Below, in pieces: positions 1-64,000 of a stretch of DNA of 64,000 bases; the first letter of the stretch is position 1, and each line of letters starts with the position of its first letter. A program made the position numbers and the translations under genes. A model generated the notes under the pieces. The model ran no database searches. It saw only the letters and a list, made by a program, of their open reading frames with translations, and was not told the DNA's origin. The stretch covers positions 17,998,001-18,062,000 of the forward strand of contig CM059563.1 of the NCBI GenBank assembly GCA_030386875.1, written 5' to 3'. Origin of the DNA: Morinoia aosen. Taxonomy: Eukaryota; Arthropoda; Malacostraca; Amphipoda; Talitridae.

Positions 1-180
1 GCTGCGTACTTATACCTGATGTGGATTCCGCACATATACTAAGCTAATATAGACCACATACATGTACTTGGCTAATAGAGACCAAGTGCATGTAATTCAA
101 CTGTTACAGGCCACATACACGTACAAGAGTTTCGTACTTTAGCCGTTGTAGACCTCGTCCATGTACCTAGCTGAAAATAT
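1..180. repeat. Degenerate tandem repeat, about 30-bp unit
   Basis: Successive diverged units share a pattern of roughly CTAATAGAGACCACATACATGTAC with GTACTTGG spacers. No coding signal is visible. The array may start left of the window. Confidence 0.45.
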
Positions 181-1302
181 TAACGAAATTGATGTATCTG
201 TCATGTTGTGTGAGCGCTAATAAGAGTACCTGATGCATGAATAAAGTAGAGTTCACTCCTTCAAACATTACTGTAAATTACAAGCCATAAAACAAACAAA
301 AAACTATCCAAATGAAAATAAAACGACAATTTACTAATTGGAAATACGATTGTATCAGAACTCATGTTACTATTTTGAATATATCAAAAAAATTCACCTA
401 AGACGGAGTAGGTTCGAAGGGTAGGAGTTGTGTGTAAGAAATTAAATCGGTTAGTAAGTTAGTATAAAAATTTGTGCATTGCAAGTTACATTAAAAAAGG
501 AAACTTCTTAGTGATCGCTCCATTATAAGAATCGGGTTTTACAAATGATTTCTTAACTTTTTAAATAGTTAGTATTAGCTCTATCAGCTCCATCCGTTGG
601 TATAAGAAAGAGTACGCACTCAGTGTGGGCCTCTGCTTTTTTACTACTGATGATTCTGAACAAAACGACTCTGAGGCAAAATTTATTTTCATGAAACGCT
701 GACCATAGAATGAATTACAATGGCCCGGATGCCGCTGAGAATATTCTTGAAGTCATTCACTGTAAGTTCATCTCGCCCGTTATACGCATGATTTATGTAA
801 ATCATCAATACTAATAAATCTTTATTAATTTACTCATTCAGAAAGCATGTACCATAAAAAATAGAAATCCTAAGCCGAAAATAAAAAACAATTTATTTGT
901 TTTGAGGCGCGTTAAGAGAAACAGCAAAAGATGGTGAAAAAATTGATTACCCTAATTTTGACAACTTTCTCATTGCCTTTATTACATCAATTACACTAAT
1001 GCAATGATTGAACGAATTGGACTCTGCCCCAGAAACATACGGTTCTTTTTCGAAAATAGCCCTAATAAATAGTAATATCTGGGAAATTTCTTCCCTAATC
1101 TCTTCTTCGAAGTTCAGTACCGAGTGGCAGTTCCTTCCTCACTTTGACACCGGTGACAACCTGATGCAACCTCATTCAAATAACGGTGGTTGTGATAACA
1201 GCAATTAGAAAACAAAAACACAAACGTCAAAGGATTTTCCAACTTATGATTCCAAATTTAACCAGTACACTAATGCTCTCTCTCATGGCAAAGCCTAATC
1301 AC
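181..1302. other. AT-rich non-coding stretch, probably intron of the TRMT9B-like gene
   Basis: No exon with matching splice phase could be recognised on either strand. The missing C-terminal exon of the methyltransferase (family motif around Tyr-Tyr-His-Val-Phe) was looked for on the minus strand and not found, so this is most simply intron sequence leading to exons beyond position 1. Confidence 0.4.
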
Positions 1303-4300
1303 CTGCACACTCCGGCCCGGCGCGGTCGGAGGGTCTGGTAGAGGTAGAGTTCGGGTCCTCATGAGGGCCACCTCTACCCGGGCCCGGGCCAGCACTGCCG
1401 GTGGGCAGGAGGGCCCCACAGTCCCGGCAGATGGACGCCGCAGACCCACACGAGGAGCAGGGCAGCGGAGGTGAGCTGCCCGAACTCCGACTTTTGGCGG
1501 GCCGCTTCCTGACACCTCGCCGCGACCGCTGCCTGCCACACGCCAGTACACCTGTTATTCCTCCTCTGCTTCTGCTATGTGTTGTTGGTTATTGATGGAT
1601 TTATATTCTGCTTCTAGTGTACATTACTGTTTTTTATTGATTTCTCTTCTGCTTCTGTTGTCCATTATTGGTTTTTGATTGATTTCTCCTCTACTTCTGC
1701 CCTTCGTGATTGGTGTCTAATGGCGCTGGACTTTGGAAGCAGCCCGAGAATGGATCACTCGACTCGTCCCTGTTATCATTATCTATTCTACTTCATTGCA
1801 TAACTTGGCTAATATAAATGACTTCTTAGAGGTTCTTAAAACTACCTGCAATTTCATTAACTTTATCTGAAGCGGATCTATTCTCATGTACTTGTCGTAC
1901 AGTAAGTTTGTGAAAAAAAATTGTCGCTTGCAGGGATTTGTGAGCGATAGGAAAGCATCTCAGCGCCATGCTTATGTGGTGATAGCAGCTGACTTTTGAC
2001 TTTAACCTCAGACCAGCACAGACCCACTGACTCTAACCTCCGAGCAACACAGACCCTGTAACATTAACCTCCGAGCAGCACAGACCCAGGGACTCTGATG
2101 ACCTCAGACCAGCACAGAGCCTGTAACATTAACCTCCGAGCAGCACAGACCCAGGGACTTTAACCTCAGACCAGCACAGACCCTGTAACACTAACCTCCG
2201 AGCAACACAGACCCAGTGACTCTAACCTCAGACCAGCACAGACCCTGTAACATTAACCTCCGAGCAGCACAGACCCAGGGACTCTAACCTCAGACCAGCA
2301 CAGACCCTGTAACACTAACCTCCGAGCAACACAGACCCTGTGACTCTAACCTCAGACCAGCACAGATACTGTAACACTAACCTCTGAGCAACACAGACCT
2401 TGTGACTCTAACCTCAGACCAGCACAGACCCTGTAACACTAACCTCCGAGCAACACAGACCCAGGAACTCTAACCTCTGGACAGCGCTGGTGCCCTCACA
2501 GGCCTCACAGCCGGCGGCGGGCCGGGGCGGCGTGCAGTCGTCCTCGTCGGTGGTGGTAGGGGGTCCGGTGCTGGTCTGGTCACTGGGGTCCTGGCCCGAC
2601 GATGGCTTGTCGTCACTGGACGACAGACGGTCGGGGCGGCGCCACGGCACCAGCACGTCTTGCGACTCGAACTAGAACATGAGGGTCTTTTACTCGAAAT
2701 GAAGAGATAGAACAAAAGGAATTTTTACTCGAAATGAAGAAATATACCCAGAGGATGTTTTACTCGAAATGAAGAAATAGAACAAGATGTTTTATTCGAA
2801 ATGAAGAAATAGAACAAGAGGATGTTTTACTCGAACTGAAGAGAGAAAAGAGAGAACAAGAAAAGAGAACGCATTTTAATTCGAAGAATTTGAAGGGGGA
2901 AGCTACTAAAATTTAATAAAGTTAATTCAATAGAAAGGCCAAGTAGACAGAAAGAATGCCAGGAAAGAGCATATTTTAATCTTATAAATGAGAAAGTGAA
3001 CACTACTGAAGTGAAAAACGGTTATCTGAATACAGCGGCTAATTAAATGGGTAAAAATTGAAAAAACGCTATGGTGAGAACATTGAAATAATTGAAAAAG
3101 TGAAGTATGAATGATATCATGCAATCTATGTCGAAAAACAGGTGATAAGAAATTACGTGATATCATATCACCAATACATCAAGAACCAGCAAATTTCAAT
3201 TGCACCGAAGATTATAGTTTATCAATATAACGCAAATTAGACAGTAATCATTCCTGGACATCTCATCGTTTATTTCTTATTTAAAATATGTAAAATTTAA
3301 ACATGTGGAAGCCAACTATCATGCCCTTTACATTCGGAACGTAATGAGAATGAGACCAATTGAGGAATATGAAAGGTGTGACTTAGTTAACTGAAACACT
3401 TGCGAGTACACTTGTCTACTTGGTCAGTAGACGCTAAAAAAATGTACAATCCTTTTGTCGATCAATATGTACAACTAAGCGTAAATTCAGGTGAAATTTT
3501 TTACTAATATAGAAATTGCTGTTAGAAGTTGTAGAAGAAATTGATGTATACCTAAGATGTCAATCCCCTTTCCATTATTTTAACTTGCTCGGTAGCTATC
3601 CCACCCACCTCACGTTATTTCATTGACACGGCTGGTCGTCTGACTCATCCTGTTAGTCTTTTCAGTGATCGACAAACGATCCTACCATATTACACTTCGC
3701 CCTCCCGCTTATGGTTCTCAACTTGCCTCTGAATGAGTCACTAACTTTCAAACATCTCACATTTCTTCTTCCTATTTTTTCATATTTTTTTCTAGCTAAC
3801 TGCAGTGTAACTCTATCTTTTTATTACATACGCACGTACTTTTCTACTACAGGGTACTCAACTTTCACTGCAGGAAACTTACTTCTTTTCTACCCACTGC
3901 TATTCTACTTCAGGCCTACTTAGTTTTAGACACTACAGGCCTAATAAGCTCTTTACTATATACATACGTACCTGCCTTTTAGTGGAAGACCTACCCTCGT
4001 CTATCACAAAACAATGCACCCACCTTCCTGCACAACATACTTTTCCAACGCAAGACTTACGCACCTCGACCACAAAACAATACTCCCACCTTCCTGCACT
4101 ATATGCATTCTCATCACAAGTCCTACTCACCTCCAATAGAAGACAATGCTTACACCTTCCTGAGTAAAATGCCTTCTCATCACAAGTCACTCCCACTTCT
4201 AACACGAGACAATACACCCAATTTGCCTTCTCACCACAAAACCTACCCACGTCTAACACAACGCAACGCACCCACCTTCCTGTGCTTCTGTTCCATGGCC

Positions 4301-7043
4301 CACACGCTAATCATGAGCCTGCCTCCGATTCTAAGTATCCTAGCAAGCTCCCTGATGGCCCGAACACGACGCTCTGTCGTGGCGAAGTGATGGATGACCG
4401 CGATGCTGAGTGCAGCGTCGAAACTGTCGTCGCGCACTGGTAGGGACAGGTTGTCCGCCATCAGCATCTGTGGCACACGCGTGAATTAGTCGAGTTCGTT
4501 CTCACAAAAACAGCACCAGGAAACTGATAAAAGGGACTCATGTATGCCTTCTCAGGGCAAAGCCTGCTTACATCTTCCTGGCCTGGTATTTTTGTCCATG
4601 AGCCATACATTTGAAGAGGCGTCATTTTTTGTGATATAAAGAAAGGTAACATCAAATGTTTTTCTTGTTGGTCCATGTGGGGCCTCAGTAATACAACATT
4701 CTGATCTATTTGCTCACTACAAATACTGCCACCAATTCTTCTTGTCCTCACCTTTCTTCTTCAAAAAACAATGCAAGATCCCTGAGCTCAAGTCGGTGCC
4801 AGAATAGAAGTCGAGGAAACACACCTGGAAGCTGTTCTGACGCGCGGTTTTGGCAACACTCGCGCATCTGTCCAGGCCGAGCTTGAAGATTTGAGAGTTG
4901 GTAGACAGATACTTGCCGTTGCCGCAGCCTGGGGGAATGAAGTGTAGTCAGCAAACACATGCAGATTTTTTAGTATTTGTCACTAACAAATGTTTTACCA
5001 ACACCCAGAGTTTAAGAGGACAGCTTGTGTTGTCAGTGAAGAAATAAGTGGAATCCTACCTATACCAAGAAAGGGCTTACCAAAAATATCTATGTGCTGA
5101 AACTTTACAATAGCTGACGACTTCAGTGTATATATTGTGGATTACAGGTAAAGAATATCAAGACCTCAAAAATTCAGCCCTACTCTATGAGTTATTTATA
5201 ATTAATATTTAGTTTAATATATGTTCATGGACTATTTTAATTTCACAACGCGAAGCGTTATACTTCCGACAATGAAGACCCTAGTTCATTCCCACTCTGG
5301 CCCTCGCCGTATTTTAATCAGCGTTGGTGCAGCCACTCAGGTGAAAGTAGAAAAGCAAACGGGGAAAAGTAAAATTTACAGAAGTGAATGTATACCTTCC
5401 CTACGGTTTTATAAAAAAAAAGTGATTACCCAGGCTGACTCACTTCCCTGCGGAACTTTTTGCTATAGCATTGATAATAAAGCCCTGTTCTTGGGCGGCT
5501 ATAATCATAGATGATTTGGTGAAAAAAATTGACTGAGTTCCTTGCAGTATCCATGATTATTATCCGTGTAGTTGGCAATTATTGTTATTGACATTTATCG
5601 TCTTTGTTTTTCACAGTCATGTTCGTTGTTGATAGGATGTTAATCACAGCTATCATTATTGTTTATCACTACATGTCGTTGCTGTTCGTAAAATTTTCGA
5701 AAAATAATGGCAATTACTGACGTTGTTTTTGAAGTAATCATTTTCGTTGTTATATGCAAGAAATCACTGTCCTATCCATTGATAACTATGTTTATTTTCA
5801 TAATTTTTCAAGTCATTATTATTTTATTCATTGATCTTGTTCCTTAATACAGTACTAGTTACTAGTTACAGCTGTGCTCTATGTGCACTAGCAGAGCGGC
5901 ACACATTGATGCAAATCTTATGAATTTCACAGACGTACGCGTCTATACTTTTATGTATTCTACTTTTATATGTGTAAACGGACAAATTTATATGTACGTA
6001 CTTATATATAATTTCTGATATATACTTACCTATCTCCACAAAATGCTTACTATCTCAACTTACCTATCTCAATAGTGCTGGCGCATAGGTATTCACCTAT
6101 TTTTAGACATTCATACGTCACCGAAATACTGCAATATTATAGAGTAATCTTTTTATGTTATTTTTGTGCCCCGTCATTCACTATAAAAACATTCCAAAAG
6201 CATTGCATTGATATACAATTTACTATTCTCTCTATCGTTTCTGAAATAATTGATTCAAAATAGATTGAGAGTCCAAAAAAGTTGCGACACTTCACACCTA
6301 CACGGGCGACTCCGGCGCTGTCAGACCATCAGCAGTGTAGACCTTGTAGGTAAATCTGAATATGAAGAAGTATCCGTGAAATGTTTCACCTTCACTGGAC
6401 GTTTGTTCAACCCCCAAGGCTTCAATTACCCATGCGTATCTATCTTAATTCTATTTGAAACGACGCTTATGGTTTGCATTTTGACGGCAACGTGCGCCAC
6501 CGGTGGCCGCGGAAGGGATTTTCATAATGGTGTTGACTGACCAGCGGTCAAAACTCAATTTTCATAAATACTTAATTTAATCTAAATAAATACATGAACA
6601 AAGTAATTTTTACTATATTTAAAATTGCTTACTACAATCAACTTTAAGTTCGAGTTGAATATTGAACTTCAGTTTAAAAAATTGCGGTCAAAGTGTAAGG
6701 CTTATAAAGGAAAAGTATTACCAAGCTACAACGTTTCTCGTAAAAAGAGGCTGTATAAAACACTACTACCAACCATATACGTCATACGTAGAAGTTCCAA
6801 ACTGTCATAAATTTAACTACTCACGAAAAATAACAATGCCGGAGTTCTCACGCCTCACTCACCCACATCAGCCACCAGGGAACCAGGCTCGAGCTCCTCT
6901 AGGAACCTTGCCACCTTGGGCCAGGCTCTGCCTCTGTCGCTGCCCAGGTGCCATGAGATCTGGTCATACACATCGTGCACGTACGCCCTCTCGAGCGCTA
7001 CTGAGCGGGCCTCCCGCTCCTTGCGGCTCTCTTCAGGTGTCAT
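1303..7043 (-). CDS. TRMT9B: TRMT9B / Trm9-like tRNA methyltransferase-family protein, 5 exons, 3' partial
   Basis: Exons, in transcription order: 7043-6863, 4928-4825, 4467-4276, 2671-2475 and 1532-1303. Phases 1, 0, 0, 2, 1 join without a frame break, giving about 301 residues from ATG 7043. SAM motif I (ADVGCGNGKYL, residues 58-68) spans the exon 1-2 junction. Later family signatures are SIAVIHHF (about 116-123) and VWAMEQKHRK followed by FESQDVLVPW (about 150-169). The last pair resembles vertebrate TRMT9B more than ALKBH8. Exon 5 encodes an Arg/Ser-rich, Cys-containing linker (CSSCGS, CRDCG). The family methylates wobble-uridine side chains in tRNA or, for TRMT9B and Drosophila fid, acts as a regulatory relative; which applies here is not visible. 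The donors of exons 3 and 4 touch tandem arrays. The exon 5 acceptor is the weakest call because its pyrimidine tract is poor. Confidence 0.88.
1985..2474. repeat. About 62-bp minisatellite abutting the exon 4 donor of the TRMT9B-like gene
   Basis: Roughly eight units alternate ACCTCAGACCAGCACAGACC and ACCTCCGAGCAACACAGACC half-units. The array ends at the exon 4 splice donor. On the minus strand most units carry GAG-GTTAGAG-like sequence matching the authentic donor (AGAG followed by GTTAGAG at 2478-2468). Confidence 0.85.
2672..2880. repeat. 35-45-bp tandem repeat abutting the exon 4 acceptor of the TRMT9B-like gene
   Basis: Four to five units of TTTTACTCGAAATGAAGAAA followed by TAGAACAAGAGGATG. 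The exon edge at 2664-2685 reads GACTCGAACTAGAACATGAGG on the plus strand and aligns with the unit apart from an internal gap. The array therefore appears to include the first bases of exon 4 plus its acceptor. Confidence 0.7.
3960..4275. repeat. About 65-bp degenerate repeat abutting the exon 3 donor of the TRMT9B-like gene
   Basis: Four units start with AAAACAATGCACCCACCTTC or variants and contain TCTCATCACAAGTC. The CACCTTCCTG core recurs near 4015, 4093 and 4155 and again at the real exon 3 donor (4273-4282), so the minus strand carries several CAGGAAGGTG decoy donors. Confidence 0.7.
6477..6695. mobile_element. PiggyBac-like MITE, copy 1
   Basis: A 219-bp element in intron 1 of the TRMT9B-like gene. 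It matches 21920-22135 and 37860-38079 over its length. The right end is GCGGTCAAAGTG, the inverse of the family terminus CACTTTGACNGC. The flanking TTAA is degraded (TTTG on the left, TAAG on the right). Confidence 0.65.
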
Positions 7044-10000
7044 TTCAGTCTGGTTTGTGGTCCCGGCAGTCTGCTCCTAAATCAGTGCGCACCGCGCCTC
7101 AGCCAGCTGATGTGCCAATATTTGAAGCTCGCGTAGATCGCTGGCAGTCACCGGTTCCCTCTCCAGGATTCAGTAGCTGCTGTTTTTGTAACTAGGGCTG
7201 CAGTGCTTAGGTGTTTTTTTACTGAGGTCTCGAAAACGGTTTTGCTAACACCTCGGATTGCTTACGCTGATCTAGGAAACGGTTTGGACCACTGGATTCC
7301 AGTGGCAGTTTTTCTAAGAGAGGTTTGGGTAACTTTGTTTCTCTAACGGGGTTCAGGTACGATGATTTTTTCGATATTACTTGCACCGGACGTACAGATG
7401 ATAGGACTAATCTTGCAATATCTTTGGTCTTAGCGGCAGGAGAGAGTAACCTTTTGATCCCAAAAACGCTAACTTGGATGAAATATCAGCTTAGTTGTAA
7501 TGTTTGAACAATGTCTTACTGTAATTAAGACTTTTGCTTAAAAGTCAATTAAACATCATTGCGAATGATGTTAGATAGCATCATCTTTTAATTTCGATGT
7601 AGTTCTAATGTTCTTAATATCATTATTTAGTTTTGCTATCGATATGCAGCGTTGTGATCGATGCATGCGGCTCGGTATCGTAAGCAATTAATTTTCATCA
7701 GTACACAAGTACTAAACTCTAGCGTCGAAGAACTGATCGAGTTGGTTTGGGATTTTATACATCATTTGCCCGTGATCACAGCCTTAGTTTCGATTCGATG
7801 ACTTCACTGTGTTGGTCAGTACGGCAAGAGGCAGTGAGCTAGTTGCTAACTAGCATTGTAAACTAGAGCTCCCGGATCAAGTACAAAGAAATTAAACAAT
7901 TACATCTCGCTAAACGATACTTTCGATGCTATACTTCAGCTAACCAAGAAAATACCACAGTCATAGTTAATTGATATGTTGCTTTCCTGTCATAAATTCA
8001 ACTAACCAGGAAAATAATAATACCCTAATAGTACGCTCATTTTTCAGCAGCATGGCTGGGAACTCACAAGATGGTCCTGAGCACGATCCAAATTTTCTAC
8101 CGAGGTCGCGCAATGTCGGGTCGTTGTGACACACTGACATCCTGAGCGTAAAATAGTTGGAGATTCGTTGATTACAAAATAAACCACACTGGATGAAATT
8201 CAAAAACCGATGAAATAGATCAATATTCAAATACCTTTTTCGTTTTTATTCGTTGATGAAGTAAGCTATGATTCCGAATTGGAAGCCGTGAGTTGGTCCA
8301 AAGTAAACGGAAGCTAGGGTCAGATTGAATCAGTTTTGCAATGAGGCTCAGACGTTGAGGTGAGGTTAGATATTGAATTGTGATTGTTAAAGTCTGTAGC
8401 AGACGACTGGTTATGAAGGCCTGATGGCTTCACAGCAGCACCGGAAGATGGCAGGGCAAAAAGGAACCTCGCAAGCCCTCGACAGTACGTCATGAGGGCC
8501 CTCCATGTTTCGGACCGGCGCCCACCACTGCCTCACAGCTGGAATATTACTGAGGTCACAGGTCTTTCGATGCGGAATTTTAACTTCGGTATCTCTTGGT
8601 CATATTCCTTCCATGCTGAGCCGATAGTTTCTACCTTTAAGAAACAGATCGAGTGTGAGGCACTGTATCTCTAGAATCGTGAGGGTATAAACCTAAGCAT
8701 TGCCGAAACACGGGCATGAACACAGGTACGATATTATGTATGAATTTCTGGAACTATGCACCTACACGGAAGTTTATTTACTGGAGACCGAAAATCTCAC
8801 GGTCTCTTATAGTTGCTCAAATTTCGTTGCGTTGAGAGCCCTTATTGTACCGCCATACTGCTTCTCACTGCTTTGAAAGTGATATCTTGTCACTTTCTTG
8901 ATATGCATTTGAATCTTGAAGGGGTCATTTCCAAGAACTAATCATTTAAGAAGTAACATCTAACAAAATTGATTTTTTTCTCACAGTTGAGTGGAACAAC
9001 TGTTTCCTAAATTTAGAAGCTAAACTTGGCATTACACTTTCGAAAAAGTAACTTTCTTCTAAAAGAATTTGAATTTTTACCTACTCGCATCAATTTAAGA
9101 AGATATAGTAAAATAAATCAAGAATTAATTTATTGAATTCATTGGATATTTTTGTGAGCATAAATTACGAAACTACTCTGGATTTCCGTTATAAGCCGAC
9201 CTCACTTGATGAAACTTTAGCCACTGACTGACCATAAGAAAATATCAAGTCTCTTCAGTATTCATTTTCGTAGCCGGTGTCTGGGCAACCGATTTTTAGT
9301 ACTCTATGATTGCGATACTTGGCAATCGCTCACGTTTGGTCGTTTATGAGAAAGAATTCTTAGCGTTTGTTTCTATTTTCACTTCATTTTTCTTCGGTGC
9401 TCACGTGACAGAAGTGCTCCCTTCCGATGCTCCTCTGCCCCCTTGGTGAAGTGTTCCGTCTCGTTCCTGCAACAAAATACAAAGTCTCTAATAAACACAC
9501 AAAAACATAACAATACAATTAAAAATAAACTCGTAGCACAGAACAATAACGATAAAATAGACAAAATATTTATAGAGTAAAACGCCATAATTGAATTTAA
9601 AGAAGTAGTACGGTATTTTTCAACAAAATTTATCCTCATAGTAAAGTCTCCAAATTGTTTTTTTGCGCCGTTTTGATAATATAATGAAATATAGCAAGCC
9701 CTTCGAGCTCCGTGATAGATGGAAATAAAAATTGCAATTGATTGAGCACTCGAGCATTGTTGCCGGAAGTATTTTATTTATACGGTAAACGGGATGCTAG
9801 ACGCACGATGACATTCAGTTCCACATCTGTAACTTCCATCGATCAAGAAACTCTTGCGTAATAGGATGGCAATCTTAACAATCATTTACCACACTATTCC
9901 ATTCAGATCAAAGGAATAGTATTATTAAGAAAAAAATTACTCAGAGAACAAAACCCGTTTCTGTTTCCTACGTCCAGAGATGCTGTCGATTCGCAGCACC

Positions 10001-10860
10001 AGAAAACCAACTCACTTCCATTTCCTGACTTCAATGAAAGCATTGCTCACACGTTAAAAAAGATTTTATTCCCATTACTCCCATTTACTCCCATTTTTAA
10101 TTAGAAATTTTACTCACTGCCATCACTCAATACTGAAACTTACGTACGAGAACATCGAACAACTAATTCTCGAATTATTCAATAAAAAGCTAAAGGACCA
10201 AGCTCGAAACACGGCCCAACAAAAACATTTGCCGTTCAGTCGCCTAACAGTTTTGCCTCTAACCTCTTCACACGAATGTGATGTTGAGATAATAAAAAAA
10301 TTTAAAGAACAATAGTTGAAACATGAACTCAAAATATAAAATAAAACCCAAAAGTTTGATGCAAAAATGAACAGAAATTGCCCTGGTGAGCGCACGTTGA
10401 TTCTCATGATAATAATGATGATTAAATTGATTGAGATGCAATCAATGGTCCTTTCTGGCATGACGATAGTTTTTCTGACCTGGCCTTCTTATAATAAGAT
10501 GGGAGTTTACCCCATTTCCTACGTGAAAATTTTTTGCATCCTTTCATTGAGAAAGTATAAGAGTGCGCATAAAATAACACAGTTCAAAAGTCAAAATAAC
10601 ATTCGTTTACATAGATTTTCGATTACACTTTTCTCTGCAGTGAACATGTTGGGAATTATAAAGTAAGACATTTGTTCCATACTCGAAAATATTGTCGTTA
10701 AAGAAATGCTGTGTTGCGGCGTGTGATAGGTACGATGCGACCATCATTCACTGCTTTATTCGGTTCCTATGTTTGCAATTTTTTAAATGAATTAAAAAAT
10801 TCAGGTGTTGTACGAGTATTAGTTCCCTGAGTTCCGTTATATTCACACAATAATCATTTA
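7044..10860. other. AT-rich stretch without recognisable genes
   Basis: It begins upstream of the methyltransferase start codon and so should include that gene's promoter or 5' UTR, but no TATA box or CpG-rich core stands out. Open frames are short (up to about 112 codons) and show no family resemblance or convincing splice sites. The GC-richer patch near 8400-8550 has no identifiable product. Confidence 0.4.
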
Positions 10861-10879
10861 CGTTCGACTCATCGGAGTC

Positions 10880-11315
10880 TATCATTCGCATCACATCCCT
10901 AGTTCTATAGGATCCACCATTTTTGTGGATTCATCTTTAGCGTAGGATTTATGGCTCATCACTTGAGTGGGAATGATGCGGGTTCATCATGTTCGTGAGA
11001 ATCACTTGGAATACATCATTTGCGTGAGGGCTATCTTTCAATAGTGGAACATAATGCGCTTGGGGTCTATCAATAGCGTGGAAAATCATCATTTTCCCGA
11101 GGTTCACCGAATGAATGGAGTCAATCCCTTGCGTGGGGCTCATCATTTTCCCGAGGTTCACCTAATGAATGGAATCAATCCCTTACGTGGGGCTCATTAT
11201 TTTCCCGAGGTTCACCTAATGAATGGAGTCAATCCTTTGCGTAGAGCTCACCATTTTCCCGAGTTTCACCTAATGAATGGAGTCAATCCTTTCATCATTT
11301 TCCCATCAACCGCTT
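10880..11315. repeat. 54-bp minisatellite
   Basis: About four good units between 11095 and 11310 share TTTTCCCGAGGTTCACCTAA and TGAATGGAGTCAATCC. A more decayed stretch runs left to about 10880. Because 54 is a multiple of three, open frames through the array (for example 11054-11317) are expected and not evidence of a gene. Confidence 0.8.
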
Positions 11316-11444
11316 AGTGGTCTGTCAGTGGTGTGGGGCCCCTCATCACCTCACGCACAACAGAAATAAAGGAAGAAAAGGGTTCCCAGAGAGCACAGCA
11401 TCTGGGACGTCAGGTCATGTCACGAGACGCGGCGTAGCGAGTGT

Positions 11445-12170
11445 TTGAAGCGGATATCACAGAGCTGTGTGGCTGTGCAGCGGCCTTGTATGTGCCATGG
11501 GTGCTCCTTGTGTGTGTGTGCTGTGTTTTTGTGCTCCGTGTGGTAGTGTGTGGGCCACCGGCGCTCCATGTGTGTGTGCGTGTTGTGTTGTTGCGCTCCA
11601 TGTATGTGATGTGTTGTTATGCTCCATGTGTACGTGTGTGCTGTGTTGTTGTGCTCCGTGTGGTAGTGTGTGTGCCACCGGCGCTCCATGTGTGTGTGTG
11701 TTGTGTTGTTGCACTTCATGTGTGTGATGTGTTGTTATGCTCCATGTGTACGTGTGTACTGTGTTGTTGTGCTTCATGCGTGTGTGTTGTGTTGCTGTGC
11801 TCCATGTGGTAATGCGTGTGTGTGCTGTTGTGTTCCATGTGAGAGTTACAGAGGTACTCCGTGTTTGCGTGTGCGCTGTTGTGCTCCGTGTGGTGTTGTG
11901 TGAGTGTTCTTGTGCTACATTTTGTGCTGTGTGTGGATTGTGTTCAAGTTGATGCTGATGTATATTGTACTACAGTTGGGACTGTGTGTGTTTTCTGTTC
12001 CGTGTTCTGTTGCGTGAGTGTTTTTATGCTTCATTGTAGTGCTGTGTGTGGTTTGTTGGATCCCAGGTGATGCTGTGAGTCTGTTGATGTGCTTCGGGTT
12101 GTGCTGTGTGTTTGTTATTGTGTTCCAAATAGTGTTATGAGTATGTGCTTGGTGTGCGTTCATGCATGTA
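11445..12170. repeat. TG-rich degenerate minisatellite
   Basis: Variants of TGTGTTGTTGTGCTCCATGT recur with a period near 30 bp and a higher-order duplication (11500-11600 against 11630-11710). Six overlapping open frames of up to 123 codons come from the near absence of stop codons in TG/CA-rich repeats. Confidence 0.8.
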
Positions 12171-12524
12171 TGCCCTGTTGTTCACAAGGGCGTGTTTAAA
12201 GGAATTATTGCGCTACATGTTGACAGAATTGAGCACTGGGCGAAATAAGCGATAAATTCCAGAGAATTCCCTTTCCAGTTCTCCATCACTGGAGCAATGC
12301 ATTGCAGGCTGGTCATACGGGTTCATTATAGTAGATGCTCCTGATACATTCAGCTTTCCTCACCTTGTTGTTATGTGGCCCTGATTTATAATTTCACTTT
12401 GTGCCTCGTGGAAAAGGCCTGCTGATTCTTGTTCATTAATTTGGTTGAATCATCGCTGTATATTTGATTGATTGCTCCGTGTGAATTATTCTGGTATTTA
12501 TCTATGCAATCATTTGGTTCCTCC

Positions 12525-13572
12525 ATATAGAGTCAGCTGAGTTCCTCTCTATACAGTCAGCTGAGTTCCTCCCTATACAGTGAGCTGAGTTCCTCCCTAT
12601 ACAGTGAGCTGAGTTCCTCCCTATACAGTCAGCTGAGTTCCTCCCTATACAGTCAGCTGAGTTCCTCCCTATACATTCAGCTGAGTTCCTCCCTATACAG
12701 TCAGCTGACTTCCATTTTCTCTCCCTATACAGTCAGCTGAGTTCCTCCCTATACAGTCAGCTGAGTTCCTCCCTATACAGTGAGCTGAGTTCCTCCCTAT
12801 ACAGTGAGCTGAGTTCCTCCCTATACAGTCAGCTGAGTTCCTCCCTATACAGTCAGCTGAGTTCCTCCCTAAACAGTCAGCTGAGTTCCTCCCTATACAG
12901 TCAGCTGAGTTCCTCCCTATACAGTCAGCTGAGTTCCTCCCTAAACAGTCAGCTGAGTTCCTCCCTATACAGTCAGCTGAGTTCCTCCCTATACAGTCAG
13001 CTGAGTTCCTCCCTAAACAGTCAGCTGAGTTCCTCCCTATACAGTCAGCTGAGTTCCTCCCTATACAGTCAGCTGAGTTCTTCCCTATACAGTCAGCTGA
13101 GTTCCTCCCTAAACAGTCAGCTGAGTTCCTCCCTATACAGTAAGCTGAGTTCCTCCCTATACAGTCAGCTGAGTTCCTCCATATACAGTCAGCTGAGTTC
13201 CTCCCTATACAGTCAGCTGAGTTCCTCCCTATACAGTCAGCTGAGTTCCTCCCTAAACAGTCAGCTGAGTTCCTCCCTATACAGTGAGCTGAGTTCCTCC
13301 CTATACAGTGAGCTGAGTTCCTCCCTATACAGTCAGCTGAGTTCCTCCCTATACAGTCAGATGAGTTCCTCCCTATACAGTCAGCTGAGTTCCTCCCTAT
13401 ACAGTCAGCTGAGTTCCTCCCTATACAGTGAGCTGAGTTCCTCCCTATGCAGTCAGCTGAGTTCCTCCCTATACAGTCAGCTGAGTTCCTCCCTAACCAG
13501 TCAGCTGAGTTTCTCCCTATACAGTCAGCTGAGTTCCTCCCTATTCAGTCAGCTGAGTTCCTCCCAGTACAG
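12525..13572. repeat. 24-bp minisatellite, about 43 copies
   Basis: The unit is CAGTCAGCTGAG followed by TTCCTCCCTATA. Variants (CTAAACAG, GTGAGCTG) are interspersed in a recurring order, suggesting multi-unit amplification. Nearly every unit has a CAGCTG E-box. An in-frame reading gives an 8-residue SSSLYSQL repeat, with no upstream exon or start context to support coding. Confidence 0.95.
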
Positions 13573-15849
13573 TTGGGTCATTTCTCTCCCTGTAGAAAGA
13601 GTCCATATATTAACATGTAATATTTTAACCATTGACTAAAACTACGCATTTACCGAACTAGCCCTTTGTTATTAGAGCCACTTCTACATTCTTTAACATC
13701 TTTCACGATAAGAAGAGCGTCCATGGTACTTAAAAAAAGACTTTTCTTGTACAGCGTTGACGTTTCATCCTCTTTCTCTTTTATCAATGTAATTTTTGTC
13801 TTACGTTCTTGCAATAAGCAAATAAATATTTCAGAGTCTGTTTTCAGTAGCTCAAATTTGGACATTAAACAAATTTTCTGCGTCTGTTTTTAGCAGTTCA
13901 AATTTGAATATTAAATGAATGTCCTTCGTCTCTTTTTAGCAGTTCAAGTTTGAACATTAAATAAATTTTCTGCGTCTGTTTTAGCCGTTCAAGTTTGAAC
14001 TTTATATCCGATGCTAGCATTGGGCGTCACTTTAAATGTTCTGCATTGCTTGATTACACGCAAATGACAGTGTTAACATCGTTGGCGGAAGATAGTTAAA
14101 TCTTACATAATAATACCGTAGACTTTTAAGCTCGCTTCGTACAGTCCTGACTCCTGTCTTTGGTTAATAATGTTTTGTTTCCAACTATCGTGATGGAGAT
14201 AATTTATTTAACCTTAAAATCACAGTAAAATGATTTTCGTGAATGTATTAAAATTAGATTAAGTCACCTTCTTATTCCTTAATATTTCATAAGATTCAAA
14301 CCTTCAGTGATGGCGGTCATGAATACCAATGCTTAATCATCGCCATTTAATCATCCACGAGCTGGTCTATACTCAGAAATGATCAAGTGTTGCCTAAAAC
14401 ATTCACTGTCATTACATAGCTTGTGCAGTATTTGACGTCACTCCCTGTCGAGGAACCTCTAACAACTCAAAAATATCACGTAAATTCTAACAAAGTACTA
14501 CGCATCGCACGAGCTTCAGCGGCAAACTCCACTTCAATTCTGCTGATGTTTAAATTAATTCGCATCATCTCTAAATAAGGCTAATCTCATACAGATTTAA
14601 GTACTTTTGTCGAATTGATAGAAAATTACATACACTCTTTATTACAGTAAAACCTAAACTTGAGAATCCTGTTAAACCTAAAAATGTATATAATGTTATC
14701 AAATGAGAGGAAATGAGATACAATCTTTTTTATTGTAAAACCTGAATTTTAATTTCTCGAGTAAAATAAAAATTTTGAGCTCCAGCTACTCAAGTATAAG
14801 AAATTATCCACCCTGAAGAAACCTAGCTCCTGAAATGCGGCCGAGGGATACACGTTGCGTGAATTTACCCAAAGTTTTCGTATAATAAAATTGTTTATTT
14901 TCTATTTGAAAATATCATTGATAAAAATTTCAGACCATTGAATTGGACGATGAACGAGGCAGGCGACCTAGATCTGAGTAGCAGCCTGGTCGTTATTTTT
15001 ACACTGCAAACGAGACGAACACAACTATCTGAATCAGGCCGGGCCACTCTGTCTGGCGTCTGTCTGGCGTCTATGACAGAGGCGAAGACTGAATAAAACA
15101 TCGTTTGCATGCAATTACAAAAAATTTCGTGCAATCCTAGATTCCACAAACACATGCGTTCTCTATATTTCACCATCTGTTTGTCGGGTAATATGAGAAT
15201 GATGCTATTACGTACAATGGAGCTGAAAATAAATTGAGAAAACATTATGTAAAAATTCACTGTAATTTCGAAGAACCGTATGCACGCAGTAATACGTCCA
15301 TTTATGAAAGACGTTATATAAAAGAGAATTACGGGCCACAAGTTATGTAATCAAATTTGCGAGCCGATCAGAGCTATAATGAGTAATCGGGCCCAATCCT
15401 TTTTTTTCTGGAACAACAGAAGTTCCGGCATGGCGCTGGACTAGACACTCCAGCTTGAGTCACATGAGGTTAAGTTCGGGCATCTTCAAGATATCGCTGG
15501 GTCAGGCTGGCGGACTCTATTTTTCTATCTCCAGTTTCTGAGAACAAGATGCAGCCGGTCCCGGGTGTCAGGCTGGCGGACTAGTTTTTGAAGGGCCTGA
15601 GCAGCAGCATCTGAGACAGGACGCCGCATTGTCGTTTGTACAACAAAGTCGTCACGAGACGGGAATACGGCCTGAATGTGAGCTTTGTTTTCCAGCGCGT
15701 GGGCTGGCGGTCAGGCTGGACAAAGAACGAGGCGCTCTCCCGTGGGTCGCAATTAAGCAGAGCAGACGGAGTGGCGACCGCTGGATCAAGCGAGATAGTC
15801 GTCTGTCTCGCCTGCGCTGCAACAACCGGTCGTCTGTCTCGCCCCAGCG
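13573..15849. other. No gene recognised
   Basis: Mostly AT-rich. A short degenerate repeat around TTTTTAGCAGTTCAAATTTG lies at 13850-14010. An open frame of 148 codons (14895-15341, minus) shows no domain. 15390-15620 contains two copies of TCAGGCTGGCGGACT without further structure. Confidence 0.4.
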
Positions 15850-16045
15850 GAGCAGCCGGCGGTCTTCTGTATCATAGCGCAGGGTATAGTCTGTATCCGA
15901 GCGCCGGGTAACCTCTTTTTCATAACGCAGGGTATCGTCTGCATCATAGTGCAGGATATCGTCTGTATCATAACATAGCAACCGGATATCGTGTGTATCA
16001 TAGCGCAGGGTATCGTCTGTCTCGTCGGTACATCAACCAGTGGTT
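15850..16045. repeat. About 27-bp degenerate tandem repeat
   Basis: Five to seven units around CATAGCGCAGGGTATCGTCT, with GTATC junctions. Both strands stay open across it for about 90-110 codons, as expected of a period divisible by three. Confidence 0.7.
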
Positions 16046-17660
16046 TTGCGTTAAACAATATTACTTTATACTTAGTTGTGCAAAATTGAGCGAGGTTGAA
16101 GCGAATATGGGGTAGTTAAAAAAGGCCCACTCGAAAGAACATAGGAAATCAGAACTCAATTGGTTGCAATACAACACTCTGAAATCATGATTTCGTAACA
16201 TTCAGTCTACCACCCAAAGAATATTTAGAGCTACGAGGATAGTCTCTCGTCGCTGGTATTTTGCTGAGAAGCCAAATTTTGTTTCTTGCCTCCAGTTTTA
16301 CCTCTCATTAGCGAACTGGGCATCCGCTGACGCAGTAGCTACAGTGAAGGGAATTTCGTTAGGTCATAGTCTATCGTACGGTGTTTATCAGAAATGTGCC
16401 CTAATGCACGTGAAAGTTTGACCGTAAAATTAACTAACTAGTTGCACCCATCAGCGTGAGGTAAATCCCGTCTCTCTGACGCTACTGGGAACTGACGCAA
16501 ATTTTTTCACTTGCCGCGCACCAGATATTGGGTAAAAATTCTAAAGATGAAATAGGAAAATTGCAAATCTTTTCCGGATCTTTATTACACGATGATCTAT
16601 TCTAGATCTTTGTTGCCCGCTGACCTATTCTGAATATTAATTGCATCGTGATCTTTTCAAGATATTCGAGGTAAGTTTCGGTTCCAATACGGACGTCTCA
16701 CTTTTAAGCAATAGTTATTAGAAAGGTGCAAACGAACATTGTGTATTATCATTGGCATTTTTTCCTATGCTGAAGGTAGCAGTTTTTTAGAAAGTTGTAA
16801 GGGAAAGACTCCTTAAGGTTTTTTCCTAATCATTTTTTTTGCCTAAATATAGCATTATTACATCACTTTTATACATCCTGCTGCCGGCACCAAATATGTA
16901 TGCACCAAACAGGATGAAAACAGAGCAGTATGGATCATTGTTTTATGATTTAACCGGGCCGAACTCTCGTCAAAAAATAATCAGTATTTCATAAGGTCAC
17001 ACATCATTTTTGCGTTCAACTCTTCGTTAACACAAGACCGACAACAAGAGTGGACCAACTACGAATCTGCAACAACAAACCAGAACACTTGCGAGCGCTG
17101 TCTGCTGAACAAATAAAACAGAATGCATTTGTATTTAAAAGTTTAGTACTCGTAAAGATCTTCTCTCCCTAGCACCTGACCTTCAACAGAGTTCGTGAAT
17201 CATTTTAAAAGAGAAATACCAATAGCTAATGCAGTATTTCAAAATGCTAATGATTAAAAAAATATTTTCACGTGGAACAAAGATCATGCTGAATTTATGT
17301 TAAAAATGGAACAACTTCCTCAGTAGGCAACATGGATTTGATGATTAGACAAATGATAGTTATCTTCAAAACACCAACCAATAACTTGAAGCGTTTAAGC
17401 CTTTTTCAGACTGAAAATGAAGTAACCATAGAAAAAATTTTCTTGTTTTTCTGTCAAATCTTCAAATTTCAAATGTGACTGTACTTACACTAGTATATGT
17501 TCGGACTAAGGTCCTTTATATTCCACCGTTTTTTAAAACCAATCTGTTGTAGCACACTCTATCGATGAGTTTTTAAAAAAATTCCTTTTGTTCAGTCAGT
17601 TTCATTTTAACCAAAAATTACACCAGCCAATGTGTGTTTGTTCTGTTTAACTCAAGTAGC
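16046..17660. other. No gene recognised
   Basis: AT-rich sequence. Near 16565-16650 three loose copies of a GATCTTTATT motif occur. No splice-consistent exon was seen. Confidence 0.35.
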
Positions 17661-17673
17661 CTCAGTTCTGAGG

Positions 17674-18056
17674 CACAACAACGTCAGCTGCAGGTGGCAA
17701 CACCTACTTGGTAGACACAACAACGTCAGCTGCAGATGGCAACACCTACTTGGGAGACACAACAACGTCAGCTGCAGGTGGCAACACCTACTTGGTAGAC
17801 ACAACAACGTCAGCTGCAGGTGGCAACACCTACTTGGTAGACACAACAACGTCAGCTGCAGATGGCAACACCTACTTGGTAGACACAACAACGTCAGCTG
17901 CAGGTGGCAACACCTACTTGGTAGACACAACAACGTCAGCTGCAGGTGGCAACACCTACTTGGTAGACACAACAACGTCAGCTGCAGGTGGCAACACCTA
18001 CTTGGTAGACACAACAACGTCAGCTGCAGGTGGCAACACCTACTTGGTAGACACAA
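17674..18056. repeat. 42-bp minisatellite, 9 copies
   Basis: The unit is ACAACAACGTCAGCTGCAGG followed by TGGCAACACCTACTTGGTAGAC. Copies are nearly identical, with a few G/A changes and one TTGGGAGAC variant, implying recent amplification. Period 42 equals 14 codons, which keeps two plus frames and one minus frame open. No coding context was found. Confidence 0.95.
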
Positions 18057-18746
18057 AAGCTTAAATCTGGAATCTGTTCACGCTGTTTAAGGTGAAGAAT
18101 AAAATATGGTTTATTTCTATCACTTGAACACCGAGGCCATCATTTGCTATCTCAATCATAACTTATACGCATTTTGAAAGAACGGAGATTAGAAAACGTT
18201 TTAAATTCATGTACATGAGAATTTTTACATTTACACAAAAGTGCTCTGCTTTTAGACACGATAGATCTAGTACCCGCACATTCTATATATATTATAGAGT
18301 ATTTTATTCGTGTACGTGCTATAATCAAGATAAACAGCTACTCCCTTTTCTCCAACGTAATCTGAATATGTAGAATAACTCTTATGTCAACTATTCGGAA
18401 TAATTTGAGCAATTTTCAAAAACCGATAAATTGTTCATAGGCACGAGTTCAAATGAATTTAACACGAGTGCTAGCGTAACCAGTGCAAGTTGAACATACT
18501 ACACATTTAAACGACCATTACGAATTTAATACACTCTCACACGCATTCATACCCAGTTCAACTTCTCTTTTTCAATCTAATGAATGTTCAAATCCATTAT
18601 GAACCCACTATAGAACATTGATGAGGCAAAAAATTATTATTTTTCATGTATTATAAACATGACAAGAGTCGTAGTATTACTCCTTACAAAACGATGAAGT
18701 AACATCGTTCGATTTAGCATAAATTTTACCCTAAGCACATTATAGT

Positions 18747-18989
18747 TTGCACCTATGTCTATCTGCAAACATTAATGACCAGAGCAACACAAAACGAGCT
18801 CCAGAAGCTCAACCATGGATGAACATGACGCACGAGACGCTCATGGCTTCAGACAGCAAACAAAGAGCAAATAACGTCGTGGTGGTGGCTTGTCCAGACG
18901 CAAGTTTGGAGTACATAAGAGACAGGTGTTCACAGCTGCAGGTGTCCGCTCCCGGCGTGGGAGAGTGCAATCATTCGGTGCTAAATTAG
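18747..18989 (+). other. Open frame with coding-like composition, unassigned
   Basis: An 80-codon frame. Its central part reads like a structured protein segment (NNVVVVACPDASLEYIRDRC at roughly residues 43-62) rather than repeat-derived sequence. A possible acceptor (GGCTTCAG at about 18850) precedes it and a weak donor-like CTGCAG-GTGTCC follows near 18941. I do not recognise the family. It could be an internal exon of an unseen gene or chance. Confidence 0.2.
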
Positions 18990-19520
18990 GAACTGAGTTC
19001 GAGTCGAAAATAATACCTAAATCAGATGGTAAACTTCATTCTGGGTAAAAACTAGGAATTAAAATAGCTGCTAAACCAAGTTTCTTACTATTTTAATACT
19101 AGTTAAGTTAGGTATTAAAATAGATGTTAAACTACGTTTCTTTTGCCTAAATACTAGTTAAACTTAGTATTAAAATAGGTATTAAACTAAGTTTCCTACT
19201 TAGTGCTTGTAAAACTAGATTTTTAGCTAGCTGCAAACTAAATGTTAAACTATGGAATAAACTTGTGGCTAAACTAGGCGTTAATGAAAGTTTTTTCTTA
19301 GTGCTGATGTTAAACTAGATGTTGAACTAGGTGTCGAACCAGGTGCTAAACTAGGAGCTAGACTGAGTGCTAAGCTACAAGTTTAATTGAATAGCACACG
19401 AGGGAACTCAAGCAGGAGCTTAACTGGGCACTAAACTAGATGGTGAACTATATGATAACCTAGGCGCTAGACTAAGATTAAACTAGCATATAAACGGGGC
19501 GCTAGACTAAGATTTTACTA
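18990..19520. repeat. Decayed short tandem repeat rich in AAACTAGGTGTTA
   Basis: Loose 10-12-bp units such as GCTAAACTAGG, GTTAAACTAGA and GCTAGACTAAG recur through the interval. No exon is visible. Confidence 0.6.
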
Positions 19521-20059
19521 GTATATGAACTGGGGAGATTACATTTCCATATTGAGATCAGAAAAAGTAATTTACTCTATTATGTTTTTTCACAGGGAAA
19601 CTGAGATGAACTGCTTTTTAGTGTAACGTTTTAATTAATTTCTAATGTATTCGTAACTTCAGGTCACTCCTTACAGACGGTCATTTCCTCTCGTGACGCT
19701 CATCAAATAATCAAGTATTAACATACATTACTTACGGATGCAGGCTCTGAGATTTCATTATTCCCTGTCTAGAAAAAAATATATAAACGGGTAAGGTTAC
19801 AAAGGATGAAATGCCCTGCACAATTTTTAGGATTCAAGAGCAAGAACTCCGAAGCGACGTACTTGGGAAACCTTCTTAGTAAATTGTCTTTCTGAAACAA
19901 GCATCACTGTCTTTTAAATTTAAGTTTACTCTTTCCGTTTATCGTCTGTAGTGGCAAGTCATCAGCATACACTTGACCCAATTACTAGCTTAGAACATGC
20001 AGAGCTATCAACATCATTCATTATTTGTAGTCACTTCAGCAAATACTATTGAGACTTGA

Positions 20060-20392
20060 AGGAGGTGATGGTGGTGGTATTAGATGTTATGGTCGTGATT
20101 GCTGTGGCGCTGTCGCATGGCAGTGATGACCTAAATAAAGTATTTTGGATGGGGTTCATAGGTGTGATCGTCGCGATTGCTGTGGCGCTGTTGCATGGCA
20201 GTGATGACCTAAATAAAGTATTTTATAAGGGGTTGATAGGTGTGTTGGTAGTGATTACTGTAACGATGTTGCATGATAGTGATGACCTGAATAAAATATT
20301 TTGGATGGGGTTGATAGGTGTGATGGTCGTGATTACTCTTGCGATTTTAAAAAATTATGATGATGTAAATAAAGTATTTTGTCCCACATGAC
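20060..20392. repeat. 81-bp repeat, about 4 diverged copies, open on the plus strand
   Basis: Each 27-codon unit encodes a hydrophobic stretch followed by HGSDDLNKVFW or a variant. The frame stays open for 111 codons even though the copies have diverged. Each unit also contains AATAAA. The start at 20056 has no supporting promoter or splice context, so it is annotated as a repeat with coding possible. Confidence 0.7.
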
Positions 20393-20919
20393 GTTAATTA
20401 GTGACTTTGGTGATAAGTGGCATTAAAGATAGAAGTGAACTAGAGCTAAAAATGTACACATGTGAGAAATCAAACAACTGTGATCTCTCAGCACGCTAAA
20501 TCTATCCGTGAATTTCATACATGGCTTACCAAATTCTTTGTATATGCAAAATATACGACAGTATCCAGAAACCCACATTAATTCATTATACGGAAGATTT
20601 CTGTTAAAAAAACAGCCACCTTACGTCTTGTTCAAACATTCTGTATTATAGAGGTCAACCTTGTGACTCAACGCTCCTCTCAGACATTTATTTCAATGAT
20701 GAACCACAGAAATGAAAAATGAATTCCGACACGGTTGCTCTAAATGTCCGACAAGAAATTTTTCTCTCAGTTACGCATTATTTCTTCTCAATTTATTCCA
20801 ATTTCTTTCGGCTGTTGTCGACTTGCCTTGCCAGAAATTTCTATTGAGATGGTGAATGCGATTCAATCAAAGATAAAACTGAACTGTGAAGTAAATTTAT
20901 CAACATTAAACAGCAAATT

Positions 20920-21395
20920 CGCTGCCTCGTGTTGCATCACTCTATCTCATGTTGCCTCGTGTTGCAATGCTTCATCTAACGTTACCACGTGTTGTATCAC
21001 TCTATTTCCCATTGCCACGTGTTGCAGCACTTCATCTCGCGTTGCCACGTGTTGCATCACTTCATCTCATGATGTCATGTGTTGCATCACTCCTTCTCAC
21101 CTTGCCACGTGTTGCAACACTTTATTTCATATTTTCACGTGTTTCAGCACTTCATCTCATCTTGTCACGTCTTTCATCACTTCATATCATGATGCCACGT
21201 GTTGCAACACTTCTTCTCATGTTGCCACGTGTTGCATCACTCCGTCTCACGTTGCCATGTGTTGCAACACTTCCTCTTACGTTGCCAAGTGTTGTCACGC
21301 TTTATTTCACAATTTCACGTGTTACCACGCTTTATTTCACGTTGCCACGTGGTGCTACGCTCTATGTCGCATTGTCACGTGTTGCCACACAGCGA
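20920..21395. repeat. 30-bp minisatellite rich in CACGTG
   Basis: About 15 diverged units around GCCACGTGTTGCAACACTTC and TTCTCATGTT. About ten units keep a perfect CACGTG E-box. Open frames of up to 230 codons here (20744-21436) follow from the period of 30. Confidence 0.9.
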
Positions 21396-21919
21396 CACGT
21401 TTACGAAGCAATAGAAAATGTCACAAAATGGCTTAGCTCCAACCTCTAAAGCTTTTCCAAATTAATGCAATTACACCCAAAAAACTAAACGATAAATTTC
21501 CTTACCACATTATCAATATTTATTTCAATTAATTTCTCGAGTACTAACAAGACGCCATGACAGTAAACCGAAAGTTCGAGTCTCACCAACTCCAGGCAGT
21601 CAACGGTGCCGGTGTTGTTTCCGTGGTCCTGTGAAAACCGCTATTTTTTGCGGCCCCTTTTCATGGGGTGAAAACGTCAAAATTTTCTATAGTACTTGAC
21701 TCGCGTACGCGAGAATTTGAAACCTTCCTCCCAAAGTATAAGCCTTGGATGAAAATATTCATGAAACCATTTCAAATATTTTACGTTGTCGTGGCGGTAG
21801 AGTTGGCATCGTAATTTTTTTTATTGTTGCAACGCTACGTGTTCTAGCGCACAGCGCAACCAACTTAATACAAAGATTACTCGACCAGCTGCACAGCTGC
21901 GGCGACGCGAGTATTTTAT

Positions 21920-22135
21920 CGCTCTGACAGCATTGTGAGCCACCGGTGGCCACGGAGAGTATTTTCATGACGCTGCTGACCGATCAGTAGTCACAAATTC
22001 AATTTTCATGATATTTAGTTAGAGCTGAATGAAGCCAAGATCCTGATACAGTTAGCTAGTTTCAAAATTGCTTAGTATAATTTACTAAATCTGATTTGAA
22101 TATTGAATTTCAGTTTAACCAATGCGGTCAAAGTG
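21920..22135. mobile_element. PiggyBac-like MITE, copy 2
   Basis: A 216-bp element matching copies 1 and 3, with the shared internal ACCGGTGGCC patch and AATTTTCAT motif and the right end GCGGTCAAAGTG followed by TTGA. The left end is decayed (CGCTCTGAC). Confidence 0.65.
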
Positions 22136-22296
22136 TTGAATACCCGGCACCAGAGCACTTTGTTAGCAACCTCTACTCCTTGCGAAGACATCGAGGAGAT
22201 GTGAACCCAATTAACACAAACGTGCTTTGCAGTCATGTATTTATTTTTAGAATCCAATGTAATTGTTTGGCAGTTTATGAACCTAGAACAACGCGG

Positions 22297-22401
22297 AATC
22301 GCTATGGATAACGATTCTATGGAATAACGATTCTCAATAACGATTCCATAACAATCGTTATTGAAGAACAATCGTCATCGTTCTATGGAATCGTTATTGA
22401 G
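22297..22401. repeat. Inverted-repeat cluster of AATAACGATT
   Basis: CTCAATAACGATTCCATA at 22333-22350 is the exact reverse complement of 22384-22401. Further forward (ATAACGATTC) and reverse (AATCGTTATT) copies lie around and between the arms, all within about 100 bp. Confidence 0.75.
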
Positions 22402-24160
22402 TCAACTTTAGTATTTATTTCTAGAGAGACCAAGAAAGAGAATGAGAGCTAAAAAAACAAAAGATAAAATAAAATTCAAATTAGAACCTCCTACACAAAT
22501 ATGTTACAACGAATCTTAATAATGCATTGTTACACGTCTCTATGCTTTAGTTTTGATACATTTAATTTTAGATTCAGTCTTTCTGCAAGGCAAACGCACA
22601 GCGGATCAGAATAATGCATATACGTTCGTCCATTGCATAGGATATGACTTATGAATGCATATAATTGATGAAGACGTAAGACCAGGGATACTAGAATATA
22701 TATTGCGTGTGTTGTATAAAATATATGGTCATAGGAAAAAACACTATAATATTTAATACAGAAGACAAGATATAAGAACCGTCTTCTGACACGTGCATCT
22801 TTCTCCTGAATTATACTACGATGTCTGGGAAGCAGGGGTTTGTAATAAAAATATACGAACTCAAGATCAAAAACTTAAAGGAGGAAAACAAGAGAAAAAA
22901 ATCTGTACTTTCGATTTAAGTCATTCTTCAATTACGCTGCAGTCGGGGTCTGCAAAGTCTTATAATTGAAGTGGTTGGACATGGAAATAACTTGTTCAGT
23001 GTCACTAAACGGTGCTGATGTTTGCATGCCCAAAAAAAATGGAGTACTGCTGCCGATAGCGCGCTGTACGCAAGCTCACATCTCCCACAAAGGATGATCG
23101 CACAAATTACGTGGTCCTGAACCCAAATAAAAATATCGTACCTTGAATTGAATAGCTGCTGTTTCTTCTCTTCAATAACGTACGGCACAAAGTTTCTCTC
23201 TTGACACAGATGATATTAAAAATATTCAATTAAAAGAGTAAATTTCAGCATTCACGCTTCACCATTGGACTCGGCGTTGCGGCGGTAGAGTTTCAGCGTC
23301 CGGTTGTCGAGATGTGCTCAATTTTCTACTTTAGTCACGGATTAGTCCTGAGCCTCAGATAGTGCACGAGCTTCCGCACCAATATCGAAACTTTTATTCA
23401 CTCGACGACTTAAAGATGAACAGGAGACGTGGCTCTATGTTATAAATACATCTAGGGAAGGAAGACCCATTCTTCACATTACACAATTTCGCAAACAAAG
23501 AAGTCCGCGGACTTTACCTTCCGCGTTTCGTTGCTAGTGTGGTTTAGAAGTGGTTTTAAAATCTTTACGACTTTTACTGAAGTAAAGAGTGAGTGTTCTT
23601 AATAGTATGACCCTGTAGCTACATGGAATTGGCACACCATCCTTCGCACAAGCCACTCTGGGGACGGCGAGTGGCACACTGGCTGTGTCGTGCCGTACCT
23701 GAGACCAGCGAGCTCAGCTATTGATTTCGTTGGTGACGTCAAGCAAGAGAAGCGAGAGGCTCTCAAGGAGGTGCACAGTGCATATCTACATCCATTTTGC
23801 CTCGAGAAGACTTCATAAAATTTAAATTAAATAATCTGTATTTCACTGATAATTTTATAAGCATTTAGAACAATGTTCTAACCATTCACACAACGCACAG
23901 TGCTACGAAAAATTGAAATTAATCACCTTAGTTAGACCACATCCGAATAAAATTAATTCTCTGCAAGAGAAAGTTTGTTTATTGTTTGAAGGATATTTAG
24001 AAAGGATTTTTAACCTTATTTAGATCATAGCACGAATGACCAAGCCAGAACTATTCAGCAACACAAAGTGGATAAAACGATTACAGTGTGCTGTTTGATT
24101 TAACACACCTGACGCTGAATAAAACACAAAAAGCTCAATAACAGTTTCTCAAACCTTCGT
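22402..24160. other. No gene recognised
   Basis: AT-rich sequence with a GC-richer patch at 23250-23780, where AGTCCGCGGACT (about 23501-23512) is a perfect palindrome. No exon with plausible splice sites was found. Confidence 0.35.
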
Positions 24161-24164
24161 GATG

Positions 24165-25035
24165 CGTACCACTGGAGGTGCACCAGAACGTGCGTACCAG
24201 TGGGTGCGTACCAGAACGTGTGTCCCAGTGGGTGCGTACAAGTGGGTGCGTACCAGTGAGTGCGTACCAGAACGTGCGTCCCAGTGGGTGCGTACGAGTG
24301 GGTGCGTACCAGTGGGTGCGTACCAGGGGGTGCATACCAGTGGGTGCGTACCAGTGGGTGCGTACCAGCGGGTGCATACCAGTGGGTGCGTACCAGTGGG
24401 TGCGTACCAGCGGGTGCATACCAGTGGGTGCATACCAGCGGGTGCGTACCAGCGGGTGCATACCAGTGGGTGCGTACCAGCGGGTGCATACCAGCGGGTG
24501 CATACCAGCGGGTGCGTACCAGCGGGTGCATACCAGTAGGTGCATACCAGTGGGTGCGTACCAGCGGGTGCATACCAGTGGGTGCATACCAGCGAGTGCA
24601 TACTAGCGGGTGCATACCAGTGGGTGCGTACCAGTGGGTGCATACCAGCGGGTGCGTACCAGTGGGTGCGTACCAGTGGGTGCATACCAGTGGGTGCATA
24701 CCAGTGGGTGCATACCAGTGGGTGCGTACCAGTGGGTGCATACCAGCGGGTGCGTACCAGTGGGTGCGTACCAGCGGGTGCATACCAGTGGGTGCATACC
24801 AGTGGGTGCATACCAGTGGGTGCGCACCAGTGGGTGCATACCAGTGGGTGCATACCAGTGGGTGCGTACCAGTGGGTGCGTACCAGTGGGTGCATACCAG
24901 CGGGTGCGTACCAGTGGGTGCGTACCAGCGGGTGCGTACCAGCGGGTGCGTACCAGCGGGTGCGTACCAGCGGGTGCGTACCAGTGGGTACGTACCAGCG
25001 GGTGCGTACCAGCAGGTACGACCTAGCGAGTGCAG
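24165..25035. repeat. 14-bp minisatellite, about 60 copies
   Basis: The unit is TGGGTGCGTACCAG with CGGG and CATA variants. Since 14 is not a multiple of three, three units make a 14-codon super-unit and all frames on both strands stay open, giving overlapping frames of up to 328 codons. These are treated as repeat artefacts. The two dimorphic sites per unit are mixed along the array rather than blocked. Confidence 0.95.
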
Positions 25036-25296
25036 ACCAATAGTATTGATCAATTAAATGCAATAAATCATTGGATTCAAAATTTGTACCGATCAAACAG
25101 TAATAGGTCAATAAGAGCACCATAATAGGCAGCATTTTTCCGAGCTAATTGTGTCAACAAAATTGAAGAAAAATAAAAAATAAATTTATTGATTAGTTAC
25201 CTAAAAGTTTAAATGTTTATTGAAAACAAAAACAGTTTGACTTTGATAGAGAATTGACTGAAGAACTGACGCTTCTATATTCTATATTCATTGTCA

Positions 25297-25590
25297 TGAG
25301 TGATGTTGCTGTCTCTGATGTTGCTGTCACTGATGCTGTCACTGATGTTGCTGTCACTGATGTTGCTGTCACTGATGTTGCTGTCACTGATGTTGCTGCC
25401 GCTGAGTTTGCTGTCACTGATGTTGCTGTCACTGATGTTGCTGCCGCTGAGTTTGCTGTCACTGATGTTGCTGTCACTGATGTTGCTGCCGCTGAGTTTG
25501 CTGTCACTGATGTTGCTGTCACTGATGTTGCTGTCACTGATGTTGCTGTCACTGATGTTGCTGTCACTGATATTGCATCCTCTGAGCAAC
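25297..25590. repeat. 15-bp minisatellite with 45-bp higher-order unit
   Basis: The basic unit is GATGTTGCTGTCACT, about 19 copies. The variant GCCGCTGAGTTTGCT appears every third unit in the middle of the array, defining a 45-bp super-unit repeated three times. Reading frames stay open on both strands (for example a VAVTD pentapeptide); no gene context was found. Confidence 0.95.
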
Positions 25591-27284
25591 ACGCAGTGCG
25601 AATGTCGTTTCTCACGTTTCGCAAGTCGCGTCAGAGTCGTGGTAGACTTAGGTCGTCGTAAACTTAAGTCGTTGTAGACTTAAGTCGTCGTTACAATACA
25701 GTTGGTTGCGTTGATTCTTCAAAGTGTTTCTGCTAAGCTAAACATTATAACGAAGACAAGTCGACACAGAAAACATTACGCTGAACCACAGCGATGACGT
25801 AAATTGTTTGAAAATTCTGCGACGGAGTGACATTATCCAGAGCGAAATCGTGTGTCTGGCTTAAGTGCTGGTCCAAGAAGCGCCCGCAATGCTTGCTGCG
25901 ATGTAAAGAAAACACGTTGTGTTGCTCACGCAAAAAACGTCACAATTTGATTCTGAATCATTTGCGATGGCGAATATCAGACACGTGTTGCGTCAGATTT
26001 TAAAGCTTATACGGAAATCGGAATCGGAAAAATGAATCCAAAATTTGAACCTCAATCCCAAATCCGGATTTACGACAGCACAATATCACGCGGAAGATTT
26101 CTGTCAGCGCTCTTCGACGTCCGGCCGGCGATGCGACATCGCTGCTGACGCCGATACTCTGATGCTTTCTATGATTCCTTGGCGGCCGAATCTTGACGAC
26201 GTTATGTTTCAGTGGTCTGCTCCGATATTTTATTCCAGCCTTAGAAAATGTTTTTTTCCCTCCAAGTAATTATTTACGAATGTTCTTTCCTTGTTATTTA
26301 CACTGAGTAATTGTACTTGTATATCTTTACATTGTTATTCACACAAAGTTATTATTTCTGAATACCTTCACATAATTTTTACAGCAAAGTAGTCTTCACT
26401 GCATACCGTTGCATAGTTATTTGCACTCTGGACGTGTTAGAATACCTACTATTTCTGTCAATTTTCATATCAAATCGGTGCCAAAAGTTTCTTCATCTCC
26501 ATAACACAGCACCTGTGCTCGTGTCTCAATATTGAGTGTTATTAACAGCAAGCATCGCACACATCACTTGAATATCTCTGTTTACTCCTGTAGAAAAAAA
26601 TAGCGTTCCTATTGTAACAAATTTCTATCCTCTCGGTCTTAACAACTCAAAATCTTTATGCTACACTTCAGCTAAAGAATTAAATTGTATTTACCTCTCT
26701 TTACTTGCGCAGAAAAAAATAACGTTTGTACTGATACGAATTTCTCTTCTCTCAGTCTTCGCAGCTCAAAATCTTCAAATTGCATTTCTGGAAAAAATAC
26801 TCGTGTGAATTTTGTGATTACTTTCAAGCTTCCCACACGTAGCTCTGCTACGTGTGGGAAGCAATCTTCAAGTTTGTGTTAAAACTAAGAACCCAAAAGC
26901 GGCTAACCAGTAACCGATTATCTCCCGGATATTTCCGATAACATTACATGAGTCAGAGATGGTGTAATACAGTTCAGATTCTGCAGGGGTGACTTTAAAT
27001 GCACGCACGCATACCTGGACAATTTAGCGACTTCGGTGGTAAAACTCTGTACATACAATGATAATAAAAAAAAGACAGTCTGAATAATTGCACACAAAAT
27101 AAATATCATGAGTTTGAAATCTTTTCTTTCCAGCGTTCAAAAATCTTGCGGTAATCCTGGACAAACGCCCTCGCGCGGGCGTCTGGACAAGACTCGGGCA
27201 TCGTTAGTCATCCGCAATCTCGCGGTCGATTGCGGTGAGCGATTTTTTGGCGACGGTATCAGAGATGGATGGAGTTGGTGGCTG
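25591..27284. other. No gene recognised; one perfect short hairpin inside
   Basis: A short GACTTAAGTCGTCGT-type repeat occupies 25640-25700. Two similar segments near 26575-26640 and 26690-26770 (GAAAAAAATA followed by ACG or GCG and TTTCTCTTC-like text) suggest a diverged duplication of about 115 bp. Nothing resembling an exon was seen. Confidence 0.4.
26828..26862. repeat. Perfect 15-bp hairpin
   Basis: GCTTCCCACACGTAG at 26828-26842 and its exact reverse complement at 26848-26862 are separated by the 5-nt loop CTCTG. No U-tract or snoRNA-type box is adjacent. Confidence 0.85.
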
Positions 27285-27640
27285 AAAACTGTGAAGCCAT
27301 TATTGTGTATCTTGACTACAGCATCGTCACTCTGAGGTTATTACCACAGATTCTTTGTGACGGAAGCTATTATTGTGTATCTCTACTACAGCGTCGTCGC
27401 TTTGTGGTTATTACCACAGATTCTTTCCGACGGAAGCTATTATTGTGTATCTTAACTACAGCACCGTCGCTTTGTGGTTATTACCACAGATTCTTTTGCG
27501 ATGGAAGCTATTATTGCGTTTCTTGACTCCAGCATCGTCGCTCTGAGGTTATTCAAACAGATTCTTTGAAACAGAGGCAACTACTGTGCGAATTGGCTTC
27601 AGCGCAGTCGTCGTGGCATTCACTCTGTAGATTCTTTGTG
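27285..27640. repeat. 70-bp minisatellite, about 5 copies
   Basis: Units share GGAAGCTATTATTGTGTATC, a CTACAGCATCGTCGCT segment and GGTTATTACCACAGATTCTT. The last one or two units are strongly decayed. Confidence 0.8.
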
Positions 27641-29663
27641 ACTGTTTCTCAGTAACAAATTTTTGACCTCTGACTTTTTAACTTATATGTATTCGAATCT
27701 ACTGTTCGCGGGTACACCACTGGGGTTATTTTTGGGTCTTTCCAAGAGTGGAGTCTTTGTGAATACTAAAAACATAAACGCAATTACAAACACAGAGAAA
27801 GTACAGTTGTAGAATCGAGTAATTATTGAAAATAATTACAAGAAATAAATTAAGATTTTTAACACCTCAAATGGATAGAAGAAGAACCTTTAGTGCCTAA
27901 GAGTAAAGCAGTCACTCGCGGAAATTTACATTGTCCAAGAGTTTTCCGTCACGACTTAGCATGGCCAGAAAGACACCAAGGCTTCACAGAAACCACAGCA
28001 AAAAAGCTCCGGTCTGCCAGGAGTCTGCCCAGCACGCAGTTACTTGGAAGTCGTTGGCGACGGTCACACTAATCAGAGGAAAACGCGCCCACGCCCCAAC
28101 ACCGCTGAACTTGACCTTCTTGCACCCGTTTTTCACTATGCACATTTGGGGTGGTTAACTGTGCTAAAATCTGAGGGTTTGATGGCTGGCGGTTTGAGAC
28201 GTAAGCATGTGGGAGGCATTGGGGTTAGAGAGACAATGGAGGAACGAGGGGATGGGGTATGGGGTGAGGTGGGTGAGGAGAGCCAAGAATGTCCAAGAGG
28301 ATGGGAGGAAGGGGGCCGGTGCCCGCCCACGCCGCATGTTGTCGACGTCACCACAGACGAACTGGAGGGAAAGTCATTCTTGCGTCGCCGGCTCGAAATC
28401 CTCGAATTTTTCGTCGAAAAGTTACTTGTGGCAGAATACAAAGAAACAATCCTACACAGCAAAAGTTCATGGGAGTCACAAGCACAATGACTTTGTCTAA
28501 GCCTCAAGGTATCAAATGAAAATGTTTAGACCCAGCTTCCACTTTTAGTAGATGAGGAAAGCGGAGAATTTCTTCAAACACAATAGAGATATTGCAGTAA
28601 TTGAAAAATCTACTCTTCACAAAAATAAAACAGGGTCAATTAACGACCTTACGACGACCTTAAGAATTCTCATCAATAATTTCACGCTACTCTTAGTACA
28701 CAGACCAGTTTAATCAAAGAATTGCCCCTATAAAATGTAAAAATACCACTAAAAATATAGAAACGAAAAACTAACAAAATAAGTTGTTTTACTCAAAAAA
28801 TCGTCAGCATTTTGAAGGCAAGCTCCAGTATCATTTTTACAAAATACGAAGTATGATAAATACAGCAAACGAATGCAGTCACAAACGATACGAAGTATTA
28901 AACTTCTACTTGTCAAATTAAAATTTCAAAAAGCTTAAACGCGTTTATTAGTTGAAGGGTATAGGACTTCAGTATGTTGCTTGAAATCACATGTTAAATC
29001 TTTATGATATAAGAGATATGAGTGAGTTAAAATCTCAATCGCTAGATGAACTATCGATTTTCTTCAAAAGTGATGGGCATCACACTGTTTCGCACGGCTG
29101 TCTATCACTGGATGAAGAAGAGGATTCACTAATTTGGTATTACGAAAACCCCTTCAGTCAGTGGTTTCTTGATCTAGCGTCCATATTACGTAACTTCATT
29201 CCAGGGTAGGCCAACTTGAATTGCGAAAACTATATTAATATATATATAAACGAAGAGTGCAATGAACCCTGGGATGAAGTCCTTGTGCTCAGAAACAAAC
29301 TAATTTTTGTTTATCGGTTTGACACGTAAACTTCCGCAATGGAATCAATATCAGAATAATACCTTCAATCTACGTGCTAATTTTTCGAACAGGGAACGAA
29401 AGTACAGCATAGTTCAATGCAGGCATTTTTCACACCAAGAAGATTATTAAACTCAAAAAAATTTCTAGCCAGAAAAAAGTTAATTTGCGTGCTCATTAAA
29501 TGATTTCGCATTAAGGCTTTCCTCGAGGCTTTTGCAATGCCCTGATCCTCACCACATGAGGTGGGGGTGCAGCTGCACGCAAGATTGGGGATGCAAGCTC
29601 TAAGAAGAAAATAATTTTACAAGGCGAATCATGCCAAAATCACACTCTCCGTGTACATCATTG
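27641..29663. other. No gene recognised; two open frames of uncertain meaning
   Basis: A 148-codon plus frame at 28044-28490 is G-rich and shows no domain or splice context. A 72-codon plus frame at 28991-29209 is acidic (contains SLDEEEDSLIWYYENPFSQW) and looks more protein-like but is unassigned. Its end (ACTTCATTCCAGGGT, about 29191) pairs with ACCCTGGGATGAAGT near 29267, a 15-bp inverted repeat. Confidence 0.3.
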
Positions 29664-29830
29664 AAGAAAGAAAGAAAAATCGTTTATTTCCAAAAAATTT
29701 GATCAATATAAAAGTCCTTAATTAATAGATAAACCATAATCATTAAAGGTGTACTAATATACAAACCATACGAAGCTTATTAGACAAACTATACGATGCG
29801 TTCTTGTAGACTAACCATGTCGGTGCTAAT
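29664..29830. repeat. Interspersed repeat with about 26-bp internal units, copy 1
   Basis: A GAAAGAAAGAAAAATCGTTT head is followed by decayed units such as TAATATACAAACCATACGAA. The same order (GAAAGAAAAACGTTTATTTT, then units of TAATAGACAAACCATACG) occurs at 34372-34560, so this is a dispersed family. Confidence 0.6.
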
Positions 29831-29839
29831 TAGCGGGGG

Positions 29840-30200
29840 TAATTATGTTATTGATAGAAACAATCAAAATATTATCTCTTGGATATTTTATACACAAAAC
29901 GATGGCTGACAACTTATAAATAATTTACATACTATTAGAGAATTCTTCTGAATTCCTTCGTCATAAGTTGAAACGAAAAAAGAAAAGACAAAAAACGCTT
30001 TACAAAAACAGACTGAGACACCGTTAAAATTGTAAATGATTATCAAGTAGTGACAGAAGGTTAGTTAAAAGTAATTTGTAAAAATCATCGAGCAGCGCGC
30101 TCACCTAGAAACCTGTAAATCAACATACACGAAGAATGAAATTCATAGCTTGGTCGTCATACGGACAGGAACACGATTTGTTTGCGTATCATAAGCGCTA
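29840..30200. repeat. Diverged duplication, copy A
   Basis: Shares ordered similarity with 30430-30790, about 590 bp downstream: GAGA/GATAGAAACAAnCAAAATAT, a GGATATTT-TATAC segment, an AACGAAA-AGA-GACA segment, AnAACnGACTGnnACACCG, and a terminal GTCGTnnTACGnA segment before a TTTGTTT. Function unknown. Confidence 0.6.
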
Positions 30201-30429
30201 ATTGCCGTTTATTTCATTCGTCTATTTATATTTTTCACTTTGTCTATTCACAGAAACGCCTCTGGGGTAGCGATAAATCTAGTTTTAAAACAGTTTGCAC
30301 GTAAAATAAATTAATTTACGTGATTTTCAAGTTATTTCTGAAAAATCGCTTACTGTTTATTGGAAGCAAAATTTTCGTAGGATAAAAGGTCCTTTAATGG
30401 ATGAACGAACCATGCGAGTGCGATAGCCT

Positions 30430-30790
30430 TACCGAAGTTAATTAAGTCATTGAGAGAAACAAACAAAATATATTCTCTGGGATATTTCATACAGGGCAAG
30501 AAGACTGAAAATTTCTAAATACTGCTAGAGAGGTCTTTCTCTGGGATGTCCTTCTCTACAAGTGAAAACGAAAGATGAAAGACATGAAAGCGTTCTACCG
30601 AAACCGACTGGAACACCGGCTTAAATGATTTCAAAGTAGTGAGACAAGCTTGCCAAAAGTAATACATAAAAAAATACAACACAACACGCACAGCTAGATG
30701 CATGTAAACAAACACACACATAAATGAATTTTAGCGCTTGTTCGTCGTACGAATAATAAGATAATTTGTTTATAAATCCTATGCTCAGAT
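30430..30790. repeat. Diverged duplication, copy B
   Basis: Partner of 29840-30200. A minus-strand open frame of 68 codons (30515-30721) lies within it but is not conserved as an open frame in copy A, arguing against coding. Confidence 0.6.
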
Positions 30791-32361
30791 TAAGTTCTTT
30801 GTTCGGCTTGTATGGTCCAAATTACCATATCATTTCTTGCACTCTAGGATATATTATGGCAACTCTATCTATGTTTTTAATTCCACATATTGCTCCAATT
30901 ATGTTGTGTATGTCACGATAGCCGTTGTAGAACAATCGTTTTTATGTTTCTGACTCAGGTAGACTGTTTTATGCCACTATTATTAGCATGAAAATATCCT
31001 AAATTCGTTGCGTGATAGAAGACATTTTTTTCGAGTCCCGTGATTTGAATACTAGTATATACGTAGGAGCGAAAATATAGTTCTGAAAGCATTATTTCAA
31101 TCCACCCGTTTTACTTTTAACAAATTCCTAATATCGCAAGTCCCTGAGCTTCGTACACTAAATGTAAGTGTGTACTAAAAAATATTTTCAACAAAGCATT
31201 GTTACCGTAATTTTTTCTCTTTTATTATTGTAATTAAACATATAATCAAATCTATATTAAGCAACATTAGGAATACATTGCTCTCAATCATTTATTCCGA
31301 CTAGTGACATGGATATTACGATAGTCATATTTGTGTAGCATTAAGTATCCTAACTTTAAGATATTTCAAAAACCAAAAAGGAGTTTACTGTATCATCTAT
31401 ATTGTAAATAATTTTTTTTCCTTTTCTTTCTTTTTCAATTAAATGCATGTACGTGGTTGATCCTAGTGAGAGTTTGGAAGCACTGCCTCCAGTTTAGAGC
31501 TGGACAGAAACTGAACTCCTCCACTGCCTACATGAAAAGCGATATGAAGTAGAAATTCTCCTCAAAACCTAATTCTACTCATTGAAATAAATCATTGAAA
31601 TAAATCATTGAAATAAATCTATCTTAAAAGTAATAGGTGACTTAAAATGGAGTTTGATGCAGCAGAAAACAAATCAACAAAACTTCAGTTCAGATTCACT
31701 CATCAGTAAAGCCTTTTGTCTTTAATTAAGTTCTCTACCGGCATCAACATAGTGTATATTAATTAGGATATTCATAATTTGCTTATCTTTTAATATTGTA
31801 GAGGGACAAGCGACGATTTATGTTGTCTAATGTTTTTCATCTTTATTTTGGTAATTTTTGTGTCTATACATCGTATTACCCCCTAGCTAAACTAAACCTA
31901 AAAATCTTCATACATGTGTTTTTCTTAAGCTTATCTATGAAACAATGTCAATACTATGCTAAACAATACGTAAAAAAACTTAATGAATCGAACCAGCAAA
32001 ATATTTCGTACGTCTGACACCATACTCCAGAGTTCACCGTTGGAAACGAATTGAGTTACGACGAGAGAATTTGTCGTAAACATTGCGCTGAGCAAAGGTC
32101 GATCATTATTTTTGCAGCGATTTGGCCTCTTATAAGAACTTATTTCATTTTAAACATTGACAAAATATTATTTAGTTTCTTTCGTTAACATAGTTTTAGT
32201 CTGGCTACGGATTCTAGTGCTTACTCTACTCCTTACACGCGCACAAGACTAAATTATTTAGTGATTTTACGTGCAACTTACCGGCATTCCATATTCTTAC
32301 CAGATAAAGAGTGCGTGTTTTTGATAGTTTATATTTTGTATTCCAATTTAAACTAATTTCT
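30791..32361. other. No gene recognised
   Basis: AT-rich sequence without arrays or exons. A short triplication of AATCATTGAAATAA occurs near 31578-31618. Confidence 0.4.
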
Positions 32362-33044
32362 GGTCAATATTGAGTTTAATGTTGTCAACGAATTTCATAA
32401 TTTTGTAGGTATAGACAGGTAATATAGTCAATTTTAAGACGTTTTACAAGAATGACAATGTGCCCGGGAATGCTTAGTTTTTGAGTTATTTAAGTTTGAA
32501 GTTATACGAACGGCGCTCCTGAATGGCCTTATTTGCGAAAAAACAGTCATTGTTTTTGCAGTGAAAACGGAAGCTAACCTCTATTACAAACGTAAAGAGG
32601 TTGGGTCGTGAGGGGTAGCAACAGTTCTTTTAGTGAAAATTATAAATAAAGGTTTCTAGTGACGTTTGTTTACATCGACTGGAAGATGGCTGCCGCCATG
32701 GGCGCCGCCATTTTGGTGCCGATGTAAACAAGATTGCGATCGTCACCCTAACGGGTGGGTTAGAAGCTTTATTTATACTTTTCACTAAAAGAACTGTGGC
32801 TACCCCTCACGACCCAACCTCTTTACGTTTGTAATAGGAGGTTAGCTTCCGTTATTGATTAAAATACGCTAGCCGCGCGCGCTTCCATGGCGCGCACAAG
32901 CCAGCTTGAAAGTTGAATAATTCAAAAATAACGCATCACCGGGCAGAATGTCATTCTTGTAAAACGTCTTAAAATTGACTATATTTCCTATCTATACCTA
33001 CAAAATTATGAAATTGGTTGACAACATTAAACTCAATATTGACC
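32362..33044. mobile_element. Foldback element A with about 200-bp inverted arms
   Basis: The left arm from 32362 (GGTCAATATTGAGTTTAATG) is repeated in inverse orientation ending at 33044 (CATTAAACTCAATATTGACC). Similarity continues inward through GACGTTTTACAAGAATGACA and, further in, AACAGTTCTTTTAGTGAAAA. The centre (about 32667-32728) is itself a palindrome with GTTTACATCGAC, AAGATGGCTGCCGCCATGG and GCCGCCATTTTGG. No protein is encoded, so it would be non-autonomous. Confidence 0.85.
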
Positions 33045-34061
33045 TAATTTCTTCTATTACGTCAACACTGACCGTGCAGAAACTTGAGAAGTCGGATACA
33101 TTTTGCTTTGAAGGTAAATGTGCAGGAGAGGACCATAATCGTTTTTCCACTTTTTGGTGCCTAAACATAGTTAATTAGGGTAATTCATCAAATATCGAAC
33201 TGAACTGATTATCGAACAACTTTGAAAATATGCGCGTAATAAATTTCGTAAGCACCCAAACTTGCACAGTGCCGGTGATCTTACATCTAAAACTCCTATT
33301 TTAGTGATAAGAACTCATTTCTGTGAGCTGCAAACTGCTACCAGCGGTTGCGAACGCATTTTCTGTACAACCCTTACAAATTGGTCATATTTTTTCACTT
33401 GAAAAATCTTACGCACCTCGGGAAAATTGCGACGATTTAACTGTTGTTGTGCCAACGTCAGCCCCCCGTCATAACTAGAGAGTAGTGTTGTCAAATGATG
33501 TTCTGTTGCTGTATTTTTTTCTTTCCCGCTAAAAACTTGATAATTATTCCATGTTCGACATTCAGTTCCTATTTCATGTCAGTATTAAATACTGAACAAA
33601 GGTGTTCGAATCAAAATTTCTTAAAAATCATGAATTTATGCCTCGAACAAGGCTTTTCAATTCTTAATTCTTTTAAATAACTGATTCGATCTATTGAACG
33701 CCTGTTTCATTTCCTTAAAATATTGTATTAACGCTTGATAATAACAATGAATAGTTGAAGATGGCGACCAATCAGCTGCTGGTGTTCCAAGGCCCTCAAG
33801 ATCATCAATGATTCGTCTGGCTACATTTACTGATGATCAATCCCTTGCCAAGAAAATTGATGCAAGCATCAATAATAATTCATTGACGCGTGCTCTACAC
33901 TCTACTCCAAAAAAGGTCACACAGGTTGATGATCACAATGATGGTTCAACAAGCACTGCAAATGAAACTTCGACATCATATTCAAATTTTGATAACTCTC
34001 CATTCAAATGCTTCCTGAAAATAAGTAATGAGACAGTCATTTTAAACAAACAAACAAAACA
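33045..34061. other. No assigned gene; coding-like open frame at 33808
   Basis: A plus frame from ATG 33808 runs about 85 codons before entering the SINE at 34062. Its composition is ordinary for a soluble protein (contains DDQSLAKKIDASINNNSLTR), and a second ATG at 33761 in another frame gives a short MATNQLLVFQGPQDHQ peptide. Possibly a decayed gene or retrocopy; no family recognised. Confidence 0.3.
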
Positions 34062-34340
34062 AACATCGGCATCTTTGGGATGCTTTATTTCCAATCGAGC
34101 CTGATACAAATGATCTTAAGCATTGGTTTTTCAAATGTCTTATAACTAACACTATATATAGGACACCATGACGGTTCCCCAGTAAAGTCGGTACCCATTT
34201 CCGACACCTGGGTCGAGTGGGGTATTGTGCTTGAGCTTTCCCTCATACCCAACGGGGAAAATCGCAGCGCCAGCGCCGGGATACGAACCCGCGACTCCAA
34301 CATACAAGTCCGATCCCTTAACCGCTGTGCCACCGTGAGC
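34062..34340 (-). mobile_element. tRNA-derived SINE, copy A
   Basis: Read on the minus strand it starts GCTCACGGTGGCACAGCGG and has a pol III A-box-like TGGCACAGCGGTTAAGGG and B-box GGTTCGTATCCC, then an unrelated body and a 3' end with AATAAAGCATCCCAAAGATG. It aligns over about 280 bp with 52462-52738. An A/C-rich AAACAAACAAAC stretch borders the 3' end. Confidence 0.85.
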
Positions 34341-34371
34341 ACTTCCAAGAAAATCCAGTGCACCAAAGAAA

Positions 34372-34560
34372 AAAAGAATGAAAGAAAAACGTTTATTTTC
34401 CAAGTGGCCACATGAGGTGTATAAATAGATAGACCATACGAGGCATATTAATGGACAAAATATACGAGGCGTACTAATAGACAAACCATACGTGGCGTAC
34501 TAATAGTCTAACAAAAGTTCCATACGAAGAGAACTAATTGACAAACCATCCTGTTCGAAT
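34372..34560. repeat. Interspersed repeat with about 26-bp units, copy 2
   Basis: Follows the SINE by about 30 bp. GAAAGAAAAACGTTTATTTT is followed by four to five units of TAATAGACAAACCATACGAG. Related to 29664-29830. Confidence 0.6.
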
Positions 34561-35149
34561 CAAAATTCTTGTTCGATTCATGTTCGATATTGATGAAATT
34601 ATGTTACTAAAGAATTCGATTTTTAGAACAATAAATACATTTCAATAATCTACGTTGTCTTTCAAGCGACATCACAGAACAAGAAAGCAACTGTTCAAGA
34701 ATAACCTTGAGGCCCGCAAGAGTTATTCAGAGTAAAAGTTACCAATTTATGAAGGTTGTTTCTAGACACACGTGGTTTCTGTTCGATATTTGATGAATTA
34801 CCCTAGATTGAAATAAACAAGTTTTCTTCTATGCACTTTCCATCTGAAATGAGTATTTTACAAATTATAGCGGTACAGTACGTTTGGGTGCTTTGTAATT
34901 CATTATTTGCCGGCCCCAGGGAGCCTGAACTCGCTTCTAAGATCTTTTAGTTAATAACACAATAACTAGAAATTATCACCCATAAATAACGAATTATAGC
35001 GGTATGTTGACTTTTATCTTAGATGGCAGGAATGCGCTTGAGCGTTTGAGCGTCTCGGAAGGGAGCGTCCATTGCAGTATTGCCATACGACATGCTTGAT
35101 AAATTACTCCCTGCTTCAAACACTGGAGTTGCGGTAACTAATTGGTCAA

Positions 35150-35570
35150 TGCTGGGTTTAATTCAATCATGGAAATTGAAAATTCCGTTTCAAAGAATCA
35201 CCAAAAGAACACATTTAAAAACATTTTACAAGTATGACATTCTGCTCATTGATGCGTTATTTTCGAGTTATTGTACTTTGAAGTTATAGGAGCGTCGTTC
35301 ATGAAATGGCTTTTTCACGTGAAAGGACAGGATGTTCCAACAACGCAGCAAGCGCGCCAAGTGGAATTTATTTAATAACCAAAGCTAACCCTCTATTATA
35401 AATGTAAACAGGTTGGGTTGTGAGGGGGAGCCACAGTTCTTCTAGTGAAAATTATAAATAAAGGGTCTAACCCACCCATTAGGATGACGTCTGCAATTGT
35501 GTTTACATCAGCTCCAAGATGGCGGCCACCCGGTACGGTTGCCGCCATCTTCAGAAATAGTTTTTAATAC
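35150..35570. mobile_element. Foldback-family arm, truncated or rearranged
   Basis: Contains arm sequence in the orientation of the foldback right arm (ACATTTTACAAGTATGACAT, GATGCGTTATTTTCGAGTTA) followed by the inner GCCACAGTTCTTCTAGTGAA and a core with CCAAGATGGCGGCC facing GCCGCCATCTTC. The matching outer arm is not intact, and element B starts about 40 bp downstream. Confidence 0.6.
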
Positions 35571-35609
35571 TCTAACGTATTGTTTTCCAGAACACCGAGG
35601 ATGGATTTT

Positions 35610-36293
35610 GGTCAAATTTTACTTTAATGTTGTCAACAATTTTCATAATTTCGTTGCTATAGATAAGTATTATAGTCAATTTCAAGACTTTTACATGAAT
35701 GACAATGTGCTTGCAAATGCTTAGTTTTCGAGTTATTTAAGTTTAAAGTTATACACACGACGCTCCTGAATGGCCTTTTTTGCCCAAAAGCATTCATTGT
35801 TTTTGCCATAGAAACTGAAGCTAACCCCCTATTACAAACATAAGGAGGTTGGGCCGAGAGGGGTAGCCACAGTTCTTTTAGTGAAAAGTATAAATAAAAG
35901 TTCCTAGTGACGTCCGTTTACATCGACTCCAAGATGGCTGCCGCTATCTTGGGTACTGGGTGGCGCCATGGTGGCAGCCACCTTGGATTTGATGTAAACG
36001 GACATCACTAGAAACCTTTATTTATAATTTTCACTAAAAGAACTGTGGCTATCCCTCACGACCCAACCTCTTTACGTTTGTAATAAGGGATTAGCTTCCG
36101 TTATTAACTAAATTATGCTAGGCGCGCACGCTTCCCTGGCGCGCACAAGCCAAGTTCAAAGTTGATTAATTCTAAAATAACGCATCAGCGAGCAGAATGT
36201 CATTCTTGTAAAACATTCTTAAACGTGTTCCTTTATTGATTCTTTGCAAGAAAATTATGAAAATCGTTGACAACATTAAAGTAAAATTTGACC
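35610..36293. mobile_element. Foldback element B
   Basis: Left end GGTCAAATTTTACTTTAATG is mirrored by CATTAAAGTAAAATTTGACC ending at 36293. Inner arm blocks GCTAACC, GGTAGCCACAGTTCTTTTAG and GTTTACATC appear in inverse order on the right. The core has CCAAGATGGCTGCCGC facing GCAGCCACCTTGG. Same family as 32362-33044. It ends about 250 bp before the first visible exon of the MALSU1-like gene. Confidence 0.85.
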
Positions 36294-36601
36294 TGGATTT
36301 TTCATGATCCAAAACGTTGGTTATATACCATGATTTTCTTAGCTATGTTTGTTTTCCTTTTAATCCTAAAAGTAAAATTTCCTAGAAATCATACAATTTC
36401 ATCTATCTTATGTCAGAGCCTTGCAACTGCTCTGTTGTATCTTTGTTGGGAAGTTGACTAATCCGTATTCAGTATTTTGTGTTCATTCTACCGTAATGTT
36501 AACCATGTCTTTTAACTATCTCTAATTTTGCTCTGTTTCAGATTGTTCTATTGATCTTTGATGTGCTAAGGAAAGAAAAGAAGATAAATTATTCTTTAAA
36601 A

Positions 36602-39600
36602 ATGTTTTCAAGAATTGTTTCATTATGTTCAAGCACTTCTTGCCCAAATGCTAAGTCAGCAATATATCAAACAATAAGTCAAAATGCTAAGAAGCTGGCC
36701 CACTCTAACATGAAGCTTTGCTCTTCAAGTTCTAGAGGTTATTCTGACAGCCCAATTGATCATGATGAGGCGAAGAAAAATGAGTTGAAAAGAAAAGTTG
36801 ATATTCAGGAAATTTTGAAGTTCAGCCATCCCCTGAGTAAAAAAGGAGCAGCTGGAATAAGTGAGGAAAAAAGCATTGCAGCTTCAAGAAAACCTTCAGC
36901 TGATATGAGCATCAAAAAGAAATTTTTTAACTTTGATCCTTCCACTGAAAGGAGCCCTGCTGGTAAGTTCTATTTTATTCATGCACTAAGCTGTCAGTTC
37001 TTTTTAACTATGAAGAGTTTGAGTTTCCAATTTTTTCAACATCCTTCAAGATTCACAGTCTAAGTAATTGGATTTAGTTTTTCAAGTTTATGTTGAAATA
37101 TTTGACTATATCAAATGAAGTTTTTTATGGTTGACTACATTTTTTCATTGTAGCTCTTGATTCTAGATTTGTTGTAATGTTTAAATGAGACAGCTAATAT
37201 TGAAGGTTTGTTTAACCTAAAGCATATGCATGGCGTATGAAATAGGTCGTGTATAAAATATTTATAGGGCTTCCAAAAGTATTGACTTGTGTTTCATGTA
37301 AGAAAATTTTTTTCAAGGTAGATTGCTTACTGAACAAAAAAATTTTTGATAGATAAAGTGTTATTGATTATGAAAATACATGAATTTTTCCTGTATGTTT
37401 TTATATGCAACAAAAAATAACTGAATTTTAATTTTAACAACACATGATTTCTGTGCAAAAATAATCACCAATAAATATACCTTAATGATCTCTAAATAGG
37501 CATTGAAACTTATTTGATTGGTAGTCACCAAGAGTAAATTTGGCCTTTTTTTATTGGTGCTACAATTAATTTAGTTTGCAATCGATTATCTTTTTAGGAT
37601 CCAAGTGCACTTATGAAAGTAAACATATGCATTCCTTTTTTTGCGTGCTCTGAACTTGTGATAGTCTTCACTCTTTATTGGTGGAGTAAGTCATTTGGGA
37701 ACTTCTGAAATTGATATTATTTGAGTTTCAGTTAGCAAGTCATTGGTTGTTGGAACACATTTACTCAATGAAACTTCAGCTGATTAAATATTACGTGACT
37801 ATAAAGGGAATGGATAATTCATGATCATTTTGATTGCATATCTCATCTTGTAGCATTAACACTTTGACTGCGATGTGCATCACCGATGGTACATGGAGGT
37901 AATTTTCATAATGCTGCTGACCGACCGGTAGTTGTAAACTCAATTTTCATAAATACTTAATCAAAGCTAAATGAAGGCACAATCTAGTTCATGTTTGGTA
38001 TTTTCAAAATATTTTACTACAATTAACATTAAATATGAGTTTGGTGTTAATTTAATATTTAGTAGTTGCAGTTGAAGTGTTAAAAAGATACCAAATGATT
38101 GTGCAGTCTTTAGTTGTGAGATCTACATGTATGTGTTATCCATTGATGATGGATGGTGTTTACATTGCTCACTGTTTGCCTTTTCTTCAGATCAGTGGGA
38201 ACAGCTCAGCAAACTCGACTACCAGAAGGTAGATGAAGGAAGCTCCCGGGTCATTTATGACATCACTGAACACATGCTTGGAATTTCTGATGACGGAAAG
38301 CCATTACAAAGTGCACCATTGGAGGCTCCCTCACGTGATGATTTGTTGTCAAGGTTCAATTTAAAAAGTAAGTTGTTGGTTGCTTAGCTTTCATGTTATA
38401 AGAAGAATTTCTGTTCTACTGATAAGAGAATTTGATATTTTTAAGTATTTTATTTTAGGTAATTTCTCCAATGTATTTTTCAGACTCAGAATCTTTTCTT
38501 CTTAGCTTGTTGCTTATTTGGTTACATGCCATATTTTCTAGATTTCATTATCATTCATTTCTTTGCTCCTTGTGCTAACCGTGCATCTTGGTGTATAGGA
38601 GGAAAATCTGGCGTTTTTGACCTGGAAGATTTGGTGGAGTTACTCTACATGGAGAATGCTCGGGACCTCGTGGCCATAAAGGTAAAAGCTTGTCTCCGTT
38701 TTTTGCAGGTTGCTCCTGACCGTGAATATTTGTATCATTATTATAGAGTGAAGAGTAAATTATATGCGTCATAATGCTGCCCATGAAGGAGGTATATTAC
38801 TGTCAGTTGCTAGTATTTAGAATTTACATATGAATTCCATTTCCCGGTTTTTCAGTGGGACTGTAAATGCTTCATCACCTTGCAGTACTATCATACCTCA
38901 TGAATGAAATTCATACTCTTGGTTATGCTCTAGTGGAAATTAATTATAAGAAAAAATTATTTAGTCCAGAGGTTGGAAGCAAAATTCATGAGAAGACTGG
39001 GCACAATATTTTATGTCCTTTATTTCAACTATGAGGTGATATGAAACATTCTTGGATATTTTTCAATAAAATAAATTGTTCATATATAAGTTTGAGTAGA
39101 TTTTTTTTTTTTTTGTGAATAGAGCCCTGACCAGGCACATGTTTCTGATCAAGATAATGATATTTTTCTTGTGGTATTGGCTGTTGAAATCTTCTGTGTT
39201 TCTGTTTCAGGTTTCTGACATTTACAGCACCAGTTATTTGGTCTAGTGTGTGGGATCCAAGTGTAGGAGCAGAAGTGGATGAATGAGGAGTCTTGTTTGC
39301 TTCATGTTGTTTCTGAGACATGTGGTTAAATAGTATTTCATAGAATCAAGGGAAATGTTAGTTTTGCTCTCTGTTGAAGGGATGCTTGAAGTTTGGGTCT
39401 AATCAGAAAGCAATTTTTGCATCATTACATAAGTTTTTCATCTGTGTGAATGTTTATTTGATGTTAGTTCTGCTTGAAAACAACTTCAAATCATGATGTG
39501 ATAGCACCCCGAAGGGTGATACTACTATTGGATCTATGGGAATTGTCACTGCCAGGAAGAAAATGTGAGGGCCTGGACTGAGAGATAGGTAGGGCTTCTT

Positions 39601-42600
39601 TTTGTGGAAATAAAATGTTTTTGTAATGTTAAGTACCCTCTTTTTTCTAGTTCACTGCTTCCCTGTTTTTCAACACCTACTACTTTTTTCTTCAACTTTG
39701 ATCTTGTTTCCTAATCTTCTTTCTTAACTTATTGTTTCTATGCCCTTTCTGTATAGATTCTGCATTCCTTTAACTCCAAACTAAATGGTGCCTTCCTCTC
39801 CTTGCATCGCTTTTGTGGTGGATATGGAGGCTTGAACAAACTAATAATCTAATCTGATCAGATGTACAATTCTCAGAATATGTTATTGATGCAAGGGAGA
39901 TGAATAAGCACTGCTTGGTTCATTTATCCTGTACAATTTAAAATTTTTGCTAATGGTTCCATTATCCTGTACAATTTAAAATTTTTGCTAATGGTTCCAT
40001 TATACAACCACTGTCATTACTCTTGCCCTTACATCAAGTTGCTGTGCTTCACAATGCACGTGGAGGAATGAACTACCACTTAACCATGAATGTTGAAAAA
40101 TGCAGTACAGTTTACATTTGAAAAAATGTAACATTTAGAACTTTTGGTAGAAGTGTATTTTCAAATCCAACATGGATGGTTAGGCCTTAAAAAAAATGAA
40201 ATGTGAATTAACTAAACGTTATTTTTGGCAAAGACCTAGAGCAAACTTGGAAAGATTAAGGAGACATTTATGATTTTTCTAGCGGAGTTCTTGTGGTTCA
40301 ATAGACATTTGATAGGATCGCAAAGGATGGTTTTCTCTTTTGTAAAATTTCTTGATGATCGCTAGTCTTGCGACAAGAATGAACCAACTTGAGTGTGGAA
40401 GGATTCATGTCATATTTTACTGCTGGGCATTATTGAAATAGTGGCAGTAAAAATTTATTACTCAAGCTAATTTTGAGAACCACTTTTAAAATGACTGACT
40501 GTATTGTACTGAAACATTTCAGATTTTCAATTTCATCTTGCTCTTCTAGTGGGGATAAAAGTCTGTTTGTATGGCTTTTATGTGCAAAAACCACTAGCAT
40601 TATTTGCTACCATTTTTCAGATTCCTGCCAAATTACATTTTGTCGACCATATGGTGATCATCACAGCCAAGTCTCAGCGGCACCTGAACGCAATGGCTGC
40701 CACAGTCCGCAAGGTCTACAATGCCAAGATGGACAAGAAGTCTGACCATGCACTCATCTTGGAAGGCCGAGACACTGATTGGGTGGCCATGGATCTTGGT
40801 GAGCAACTTGGGGCAAAGTACTAAGGTTATTATCTTTTGATATAATATCAGGGCAAAACACCAAGGTTGTTACCCTTTTAAAATTGACGAGGTGAGAATA
40901 CTTCTTTTGAGGGAGTGGCTATGGAAAAAAATTGACTTAGACAATCCTTAAAGGGCTCAAGCAAGATTCAATTTTTTTCTGTTGGGGTTTGGACAAGAAA
41001 AACTGACTAGCTCATGAACAACCTGCGTTTTAATAAATGTGCACTAGTTTCCGAATTGTTTTTTTCAAGCTCTTAATTTAGTGGGCAAAATTGTGTGTAG
41101 ATGTGCTCGTTGAGGTTCTGGTGATTTCTAGTGTTGAGGCTATAGATATTTGGTGCTGTTGTGGCCACATGAATGATCCATCTCTTCTTTGGCTGTCCTC
41201 TGGCTGGGGGAAAATGTGAGTTCTTTTATGTTACATATTTTGGATCATATGTTTAGGACCAGTTCAATACACGTTCAAAGTTTACTCATTGGTAGAAATA
41301 AAGCATGAAGAAGAAAAACAATTTCTGTCCTGGCTTATCAGTTCAACTAGAAAATCTCATTTCAAACAACTAAGCTATTTGAACGTCGAGCAAAAGTTTG
41401 AAAGTTTCCCTCTCAAGATTTCCTCTGGTCTTTACATCAAGTTGCTGTACTTTACAATGCACGTGGAGGAATGAACTACCACTCAACCATGAAACTTGAA
41501 CAGCGAGTTAGGAAGGAAATTTACAAAACGTAAAAGTTGGCAAAGAAAGTAGTAGCTGCTGGAAAAAAGGACAGCAGTGAACCGAAAAAGGTTTGTAACG
41601 AATTGAAAAAAGACTTGTTTTAATTCAACAAAAAAACCATACCTAATTATCAGTTCAGAACTTCACACTTCGTCCCTTGAGATTCCCACAGATACAACTC
41701 TTTTAGCCACCCAGAGCTATTTTTTCTCTTTTTTGTACTGAAAGAGTGTTTTGAAATGTCAATTTAATTTATTCTTTCTTATAAAAAATATTAGGCACTC
41801 CAAATAAACACGTCCGAGGCAAGATAAATACGGTTAAACTTTGTTGATCGTTTTATGACCTACCACATTTACTAATATATGTTTACCAGCTTTTATGTAC
41901 CATTGAGGTGCCATAATTCCTAATATCTTTCAAAAAGTAGAAGTTAAGCTAAATGAATTTACAAGTGAGGGTTAATGCTATTCCTGCTTGTGTGGTGTGC
42001 AGGCAACATTGCTCTCCACGTCATGTCACCTGCTGAGAGGAAGCGCGTTGATATCGAGTCGCTGTGGCTGTGTGGGCCTGAGCATGACCTCAAGGTGAGA
42101 GTTCTTGTAATGCTTGTGTACCTCCTCCAAATTATTGGGTTAGTGTGTGCATGTGCGGTTTCTTGGCCTGAGTTGCCCATTTCCCATGTAATTGAAAGTT
42201 AGTAGTTTTATTTTGGGTTTTTATGTCAAAGATGTTTTTTCTTCCTTTTTGTTGAGAAAAATTTGCTTTGGAATCGTAATTTGTGAGTGATAGCAATGTT
42301 ATCGTTTTGAACACTATGACTTAAAGACAAAAAGCCGATTATTTTGAAGGTGTTTCTTTTGCTTCATTCTTAGAACAGACTAGCTGCAACCGAAGCTTTG
42401 CGTAAATTGCTGAGGGTTAACAAGGACTTAATAGCTGACATAAGGATTGCAAAGGAAAGAAAGAATAAAGCAATAAGAAAAAACATACTGGGATGAGTCT
42501 TCTTAATTTTATCTTAAAATTTAGGGGCAGTAGAAATTATTAGAATCTGTTCTGAATTGGGCCTTGAAGTTAGGAGTAACAATAAAGGCTAATTATAATC

Positions 42601-43587
42601 ATTTCAGCTTGAAGTGGAAAACCAATAAATGTGATTTAGCTTGTTAATTTAGCCTAAAATGTTAGAGCCTGTAGAACTTGGAATACATCGCCTTTCAATG
42701 GATATATTGTGAAAGTGCGCTCAACCAAACTGCAGTTGTACCTTTAGATCAGGGCTCTCATTTTTTTTTTTTTTTTTGCCCCAAACCCCAAAAGAAATTT
42801 TATTCGAACCTCGTACACCCTGAAATAAAAATGCCAACATATTGCTAATATCCCATTATTTACCTGCACTTTTCTTGGAACCCCTGCTTTAGATTGACCC
42901 TGTGTGTTTTTAATGAGCGAAATTTGTTGTATGTTTGTAAAAGTCTGTGCTTTGTGTAAATCCTTCAAGTGCAACCAATATTCTTCAGATATTATCTATT
43001 ATTTGTCTCTTAAGCATTTAAATTAGAAGGCTTTTTCCTTCGAAGCAGCTCTCAAGTAACTACTAAGGCTCAAGTCATGGTAGCAATGATGGCAAAAACT
43101 GCTTTTGCCCTTCTTCGTCTAATTTTAATACCTCTAAGAAAAACCTTAATAGAAAACTTTAATAAAAACAACATTAAAACCTCAATCAATGTAAAGCACT
43201 TCACCTCGTTTATTTTGTCTTTGAAGCAGCAGTGCTAAATGCCAGCACGTATAACCAAGCGAGCTCTCAATATTTACTAACTAGTTCTTGATATTAGTGC
43301 ATCTATCATTGTTACAGCTGCAGCAACACGCCGAGGTGAAGGAAGACGACCTCTTCTCGTTAGTAGATCCTATCGAAGAGCCCAAGGTTGAAGCCCAACC
43401 GTACGACATCACCAAGCTATACGACCACCCTTACAAACCAGTGTGGGCTGACGAGGTCTTGCCTGACGTCGAAGATATCAATGACGAGAACAGGAACACC
43501 TACACGGCTACATCCATTGTAGAAATCGCCCTTCGCAAGCACAATAAAGAACATGCCCGAAAATTCAGAGGCAGATTCAGGAAGTAA
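36602..43587 (+). CDS. MALSU1: MALSU1 / RsfS (Iojap) mitochondrial ribosome assembly factor, 6 coding exons
   Basis: Coding exons are 36602-36962, 38191-38367, 38599-38681, 40621-40798, 42003-42094 and 43318-43587. Phases 1, 1, 0, 1, 0 join to 386 residues plus TAA. A TTTCAG acceptor at 36541 shows that the first coding exon begins with about 60 nt of 5' UTR, so a non-coding exon lies upstream. The N-terminus (MFSRIVSLCSSTSC, Arg/Lys/Ser-rich, no acidic residue in the first 45) fits a mitochondrial presequence. Residues about 185-297 are the RsfS domain: VELLYMENARDLVAIKI, HMVIITAKSQRHLNAMA, LEGRDTDWVAMDLGNIALHV, RVDIESLWLCGPEHDL. The family binds ribosomal protein uL14 (L14) of the large subunit and prevents premature joining; MALSU1 does this in mitochondria. 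The protein is longer than human MALSU1 (234 aa), with about 130 extra residues before the domain and an acidic then basic tail ending KFRGRFRK. Confidence 0.92.
37860..38079. mobile_element. PiggyBac-like MITE, copy 3 (best preserved)
   Basis: A 220-bp element in intron 1 of the MALSU1-like gene. It is flanked on both sides by TTAA (37856-37859 and 38080-38083), the piggyBac target duplication. Terminal repeats are CACTTTGACTGC at the left and GCAGTTGAAGTG at the right (one mismatch when inverted). Confidence 0.8.
39922..39998. repeat. Near-perfect 38-bp tandem duplication
   Basis: ATTATCCTGTACAATTTAAA plus the following 18 bases occurs twice back to back in intron 3 of the MALSU1-like gene. 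A third start (ATTATAC) follows. Confidence 0.9.
40028..40096. repeat. Dispersed duplicate segment, copy 1
   Basis: About 70 bp (CTTACATCAAGTTGCTGTGC through CCATGAATGTTGAA) recurs at 41432-41500 with a handful of changes. Both copies sit in introns of the MALSU1-like gene (introns 3 and 4). The shared GGAGGAATGAACTACCACT has an in-frame stop in the only coding-like frame, so a decayed retrocopy or transposon fragment is likely. Confidence 0.6.
41432..41500. repeat. Dispersed duplicate segment, copy 2
   Basis: Partner of 40028-40096. The flanking sequence is unrelated. Confidence 0.6.
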
Positions 43588-43664
43588 TAGTATTCAACCA
43601 GTGGTCAGAAACCCTAATTTGAATTCCGTACGTATTCGCGGGAAGAATTGAATTGCGCGAAAAA

Positions 43665-43670
43665 AATAAA
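43665..43670 (+). promoter_or_regulatory. AATAAA polyadenylation signal for the MALSU1-like gene
   Basis: A canonical hexamer 78 nt after the stop codon. The downstream sequence is T/G-containing (GGTTTCGTGTGT near 43691), suitable for a cleavage site near 43685-43700. Confidence 0.65.
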
Positions 43671-45666
43671 TATTGGGGCTCTGAAGTAAAACGGTTTCGT
43701 GTGTATACATTTCTGCTGTTTAGGATTCACATGTAGCAGTCGAAAAGACAATGGGCAAATATTTATTCAGTATTACGTTTAAAGCAAAAGAATACAAATC
43801 TGGAAATGAACTTCAAAAGAGTGAAAAACATTCACTGGTGATAGAAATTGTAAATTAAATGATTTTCACTCTAAGTCAAGTCCCTCGCCAAACCGGCGAT
43901 CCTTCAGATAACATGAAGCTCTTCTGGCCGACAGCAGACATGAGTAAAACAGTGTAATTTCGGGCTCTGAATTGTTGTCTTATTTACCTAAGTATAATAA
44001 CTTAGCTGTGGAACTATAGCGTTGTTGATGCTATAGATCGGTCGTGCAAATCCAATTAGCGGATCACGTCTATACATGTGCAGAAGCCATGACCTGGTCA
44101 AGTATAATCTTTCTGCTAATTTTTTATCCGCACAGAGGCAGCAGGGTTTGCTTGGCTTTCTGTGGTATTGTCGGGCGAGTTAGCCTTAATTCTATGGAGA
44201 GCTAAAGGCAATAGACCTTCAAGATATTGGTGGAAATTTAGTCTGTTTTTTTGCTTGTCGCAGGCCAAGAAATGAATGGTTGTCCTCCCGCTTCATAATT
44301 TTTACAGTTTGCTCCCTGGGACGCCGGAAGCCTATCTGCGTTCTCACCTTATGGGAATATTGCATGAAGTTCTACAGAAAAAGAAATGATTGTTCCAAGT
44401 ATTGTTCACACTATTTAGTTGCCTTCATTTCTTCCCGTGCACTTCATAGCTGCCAGCTTATCATTAAAGTGCAAGTTTAAAAAAAGCTGTTCCTAAATTT
44501 TTTCAAAAATGTGTGTTATTTTAACAATTTTCAACAAAAAGTTGGTCTTGAATTTTTCCTTAAAAGTATAATAAAAAGTGAAAAAAATTGCAGCTCGAAT
44601 TTTGGGTTGAGTTTGTACGGTCTATTCCTACGATTCCGTCTCTGTGCTACATCTCTGCTATTGTTTTGAAGAAATTAGACTAACTTGATATAAATTCGAA
44701 ACGCAGTAAAATGTCCAAAATGTTTTGATCGTATTATTAGAGTTTTCAAGTCTTAGAAAAATATTCCAGCTTCATATCGTGGACGGTAATTTGATCGTAA
44801 GTACACGAGAACTGTAGGTACTCGACCATTGAACGGCTTTTTTTAGCTCGTTTTGCTCTGCTGCTCTATTCCAAAGGCCTTAGTAGTGCCAGGTACTGTG
44901 GTATGACCAATCGCCTTACTTGCCCAATAACTGGAAATTATACTACTGTGTTTCTTCGTAATATTTATTTACATTTTTAGGAAAAGAGGACCGCTTAATA
45001 ACTAAAATATACAAAGTCAAGGTTTTGAATAATCTGGCACTTTCGACAATATCCCAAATTTTGCCCTGCTTTTTGCATTGAAGTTGAATCGCAACCGCAG
45101 TGGAGGACATCTAATGCGTAGAATTGTATGCATTGCTCACGCGGAGTCTCATTGTTTTTAACTGTGAATGTGCAATCCGGAAGATAAGAATAACTCATTC
45201 AGTCCTCTCTGTAGCTCATTGTACATTACAAATATTTTAGTGCATCATACTCGTTTTATGAGCAATATAGTTTGCAAATAAAAACCAAATCCATGAATAC
45301 AAAAAATAAATCTGAATGCAAACGATATTTAAGCTCATATAAACAGTAGTTCACCCCTTGGAGGGGCCATTGGTCACCAGACGCAGACCCTAGACCTCCC
45401 ACATGACAGATGCGGTAATAATGGAGCTCGAATTACTCCACGCTACAATTGCACTAGTAGGAAAAGTTTGCTGAACAGGGCTGATACTGGCTGAGTCCCT
45501 CACTTTCATCTTGCTCATCGTTTATATTACTTCCTCTGCTGCATCAAAGAAGCGCTACTACTTGAACCAGAATGATTGTATTTAATATCCTCACGAATAA
45601 GAATCAGCAAAATTAGCCCACATGCATTTGTAAAGGCCTTTAAAACCTATGCGTAGGATTCGGGAT
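43671..45666. other. Intergenic, between convergent MALSU1-like and RNF212-like 3' ends
   Basis: AT-rich. On the minus strand an AATAAA lies near 44965-44970, about 700 nt past the RNF212-like stop. Whether it is the one used is unknown. No other gene was seen. Confidence 0.4.
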
Positions 45667-48600
45667 CTAGTTATCTACGGCACGAAAATTGTCTTGCGAC
45701 TGTGTTCCGTGACCACTGAAATTGGACAATAGAGCGGGCATCGCCTGATCGCCGTTGAGTGCAGGATTCAACCTGCACTGCTGTTTGTAGTGCTGGGCTT
45801 GATCATAGCTGGCAGGAGAACTCATGGTTTTATTTACAAAAGCTCCGTTGGGAGACACGAGAAGAGACCGCACCGTCCTGGGCGTGAAGACACCGCCGAT
45901 GCCTCCACCGCTGCCTGCCGAACGCAGGCTTCCCAGCACCGGCGTGCTGCTGGTGCTGCTGCTCGACAGATGCAGCTGGTCCATGGGGCTCGACAGATTT
46001 CGCCTGCTGTGCAGTGAGAGCGGTCTGTCGCTTCCAAAATTGAGCTTATGCTCTCTGTTGCAGTACTTTCCTATTTAAATGTTAGTCGATCATCAAGCTG
46101 TATGGTATATCTCATGCATGGCTCAACTTATGCTGTTAAAAATTAGCAAAAGCTGTTCGTGACTTGAATTAAGCATAGCTTCAGCTGAGTATCCAAGACT
46201 AATTTTTGTCCAAGAGCATGTGGTTGGCATAATATGATGTGTAATATCAAGGACCGGCACTACCAATGAAATAAGGGTCTTTGTAAAATTGTGCAACAAC
46301 TTGGAGAAATGAGCGATTAGGAGTGTCCAGTTAATGATTGATGCTGTGCTTCCAATGTAATTTCCCCCTGTTCTTTTCGTTGTACACGTAGCAAAGTCTC
46401 GGAGGAGGGTCTCTAAAAAGGTCAATTCTTTAACTAACCAACCGAAGAAAAATATAAGTACTAAAAGAAAACAGAAATATCGTACAAAATCTTTTGTACG
46501 CCGTAGTAAAAGAGCAACATTGGTGCGTTTGAAGTATATACGAGTAAGCTGGTCACACATAGGTAGGATATACCCCTGAAAAAATATAAGTATTACGACT
46601 GATCAGATTAATTATAAACAACGATCTATGAGCTTCGGGATTTCTTGTCTGAGTTAAGGTGTTTTATGGTCAATGTAGGATTTCTAAAAAGCACAAAATT
46701 TCCCAAACTAAGTAAAATTTTGCGCTCCGTCTCAATCGATTATGTTTATCAATGGCATGAACTGTTACACTCATCTGTATTGTATCTGGCCGCTGAAAAA
46801 ACAGGATCGGAATACATTGATGTGTTTCAATTATGAGGAAGTAACTGAGTGTTTCTTCCTGCTGAGAAAAAAGAAAAGTTGGTCATAATTTTTTACTCCA
46901 CCTAGAGTAACCAGGGACTATTTTCACTCCTCGTGAGAAATTTGACGCCCAGACGTCTGTTATTGGCGTTTAAAAACAGATGTAGTGTATCAACATGATT
47001 GAGATAAATTATTGTTTTTAAATGATAAATGAAAGAAGAACTGGTAAGTTAATGAAAATTATATGAATCGTGGATCCCCTAGACTGTACATCGCTTCAAA
47101 CGTAGGGGTGAAAATGGCCGAGGGCCGTGGATTGGATAAATGTCAAGTGACTCGAGCACGCGCCAGCACAACATACATGCAAGCTACCTTGTGCAAATAC
47201 CATACATCGAGTCGCCAACCCAGGCAGACCAATGCTTCTCTCTGGTAGCCATTCCATCGATGGAAAATTGAAACTTTTTGGAACTTGTGGACTTCGACTC
47301 AGTGTTTCAGAATGAGGAGACTGAGTGGTGAAAACCAGAGCGATGAAAAAATCTATTTAAAATGTTGTTTAAAAAGTATAAAAGGAATTATTGACATCAA
47401 AAAAAAGAAATGTCGAAAAGATTGATAGAAACAATTAAAGTGATATTCGCTTGTTTAGTGGTAGAGTTGAAATGAGAATGGTGAAAAATATTCGAATGGA
47501 TTTATCCATCTTATTGATCTGTTGAGAATTTAATGAAAATAAACGATTTATATACTGCCCTATAATACCACGCTAATTTTTATTTAGAATTAATCATTAT
47601 ACATCGAGGTTAAGAAAATTCTACCATGTATTTGTGCTGTGGTTAACCTGATCCCATATGAGAAGTGCGATTTTGAAACGGAGGGGGTAACCGTGACTGT
47701 GTTCTGGAGTAAGTAGAAAGGCATTTGAAAAACCAATGAACAAGATGATAGGTATCAGGCTTGATTTGAATAAAGCATCCTTTTTTTAAGTTCAACTGAG
47801 CCTGAGGCTATGGAGTGACTTACTCCTGGTTACCTTGGCGAGGGCGTGCGGGTGCCGTACGGACTGCGGTGCCTTGACTCGCTCCCCCGAAATCCTGGCG
47901 ATGCAACAAGAAATTCAAGAAATTATCTTTAGCAGAGCATTTGAGTCATGGTTTTCAAGAGCTCTTTTTGTATAGACATTAAAAGTCACAGTATTGGGGT
48001 GGATGAAATATTATAAAGGTAACGACTTAAGACGTTTTGTCTAAGTTACTAATGATAAAGAAACGATCAAATTATGACCCTGAATATTTAAAGACAAATA
48101 TTTTTGACTAATAAAAACAACAATCCTTGTTCGTGGAGATCTGACTGATTTTACTTATCGAATACTAACAGAAGCACAATGCCCCCTAAAATTTGACGTA
48201 GTAATTTCATTTCTTGTAATTTTTTCTACATTTGGAAAAGCCTGGTGCCTAAGTTTACAGCAGGAGTATATTTAGGCAATTGGGGTGGTGAACATAGCTG
48301 CACCTACAGAACATACGCTGGACGCAAGAGACTAAAGAAAACCAATCCTTCAATAACCGAATCGGACAGTAGGAAGAAATTACTGTACGATTTATTATAA
48401 AAAGAGGTCCGTCTGTTACCTAGTTAATGGTGCGTGCTAAAACTTCGGTGTCCGTGAACTGCTTATTTTTTTATTTTTTTGCTACCCATTGTTAAGGGCT
48501 AAGTGAGATCATAACTTTCAAGCCTTATAGTAATAATTTACGAAATTTTTTCTCTTTGAACGCAAAATTTTTAGTGAGACTTCGCTCGAATACAAATTTA

Positions 48601-51600
48601 TGCACCTTTGATTGTTTGAAAGTAACGCAACAAAATTACATTTTCTTGCGTGTATAATTTGCAAACGAAACGAATTCGAAGCCAAACAGGCTGAACTACA
48701 GGGACGGTGCCCTTTTCATTGTTGGGGACAACAGTTTGTCCTTATTCTTCGTTAATAAGCCCGCTGTTTTCAATGTTTTCGAAGTAAGCGAGTGGAAATT
48801 ATTAAAAGACTATGAAGGTGATTTTCAGAGCGCACTCTTATGTTACGAAAATATCTCAATATGTAAGAGCAATATGTAACTCAATATGTAAATGCTATTA
48901 AGTTAAGTTACTGCTGATAAATTTATTTTGAACCAAAGAAAGTTATAAAACTCAGCTATGTTTTATTCTGGCTTAGAATTGGAAAGCCCATGGCAATAAT
49001 TTCGAACTAACCCAAAACTTGAGGGTGAATGCAAGCAAAGGTATCACTGATGCTGGAGGGAGCGTTAGAACCTGCAATGCTCTGTTGGAACCCTTTTGTC
49101 AGGAGGCGCAGGCCTGCTGGAGAGGAGCTCACCTGCGTCAGGAGGCGCAAGCCTGCTGGAGAGGAGCTCACCTGCGTCAGGAGGCGCAGGCTTGCTGGAG
49201 AGGAGCTCATCTGCGTCAGGAGGCGCAGGCCTGCTGGAGAGGAGCTCACCTGCGTCAGGAGGCGCAGGCCTGCTGGAGAGGAGCTCACCTGTGTCAGGAG
49301 GCGTAGGCTTGCTGGAGAGGAGCTCACCTGCGTCAGGAGGTGCAGGCCTGCTGGAGAGGAGCTCACCTGCGTCAGGAGGCGCAGGCCTGCTGGAGAGGAG
49401 CTCACCTGCGTCAGGAGGCGCAGGCCTGCTGGACAACACCTGGCCGCGGCTTGTCTTGAGCAGCGTGAGGCGTCCCGGGCTGATGGTCGGGCTTTGCTGC
49501 AGCGTCATCTTACAATTAAAATCCAAGAAATGTTTCAACCTGAAGCAATCCTCTCACTGCTCTAAAAAAACGAACTGAATACGTGTTTCACATAAACCTA
49601 ATTGATCTACATGCAGCACATTAAAACAATAACGTGGGTGCTCTTATGAGTCACGGTTGCTTGAGTTGCAGACAACAGAAATATCTCTACCGATCACCCT
49701 ATTGTTACAATCGAGTTGTCGAAATCGTTTCAGCTTCTCAACCTAAGGAGATGGAATGAGTGATTGAGGTGTGCACTGTAAGTGCCCTAGTGCGTTTTTT
49801 TATTACATTTTTTTATTACTCTTATCAAACTTAGGAAAGCTTCACCATGGGAATACATTTCTATGTTTTTCTCTCAATTATTCATAGAAACATTAGCATG
49901 GTCTGTTATGATACCCTTGTACGTTTGCTAACTAAGGATCTTCATGTTAAGTGGTTTTAAAATTAATGATAACTTTTGTATCAACTTTATCTGAAATTAA
50001 TTTTTTTTGTTTTTTCCTTTCAGTGAACTGAAAAGTCCCCACACATCTTTGACAATACATGTATATTTAACATGAGTTGGATTTAAGTAAGAAGACGTAG
50101 CTTTTTTTCTCTGAAAAGTTCAGCTGATCGCCTGTAAGATTACTGCGAAACTAAAGCTTGAACAAACATACAGGCAATGGGCTGACTGAAACCGCAGAGT
50201 CAGAGTGAGCATTCTGCTAAAAATAAATTTTTGAAGCGAAATGTCGTTTTTCTGTCCCGTCGTTTGGCCGTTCACAACCACACGTCTAAGGGATACCCAA
50301 CTTTCGAGATACGTAACACACATCTTAGGGATGCTCGACTTTCGATTTACGTAACACACATCTATGGCATACCAAACTTTTGAGATATGTAAGACATATC
50401 TAAAGAATTCTCCACTTTCGGAATGCGTAACAACTCAACTAAGTTTTCATATACTAACATGACACGCACATGGCTAACACTGAGGATGTCAACCCAATCT
50501 ACGAACTTCTACTGGACCAGCAACAGGTGTCACAGGGGATAAAAGCTAAGGCGAGCAACTGCAACAACTGCTGCCTGCGCCCACATGACAGTTCAAAACG
50601 GGGCCCATCACTCGCATTACACCACACCTAACGTCCTAACGTAACAAAGGCCGAAAGGGACTTACCCGAGGAGACTGTAGCCACAGGGGCTGCTGCTGCG
50701 AGCAGTCGAGAGGCGTGCCAGCTGGCGGCACTGAAGGAGGCCTCATCGAGGCCGCTCTTGGAGTTTGGGGAGCGCGCACTGGTAGTTGAAAATACTGTTG
50801 CTGCTGGAGCTGTTGTTGGTGTTGTTGCTGCTGTAGTTGTTGTTGCTGCTGCTGGTGTTGGTGTTGTTGCTGCTGGTGTTGGTGTTGTTGCTGTTGCTGC
50901 TGGTGCTGCCACGCTGCAGGTAAATGCCCCTGGTGCTGAGGGTGCGGATGCGGCAAGCGGGGATGAGCTTGAGCAGGCAGCTGATTATGGTGGAGATGTT
51001 GCGTTGGTTGAGCATGGTGCAGTGGCGGTAGCTGGATGTGGTGCGTGTTGCTATAACAAGCGTCGTGCTGCATATGCTGCTGTGGCTGCATATGCTGCTG
51101 TGGCTGCATATGTTGTTGCGTGTGCTGGTGCGCCACGTGTTGCTGCTGCTGTAGATTATGCGGCTGACGAGGGATCATCTGAAAATTATTTTTATTACGT
51201 TCATTGTTTCATCTCTGTTTGTGCTCGGGTGAGCGATGATCTCACGGAAACTCAGGAAATTTGAAGTATCATTACTGAAGAAACACGAACTTGTGTGTCT
51301 CGGTTGTTACAGCCCGCTACGGTGGGAAAAGATGGCATGAACATGTTGAAAAAACGAAAAGAGATAATATGAATAGAGAAAAAACGAAGGTCCTTCACAA
51401 AAAAGGCGGAGAACTACAGAATGAAAGATAAGGCTGAAAGAAAAGGCCTATCTGATAACAAATTCAAATCTGAAATAGACTCGTACAACATATTTGCTGA
51501 TTCTGTGGTGAGTAGCTTAAAGTAAGACTGAGGAGCACTACTCCCTAATGCATGCTGAGGAGGACAAACACTATTAATATACCTTTCATCCGAGTGTAGC

Positions 51601-54600
51601 TCTGGTAACCTACTTCTCTCATCTCAGAGGATTGCTAAGTTCCTGAAATGATCCGAAAGACAATTCCCTTCAGCCCCCTCCCCCTGGGGGATATTTCGAA
51701 AGAACAACTAGCCTACAACCTGAAATACAGTAGGACCTGAATAAAAAATTTCGTCCTAGACAGGAAACAGATCGTAAGCAGTTTTTTCGACGAGTACATG
51801 CATCCTAATAGCGCAATATTTCAAAGATCCGAACTGCGGTGAGCCGTGCAAATAGAATATCCACAGCAGAAGAAGTTCCGTCTCACGTCCGCCCCCGCCT
51901 CTCAGAGCGGGCGCACAGCTGTCGGAGGAGCGGCACCAAGAAGAAAAGAAAATATAAAAAATGAAAATGAAAAAACACTAATTTCACGGTAATTTATTTA
52001 CGCACCACGGTGCTGGGGTGGGAGTGTAGGGGAGTTACTCCCGGTGTCCCGTCCCCAGGACCTCCTCCCCCTCCGGCTGGTCTGCGGCTCAGCTCCTGCC
52101 GGAGTTTCTGGTTCTCCCTGCACAGTTGCTCGCATCAGCAGTTAGTCATTGAAAATAATTTTTGAAAACATGCGATCATGAATTTCCTGGTTTCAAATTG
52201 TAAAATTTAGTTTCGGCATTACAACTGTGAACTTTCTAAAATCGAGTACTAAAAGGAAAATTCTGTGGAGCTCGTTGAAGAATTGAAAAATGTACTTTAA
52301 AATATTTTAAAGACTGCAATCAAGAAATCAAGTCGAGAAAACTATTTCCACGCCCTACTCTGTAAAATGGTTCACTACTTGAGCAAGTTGTTTGATTTTA
52401 TTTCATTACCGCTGTTAACATACAGGAGAAATATCAGTTTTGTTAGTACGAAATAAAGGTTAACATCGGCATCTTTGGGATGCTTTATTTCCAATCAAGC
52501 CTGATACATATGATCTTAGCATTGGTTTTTCAAATGTCTTATAACTAACCCTATATATAGGACACCATGACGGTTCCCCCGTAAAGCCGGTACCCATTTC
52601 CGACACCTGGGTTGAGTGGGGTATTGTGCTTTAGCTTTCCCTTATACCCAACGGGGAAAATCTCCGCGCCAGCGCCGGGATACGAACCCGCGACTCCAAC
52701 ATACGAGCCCGACCCTTAACCACTGTACCACGGAGAGCAAATAAAGTCAGTCATGTTTTGATATTTTTTTCCGTGAATAAGCTACAAGTGGTACTGGGTG
52801 CACTGAATTTCTGAATCAATTTCTGAACTGTTGAAACTCGTCAGTCGTGTTTCCGGCGATAATGGATGTACGAGTACACCTTCGATGAGGACACTTTTCA
52901 CAAATCTTATTTCTAGAATTCCTGAAACGTTGATACAACACGCCAGTTTTGGTGTTAGCGTTAATGGACGCGTACTCTCTTTTAGGACATTTTTAGCAAT
53001 CTAATTCCTCGATTTTCTAAATTGTTGAAACGCGATACTTTTGGATATAGGGCTACTGGATGCACTCACTCTGTTAGGACACTTTTCCCCAATATTACTC
53101 CTCGAATTCCTGAACTGTTGAAACGCGATACTTTTGGATTTAGCGTTACCGGATGCACACACTGTTTGGATACTTTTCCCCAATATTACTCCTCGAATTC
53201 CTGAACTGTTGAAACGCAATACTTTTGGATTTAGCGTTACCGGATGCACACACTGTAAGGACACTTTTCCCCAATATTACTCCTCGAATTCCTGAACTGT
53301 TGAAACGCGATACTTTTGGATTTAGCGTTACTGGATGCACACACTGTTTGAATACTTTTCTCCAATATTACTCCTCGAATTCCTGAACTGTTGAAACGCG
53401 ATACTTTTGGATTTAGCGTTACTGGATGCACACACTGTTTGAATACTTTTCTCCAATATTACTCCTCGAATTCCTGAACTGTTGAAACGCGATACTTTTG
53501 GATTTAGCGTTACTGGATGCACACACTGTTTGAATACTTTTCTCCAATATTACTCCTCGAATTCCTGAACTGTTGAAACGCGATACTTTTGGATTTAGCG
53601 TTACCGGATGCACTCACTCTGTTAGGACACTTTTCACCAAACTTACTCCTCGAGTTCCTTAACGCGTCCCAAGGAAGACGTGAGCCGCTTCTCCAGCTCG
53701 TTGTATCTCGACATCTGCAAGCGATCGTAGGAGAAATTTGAATCAAATCACAGCTGCGCAACACCCGCACCTCGTCCCGTGAAAGCCCACTCATGACAAC
53801 ATAAATCAAGTGCACAAGTTAACCAAAAGTTTCAAAGGCGTATTTGTTTATCACAGTTTATATGTACAAGCAAAACTTAGCTAGGCAAATTGTTTTCAAG
53901 TAATTCTTGAGCAAAAATTTACAGGATATAGATGAACGTTATGAAAACCCAGACCTGGTACTACATACAGCACTCAATGCTTGTAAAATAATTAATTTCC
54001 AACAATGATGATGATGTTTTAATGCCAAGTTTTTTTGGAGACTTTAAGGTTACAAGTGTTCTTGAAAATGATCAGATTGCACGCCTAAAAATCTCTCGTT
54101 TTCTTCTCACACTCATCTCATGAACTCGTTGAAAAACTGCACAACTGTTGGAGGAGGGATAGGAAAAAAGGTTGATAGGAACGATGGAAAGTTGGTAGAA
54201 GCAATGACATGAAAGTACGAGCGTTGATCGCTGTTGAAAACCCGTCATCATTACATACTTACAAAATTAATTTGGGTAGAATTACCAAGGCGACGGCTAA
54301 ATAGTCTTTGACGTAAGATGTCATTAACTGACTTTATCGTTAACATTATTGTCTCATACAAGCTACGATCAAATGATTTTTGACCTAAGTTTTTGTTAAC
54401 CAATTTTATTACTAACATTATTGTCTCCAGCAAGCTATGATGAAATAGTTTGACATAAGTTGTCATTACCTGACATTTTAACATTATCTCAAGCAAGCGA
54501 CGACTAGATAGTCTTTGACATAAGTTGCGTTAACTGACTATATAATTATTATTATTATTATCCGGAACTGGAAGACAATAGCTACGTACCACTTTGCGGT

Positions 54601-57600
54601 GGAAGGACACGAGTCGGACACGATGGCTTTTCTGGAACTCCAGCAGCTTGATGATTTGGCCGTGCTGCCTCTTGAGCAGCTCCGCCGGCTCCAGGAAGAA
54701 CATCTCGGCGTCAGGTTTGATCTGACACAAAAGTGACGTCAAGGTCACGGTCATCTCGCGTCATTGCCAGACAAAAAATAATATTCTATGCTCCTCATGA
54801 AGTAGATGAAGACGTATCTTGTCATCAAGTTATAATGAATATTTGAACGGAAAAGTTTTTCAGCAATTTTATTCCGAAATTTTCATGAAGTGTTTCGGAT
54901 TTCAAAAAAAGGTAAAAATTTAGTTGGTTACGAACATTAAAACAATAATTTGTGCAAGTAATTTTTTTTTTAAATTATACGTATAGTTGCCTGGCCTCAG
55001 GTTCACGTAACTTCCTCCATCTCCACTACTAACCCTGCTTCCGCCAAGATGCAACATTGCTCAGTACACTTGGAAGTCAAATAAAATACTAGACCACACG
55101 TGGCTCATTAGGTCAAATTGCTTGTGCAACTAATTTTTAGGGAATACTTTTCATTCAATATGCATTCGCAGCAGATCGTATTCACTATGCAACAGGTGAA
55201 AATTTCATTTTTGTCCTACGTTATTTCTGAAAGCAGGATGTAGAATTTGACCTTACATTATTCCCGCGCGCACAACACGGACGGTGACGACCAACACGCC
55301 AACAAATAAGCAGGCAACCCAACAATATCTTGAGAATATTATTAATTATATTAATGCTACGCGAAATCAATTGCATCACTCGTTGGTTTGACAAAAATAT
55401 AGAGAGCCCCCTACTTCCAAACACACATCAATATTTATGCCTGTATAGGCATAGACTGTACTACTGTATAGGCCTACTGCAATGTCCACTGGTATACCTG
55501 TGTATGCTGGTATGTCTGTGCTTGTATACACTGTCTATGCAATGCTAATACCTGTACTTCTGTGTCTGCATGCAATATCTACGCAATGCATATGCATGTT
55601 TGTCTATGTCTGTATGCAATATCGATGTAATGCTTATGCCTCTATGTCTATGCCTGTATTGTGTGTCTGTATAAAAAAAAACATGAAATGCACTACTTCA
55701 AAACATACTGCTATGAACATGCCAGTCCAGTATGAATAATTGTCTATGCATAAAAGTATAGCGAATGTCCTATTTCCAAACATACCGCTATGTCCATGCA
55801 TGTACAGTGGCAGTTGCGCCTCAACTCAGCCTGAGACGACCTGACGATCTCACCTTCGAGGACAGTTGGATGATCTGGCACTTGGCTGAGCACGAGAGGC
55901 ACTTGGACTTCGCAGACTCGCCTCCTGCGGGCAAAGTCACACAGTATCAAAGGCGCTCGCTGCTGTGTAGAGGTGCGTGCTGCAGTGTCTTCAGGAGCTA
56001 GCCACACTAGCATCGGTGTTCCTAGAAAACCTTATCCCTACGAAAAGTTTCAAATTTGGGCTTTTTAAATTTGGCCGTAAAGATTCCACAGCATCTGGAA
56101 GCCCTGCTTGGCTACCAGATCCTGAGTGGTCTTTGAGTTACCAGATGCTGAGTGGTCTTTACGCCGCCAGATGCTGAGTGGTTTTCAAGTTGCCAGATGC
56201 TGAGTGGTTTTCAAGTTGCAAGATGCTGAGAGGTCTCTACGTTCCCAGATGATGAGTGGTCTTCACTTTGCCAGATGCTGAGTGGTGCTTTAGTTGCCAG
56301 ATGCTGAGTGGTCTTTACGTTGCCAGATGCTGAGTGGTTCTTTAGTTGCCAGATGCTGAGTGGTCTTTACGTTGCCAGATGCTGAGTGGCTTATAAGTTG
56401 TCAACTCCTGGGTGTTTTTCAATTTACAAGATGCCGAGTTGTCTTCAAGTTGCCAAATACTAAACAGTTTATACGGCTATCAACTCTCAATGAAGAAACC
56501 TGACTAATTGATGATGATCAAGAAGCTCTCTCAGCTCGAGTAGTCTACACACTTTGCATCGTGCAGCTCCTGGCACTGCGGGGGACTTGAGTCTGTAGTA
56601 AAATGCACTAAAGCGATTCCGGTACTTCCGGACGTTGTAGCTGCGGACGTGAGGCTCGGCATAAAATTATGCAGGTTTAATTAACTCTACACTCTCAGCA
56701 AGCTGCAATGACATGTTAGGACTAGACGGTACGTTCATCGAGCTAGAATCAATCGGCTCATTCTTCGTAAATTTTCTGTCCATTATTGTCGCCTTATTAC
56801 GCGGTTGTGAATACTCATTAAGCCTAGTTAATAGGCGAATAAATTAATTACGTCGTCGCTACGGCACAACCCGCTAAATAAGTTCTGTCGAATAGGCTAT
56901 GCTACTTGATGTTTTTCTCAGAAAAAATAATCAAGTCTTTTCTAAAAAAATTAGATCTGAACGTTTTTCTTCATAAAATACAGCATGTAACATAACCAGG
57001 TAAACAGAAGAACTTACCCAGCCGGCTGTACCGGTACGACATCGAAAATCTCTTTATATTCCTGCTTGAGAATACAGCGCTATAGCAGCTCACTACATAG
57101 CAAGTACAATAAAATATCATTTGCAGTGTCCGGGGACGCGACTCGATTGTAATGCAAATGAAGTATTGATCTTGCGGTCTGCTTTGTTACAGCTGACGTG
57201 GCACAAACCTACGCCACACCGCCCCCACGCCACCTCTCCGCCGCCCCTACGCCGCCGCGGCGCCGTCATGCCCGCCTTGTGTGCCGCTAATGCTACCTGC
57301 ATTCTAAATTCCCAAACGTCTGCCATTAACACGTGGGCTACGTTTGCGCAGAAGCTACGTCGATTAGGTTAGGGTGTAAGTAGCAACGCTGGAAATCAGC
57401 TTTACAGGTAGAATACATTCCTGTAGATTCAAAAAAGTATGAAAAATATAACTGCCCTATGATATTTTAACTCAAATGCCAAAATTTATTGTGAAAAACA
57501 GTGAAATATTTTAAATTCTATTCATTCATGGCGAATCGTGAATGACTAATTACCTAGAGGTACATGTATGTCACAATACGTAGTCAATGTGTTAAATGTT

Positions 57601-58117
57601 CTGATGAGCGTGGGTTCTTCTTTTGTTCCCGAGATTCCCCAGAAATCAATCAATTAGTAGTGCTTCTTATGTTTTCACGTACAAGAGGCATTGTTTTGTC
57701 TTGTAAATACAGGGAAAAAATGGCTACCTCTTCATACCACACGTCAACGAAGCAACTGATGCGCAGATCTTTACAAACAGTACCTATGTTGGTAAATACT
57801 TCGAAAGAATTCAATTCAGCGCGCTAAAAATTAGTTAAAAAAGAGCGTTTTAAAGGAATTTTTGAATTAATATGATAGCCAACGCTGTACAATTTAGTTT
57901 TGTGATATTGAATAATTAGGTAAATCTTGTAAGGCTTTTCAACATGATATTGAATCTTCAAGTGCATCAAACACACTTCTTCGCTGGTTCAAGGTAACTG
58001 CTTACCTTTTGTCAGACACACGTCGCAGAAGAGATGACCGCAGCTTGAAAGCATAAATACTCGATCTCTTTCGTCACCAGGCTGGCGGCAACAACAGTTA
58101 CAGTTTATCCAATCCAT
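45667..58117 (-). CDS. RNF212: RNF212/Zip3-family RING E3 ligase (meiotic crossover factor), 9 exons, complete
   Basis: Exons, in transcription order: 58117-58006, 55924-55854, 54721-54590, 53714-53647, 52117-52006, 51178-50666, 49508-49406, 47894-47834 and 46054-45667. Phases 1, 0, 0, 2, 0, 0, 1, 2 agree at every junction; the total is 1560 nt, 519 aa plus TAG. Residues 1-53 form a C3HC4 RING starting MDWINCNCC, with C6, C9, C26, H28, C31, C34, C46 and C49. Residues about 62-105 (EFQKSHRVRLVSFHRKV) match the RNF212 segment LEFQEKHRKRLLAFYRE; a coiled coil follows (YNELEKRL, ENQKLRQEL). Residues 166-336 are Gln/His-rich, and the C-terminus is Ser/Pro-rich (RHRSPYGTRTPSPREHKLNF, GGVFTPRTVRSLL). 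Relatives are RNF212/RNF212B, Drosophila Vilya/Narya/Nenya and worm ZHP-3, SUMO or ubiquitin ligases on synaptonemal complexes. RNF212 or RNF212B orthology is open. Exon 7 may extend by 13-residue units. Confidence 0.88.
47722..47788 (+). mobile_element. SINE fragment, 5'-truncated copy
   Basis: The last ~67 bp match the 3' end of the SINE at 34062-34340 and 52462-52738 (CATTTGAAAAACCAATG, TATCAGGCTTGATTTG, AATAAAGCATCC) and end in T7. It is in the opposite orientation to the other two copies and lies in intron 8 of the RNF212-like gene. Confidence 0.75.
49092..49435 (-). repeat. 39-bp minisatellite overlapping the end of RNF212-like exon 7
   Basis: About eight units, reading on the minus strand GTGAGCTCCTCTCCAGCAGG followed by CCTGCGCCTCCTGACGCAG. 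Unit length is 13 codons; the frame continuing from exon 7 is open through the whole array and encodes ELLSSRPAPPDAG or variants. Seven units have a GT at the boundary (CAG-GTGAGC; one has CAC in place of CGC upstream), one has ATGAGC. Every such donor is in phase 1, matching exon 8. Confidence 0.9.
52462..52738 (-). mobile_element. tRNA-derived SINE, copy B
   Basis: In intron 4 of the RNF212-like gene. On the minus strand it begins GCTCTCCGTGGTACAGTGG, keeps the B-box GGTTCGTATCCC and ends with AATAAAGCATCCCAAAGATG. About 90 percent identical by eye to copy A. Confidence 0.85.
52990..53646. repeat. 91-bp minisatellite abutting the exon 4 donor of the RNF212-like gene
   Basis: About seven units with GATACTTTTGGATTTAGCGT, TACCGGATGCACACACTG and CAATATTACTCCTCGAATTC, plus decayed units out to about 52800. 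The unit part CTCCTCGAATTCCTGAAC corresponds to CTCCTCGAGTTCCTTAAC at the exon 4 end (53647-53663). The array therefore carries copies of the last ~16 exon bases; the donor GTAAGT is changed to GTAATA in the copies. Confidence 0.9.
54265..54540. repeat. About 69-bp degenerate repeat, 4 copies
   Basis: Units share TTTGACATAAGTTGTCATTA, a CTGAC step and ACATTATTGTCTCAAGCAAGC-like text. It lies in intron 3 of the RNF212-like gene, about 50 bp from the exon 3 donor, but no exon-edge copy was seen in the unit. Confidence 0.7.
55440..55680. repeat. Decayed TATGCCTGTATGTCTGTG-type repeat
   Basis: Irregular units around CTATGCAATGC, TGTATGCAATATC and GTCTGTGCTTGTATA. Lies in intron 2 of the RNF212-like gene. 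Confidence 0.5.
56090..56470. repeat. 26-bp minisatellite, about 12 copies
   Basis: The unit is CCAGATGCTGAGTGGTCTTT followed by ACGTTG, with decayed copies at the right end. It lies in intron 1 of the RNF212-like gene, about 170 bp from exon 2. Confidence 0.9.
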
Positions 58118-59191
58118 CACGATTTGGTGGAAATTAAAAAGGAAGCATTATTATTATTCGTCAGGTGTACTGGTACGAGATATTTCTGCGTAATGAAAAA
58201 TTTGTCGTTTTCTTAAATTATATTGAATGCTGAAAATGAACGTTTTTTCATTAACAATTTTAAAATTTTGCTGTCATTACAAGTACTAAAAACACACTGG
58301 AAGTATTATACTGAATCATTGTTGTATTGGGAAGAGCATCAGGTCTTCCCTCGTCACTTTCCATATCTGAACTACTTGAGGGTAAAACTTTTCACGTAAA
58401 TAAATATTCAGCTAAAAAAATAAATAAGTGCCTGTGCGACGAAATACTTGGTAAAATTTCGAAATTCATTATATATTATTTAGAAAGCTCTAATTACTCG
58501 ACACACTCTAATTGAAATCTGTTCAATCGTTTGAGAATACTTTGAAACATTTTTTCATGAACTTTAAGTTAAATTATTATAAGATGTATAGGAAAGGTGT
58601 ACTTTTGGTAAGTTATTTAACTATCAATGATGACAATTTTCAGCGGTAAAGACACAAATAGTGAGCATAATGATAAATAAATGTATTTTGTAGTTTTATT
58701 CATTTCAGATCATTTATCAGAGTGAAATTCCACTTATCTGTTGCAGAATATTACAATGTGAATAATTCGAAGATGTGAAATTTATAGCGGTAAGGCAGAA
58801 CTTTTAATACGAACACGCCACAAATTATTAATTTATCATGCAACCTAAAGAAAAATTCGAAATAAGTTTTCCGGCAGTGTTGAATGAAATTTTGATCATT
58901 TGAACCAACTACATATCATTCTGCTTTCGATAATGAATTGAGGAACTTTTTCTAGAAGCACTGAGAATTCATGTAGCTACAGAGTCTCCTGAACAAGAAT
59001 TCATATTCTGGGGATTCATGGTTCATGGAACACTATTCTGTGTCGCGTTTGTGAAGTGTAAATCTTCCCCAGTAGCGGGCTCGCTGCTCGAGCCTCTAGG
59101 TTGCGGCAAGCCGGGCAAGGGAATGGGACTCAGTTGCTAGAAGGCTGTCGAGGGTGTTGGTTACGTAGCTAACTCCACGATCTGTTGAGCG
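58118..59191. promoter_or_regulatory. Divergent intergenic region between RNF212-like and the membrane-protein gene
   Basis: The two start codons face away from each other, 1074 bp apart. A GC-richer 150-bp patch (about 59040-59190, with GGTTGCGGCAAGCCGGGCAA) sits before the plus-strand gene. No TATA box was placed with confidence. Short decayed units resembling AGTATTATACTG are present but unassigned. Confidence 0.35.
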
Positions 59192-59474
59192 ATGAGTGTT
59201 CCCGAACATCAAAACGGAGCGTTGCCGAGAGGGCCGCTGCCGGATATTCAAGAAAATGAACTTTTAAACGCAGCTCCATCGGAGGTCAAAGTGATTATTC
59301 GGGAAAATCCTATGCAGGAAAAAGGATCAACTTCATCAAAAGCTGCAGCCACCGATAAGAAGGAAAAACTTCCCCGAACACAATTGGAGAAGTTTTTAAT
59401 TTCGACGTGCATCTTGCTGTCATCGTGCGTGGTGGCATTGCTGCTGCTCCTCATGGTACAAGCGTACATGTCAG
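59192..59474 (+). CDS. First coding exon of a type II single-pass membrane protein
   Basis: From ATG 59192 the exon encodes 94 residues and one base (phase 1) before the donor CATGTCAG-GTAAGA. Residues 1-68 are polar and acidic, then Lys-rich (AATDKKEKLPRTQLEKF). Residues about 69-91 form one hydrophobic helix (LISTCILLSSCVVALLLLLM). Cytosolic N-terminus, one helix and a downstream exon would fit a type II ectoenzyme such as the M13 neprilysin/endothelin-converting family, where this exon layout is common; no catalytic exon is in the window, so the family is inference. The following exons were not found up to 64000. Confidence 0.6.
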
Positions 59475-60404
59475 GTAAGAGCGCCGTGACCAACTAATTT
59501 CGAACAATCAAATCAACTGGAATCATACATTAAGGTGACCTTCGTTGTCTAACCGTTCACTTTAAAAAAAAATAATTATTTTCTTTTTCAATTACTCAAG
59601 AAAATGATACATCTCATTAAAAGACATTGCTTAATGGTCTTATATAACTACATCATCGCTTACTCCTTGTTTGCATATAACTGCGATATTTAACTTCAAT
59701 TGTATTACCTATCTCTTCAAGTAAAAAACTTTTTCTTGTCGTCACAATTGTTATGCTTCGATAAAATTCATACGCCTTGGTGAAGTAATAATATTTTTAA
59801 CAAAGGAAATACGTTCCGTAAACCGAAGTGAAAATGCCGCGATTTCGTATAATTATTGTTTTTCTGAAAAAAAAACAGATATCAAAGTGTCCTTTTTTAA
59901 ATGATTCTTTTAAAATATTTTTTTACGGAAAAAAACGCTGTTGATTTCCCATTGGTTCCACAGTGGTTTTGCAGTCAAAATACGTGCGAATAACACGCGA
60001 GCAAATACACAAATTGGAGTCATGGCATAATTTTTGCGGAAAATGTTAGCCTTCGCCTACTCGCATTTTCGAAATTTAAATGTGTTTTTACCGGCTGGTT
60101 GTAGGCTTGCCTTGGAGTTCTTTTTAACCCCTCAGCATCAAACGCAAGTATTATATTATTATTAGTATTATTATTTATGATTTGCTGTTAAAAATTTTAA
60201 CTTTATATTATTTTCGAGTCTCTCTACCAAGCGAATTGTGGATATATTTCCATATCCGTTAATTTTTCTTTAAGAGTTGACGTATTGTAAATTACAGCTT
60301 GACTGAGAACTCCTACGTTCTATGAACGTTCCTGAGTTCATCAATTCCATTTAACAGTTTGAAAAATAGAATTAAAAGGGCGATTTTTAGGAAATCTAAT
60401 ACGT
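59475..60404. other. No exon recognised; intron or intergenic
   Basis: AT-rich with poly-A/T runs (59561-59572, 59864-59878). A copy of CATTTAACAGTTTGAAA at about 60349 is repeated at about 60478, bracketing the hairpin that follows. Confidence 0.35.
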
Positions 60405-60482
60405 AAAATGAAAAGAAGAACCAATATAAAAGGGAACGTTTGCCAAGAATGTTCCCATTTATATTGGTTCTTCTTTTCATTT
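60405..60482. repeat. Near-perfect long hairpin, about 31-bp stem
   Basis: AAATGAAAAGAAGAACCAAT with ATAAA and GGGAAC in the left arm pairs with GTTCCC, TTTAT and ATTGGTTCTTCTTTTCATTT in the right arm, around a loop of about 13 nt (GTTTGCCAAGAAT). The arms differ only by one or two bases near the loop. Confidence 0.85.
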
Positions 60483-60778
60483 AACAGTTTGAAAGCTGAT
60501 AAATTTCTCAGTTACATGACTATTTATTTTTTCTTGAATATTCGTTTAAAACAAGATAATTCCATACAAGTTAAGATAAACCAGGCTCGTAAATTGGATA
60601 AAAAAATAATAAGTAAGGTGGTCATTTAGATTTTTAGAGGTATTTATTTAAAACGAAATGAAAATTCCGTAAAATTGAAGACTAATCAAGCTCATAAAAT
60701 AGGTTGGAATTAATCAGTTGCCTCAGACAACAATTATGGCAGTGGTGATGCTCTAGGAGGGTAAACACTTTCATGTAC

Positions 60779-60936
60779 ACAGTACGTCCCACAAAAACCC
60801 GAACCGAGTATTTATTTTAACGTATCAGTAATACCATCGTAAGAATATCGTAGGCATTTAATTTTTAGCAAAATTATGATGGCATTACTGATACGGGAAA
60901 ATAAATACTCGGTTCGGGTTTTTGTGGGACATACTG
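60779..60936. mobile_element. 158-bp palindromic element with about 60-bp terminal inverted repeats
   Basis: The left arm starts CAGTACGTCCCACAAAAACC and continues CGAACCGAGTATTTATTTT; the right arm is its inverse ending GGTTTTTGTGGGACATACTG (one mismatch in the first 20). Inner arms CGTATCAGTAATACCAT and ATGGCATTACTGATACG also pair. A CAGT...ACTG terminus is typical of Tc1/mariner-type elements; a TA duplication is not evident. Confidence 0.75.
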
Positions 60937-61166
60937 CATTATACTTTTCATTAGTGCCTCGGGAGCATGTGGCACATTTGTTAGCCTGGCGCGCGCCTCG
61001 TTGCAGGGTCGACGACATGTGACGCCTTCATTTTGCCAACGTAATATTGCAGCTCATATTATTTCGCTGCCTTTTTTGCTGCCTTGTTGTTTTATAGTAC
61101 GTTAGGTCGCCGTCAAGCGCGGGCAGCTGCTGGAGCTGATGTAGAGTTCGAGCATTGCTCATGGTA

Positions 61167-61423
61167 GAGGAAACAAGGTAGGGTCATACAAGTCTTTTTT
61201 TCGTCGACTGCGTGGGTTTGCTGACGTAACGGCAACGAACCAATGGCAGCGCTCATATTGCTTCTGATAGCACTGCTACCCCTGAATCCGTTTCTCCTGT
61301 TGGTCTAACGTTACGGCGTTTTGGTAACGTCATAAAGTTTGTTTAAAATAAAGCCTTCTATTGGCTAGCCGAAAAAGAAGAAGAGTATCTTCCCCCATAA
61401 AAATGACCCTACCTTGTTTCCTG
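61167..61423. mobile_element. 257-bp MITE with TA target duplication
   Basis: GAGGAAACAAGGTAGGGTCA at the left is mirrored by TGACCCTACCTTGTTTCCTG at the right (one mismatch, first base). TA dinucleotides flank both ends (61165-61166, 61424-61425). Sub-terminal blocks GACGTAACGGC and ACGTTACGGCG are also partly inverted. No coding capacity. Confidence 0.8.
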
Positions 61424-61891
61424 TACCGTGGCGTTGCTGCTCTTGTGTCATGACGAGCATGCACTCTTTGAAAAATTTTAATATTTTAGGTCAAACCTTG
61501 TTGTATTACCTTAGTGGTCAAGGTTAATATTTCTAATGTCAATGATGATAAAAGCAGTCACAATGTTTTGATTTTCCGTGCATTACACTTCTCAGTTGTT
61601 ATGAAATTCTTTTCCAAATTGTTGATAGTATAGTAATAGCCATGCGGTATTAAAAATAACAGCCGAACATTCCGGCGGTCACATTTTCGCATTTCTCTTT
61701 CCTTTATTTCAGTTAGTGCCCTTTTCAGTAATTTTTTACACCGCAAGGTAAGTTCAAGAAGCTCTAAACTTTCGCCGAAGCCGGCAGTGACAGTTTGTTA
61801 AGGCGCCATCGATACAAAAACTCTTTCGCTGAATAGTTTTTGTGTTTACTCGAGTGTGAAATTTTATCACGATCGCGGCAGCAACGAGAGG

Positions 61892-61970
61892 ATGTGTTCG
61901 TTCACTCAGCCATCAGTTTGCACCAAGGAGAAGCAACAAGCTGTGGTCCGATTTTTGCGGACGGAGGAAG
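61892..61970 (+). pseudogene. HTH_48 / mariner-transposase-like N-terminal fragment
   Basis: From ATG 61892 the frame encodes MCSFTQPSVCTKEKQQAVV followed by RFLRTEEG. The block KEKQQAVVRFLRTEEG resembles the first helix of the HTH_48 domain in mariner transposases and GVQW-type domesticated proteins, in which a segment like EIHRRM normally follows. Here the reading runs instead into satellite sequence and stops at 62012-62014. GAAG-GTGGTA at 61967-61976 could be a donor, allowing a longer spliced protein beyond the array, but no continuation was found before 64000. Either a broken transposon remnant or a first exon. Confidence 0.5.
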
Positions 61971-63660
61971 GTGGTAAAATTCACCCCATAACTTGCATTA
62001 CAATGCAGGGATAGTGCTTTATCCCGAAAAGCTCTGTTCAAGTGACAAAGTCAAGTAACAAGGCAGGTGGTGAAGTTTACCATTGACTTTCATAACAATG
62101 CAGGCATAAAGCTTTATCCCGAAAAGCTCTGTTCAAGTGACAAAGTCAAGTAACAAGGCAGGTGGTGAAGTTTACCATTGACTTTCATAACAATGCAGGC
62201 ATAAAGCTTTATCCCGAAAAGCTCTGTTCAAGTGACAAAGTCAAGTAACAAGGCAGGTGGTGAAGTTTACCATTGACTTTCATAACAATGCAGGCATAAA
62301 GCTTTATCCCGAAAAGCTCTGTTCAAGTGACAAAGTCAAGTAACAAGGCAGGTGGTGAAGTTTACCATTGACTTTCATAACAATGCAGGCATAAAGCTTT
62401 ATCCCGAAAAGCTCTGTTCAAGTGACAAAGTCAAGTAACAAGGCAGGTGGTGAAGTTTACCATTGACTTTCATAACAATGCAGGCATAAAGCTTTATCCC
62501 GAAAAGCTCTGTTCAAGTGACAAAGTCAAGTAACAAGGCAGGTGGTGAAGTTTACCATTGACTTTCATAACAATGCAGGCATAAAGCTTTATCCCGAAAA
62601 GCTCTGTTCAAGTGACAAAGTCAAGTAACAAGGCAGGTGGTGAAGTTTACCATTGACTTTCATAACAATGCAGGCATAAAGCTTTATCCCGAAAAGCTCT
62701 GTTCAAGTGACAAAGTCAAGTAACAAGGCAGGTGGTGAAGTTTACCATTGACTTTCATAACAATGCAGGCATAAAGCTTTATCCCGAAAAGCTTTGTTCA
62801 AGTGACAAAGTCAAGTAACAAGGCGGGTGGTGAAGTTTACCATTGACTTTCATAACAATGCAGGCATAAAGCTTTATCCCGAAAAGCTTTGTTCAAGTGA
62901 CAAAGTCAAGTAACAAGGCAGGTGGTGAAGTTTACCATTGACTTTCATAACAATGCAGGCATAAAGCTTTATCCCGAAAAGCTCTGTTCAAGTGACAAAG
63001 TCAAGTAACAAGGCAGGTGGTGAAGTTTACCATTGACTTTCATAACAATGCAGGCATAAAGCTTTATCCCGAAAAGCTTTGTTCAAGTGACAAAGTCAAG
63101 TAACAAGGCGGGTGGTGAAGTTTACCATTGACTTTCATAACAATGCAGGCATAAAGCTTTATCCCGAAAAGCTTTGTTCAAGTGACAAAGTCAAGTAACA
63201 AGGCGGGTGGTGAAGTTTACCATTGACTTTCATAACAATGCAGGCATAAAGCTTTATCCCGAAAAGCTTTGTTCAAGTGACAAAGTCAAGTAACAAGGCA
63301 GGTGGTGAAGTTTACCATTGACTTTCATAACAATGCAGGCATAAAGCTTTATCCCGAAAAGCTTTGTTCAAGTGACAAAGTCAAGTAACAAGGCGGGTGG
63401 TGAAGTTTACCATTGACTTTCATAACAATGCAGGCATAAAGCTTTATCCCGAAAAGCTTTGTTCAAGTGACAAAGTCAAGTAACAAGGCGGGTGGTGAAG
63501 TTTACCATTGACTTTCATAACAATGCAGGCATAAAGCTTTATCCCGAAAAGCTTTGTTCAAGTGACAAAGTCAAGTAACAAGGCGGGTGGTGAAGTTTAC
63601 CATTGACTTTCATAACAATGCAGGCATAAAGCTTTATCCCGCAAAAGCCTTGTGTAAATA
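61966..63660. repeat. 95-bp satellite, about 18 copies
   Basis: The unit contains GGTGGTGAAGTTTACCATTG, CATAACAATGCAGGCATAAA and CTTTATCCCGAAAAGCTCTG. The first unit (61966-62062) is diverged and overlaps the end of the HTH fragment (GGAAGGTGGTAAAATTCAC against GGCAGGTGGTGAAGTTTAC). Early units carry AGCTCTG and GGCAGG; from about 62790 most carry AGCTTTG, about half with GGCGGG, so two amplification waves are visible. The last unit decays at 63640-63660. Confidence 0.95.
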
Positions 63661-64000
63661 TTAAAGCCATCGGACTCCAGGTATGCACAACGCTTATGAC
63701 GAGCGCTGGATCCAACACCTACCTCGGACATGCGTTGCAACATTCAACATGCTATAGAGGAGGTTATGGAGGATGGGTTGTCGCTTCTCGGCCTTTGGCC
63801 AAGATCAAAGTGTAAAGTGTAAGGCGGATGGGTGAATGATTTACTTCATGACTTACTCCATACTCATGACTTACTCCATAGAATAAGTCCTGATTCTGCT
63901 TATCATATCAGATTCCGGCAAGTCTGCATGATATACCAGATTTATTATTCTCATGAATGATGAATGGCTGTCTCATGATTCCGAGGCAACCTATAACTCG
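63661..64000. other. Unassigned sequence with a U2 snRNA-like fragment
   Basis: Apart from the U2-like piece at 63781, a tandem duplication of CATGACTTACTCCATA occurs at 63847-63880. ACTCCAG-GTATGC near 63675-63687 resembles a donor, without support. Confidence 0.35.
63781..63816 (+). pseudogene. U2 snRNA 5' fragment
   Basis: TCGCTTCTCGGCCTTTGGCC then AAGATCAAAGTGTA matches the first ~35 nt of U2 snRNA (stem-loop I and following) with one deletion and two or three changes. The branch-site recognition GUAGUA is absent, so this is not a functional U2 gene. It may be a pseudogene or the head of a snRNA-derived retroelement. Confidence 0.65.

Follow-up and report, generated by a model that had tools for sequence, protein, structure and literature searches.

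Results

Genes, exons and tandem arrays

The stretch of DNA analysed (the window, 64,000 nucleotides of the amphipod Morinoia aosen) contains exons of TRMT9B-like, RNF212-like and MALSU1-like genes, and 15.7% of it is occupied by tandem arrays. The genome assembly from which it comes amounts to 1.99 Gb. The exons and arrays considered below are as follows (a slash within a sequence marks a splice junction).

1303..1532, minus strand: TRMT9B-like exon 5, from the gene model
1999..2477, minus strand: donor-side array of TRMT9B-like exon 4, unit 31/62 bp
2475..2671, minus strand: TRMT9B-like exon 4 (FESQDVLVPW..), flanked by arrays at both ends, from the gene model and homologues
2669..2842, minus strand: acceptor-side array of TRMT9B-like exon 4, unit 35/67 bp
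3986..4274, minus strand: donor-side array of TRMT9B-like exon 3, unit 66/54 bp
4276..4467, minus strand: TRMT9B-like exon 3 (..VWAMEQKHRK), in-frame model with its junction fixed by homologues; donor AAG/GTGGGTGC after base 4276, the last exon base
49098..49433, minus strand: 39-bp array (13 codons) after RNF212-like exon 7
49440..49508, minus strand: RNF212-like exon 7 (..ISPGRLTLLKTSRGQ), drawn as far as homologues support it
53006..53663, minus strand: donor-side array of RNF212-like exon 4, 91-bp units
53647..53714, minus strand: RNF212-like exon 4 (MSRYNELEKRLTSSLGRVKELEE), donor GA/GTAAGT, from the gene model and homologues
61991..63648, plus strand: 95-bp array at a formerly proposed 'HTH' exon donor, without exon evidence

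Arrays were also present in RNF212-like coding exon 6, and the RNF212-like protein had no match in the PDB. The array at 1557-1714 lies 24 bp outside the acceptor of TRMT9B-like exon 5 and does not reach that edge.

Four exon edges are copied into the adjoining arrays

An earlier note on this DNA had described six exon edges as borders of arrays whose units contain a copy of the edge. Such copies were observed at four junctions, three donors (TRMT9B-like exons 3 and 4 and RNF212-like exon 4) and one acceptor (TRMT9B-like exon 4), with units that span 31-91 bp. The TRMT9B-like exon 3/4 junction (..WAMEQKHRK/FESQDVLVPW..) and the RNF212-like exon 4/5 junction are fixed by homologues, and the TRMT9B-like exon 4 donor was placed by reading frame and weak similarity.

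At the exon 3 donor of the TRMT9B-like gene, about 7-10 bases of the unit are exonic, and copies of the edge (AGGAAG/GTG..) lie at 4156, 4090 and 4024, each differing at 2-4 positions from the 17-base edge. At the acceptor of exon 4 (first exon base 2671) the exonic share is 7 bases, TTCGAGT, found in each unit (as TTCGAAT in one copy), whereas at the donor of the same exon (last exon base 2475) it comprises the last 3 bases only plus scattered matches, with GAG/GTTA in 14 further copies. The array at the RNF212-like exon 4 donor (last exon base 53647) covers the last 17 exon bases, about 14-17 of which belong to the unit, and six copies read GGAATTCGAGGA/GTAATATTGG.

When a 28-base word centred on each edge was searched for locally, the three donors gave copies with 20-23 of 28 matches, a range in which shuffled flanks gave nothing (0/660 trials at 19/28 or better). 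No copy with at least 18/28 matches was found with the word from the TRMT9B-like exon 4 acceptor, which therefore depends on the 7-base match and on an array that reaches 3 exon bases, and is the weakest of the four edges.

The other two proposed edges did not hold up in the same way. In the 39-bp array after RNF212-like exon 7 all copies are open in the frame of the gene up to a stop, and an alternative donor (last exon base 49440) just precedes the array, so the candidate donor is not established as an array border. The putative 'HTH' exon was discarded, as its surroundings showed neither a Pfam domain nor exon support.

The note was right that the arrays are unrelated: comparison of the 8 window arrays with each other and with the rest of the window gave no matches, and a single transposon or satellite family was thus rejected within the window. 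It was also right that the MALSU1-like exons lack edge arrays, the nearest array lying 617.5 bp from any of the 10 edges tested.

Decoy splice sites within the arrays

Splice sites were scored in bits with position weight matrices entered by hand. Upstream of TRMT9B-like exon 4, the outer acceptor (AG ending at 2836) reached 12.2 bits compared to 4.4 bits for the coding acceptor (AG ending at 2672) and should compete with it, and three AGs within the units scored 4.7-5.6 bits, so the harmlessness of this array is not obvious. Splicing to the 2836 acceptor is predicted to read F-E-stop. In four internal copies the AG is missing from the corresponding position, a pattern suggestive of decay or avoidance. 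Among the other arrays, one copy at TRMT9B-like exon 3 equals the real site (9.6 bits) and the RNF212-like exon 7 array carries CAG/GTGAGC in 7 of 8 copies (10.7 bits), whereas the decoys at RNF212-like exon 4 are weak (0.7 vs. 6.1 bits).

Association of arrays with exon edges in the window and in an independent sample

Within the window, 5 array borders fell within 20 bp of an edge against 0.79 expected (P = 0.001), and random placement of the ancestral units predicted 0.82 spanned edges (P of four or more, about 0.009). The number of edges inside an array or within 10 bp of one was 5, compared to 5.59 under circular shifts. These tests were all made post hoc, the window being the discovery set.

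From the same genome, 213 further edges (148 myosin and 65 CCT) were called as an independent sample. They came from 114 rows with DNA out of 135 (79 myosin and 56 CCT-family), 16 of 72 CCT-family rows having been omitted (intronless groEL-like sequences on C26 and C27, C1 and C4 sequences with long open frames). Edges were called with a splice site above 1 bit, leaving out domain ends, and units below 9 bp were omitted from the border tests. The edge was searched for up to 30 bp inwards in all cases; at the acceptor C11:27526911 the profile match extended into the intron by 21 bp. A narrower inward search had given a copy at 2 of 145 edges. The first 30 myosin loci alone had no array 20 bp or less from any called edge, a picture that later loci altered.

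Arrays spanning an edge recurred in these genes. A myosin donor on C11 has a 42-bp unit, 19 bases of which are exonic, in about ten copies (26-28/28 matches), and a myosin acceptor on C11 has six copies at a 76-bp spacing (28-32/40). Copies were also found at a called myosin donor on C9 (37-bp unit, 21-23/28) and, once, at a CCT acceptor on C4 (39-bp unit, 21/28). In total, a local copy of the edge-spanning word was detected at 7 of the 213 edges (myosin 3/148, CCT 4/65). Intron words taken 30 to 100 bp away had a local copy in 21-26 of about 211 positions, so that edge words were copied less often than intron words at +30, +50 and +100 (Fisher P 0.0005-0.0014), and still so when +150 was included (P 0.0005-0.022). 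At +200, with copies for 12 of 201 intron words, edge words were not significantly fewer (P = 0.24).

The borders of arrays were denser near exons than random placement predicts. Between 20 bp inside the exon and 100 bp outside it, 27 borders were counted against 14.2 expected (1.9-fold), with none of 2000 permutations as high. This range was picked after the myosin histogram had been seen, and the CCT genes are therefore the only fresh test; they alone gave 8 borders against 3.68 (P = 0.015). Such an enrichment may also be mimicked by younger transposons that fill intron interiors. The link to exon edges drawn in the earlier note thus received a weaker kind of support, from the zone as a whole and not from a peak of all arrays at the junction itself: the bin within 20 bp of the edge held a nominal excess of 10 borders against 5.33 (P = 0.037), a density not above that at 20-60 or 60-100 bp, and 6 against 4.7 when one C11 gene was removed.

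Stricter subsets gave larger ratios in that same bin. Arrays scoring at least 100 showed 10 borders against 4.22 (P = 0.0045), thinning to 5 against 3.47 at 20-60 bp and 3 against 3.23 at 60-100 bp; units of at least 20 bp gave 10 against 4.78 (P = 0.01) and edges with a splice score of at least 5 gave 9 against 3.86 (P = 0.0135). The edge-ward lean of the stronger arrays is largely the contribution of one gene. From the window count and these three subsets, some preference for edges may exist.

Discussion

The arrays are probably 'mirages', products of ordinary local tandem duplication in which the unit straddles a splice junction by accident. We infer the following order of events. A short stretch of exon end and adjoining intron start, or its mirror image at an acceptor, would be duplicated, and the array would then expand and contract by slippage or unequal exchange. 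The junction attached to the exon would continue to be the one used by the cell, while the extra copies with their decoy sites would become intron; we propose that mirages are tolerated, in effect neutrally, because the exon-attached site still works. The same genome forms such arrays across its introns, at a higher density in the 100 bp or so next to splice sites, and junctions would be struck as part of this zone and not mainly as targets.

The best of the alternatives, though an unlikely one, is that junctions themselves seed the arrays, with R-loops, paused polymerase or repair at transcribed splice junctions starting the duplication of the edge. The border counts within 20 bp of edges, in the window and in the sample, and the thinning of high-scoring arrays with distance are what it predicts. 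Against it, the borders of all arrays show no edge peak relative to 20-100 bp, the excess depends much on a single C11 gene, and edge words are copied more rarely than words 30-150 bp away, leaving the junction-anchored slippage or repair suggested in the earlier note largely unsupported.

Chance adjacency in a repeat-rich genome, combined with miscalled edges, fits the 'HTH' case and perhaps RNF212-like exon 7, agrees with the circular shifts and could apply to the TRMT9B-like exon 4 acceptor, with its 7 exon bases in common with the unit. As a general explanation it is improbable, given the copies at three edges that shuffling did not reproduce, the border counts above permutation in both window and sample, and the two junctions fixed by homology.

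It is more improbable still that repeated duplication of exonic AGGT segments created the introns, as in the Rogers model that the note had also raised. The units do bear an exon end and a splice signal, and the 42-bp unit of the C11 myosin donor can be read through as 14 codons, which would add amino acids in frame if copies were retained. However, the exonic part of the window units is at most about 17 bases and no window array has an exonic AGGT unit from which both splice sites could come; of introns 1604, 942 and 1529 bp long, 1144, 308 and 888 bp respectively lie beyond the arrays, and the acceptor array of TRMT9B-like exon 4 starts at a full polypyrimidine-tract acceptor, as if the intron had pre-existed. 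Selection of decoy arrays to tune splicing efficiency or dosage of the host genes is hardly credible, for although some decoys match the real site in strength (the 9.6-bit and 10.7-bit copies above), those at RNF212-like exon 4 are weak and four internal acceptor copies lack the AG.

Read as mirages, the arrays have a known structure. Mirage minisatellites of lancelets are described in Adh3, the globins BflGb6/BflGb9, troponin C and PGBD5, with regular splicing and with units of 10-72 bp in Adh3 and up to about 160 bp in the globins (PMC3087553, PMC3902484). Lancelet and crustacean arrays both span exon-intron boundaries, at donors and acceptors, and many units of either contain decoy AG/GT sites (PMC3087553, PMC3902484). 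Like mirages, the crustacean arrays have a boundary-spanning unit, occur at both boundary types, and vary in unit length with unrelated sequences; unlike them, they flank one exon (TRMT9B-like exon 4) on each side. The structure is therefore already known from lancelets, and a crustacean host and several unrelated genes of one genome are the extension.

Two other systems are related. In human segmental-duplication genes, internal tandem repeats located, as here, at exon-intron boundaries alter exon-intron structure; that work compared recent paralogues, and some of the repeats gave rise to new introns (PMC2812944), unlike the crustacean introns, which appear older than their arrays. In the Rogers model an exonic segment turns into a new intron, and a potato case copied intron-exon structure; the model and the crustacean arrays share the duplication of segments bearing splice signals (PMC4974935), but the crustacean units consist mainly of intron and are found within introns that seemingly pre-existed.

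In this genome tandem repeats in general crowd around splice sites, the arrays of this window among them, and exon edges show little sign of being a target; the distribution test cautions against inferring edge-anchored mechanisms from single windows of repeat-rich genomes. It is possible, though we would not yet call it probable, that tandem duplication in this crustacean is concentrated in the approximately 100 bp beside splice sites and crosses junctions, and that mirages thereby keep lengthening introns and adding decoy sites as a general process outside lancelets. The acceptor of TRMT9B-like exon 4 offers a sharp natural test, because splicing to its stronger upstream copy would bring translation to a stop at once. 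Crustacean mirages are material for how introns lengthen and for how the spliceosome passes over a series of almost identical decoys.

Genes and tandem arrays of the window

Gene models were made from homology and splice signals, giving a total of 33 splice edges (exon-intron boundaries, either donor or acceptor); the surrounding genome comprises 1.99 Gb in 29 contigs.

Genes of the window, modelled from homology and splice signals unless stated
Five exons within the window, with more exons leftward in the adjoining DNA; minus strand; TRMT9B-like gene
Exons 1-7, and possibly an eighth; minus strand; RNF212-like gene
Six exons; plus strand; MALSU1/RsfS-like gene
59192-59474; plus strand; first exon of a further gene, with a transmembrane segment read by eye

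In homology searches, the top match of the TRMT9B-like protein was from Penaeus indicus (71% across 65% of the query), and Pfam supported a methyltransferase in this gene (Methyltransf_11, 1.2e-15). Pfam also detected RsfS in the MALSU1/RsfS-like gene (5.8e-20) and no match for the first exon at 59192-59474 (+). For the RNF212-like protein, RING scored marginally below the Pfam cut-off (27.4 vs. 27.9 bits); despite this score, the RNF212/vilya-like identity is backed by 15 crustacean proteins, from decapods or a mantis shrimp only, with identities of 53-61% in 13 of them; of the remaining two, one matches at 68% across part of the query and the other at 44%. These protein matches point to a malacostracan crustacean as the source of the window. 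Exon 6 of the RNF212-like gene, at 50666-51178 (-), is very Gln/His-rich, with coding tandem repeats at 50795-50909 and at 51067-51112. A possible additional exon of this gene, reading SPHSETLSRSPQVPKSFN.., was spotted by eye at about 47200-47335 (-), between exons 7 and 8; no homologue match was listed for it.

Tandem Repeats Finder applied to the whole window returned 60 rows, corresponding to 38 distinct arrays and 15.7% of the sequence. Two large arrays, at 12517-13573 (24-bp units) and 24190-25012 (14-bp units), have long open frames on each strand, of 343 aa (plus) and 283 aa (minus) in the first array and 265 aa (plus) and 331 aa (minus) in the second; these frames are probably artefacts of unit composition. 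Other repeats were also found: a dispersed repeat at 1026-1236, to which all 39 other scored rows of the genome search (40 of 1549 candidates scored) map at 73-81% identity; a pair of mutually similar SINE-like stretches at 52580-52740 and about 34150-34410, seen by eye in sequence and translations; long inverted repeats resembling small foldback elements at about 60780-60930 and 61160-61430, by eye only; and a U2 snRNA 5'-end remnant at 63780-63861 (+), which at 26.8 bits is under the Rfam gathering score (46) and is accompanied by a short repeat of 18 bp at 63846-63880.

Exon edges copied into array units

The earlier note had named six exon edges as exact borders of arrays whose unit contains the edge, and for four of them a copy of the edge was indeed present in the unit. 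At the TRMT9B-like exon 3 donor, AGGAAG^GTG (^ marks the junction) recurs three times with a spacing of 66 bp, and at the exon 4 donor, called from frame and weak similarity only, 14 GAG^GTTA copies follow the exon copy, mostly at 31-bp intervals. The exon 4 acceptor array repeats, in 35-bp units, the seven bases that open the exon (TTCGAGT), with one copy 1 base off; as no local copy of the 28-base word centred on this edge reaches 18/28, the acceptor is the weakest of the four. At the RNF212-like exon 4 donor, GGAA(T/C)TCGAGGA^GTAA is repeated in 91-bp units and the array covers the last 17 exon bases. In homologue alignments, HRK and FESQDVLVPW flank the junction of TRMT9B-like exons 3 and 4, and the junction of RNF212-like exons 4 and 5 falls within a conserved coiled-coil-like stretch. 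Edge copies at three edges scored 20-23/28, whereas shuffled flanks reached at least 19/28 in none of 660 cases.

The two remaining edges did not hold. At RNF212-like exon 7 the 39-bp unit is a multiple of three and the frame of the gene stays open across all copies until a stop; a weaker donor lies six bases ahead of the array and strong donors, CAG^GTGAGC, occur in seven of the eight copies. The motif ISPGR(L/I)(T/S)(L/M) is common to most of the crustacean homologues, which diverge beyond it, so any end assigned to this exon is tentative. The HTH-fragment donor at the 95-bp array (61991-63648) was rejected, having no demonstrable adjoining exon.

Array borders are concentrated near splice sites

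In the window, edges lying in an array or at most 10 bp from one were not in excess under circular shifts (5 vs. 5.59), but array borders within 10 bp of edges were more frequent than expected (4 vs. 0.82, P = 0.008). When non-coding arrays were re-placed at random, with exon overlap of up to 20 bp, borders were in excess within 20 bp (5 vs. 0.79, P = 0.001, with RNF212-like exon 7 counted among the five) and from -20 (inside the exon) to 100 bp (into the intron) (7 vs. 2.37, P = 0.009). As the window had suggested the idea, an independent edge set was needed. Pfam searches of the same genome with Myosin_head (79 rows) and Cpn60_TCP1 (72 rows, 56 kept) yielded 114 exon matches for which DNA was available; on these, 213 edges were called by profile match and splice signal.

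Arrays whose unit spans a splice junction (mirages) occur in the sampled genes too. A myosin exon on contig C11 ending in ..YFYLNQ is followed by about ten 42-bp units made of its last 19 bases, the donor and intron sequence, and another exon of the same gene has an acceptor array with a spacing of 76 bp. A called myosin donor on C9 has a 37-bp unit, and a CCT acceptor on C4 one of 39 bp, of which one copy scores 21/28.

Two side observations came from these searches. At C1:35644596-35648320, six successive exons match one and the same segment (about 376-452) of the myosin head profile, as expected if they are mutually exclusive exons of a muscle myosin heavy chain gene. Contigs C26 and C27 probably carry bacterial DNA, because they contain eleven groEL-like rows (those on C27 at 56.8-71.8 Mb), seven of them intronless across nearly the whole domain.

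In the sample, 27 array borders fell between -20 and 100 bp vs. 14.2 expected, a value equalled in none of 2000 permutations, and borders were depleted at 100-300 bp (9 vs. about 20.6). The excess persisted without the C11 gene (22 vs. 12.3, P = 0.0015), and CCT edges by themselves gave 8 vs. 3.68 (P = 0.015). Of the claim that arrays lie at exon edges beyond chance, a modest tendency to sit near splice sites was repeated independently, and the evidence that the edges themselves seed arrays is only nominal.

Ordinary duplication or seeding at the junction

Probably, and most simply, these arrays reflect ordinary tandem duplication, denser near splice sites and tolerated across junctions. Duplication would occur anywhere in introns, at higher density near splice sites; arrays across junctions would survive because exon definition is still provided by the site attached to the exon, and duplication within coding exons would survive only where tolerated, as in the Q/H-rich RNF212-like exon 6. 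Possible sources of the richness of the first 100 bp are the retention of near-exon sequence while transposons fill the interior, a mutational bias, or tolerance of redundant splice signals.

Duplication started at the splice junctions themselves is an unlikely alternative. For all arrays, density was even from the edge to 100 bp (±20 bp, 10 vs. 5.33, P = 0.037; 20-60 bp, 8 vs. 4.62; 60-100 bp, 9 vs. 4.36), and the ±20 bp excess shrank to 6 vs. 4.7 without the C11 gene. In favour of seeding, an excess at ±20 bp was found for arrays scoring at least 100 (10 vs. 4.22, P = 0.0045; 5 vs. 3.47 at 20-60 bp and 3 vs. 3.23 at 60-100 bp), units of at least 20 bp (10 vs. 4.78, P = 0.01) and edges with a splice score of at least 5 (9 vs. 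3.86, P = 0.0135), although these subsets draw on the same arrays, the P values carry no multiple-look correction and the C11 gene supplies four of the ten borders. Against seeding, 28-base words centred on edges had an outward copy (at least 20/28) in only 7 of 213 cases (myosin 3/148, CCT 4/65), four of them at the C11, C9 and C4 arrays. Words shifted into the intron had copies in 11/212 (+14 bp), 26/212 (+30), 24/211 (+50), 21/211 (+75), 24/209 (+100), 18/203 (+150), 12/201 (+200), 9/199 (+300) and 10/197 (+400); edge words were thus copied less often, significantly so compared to +30, +50, +100 and +150, with no significant difference from +200 (P = 0.24). Window words gave 3/33 at the edge vs. 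5-7/33 at +14 to +100.

The arrays are a genuine structure of a known kind in a new host group, the crustaceans. PMC3902484 adds troponin C and PGBD5 to the known lancelet mirage genes, PMC2812944 describes human genes with internal repeats at exon-intron boundaries and PMC4974935 gives an account of the Rogers model. In the open-access literature, where absence is weak evidence, 'mirage' in this sense was found in two lancelet papers and no paper was found combining minisatellites, crustacean genomes and introns.

A predicted double acceptor at TRMT9B-like exon 4

The exon 4 acceptor array runs from TTTTCTCTCTTCAG^TTCGAGTAA (AG ending at 2836) to TTCTAG^TTCGAGTCG (AG ending at 2672). With a simple matrix, the outer acceptor scored 12.2 bits and the inner one 4.4 bits, and three more AGs within the units 4.7-5.6 bits. 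Reading from the outer acceptor gives Phe-Glu-stop, and the conserved FESQDVLVPW is obtained only from the inner, weaker one. The outer acceptor looks ancestral to the inner. This arrangement provides a direct prediction for RNA work. Any use of the strong acceptor at 2836 (minus strand) might lower TRMT9B-like expression.
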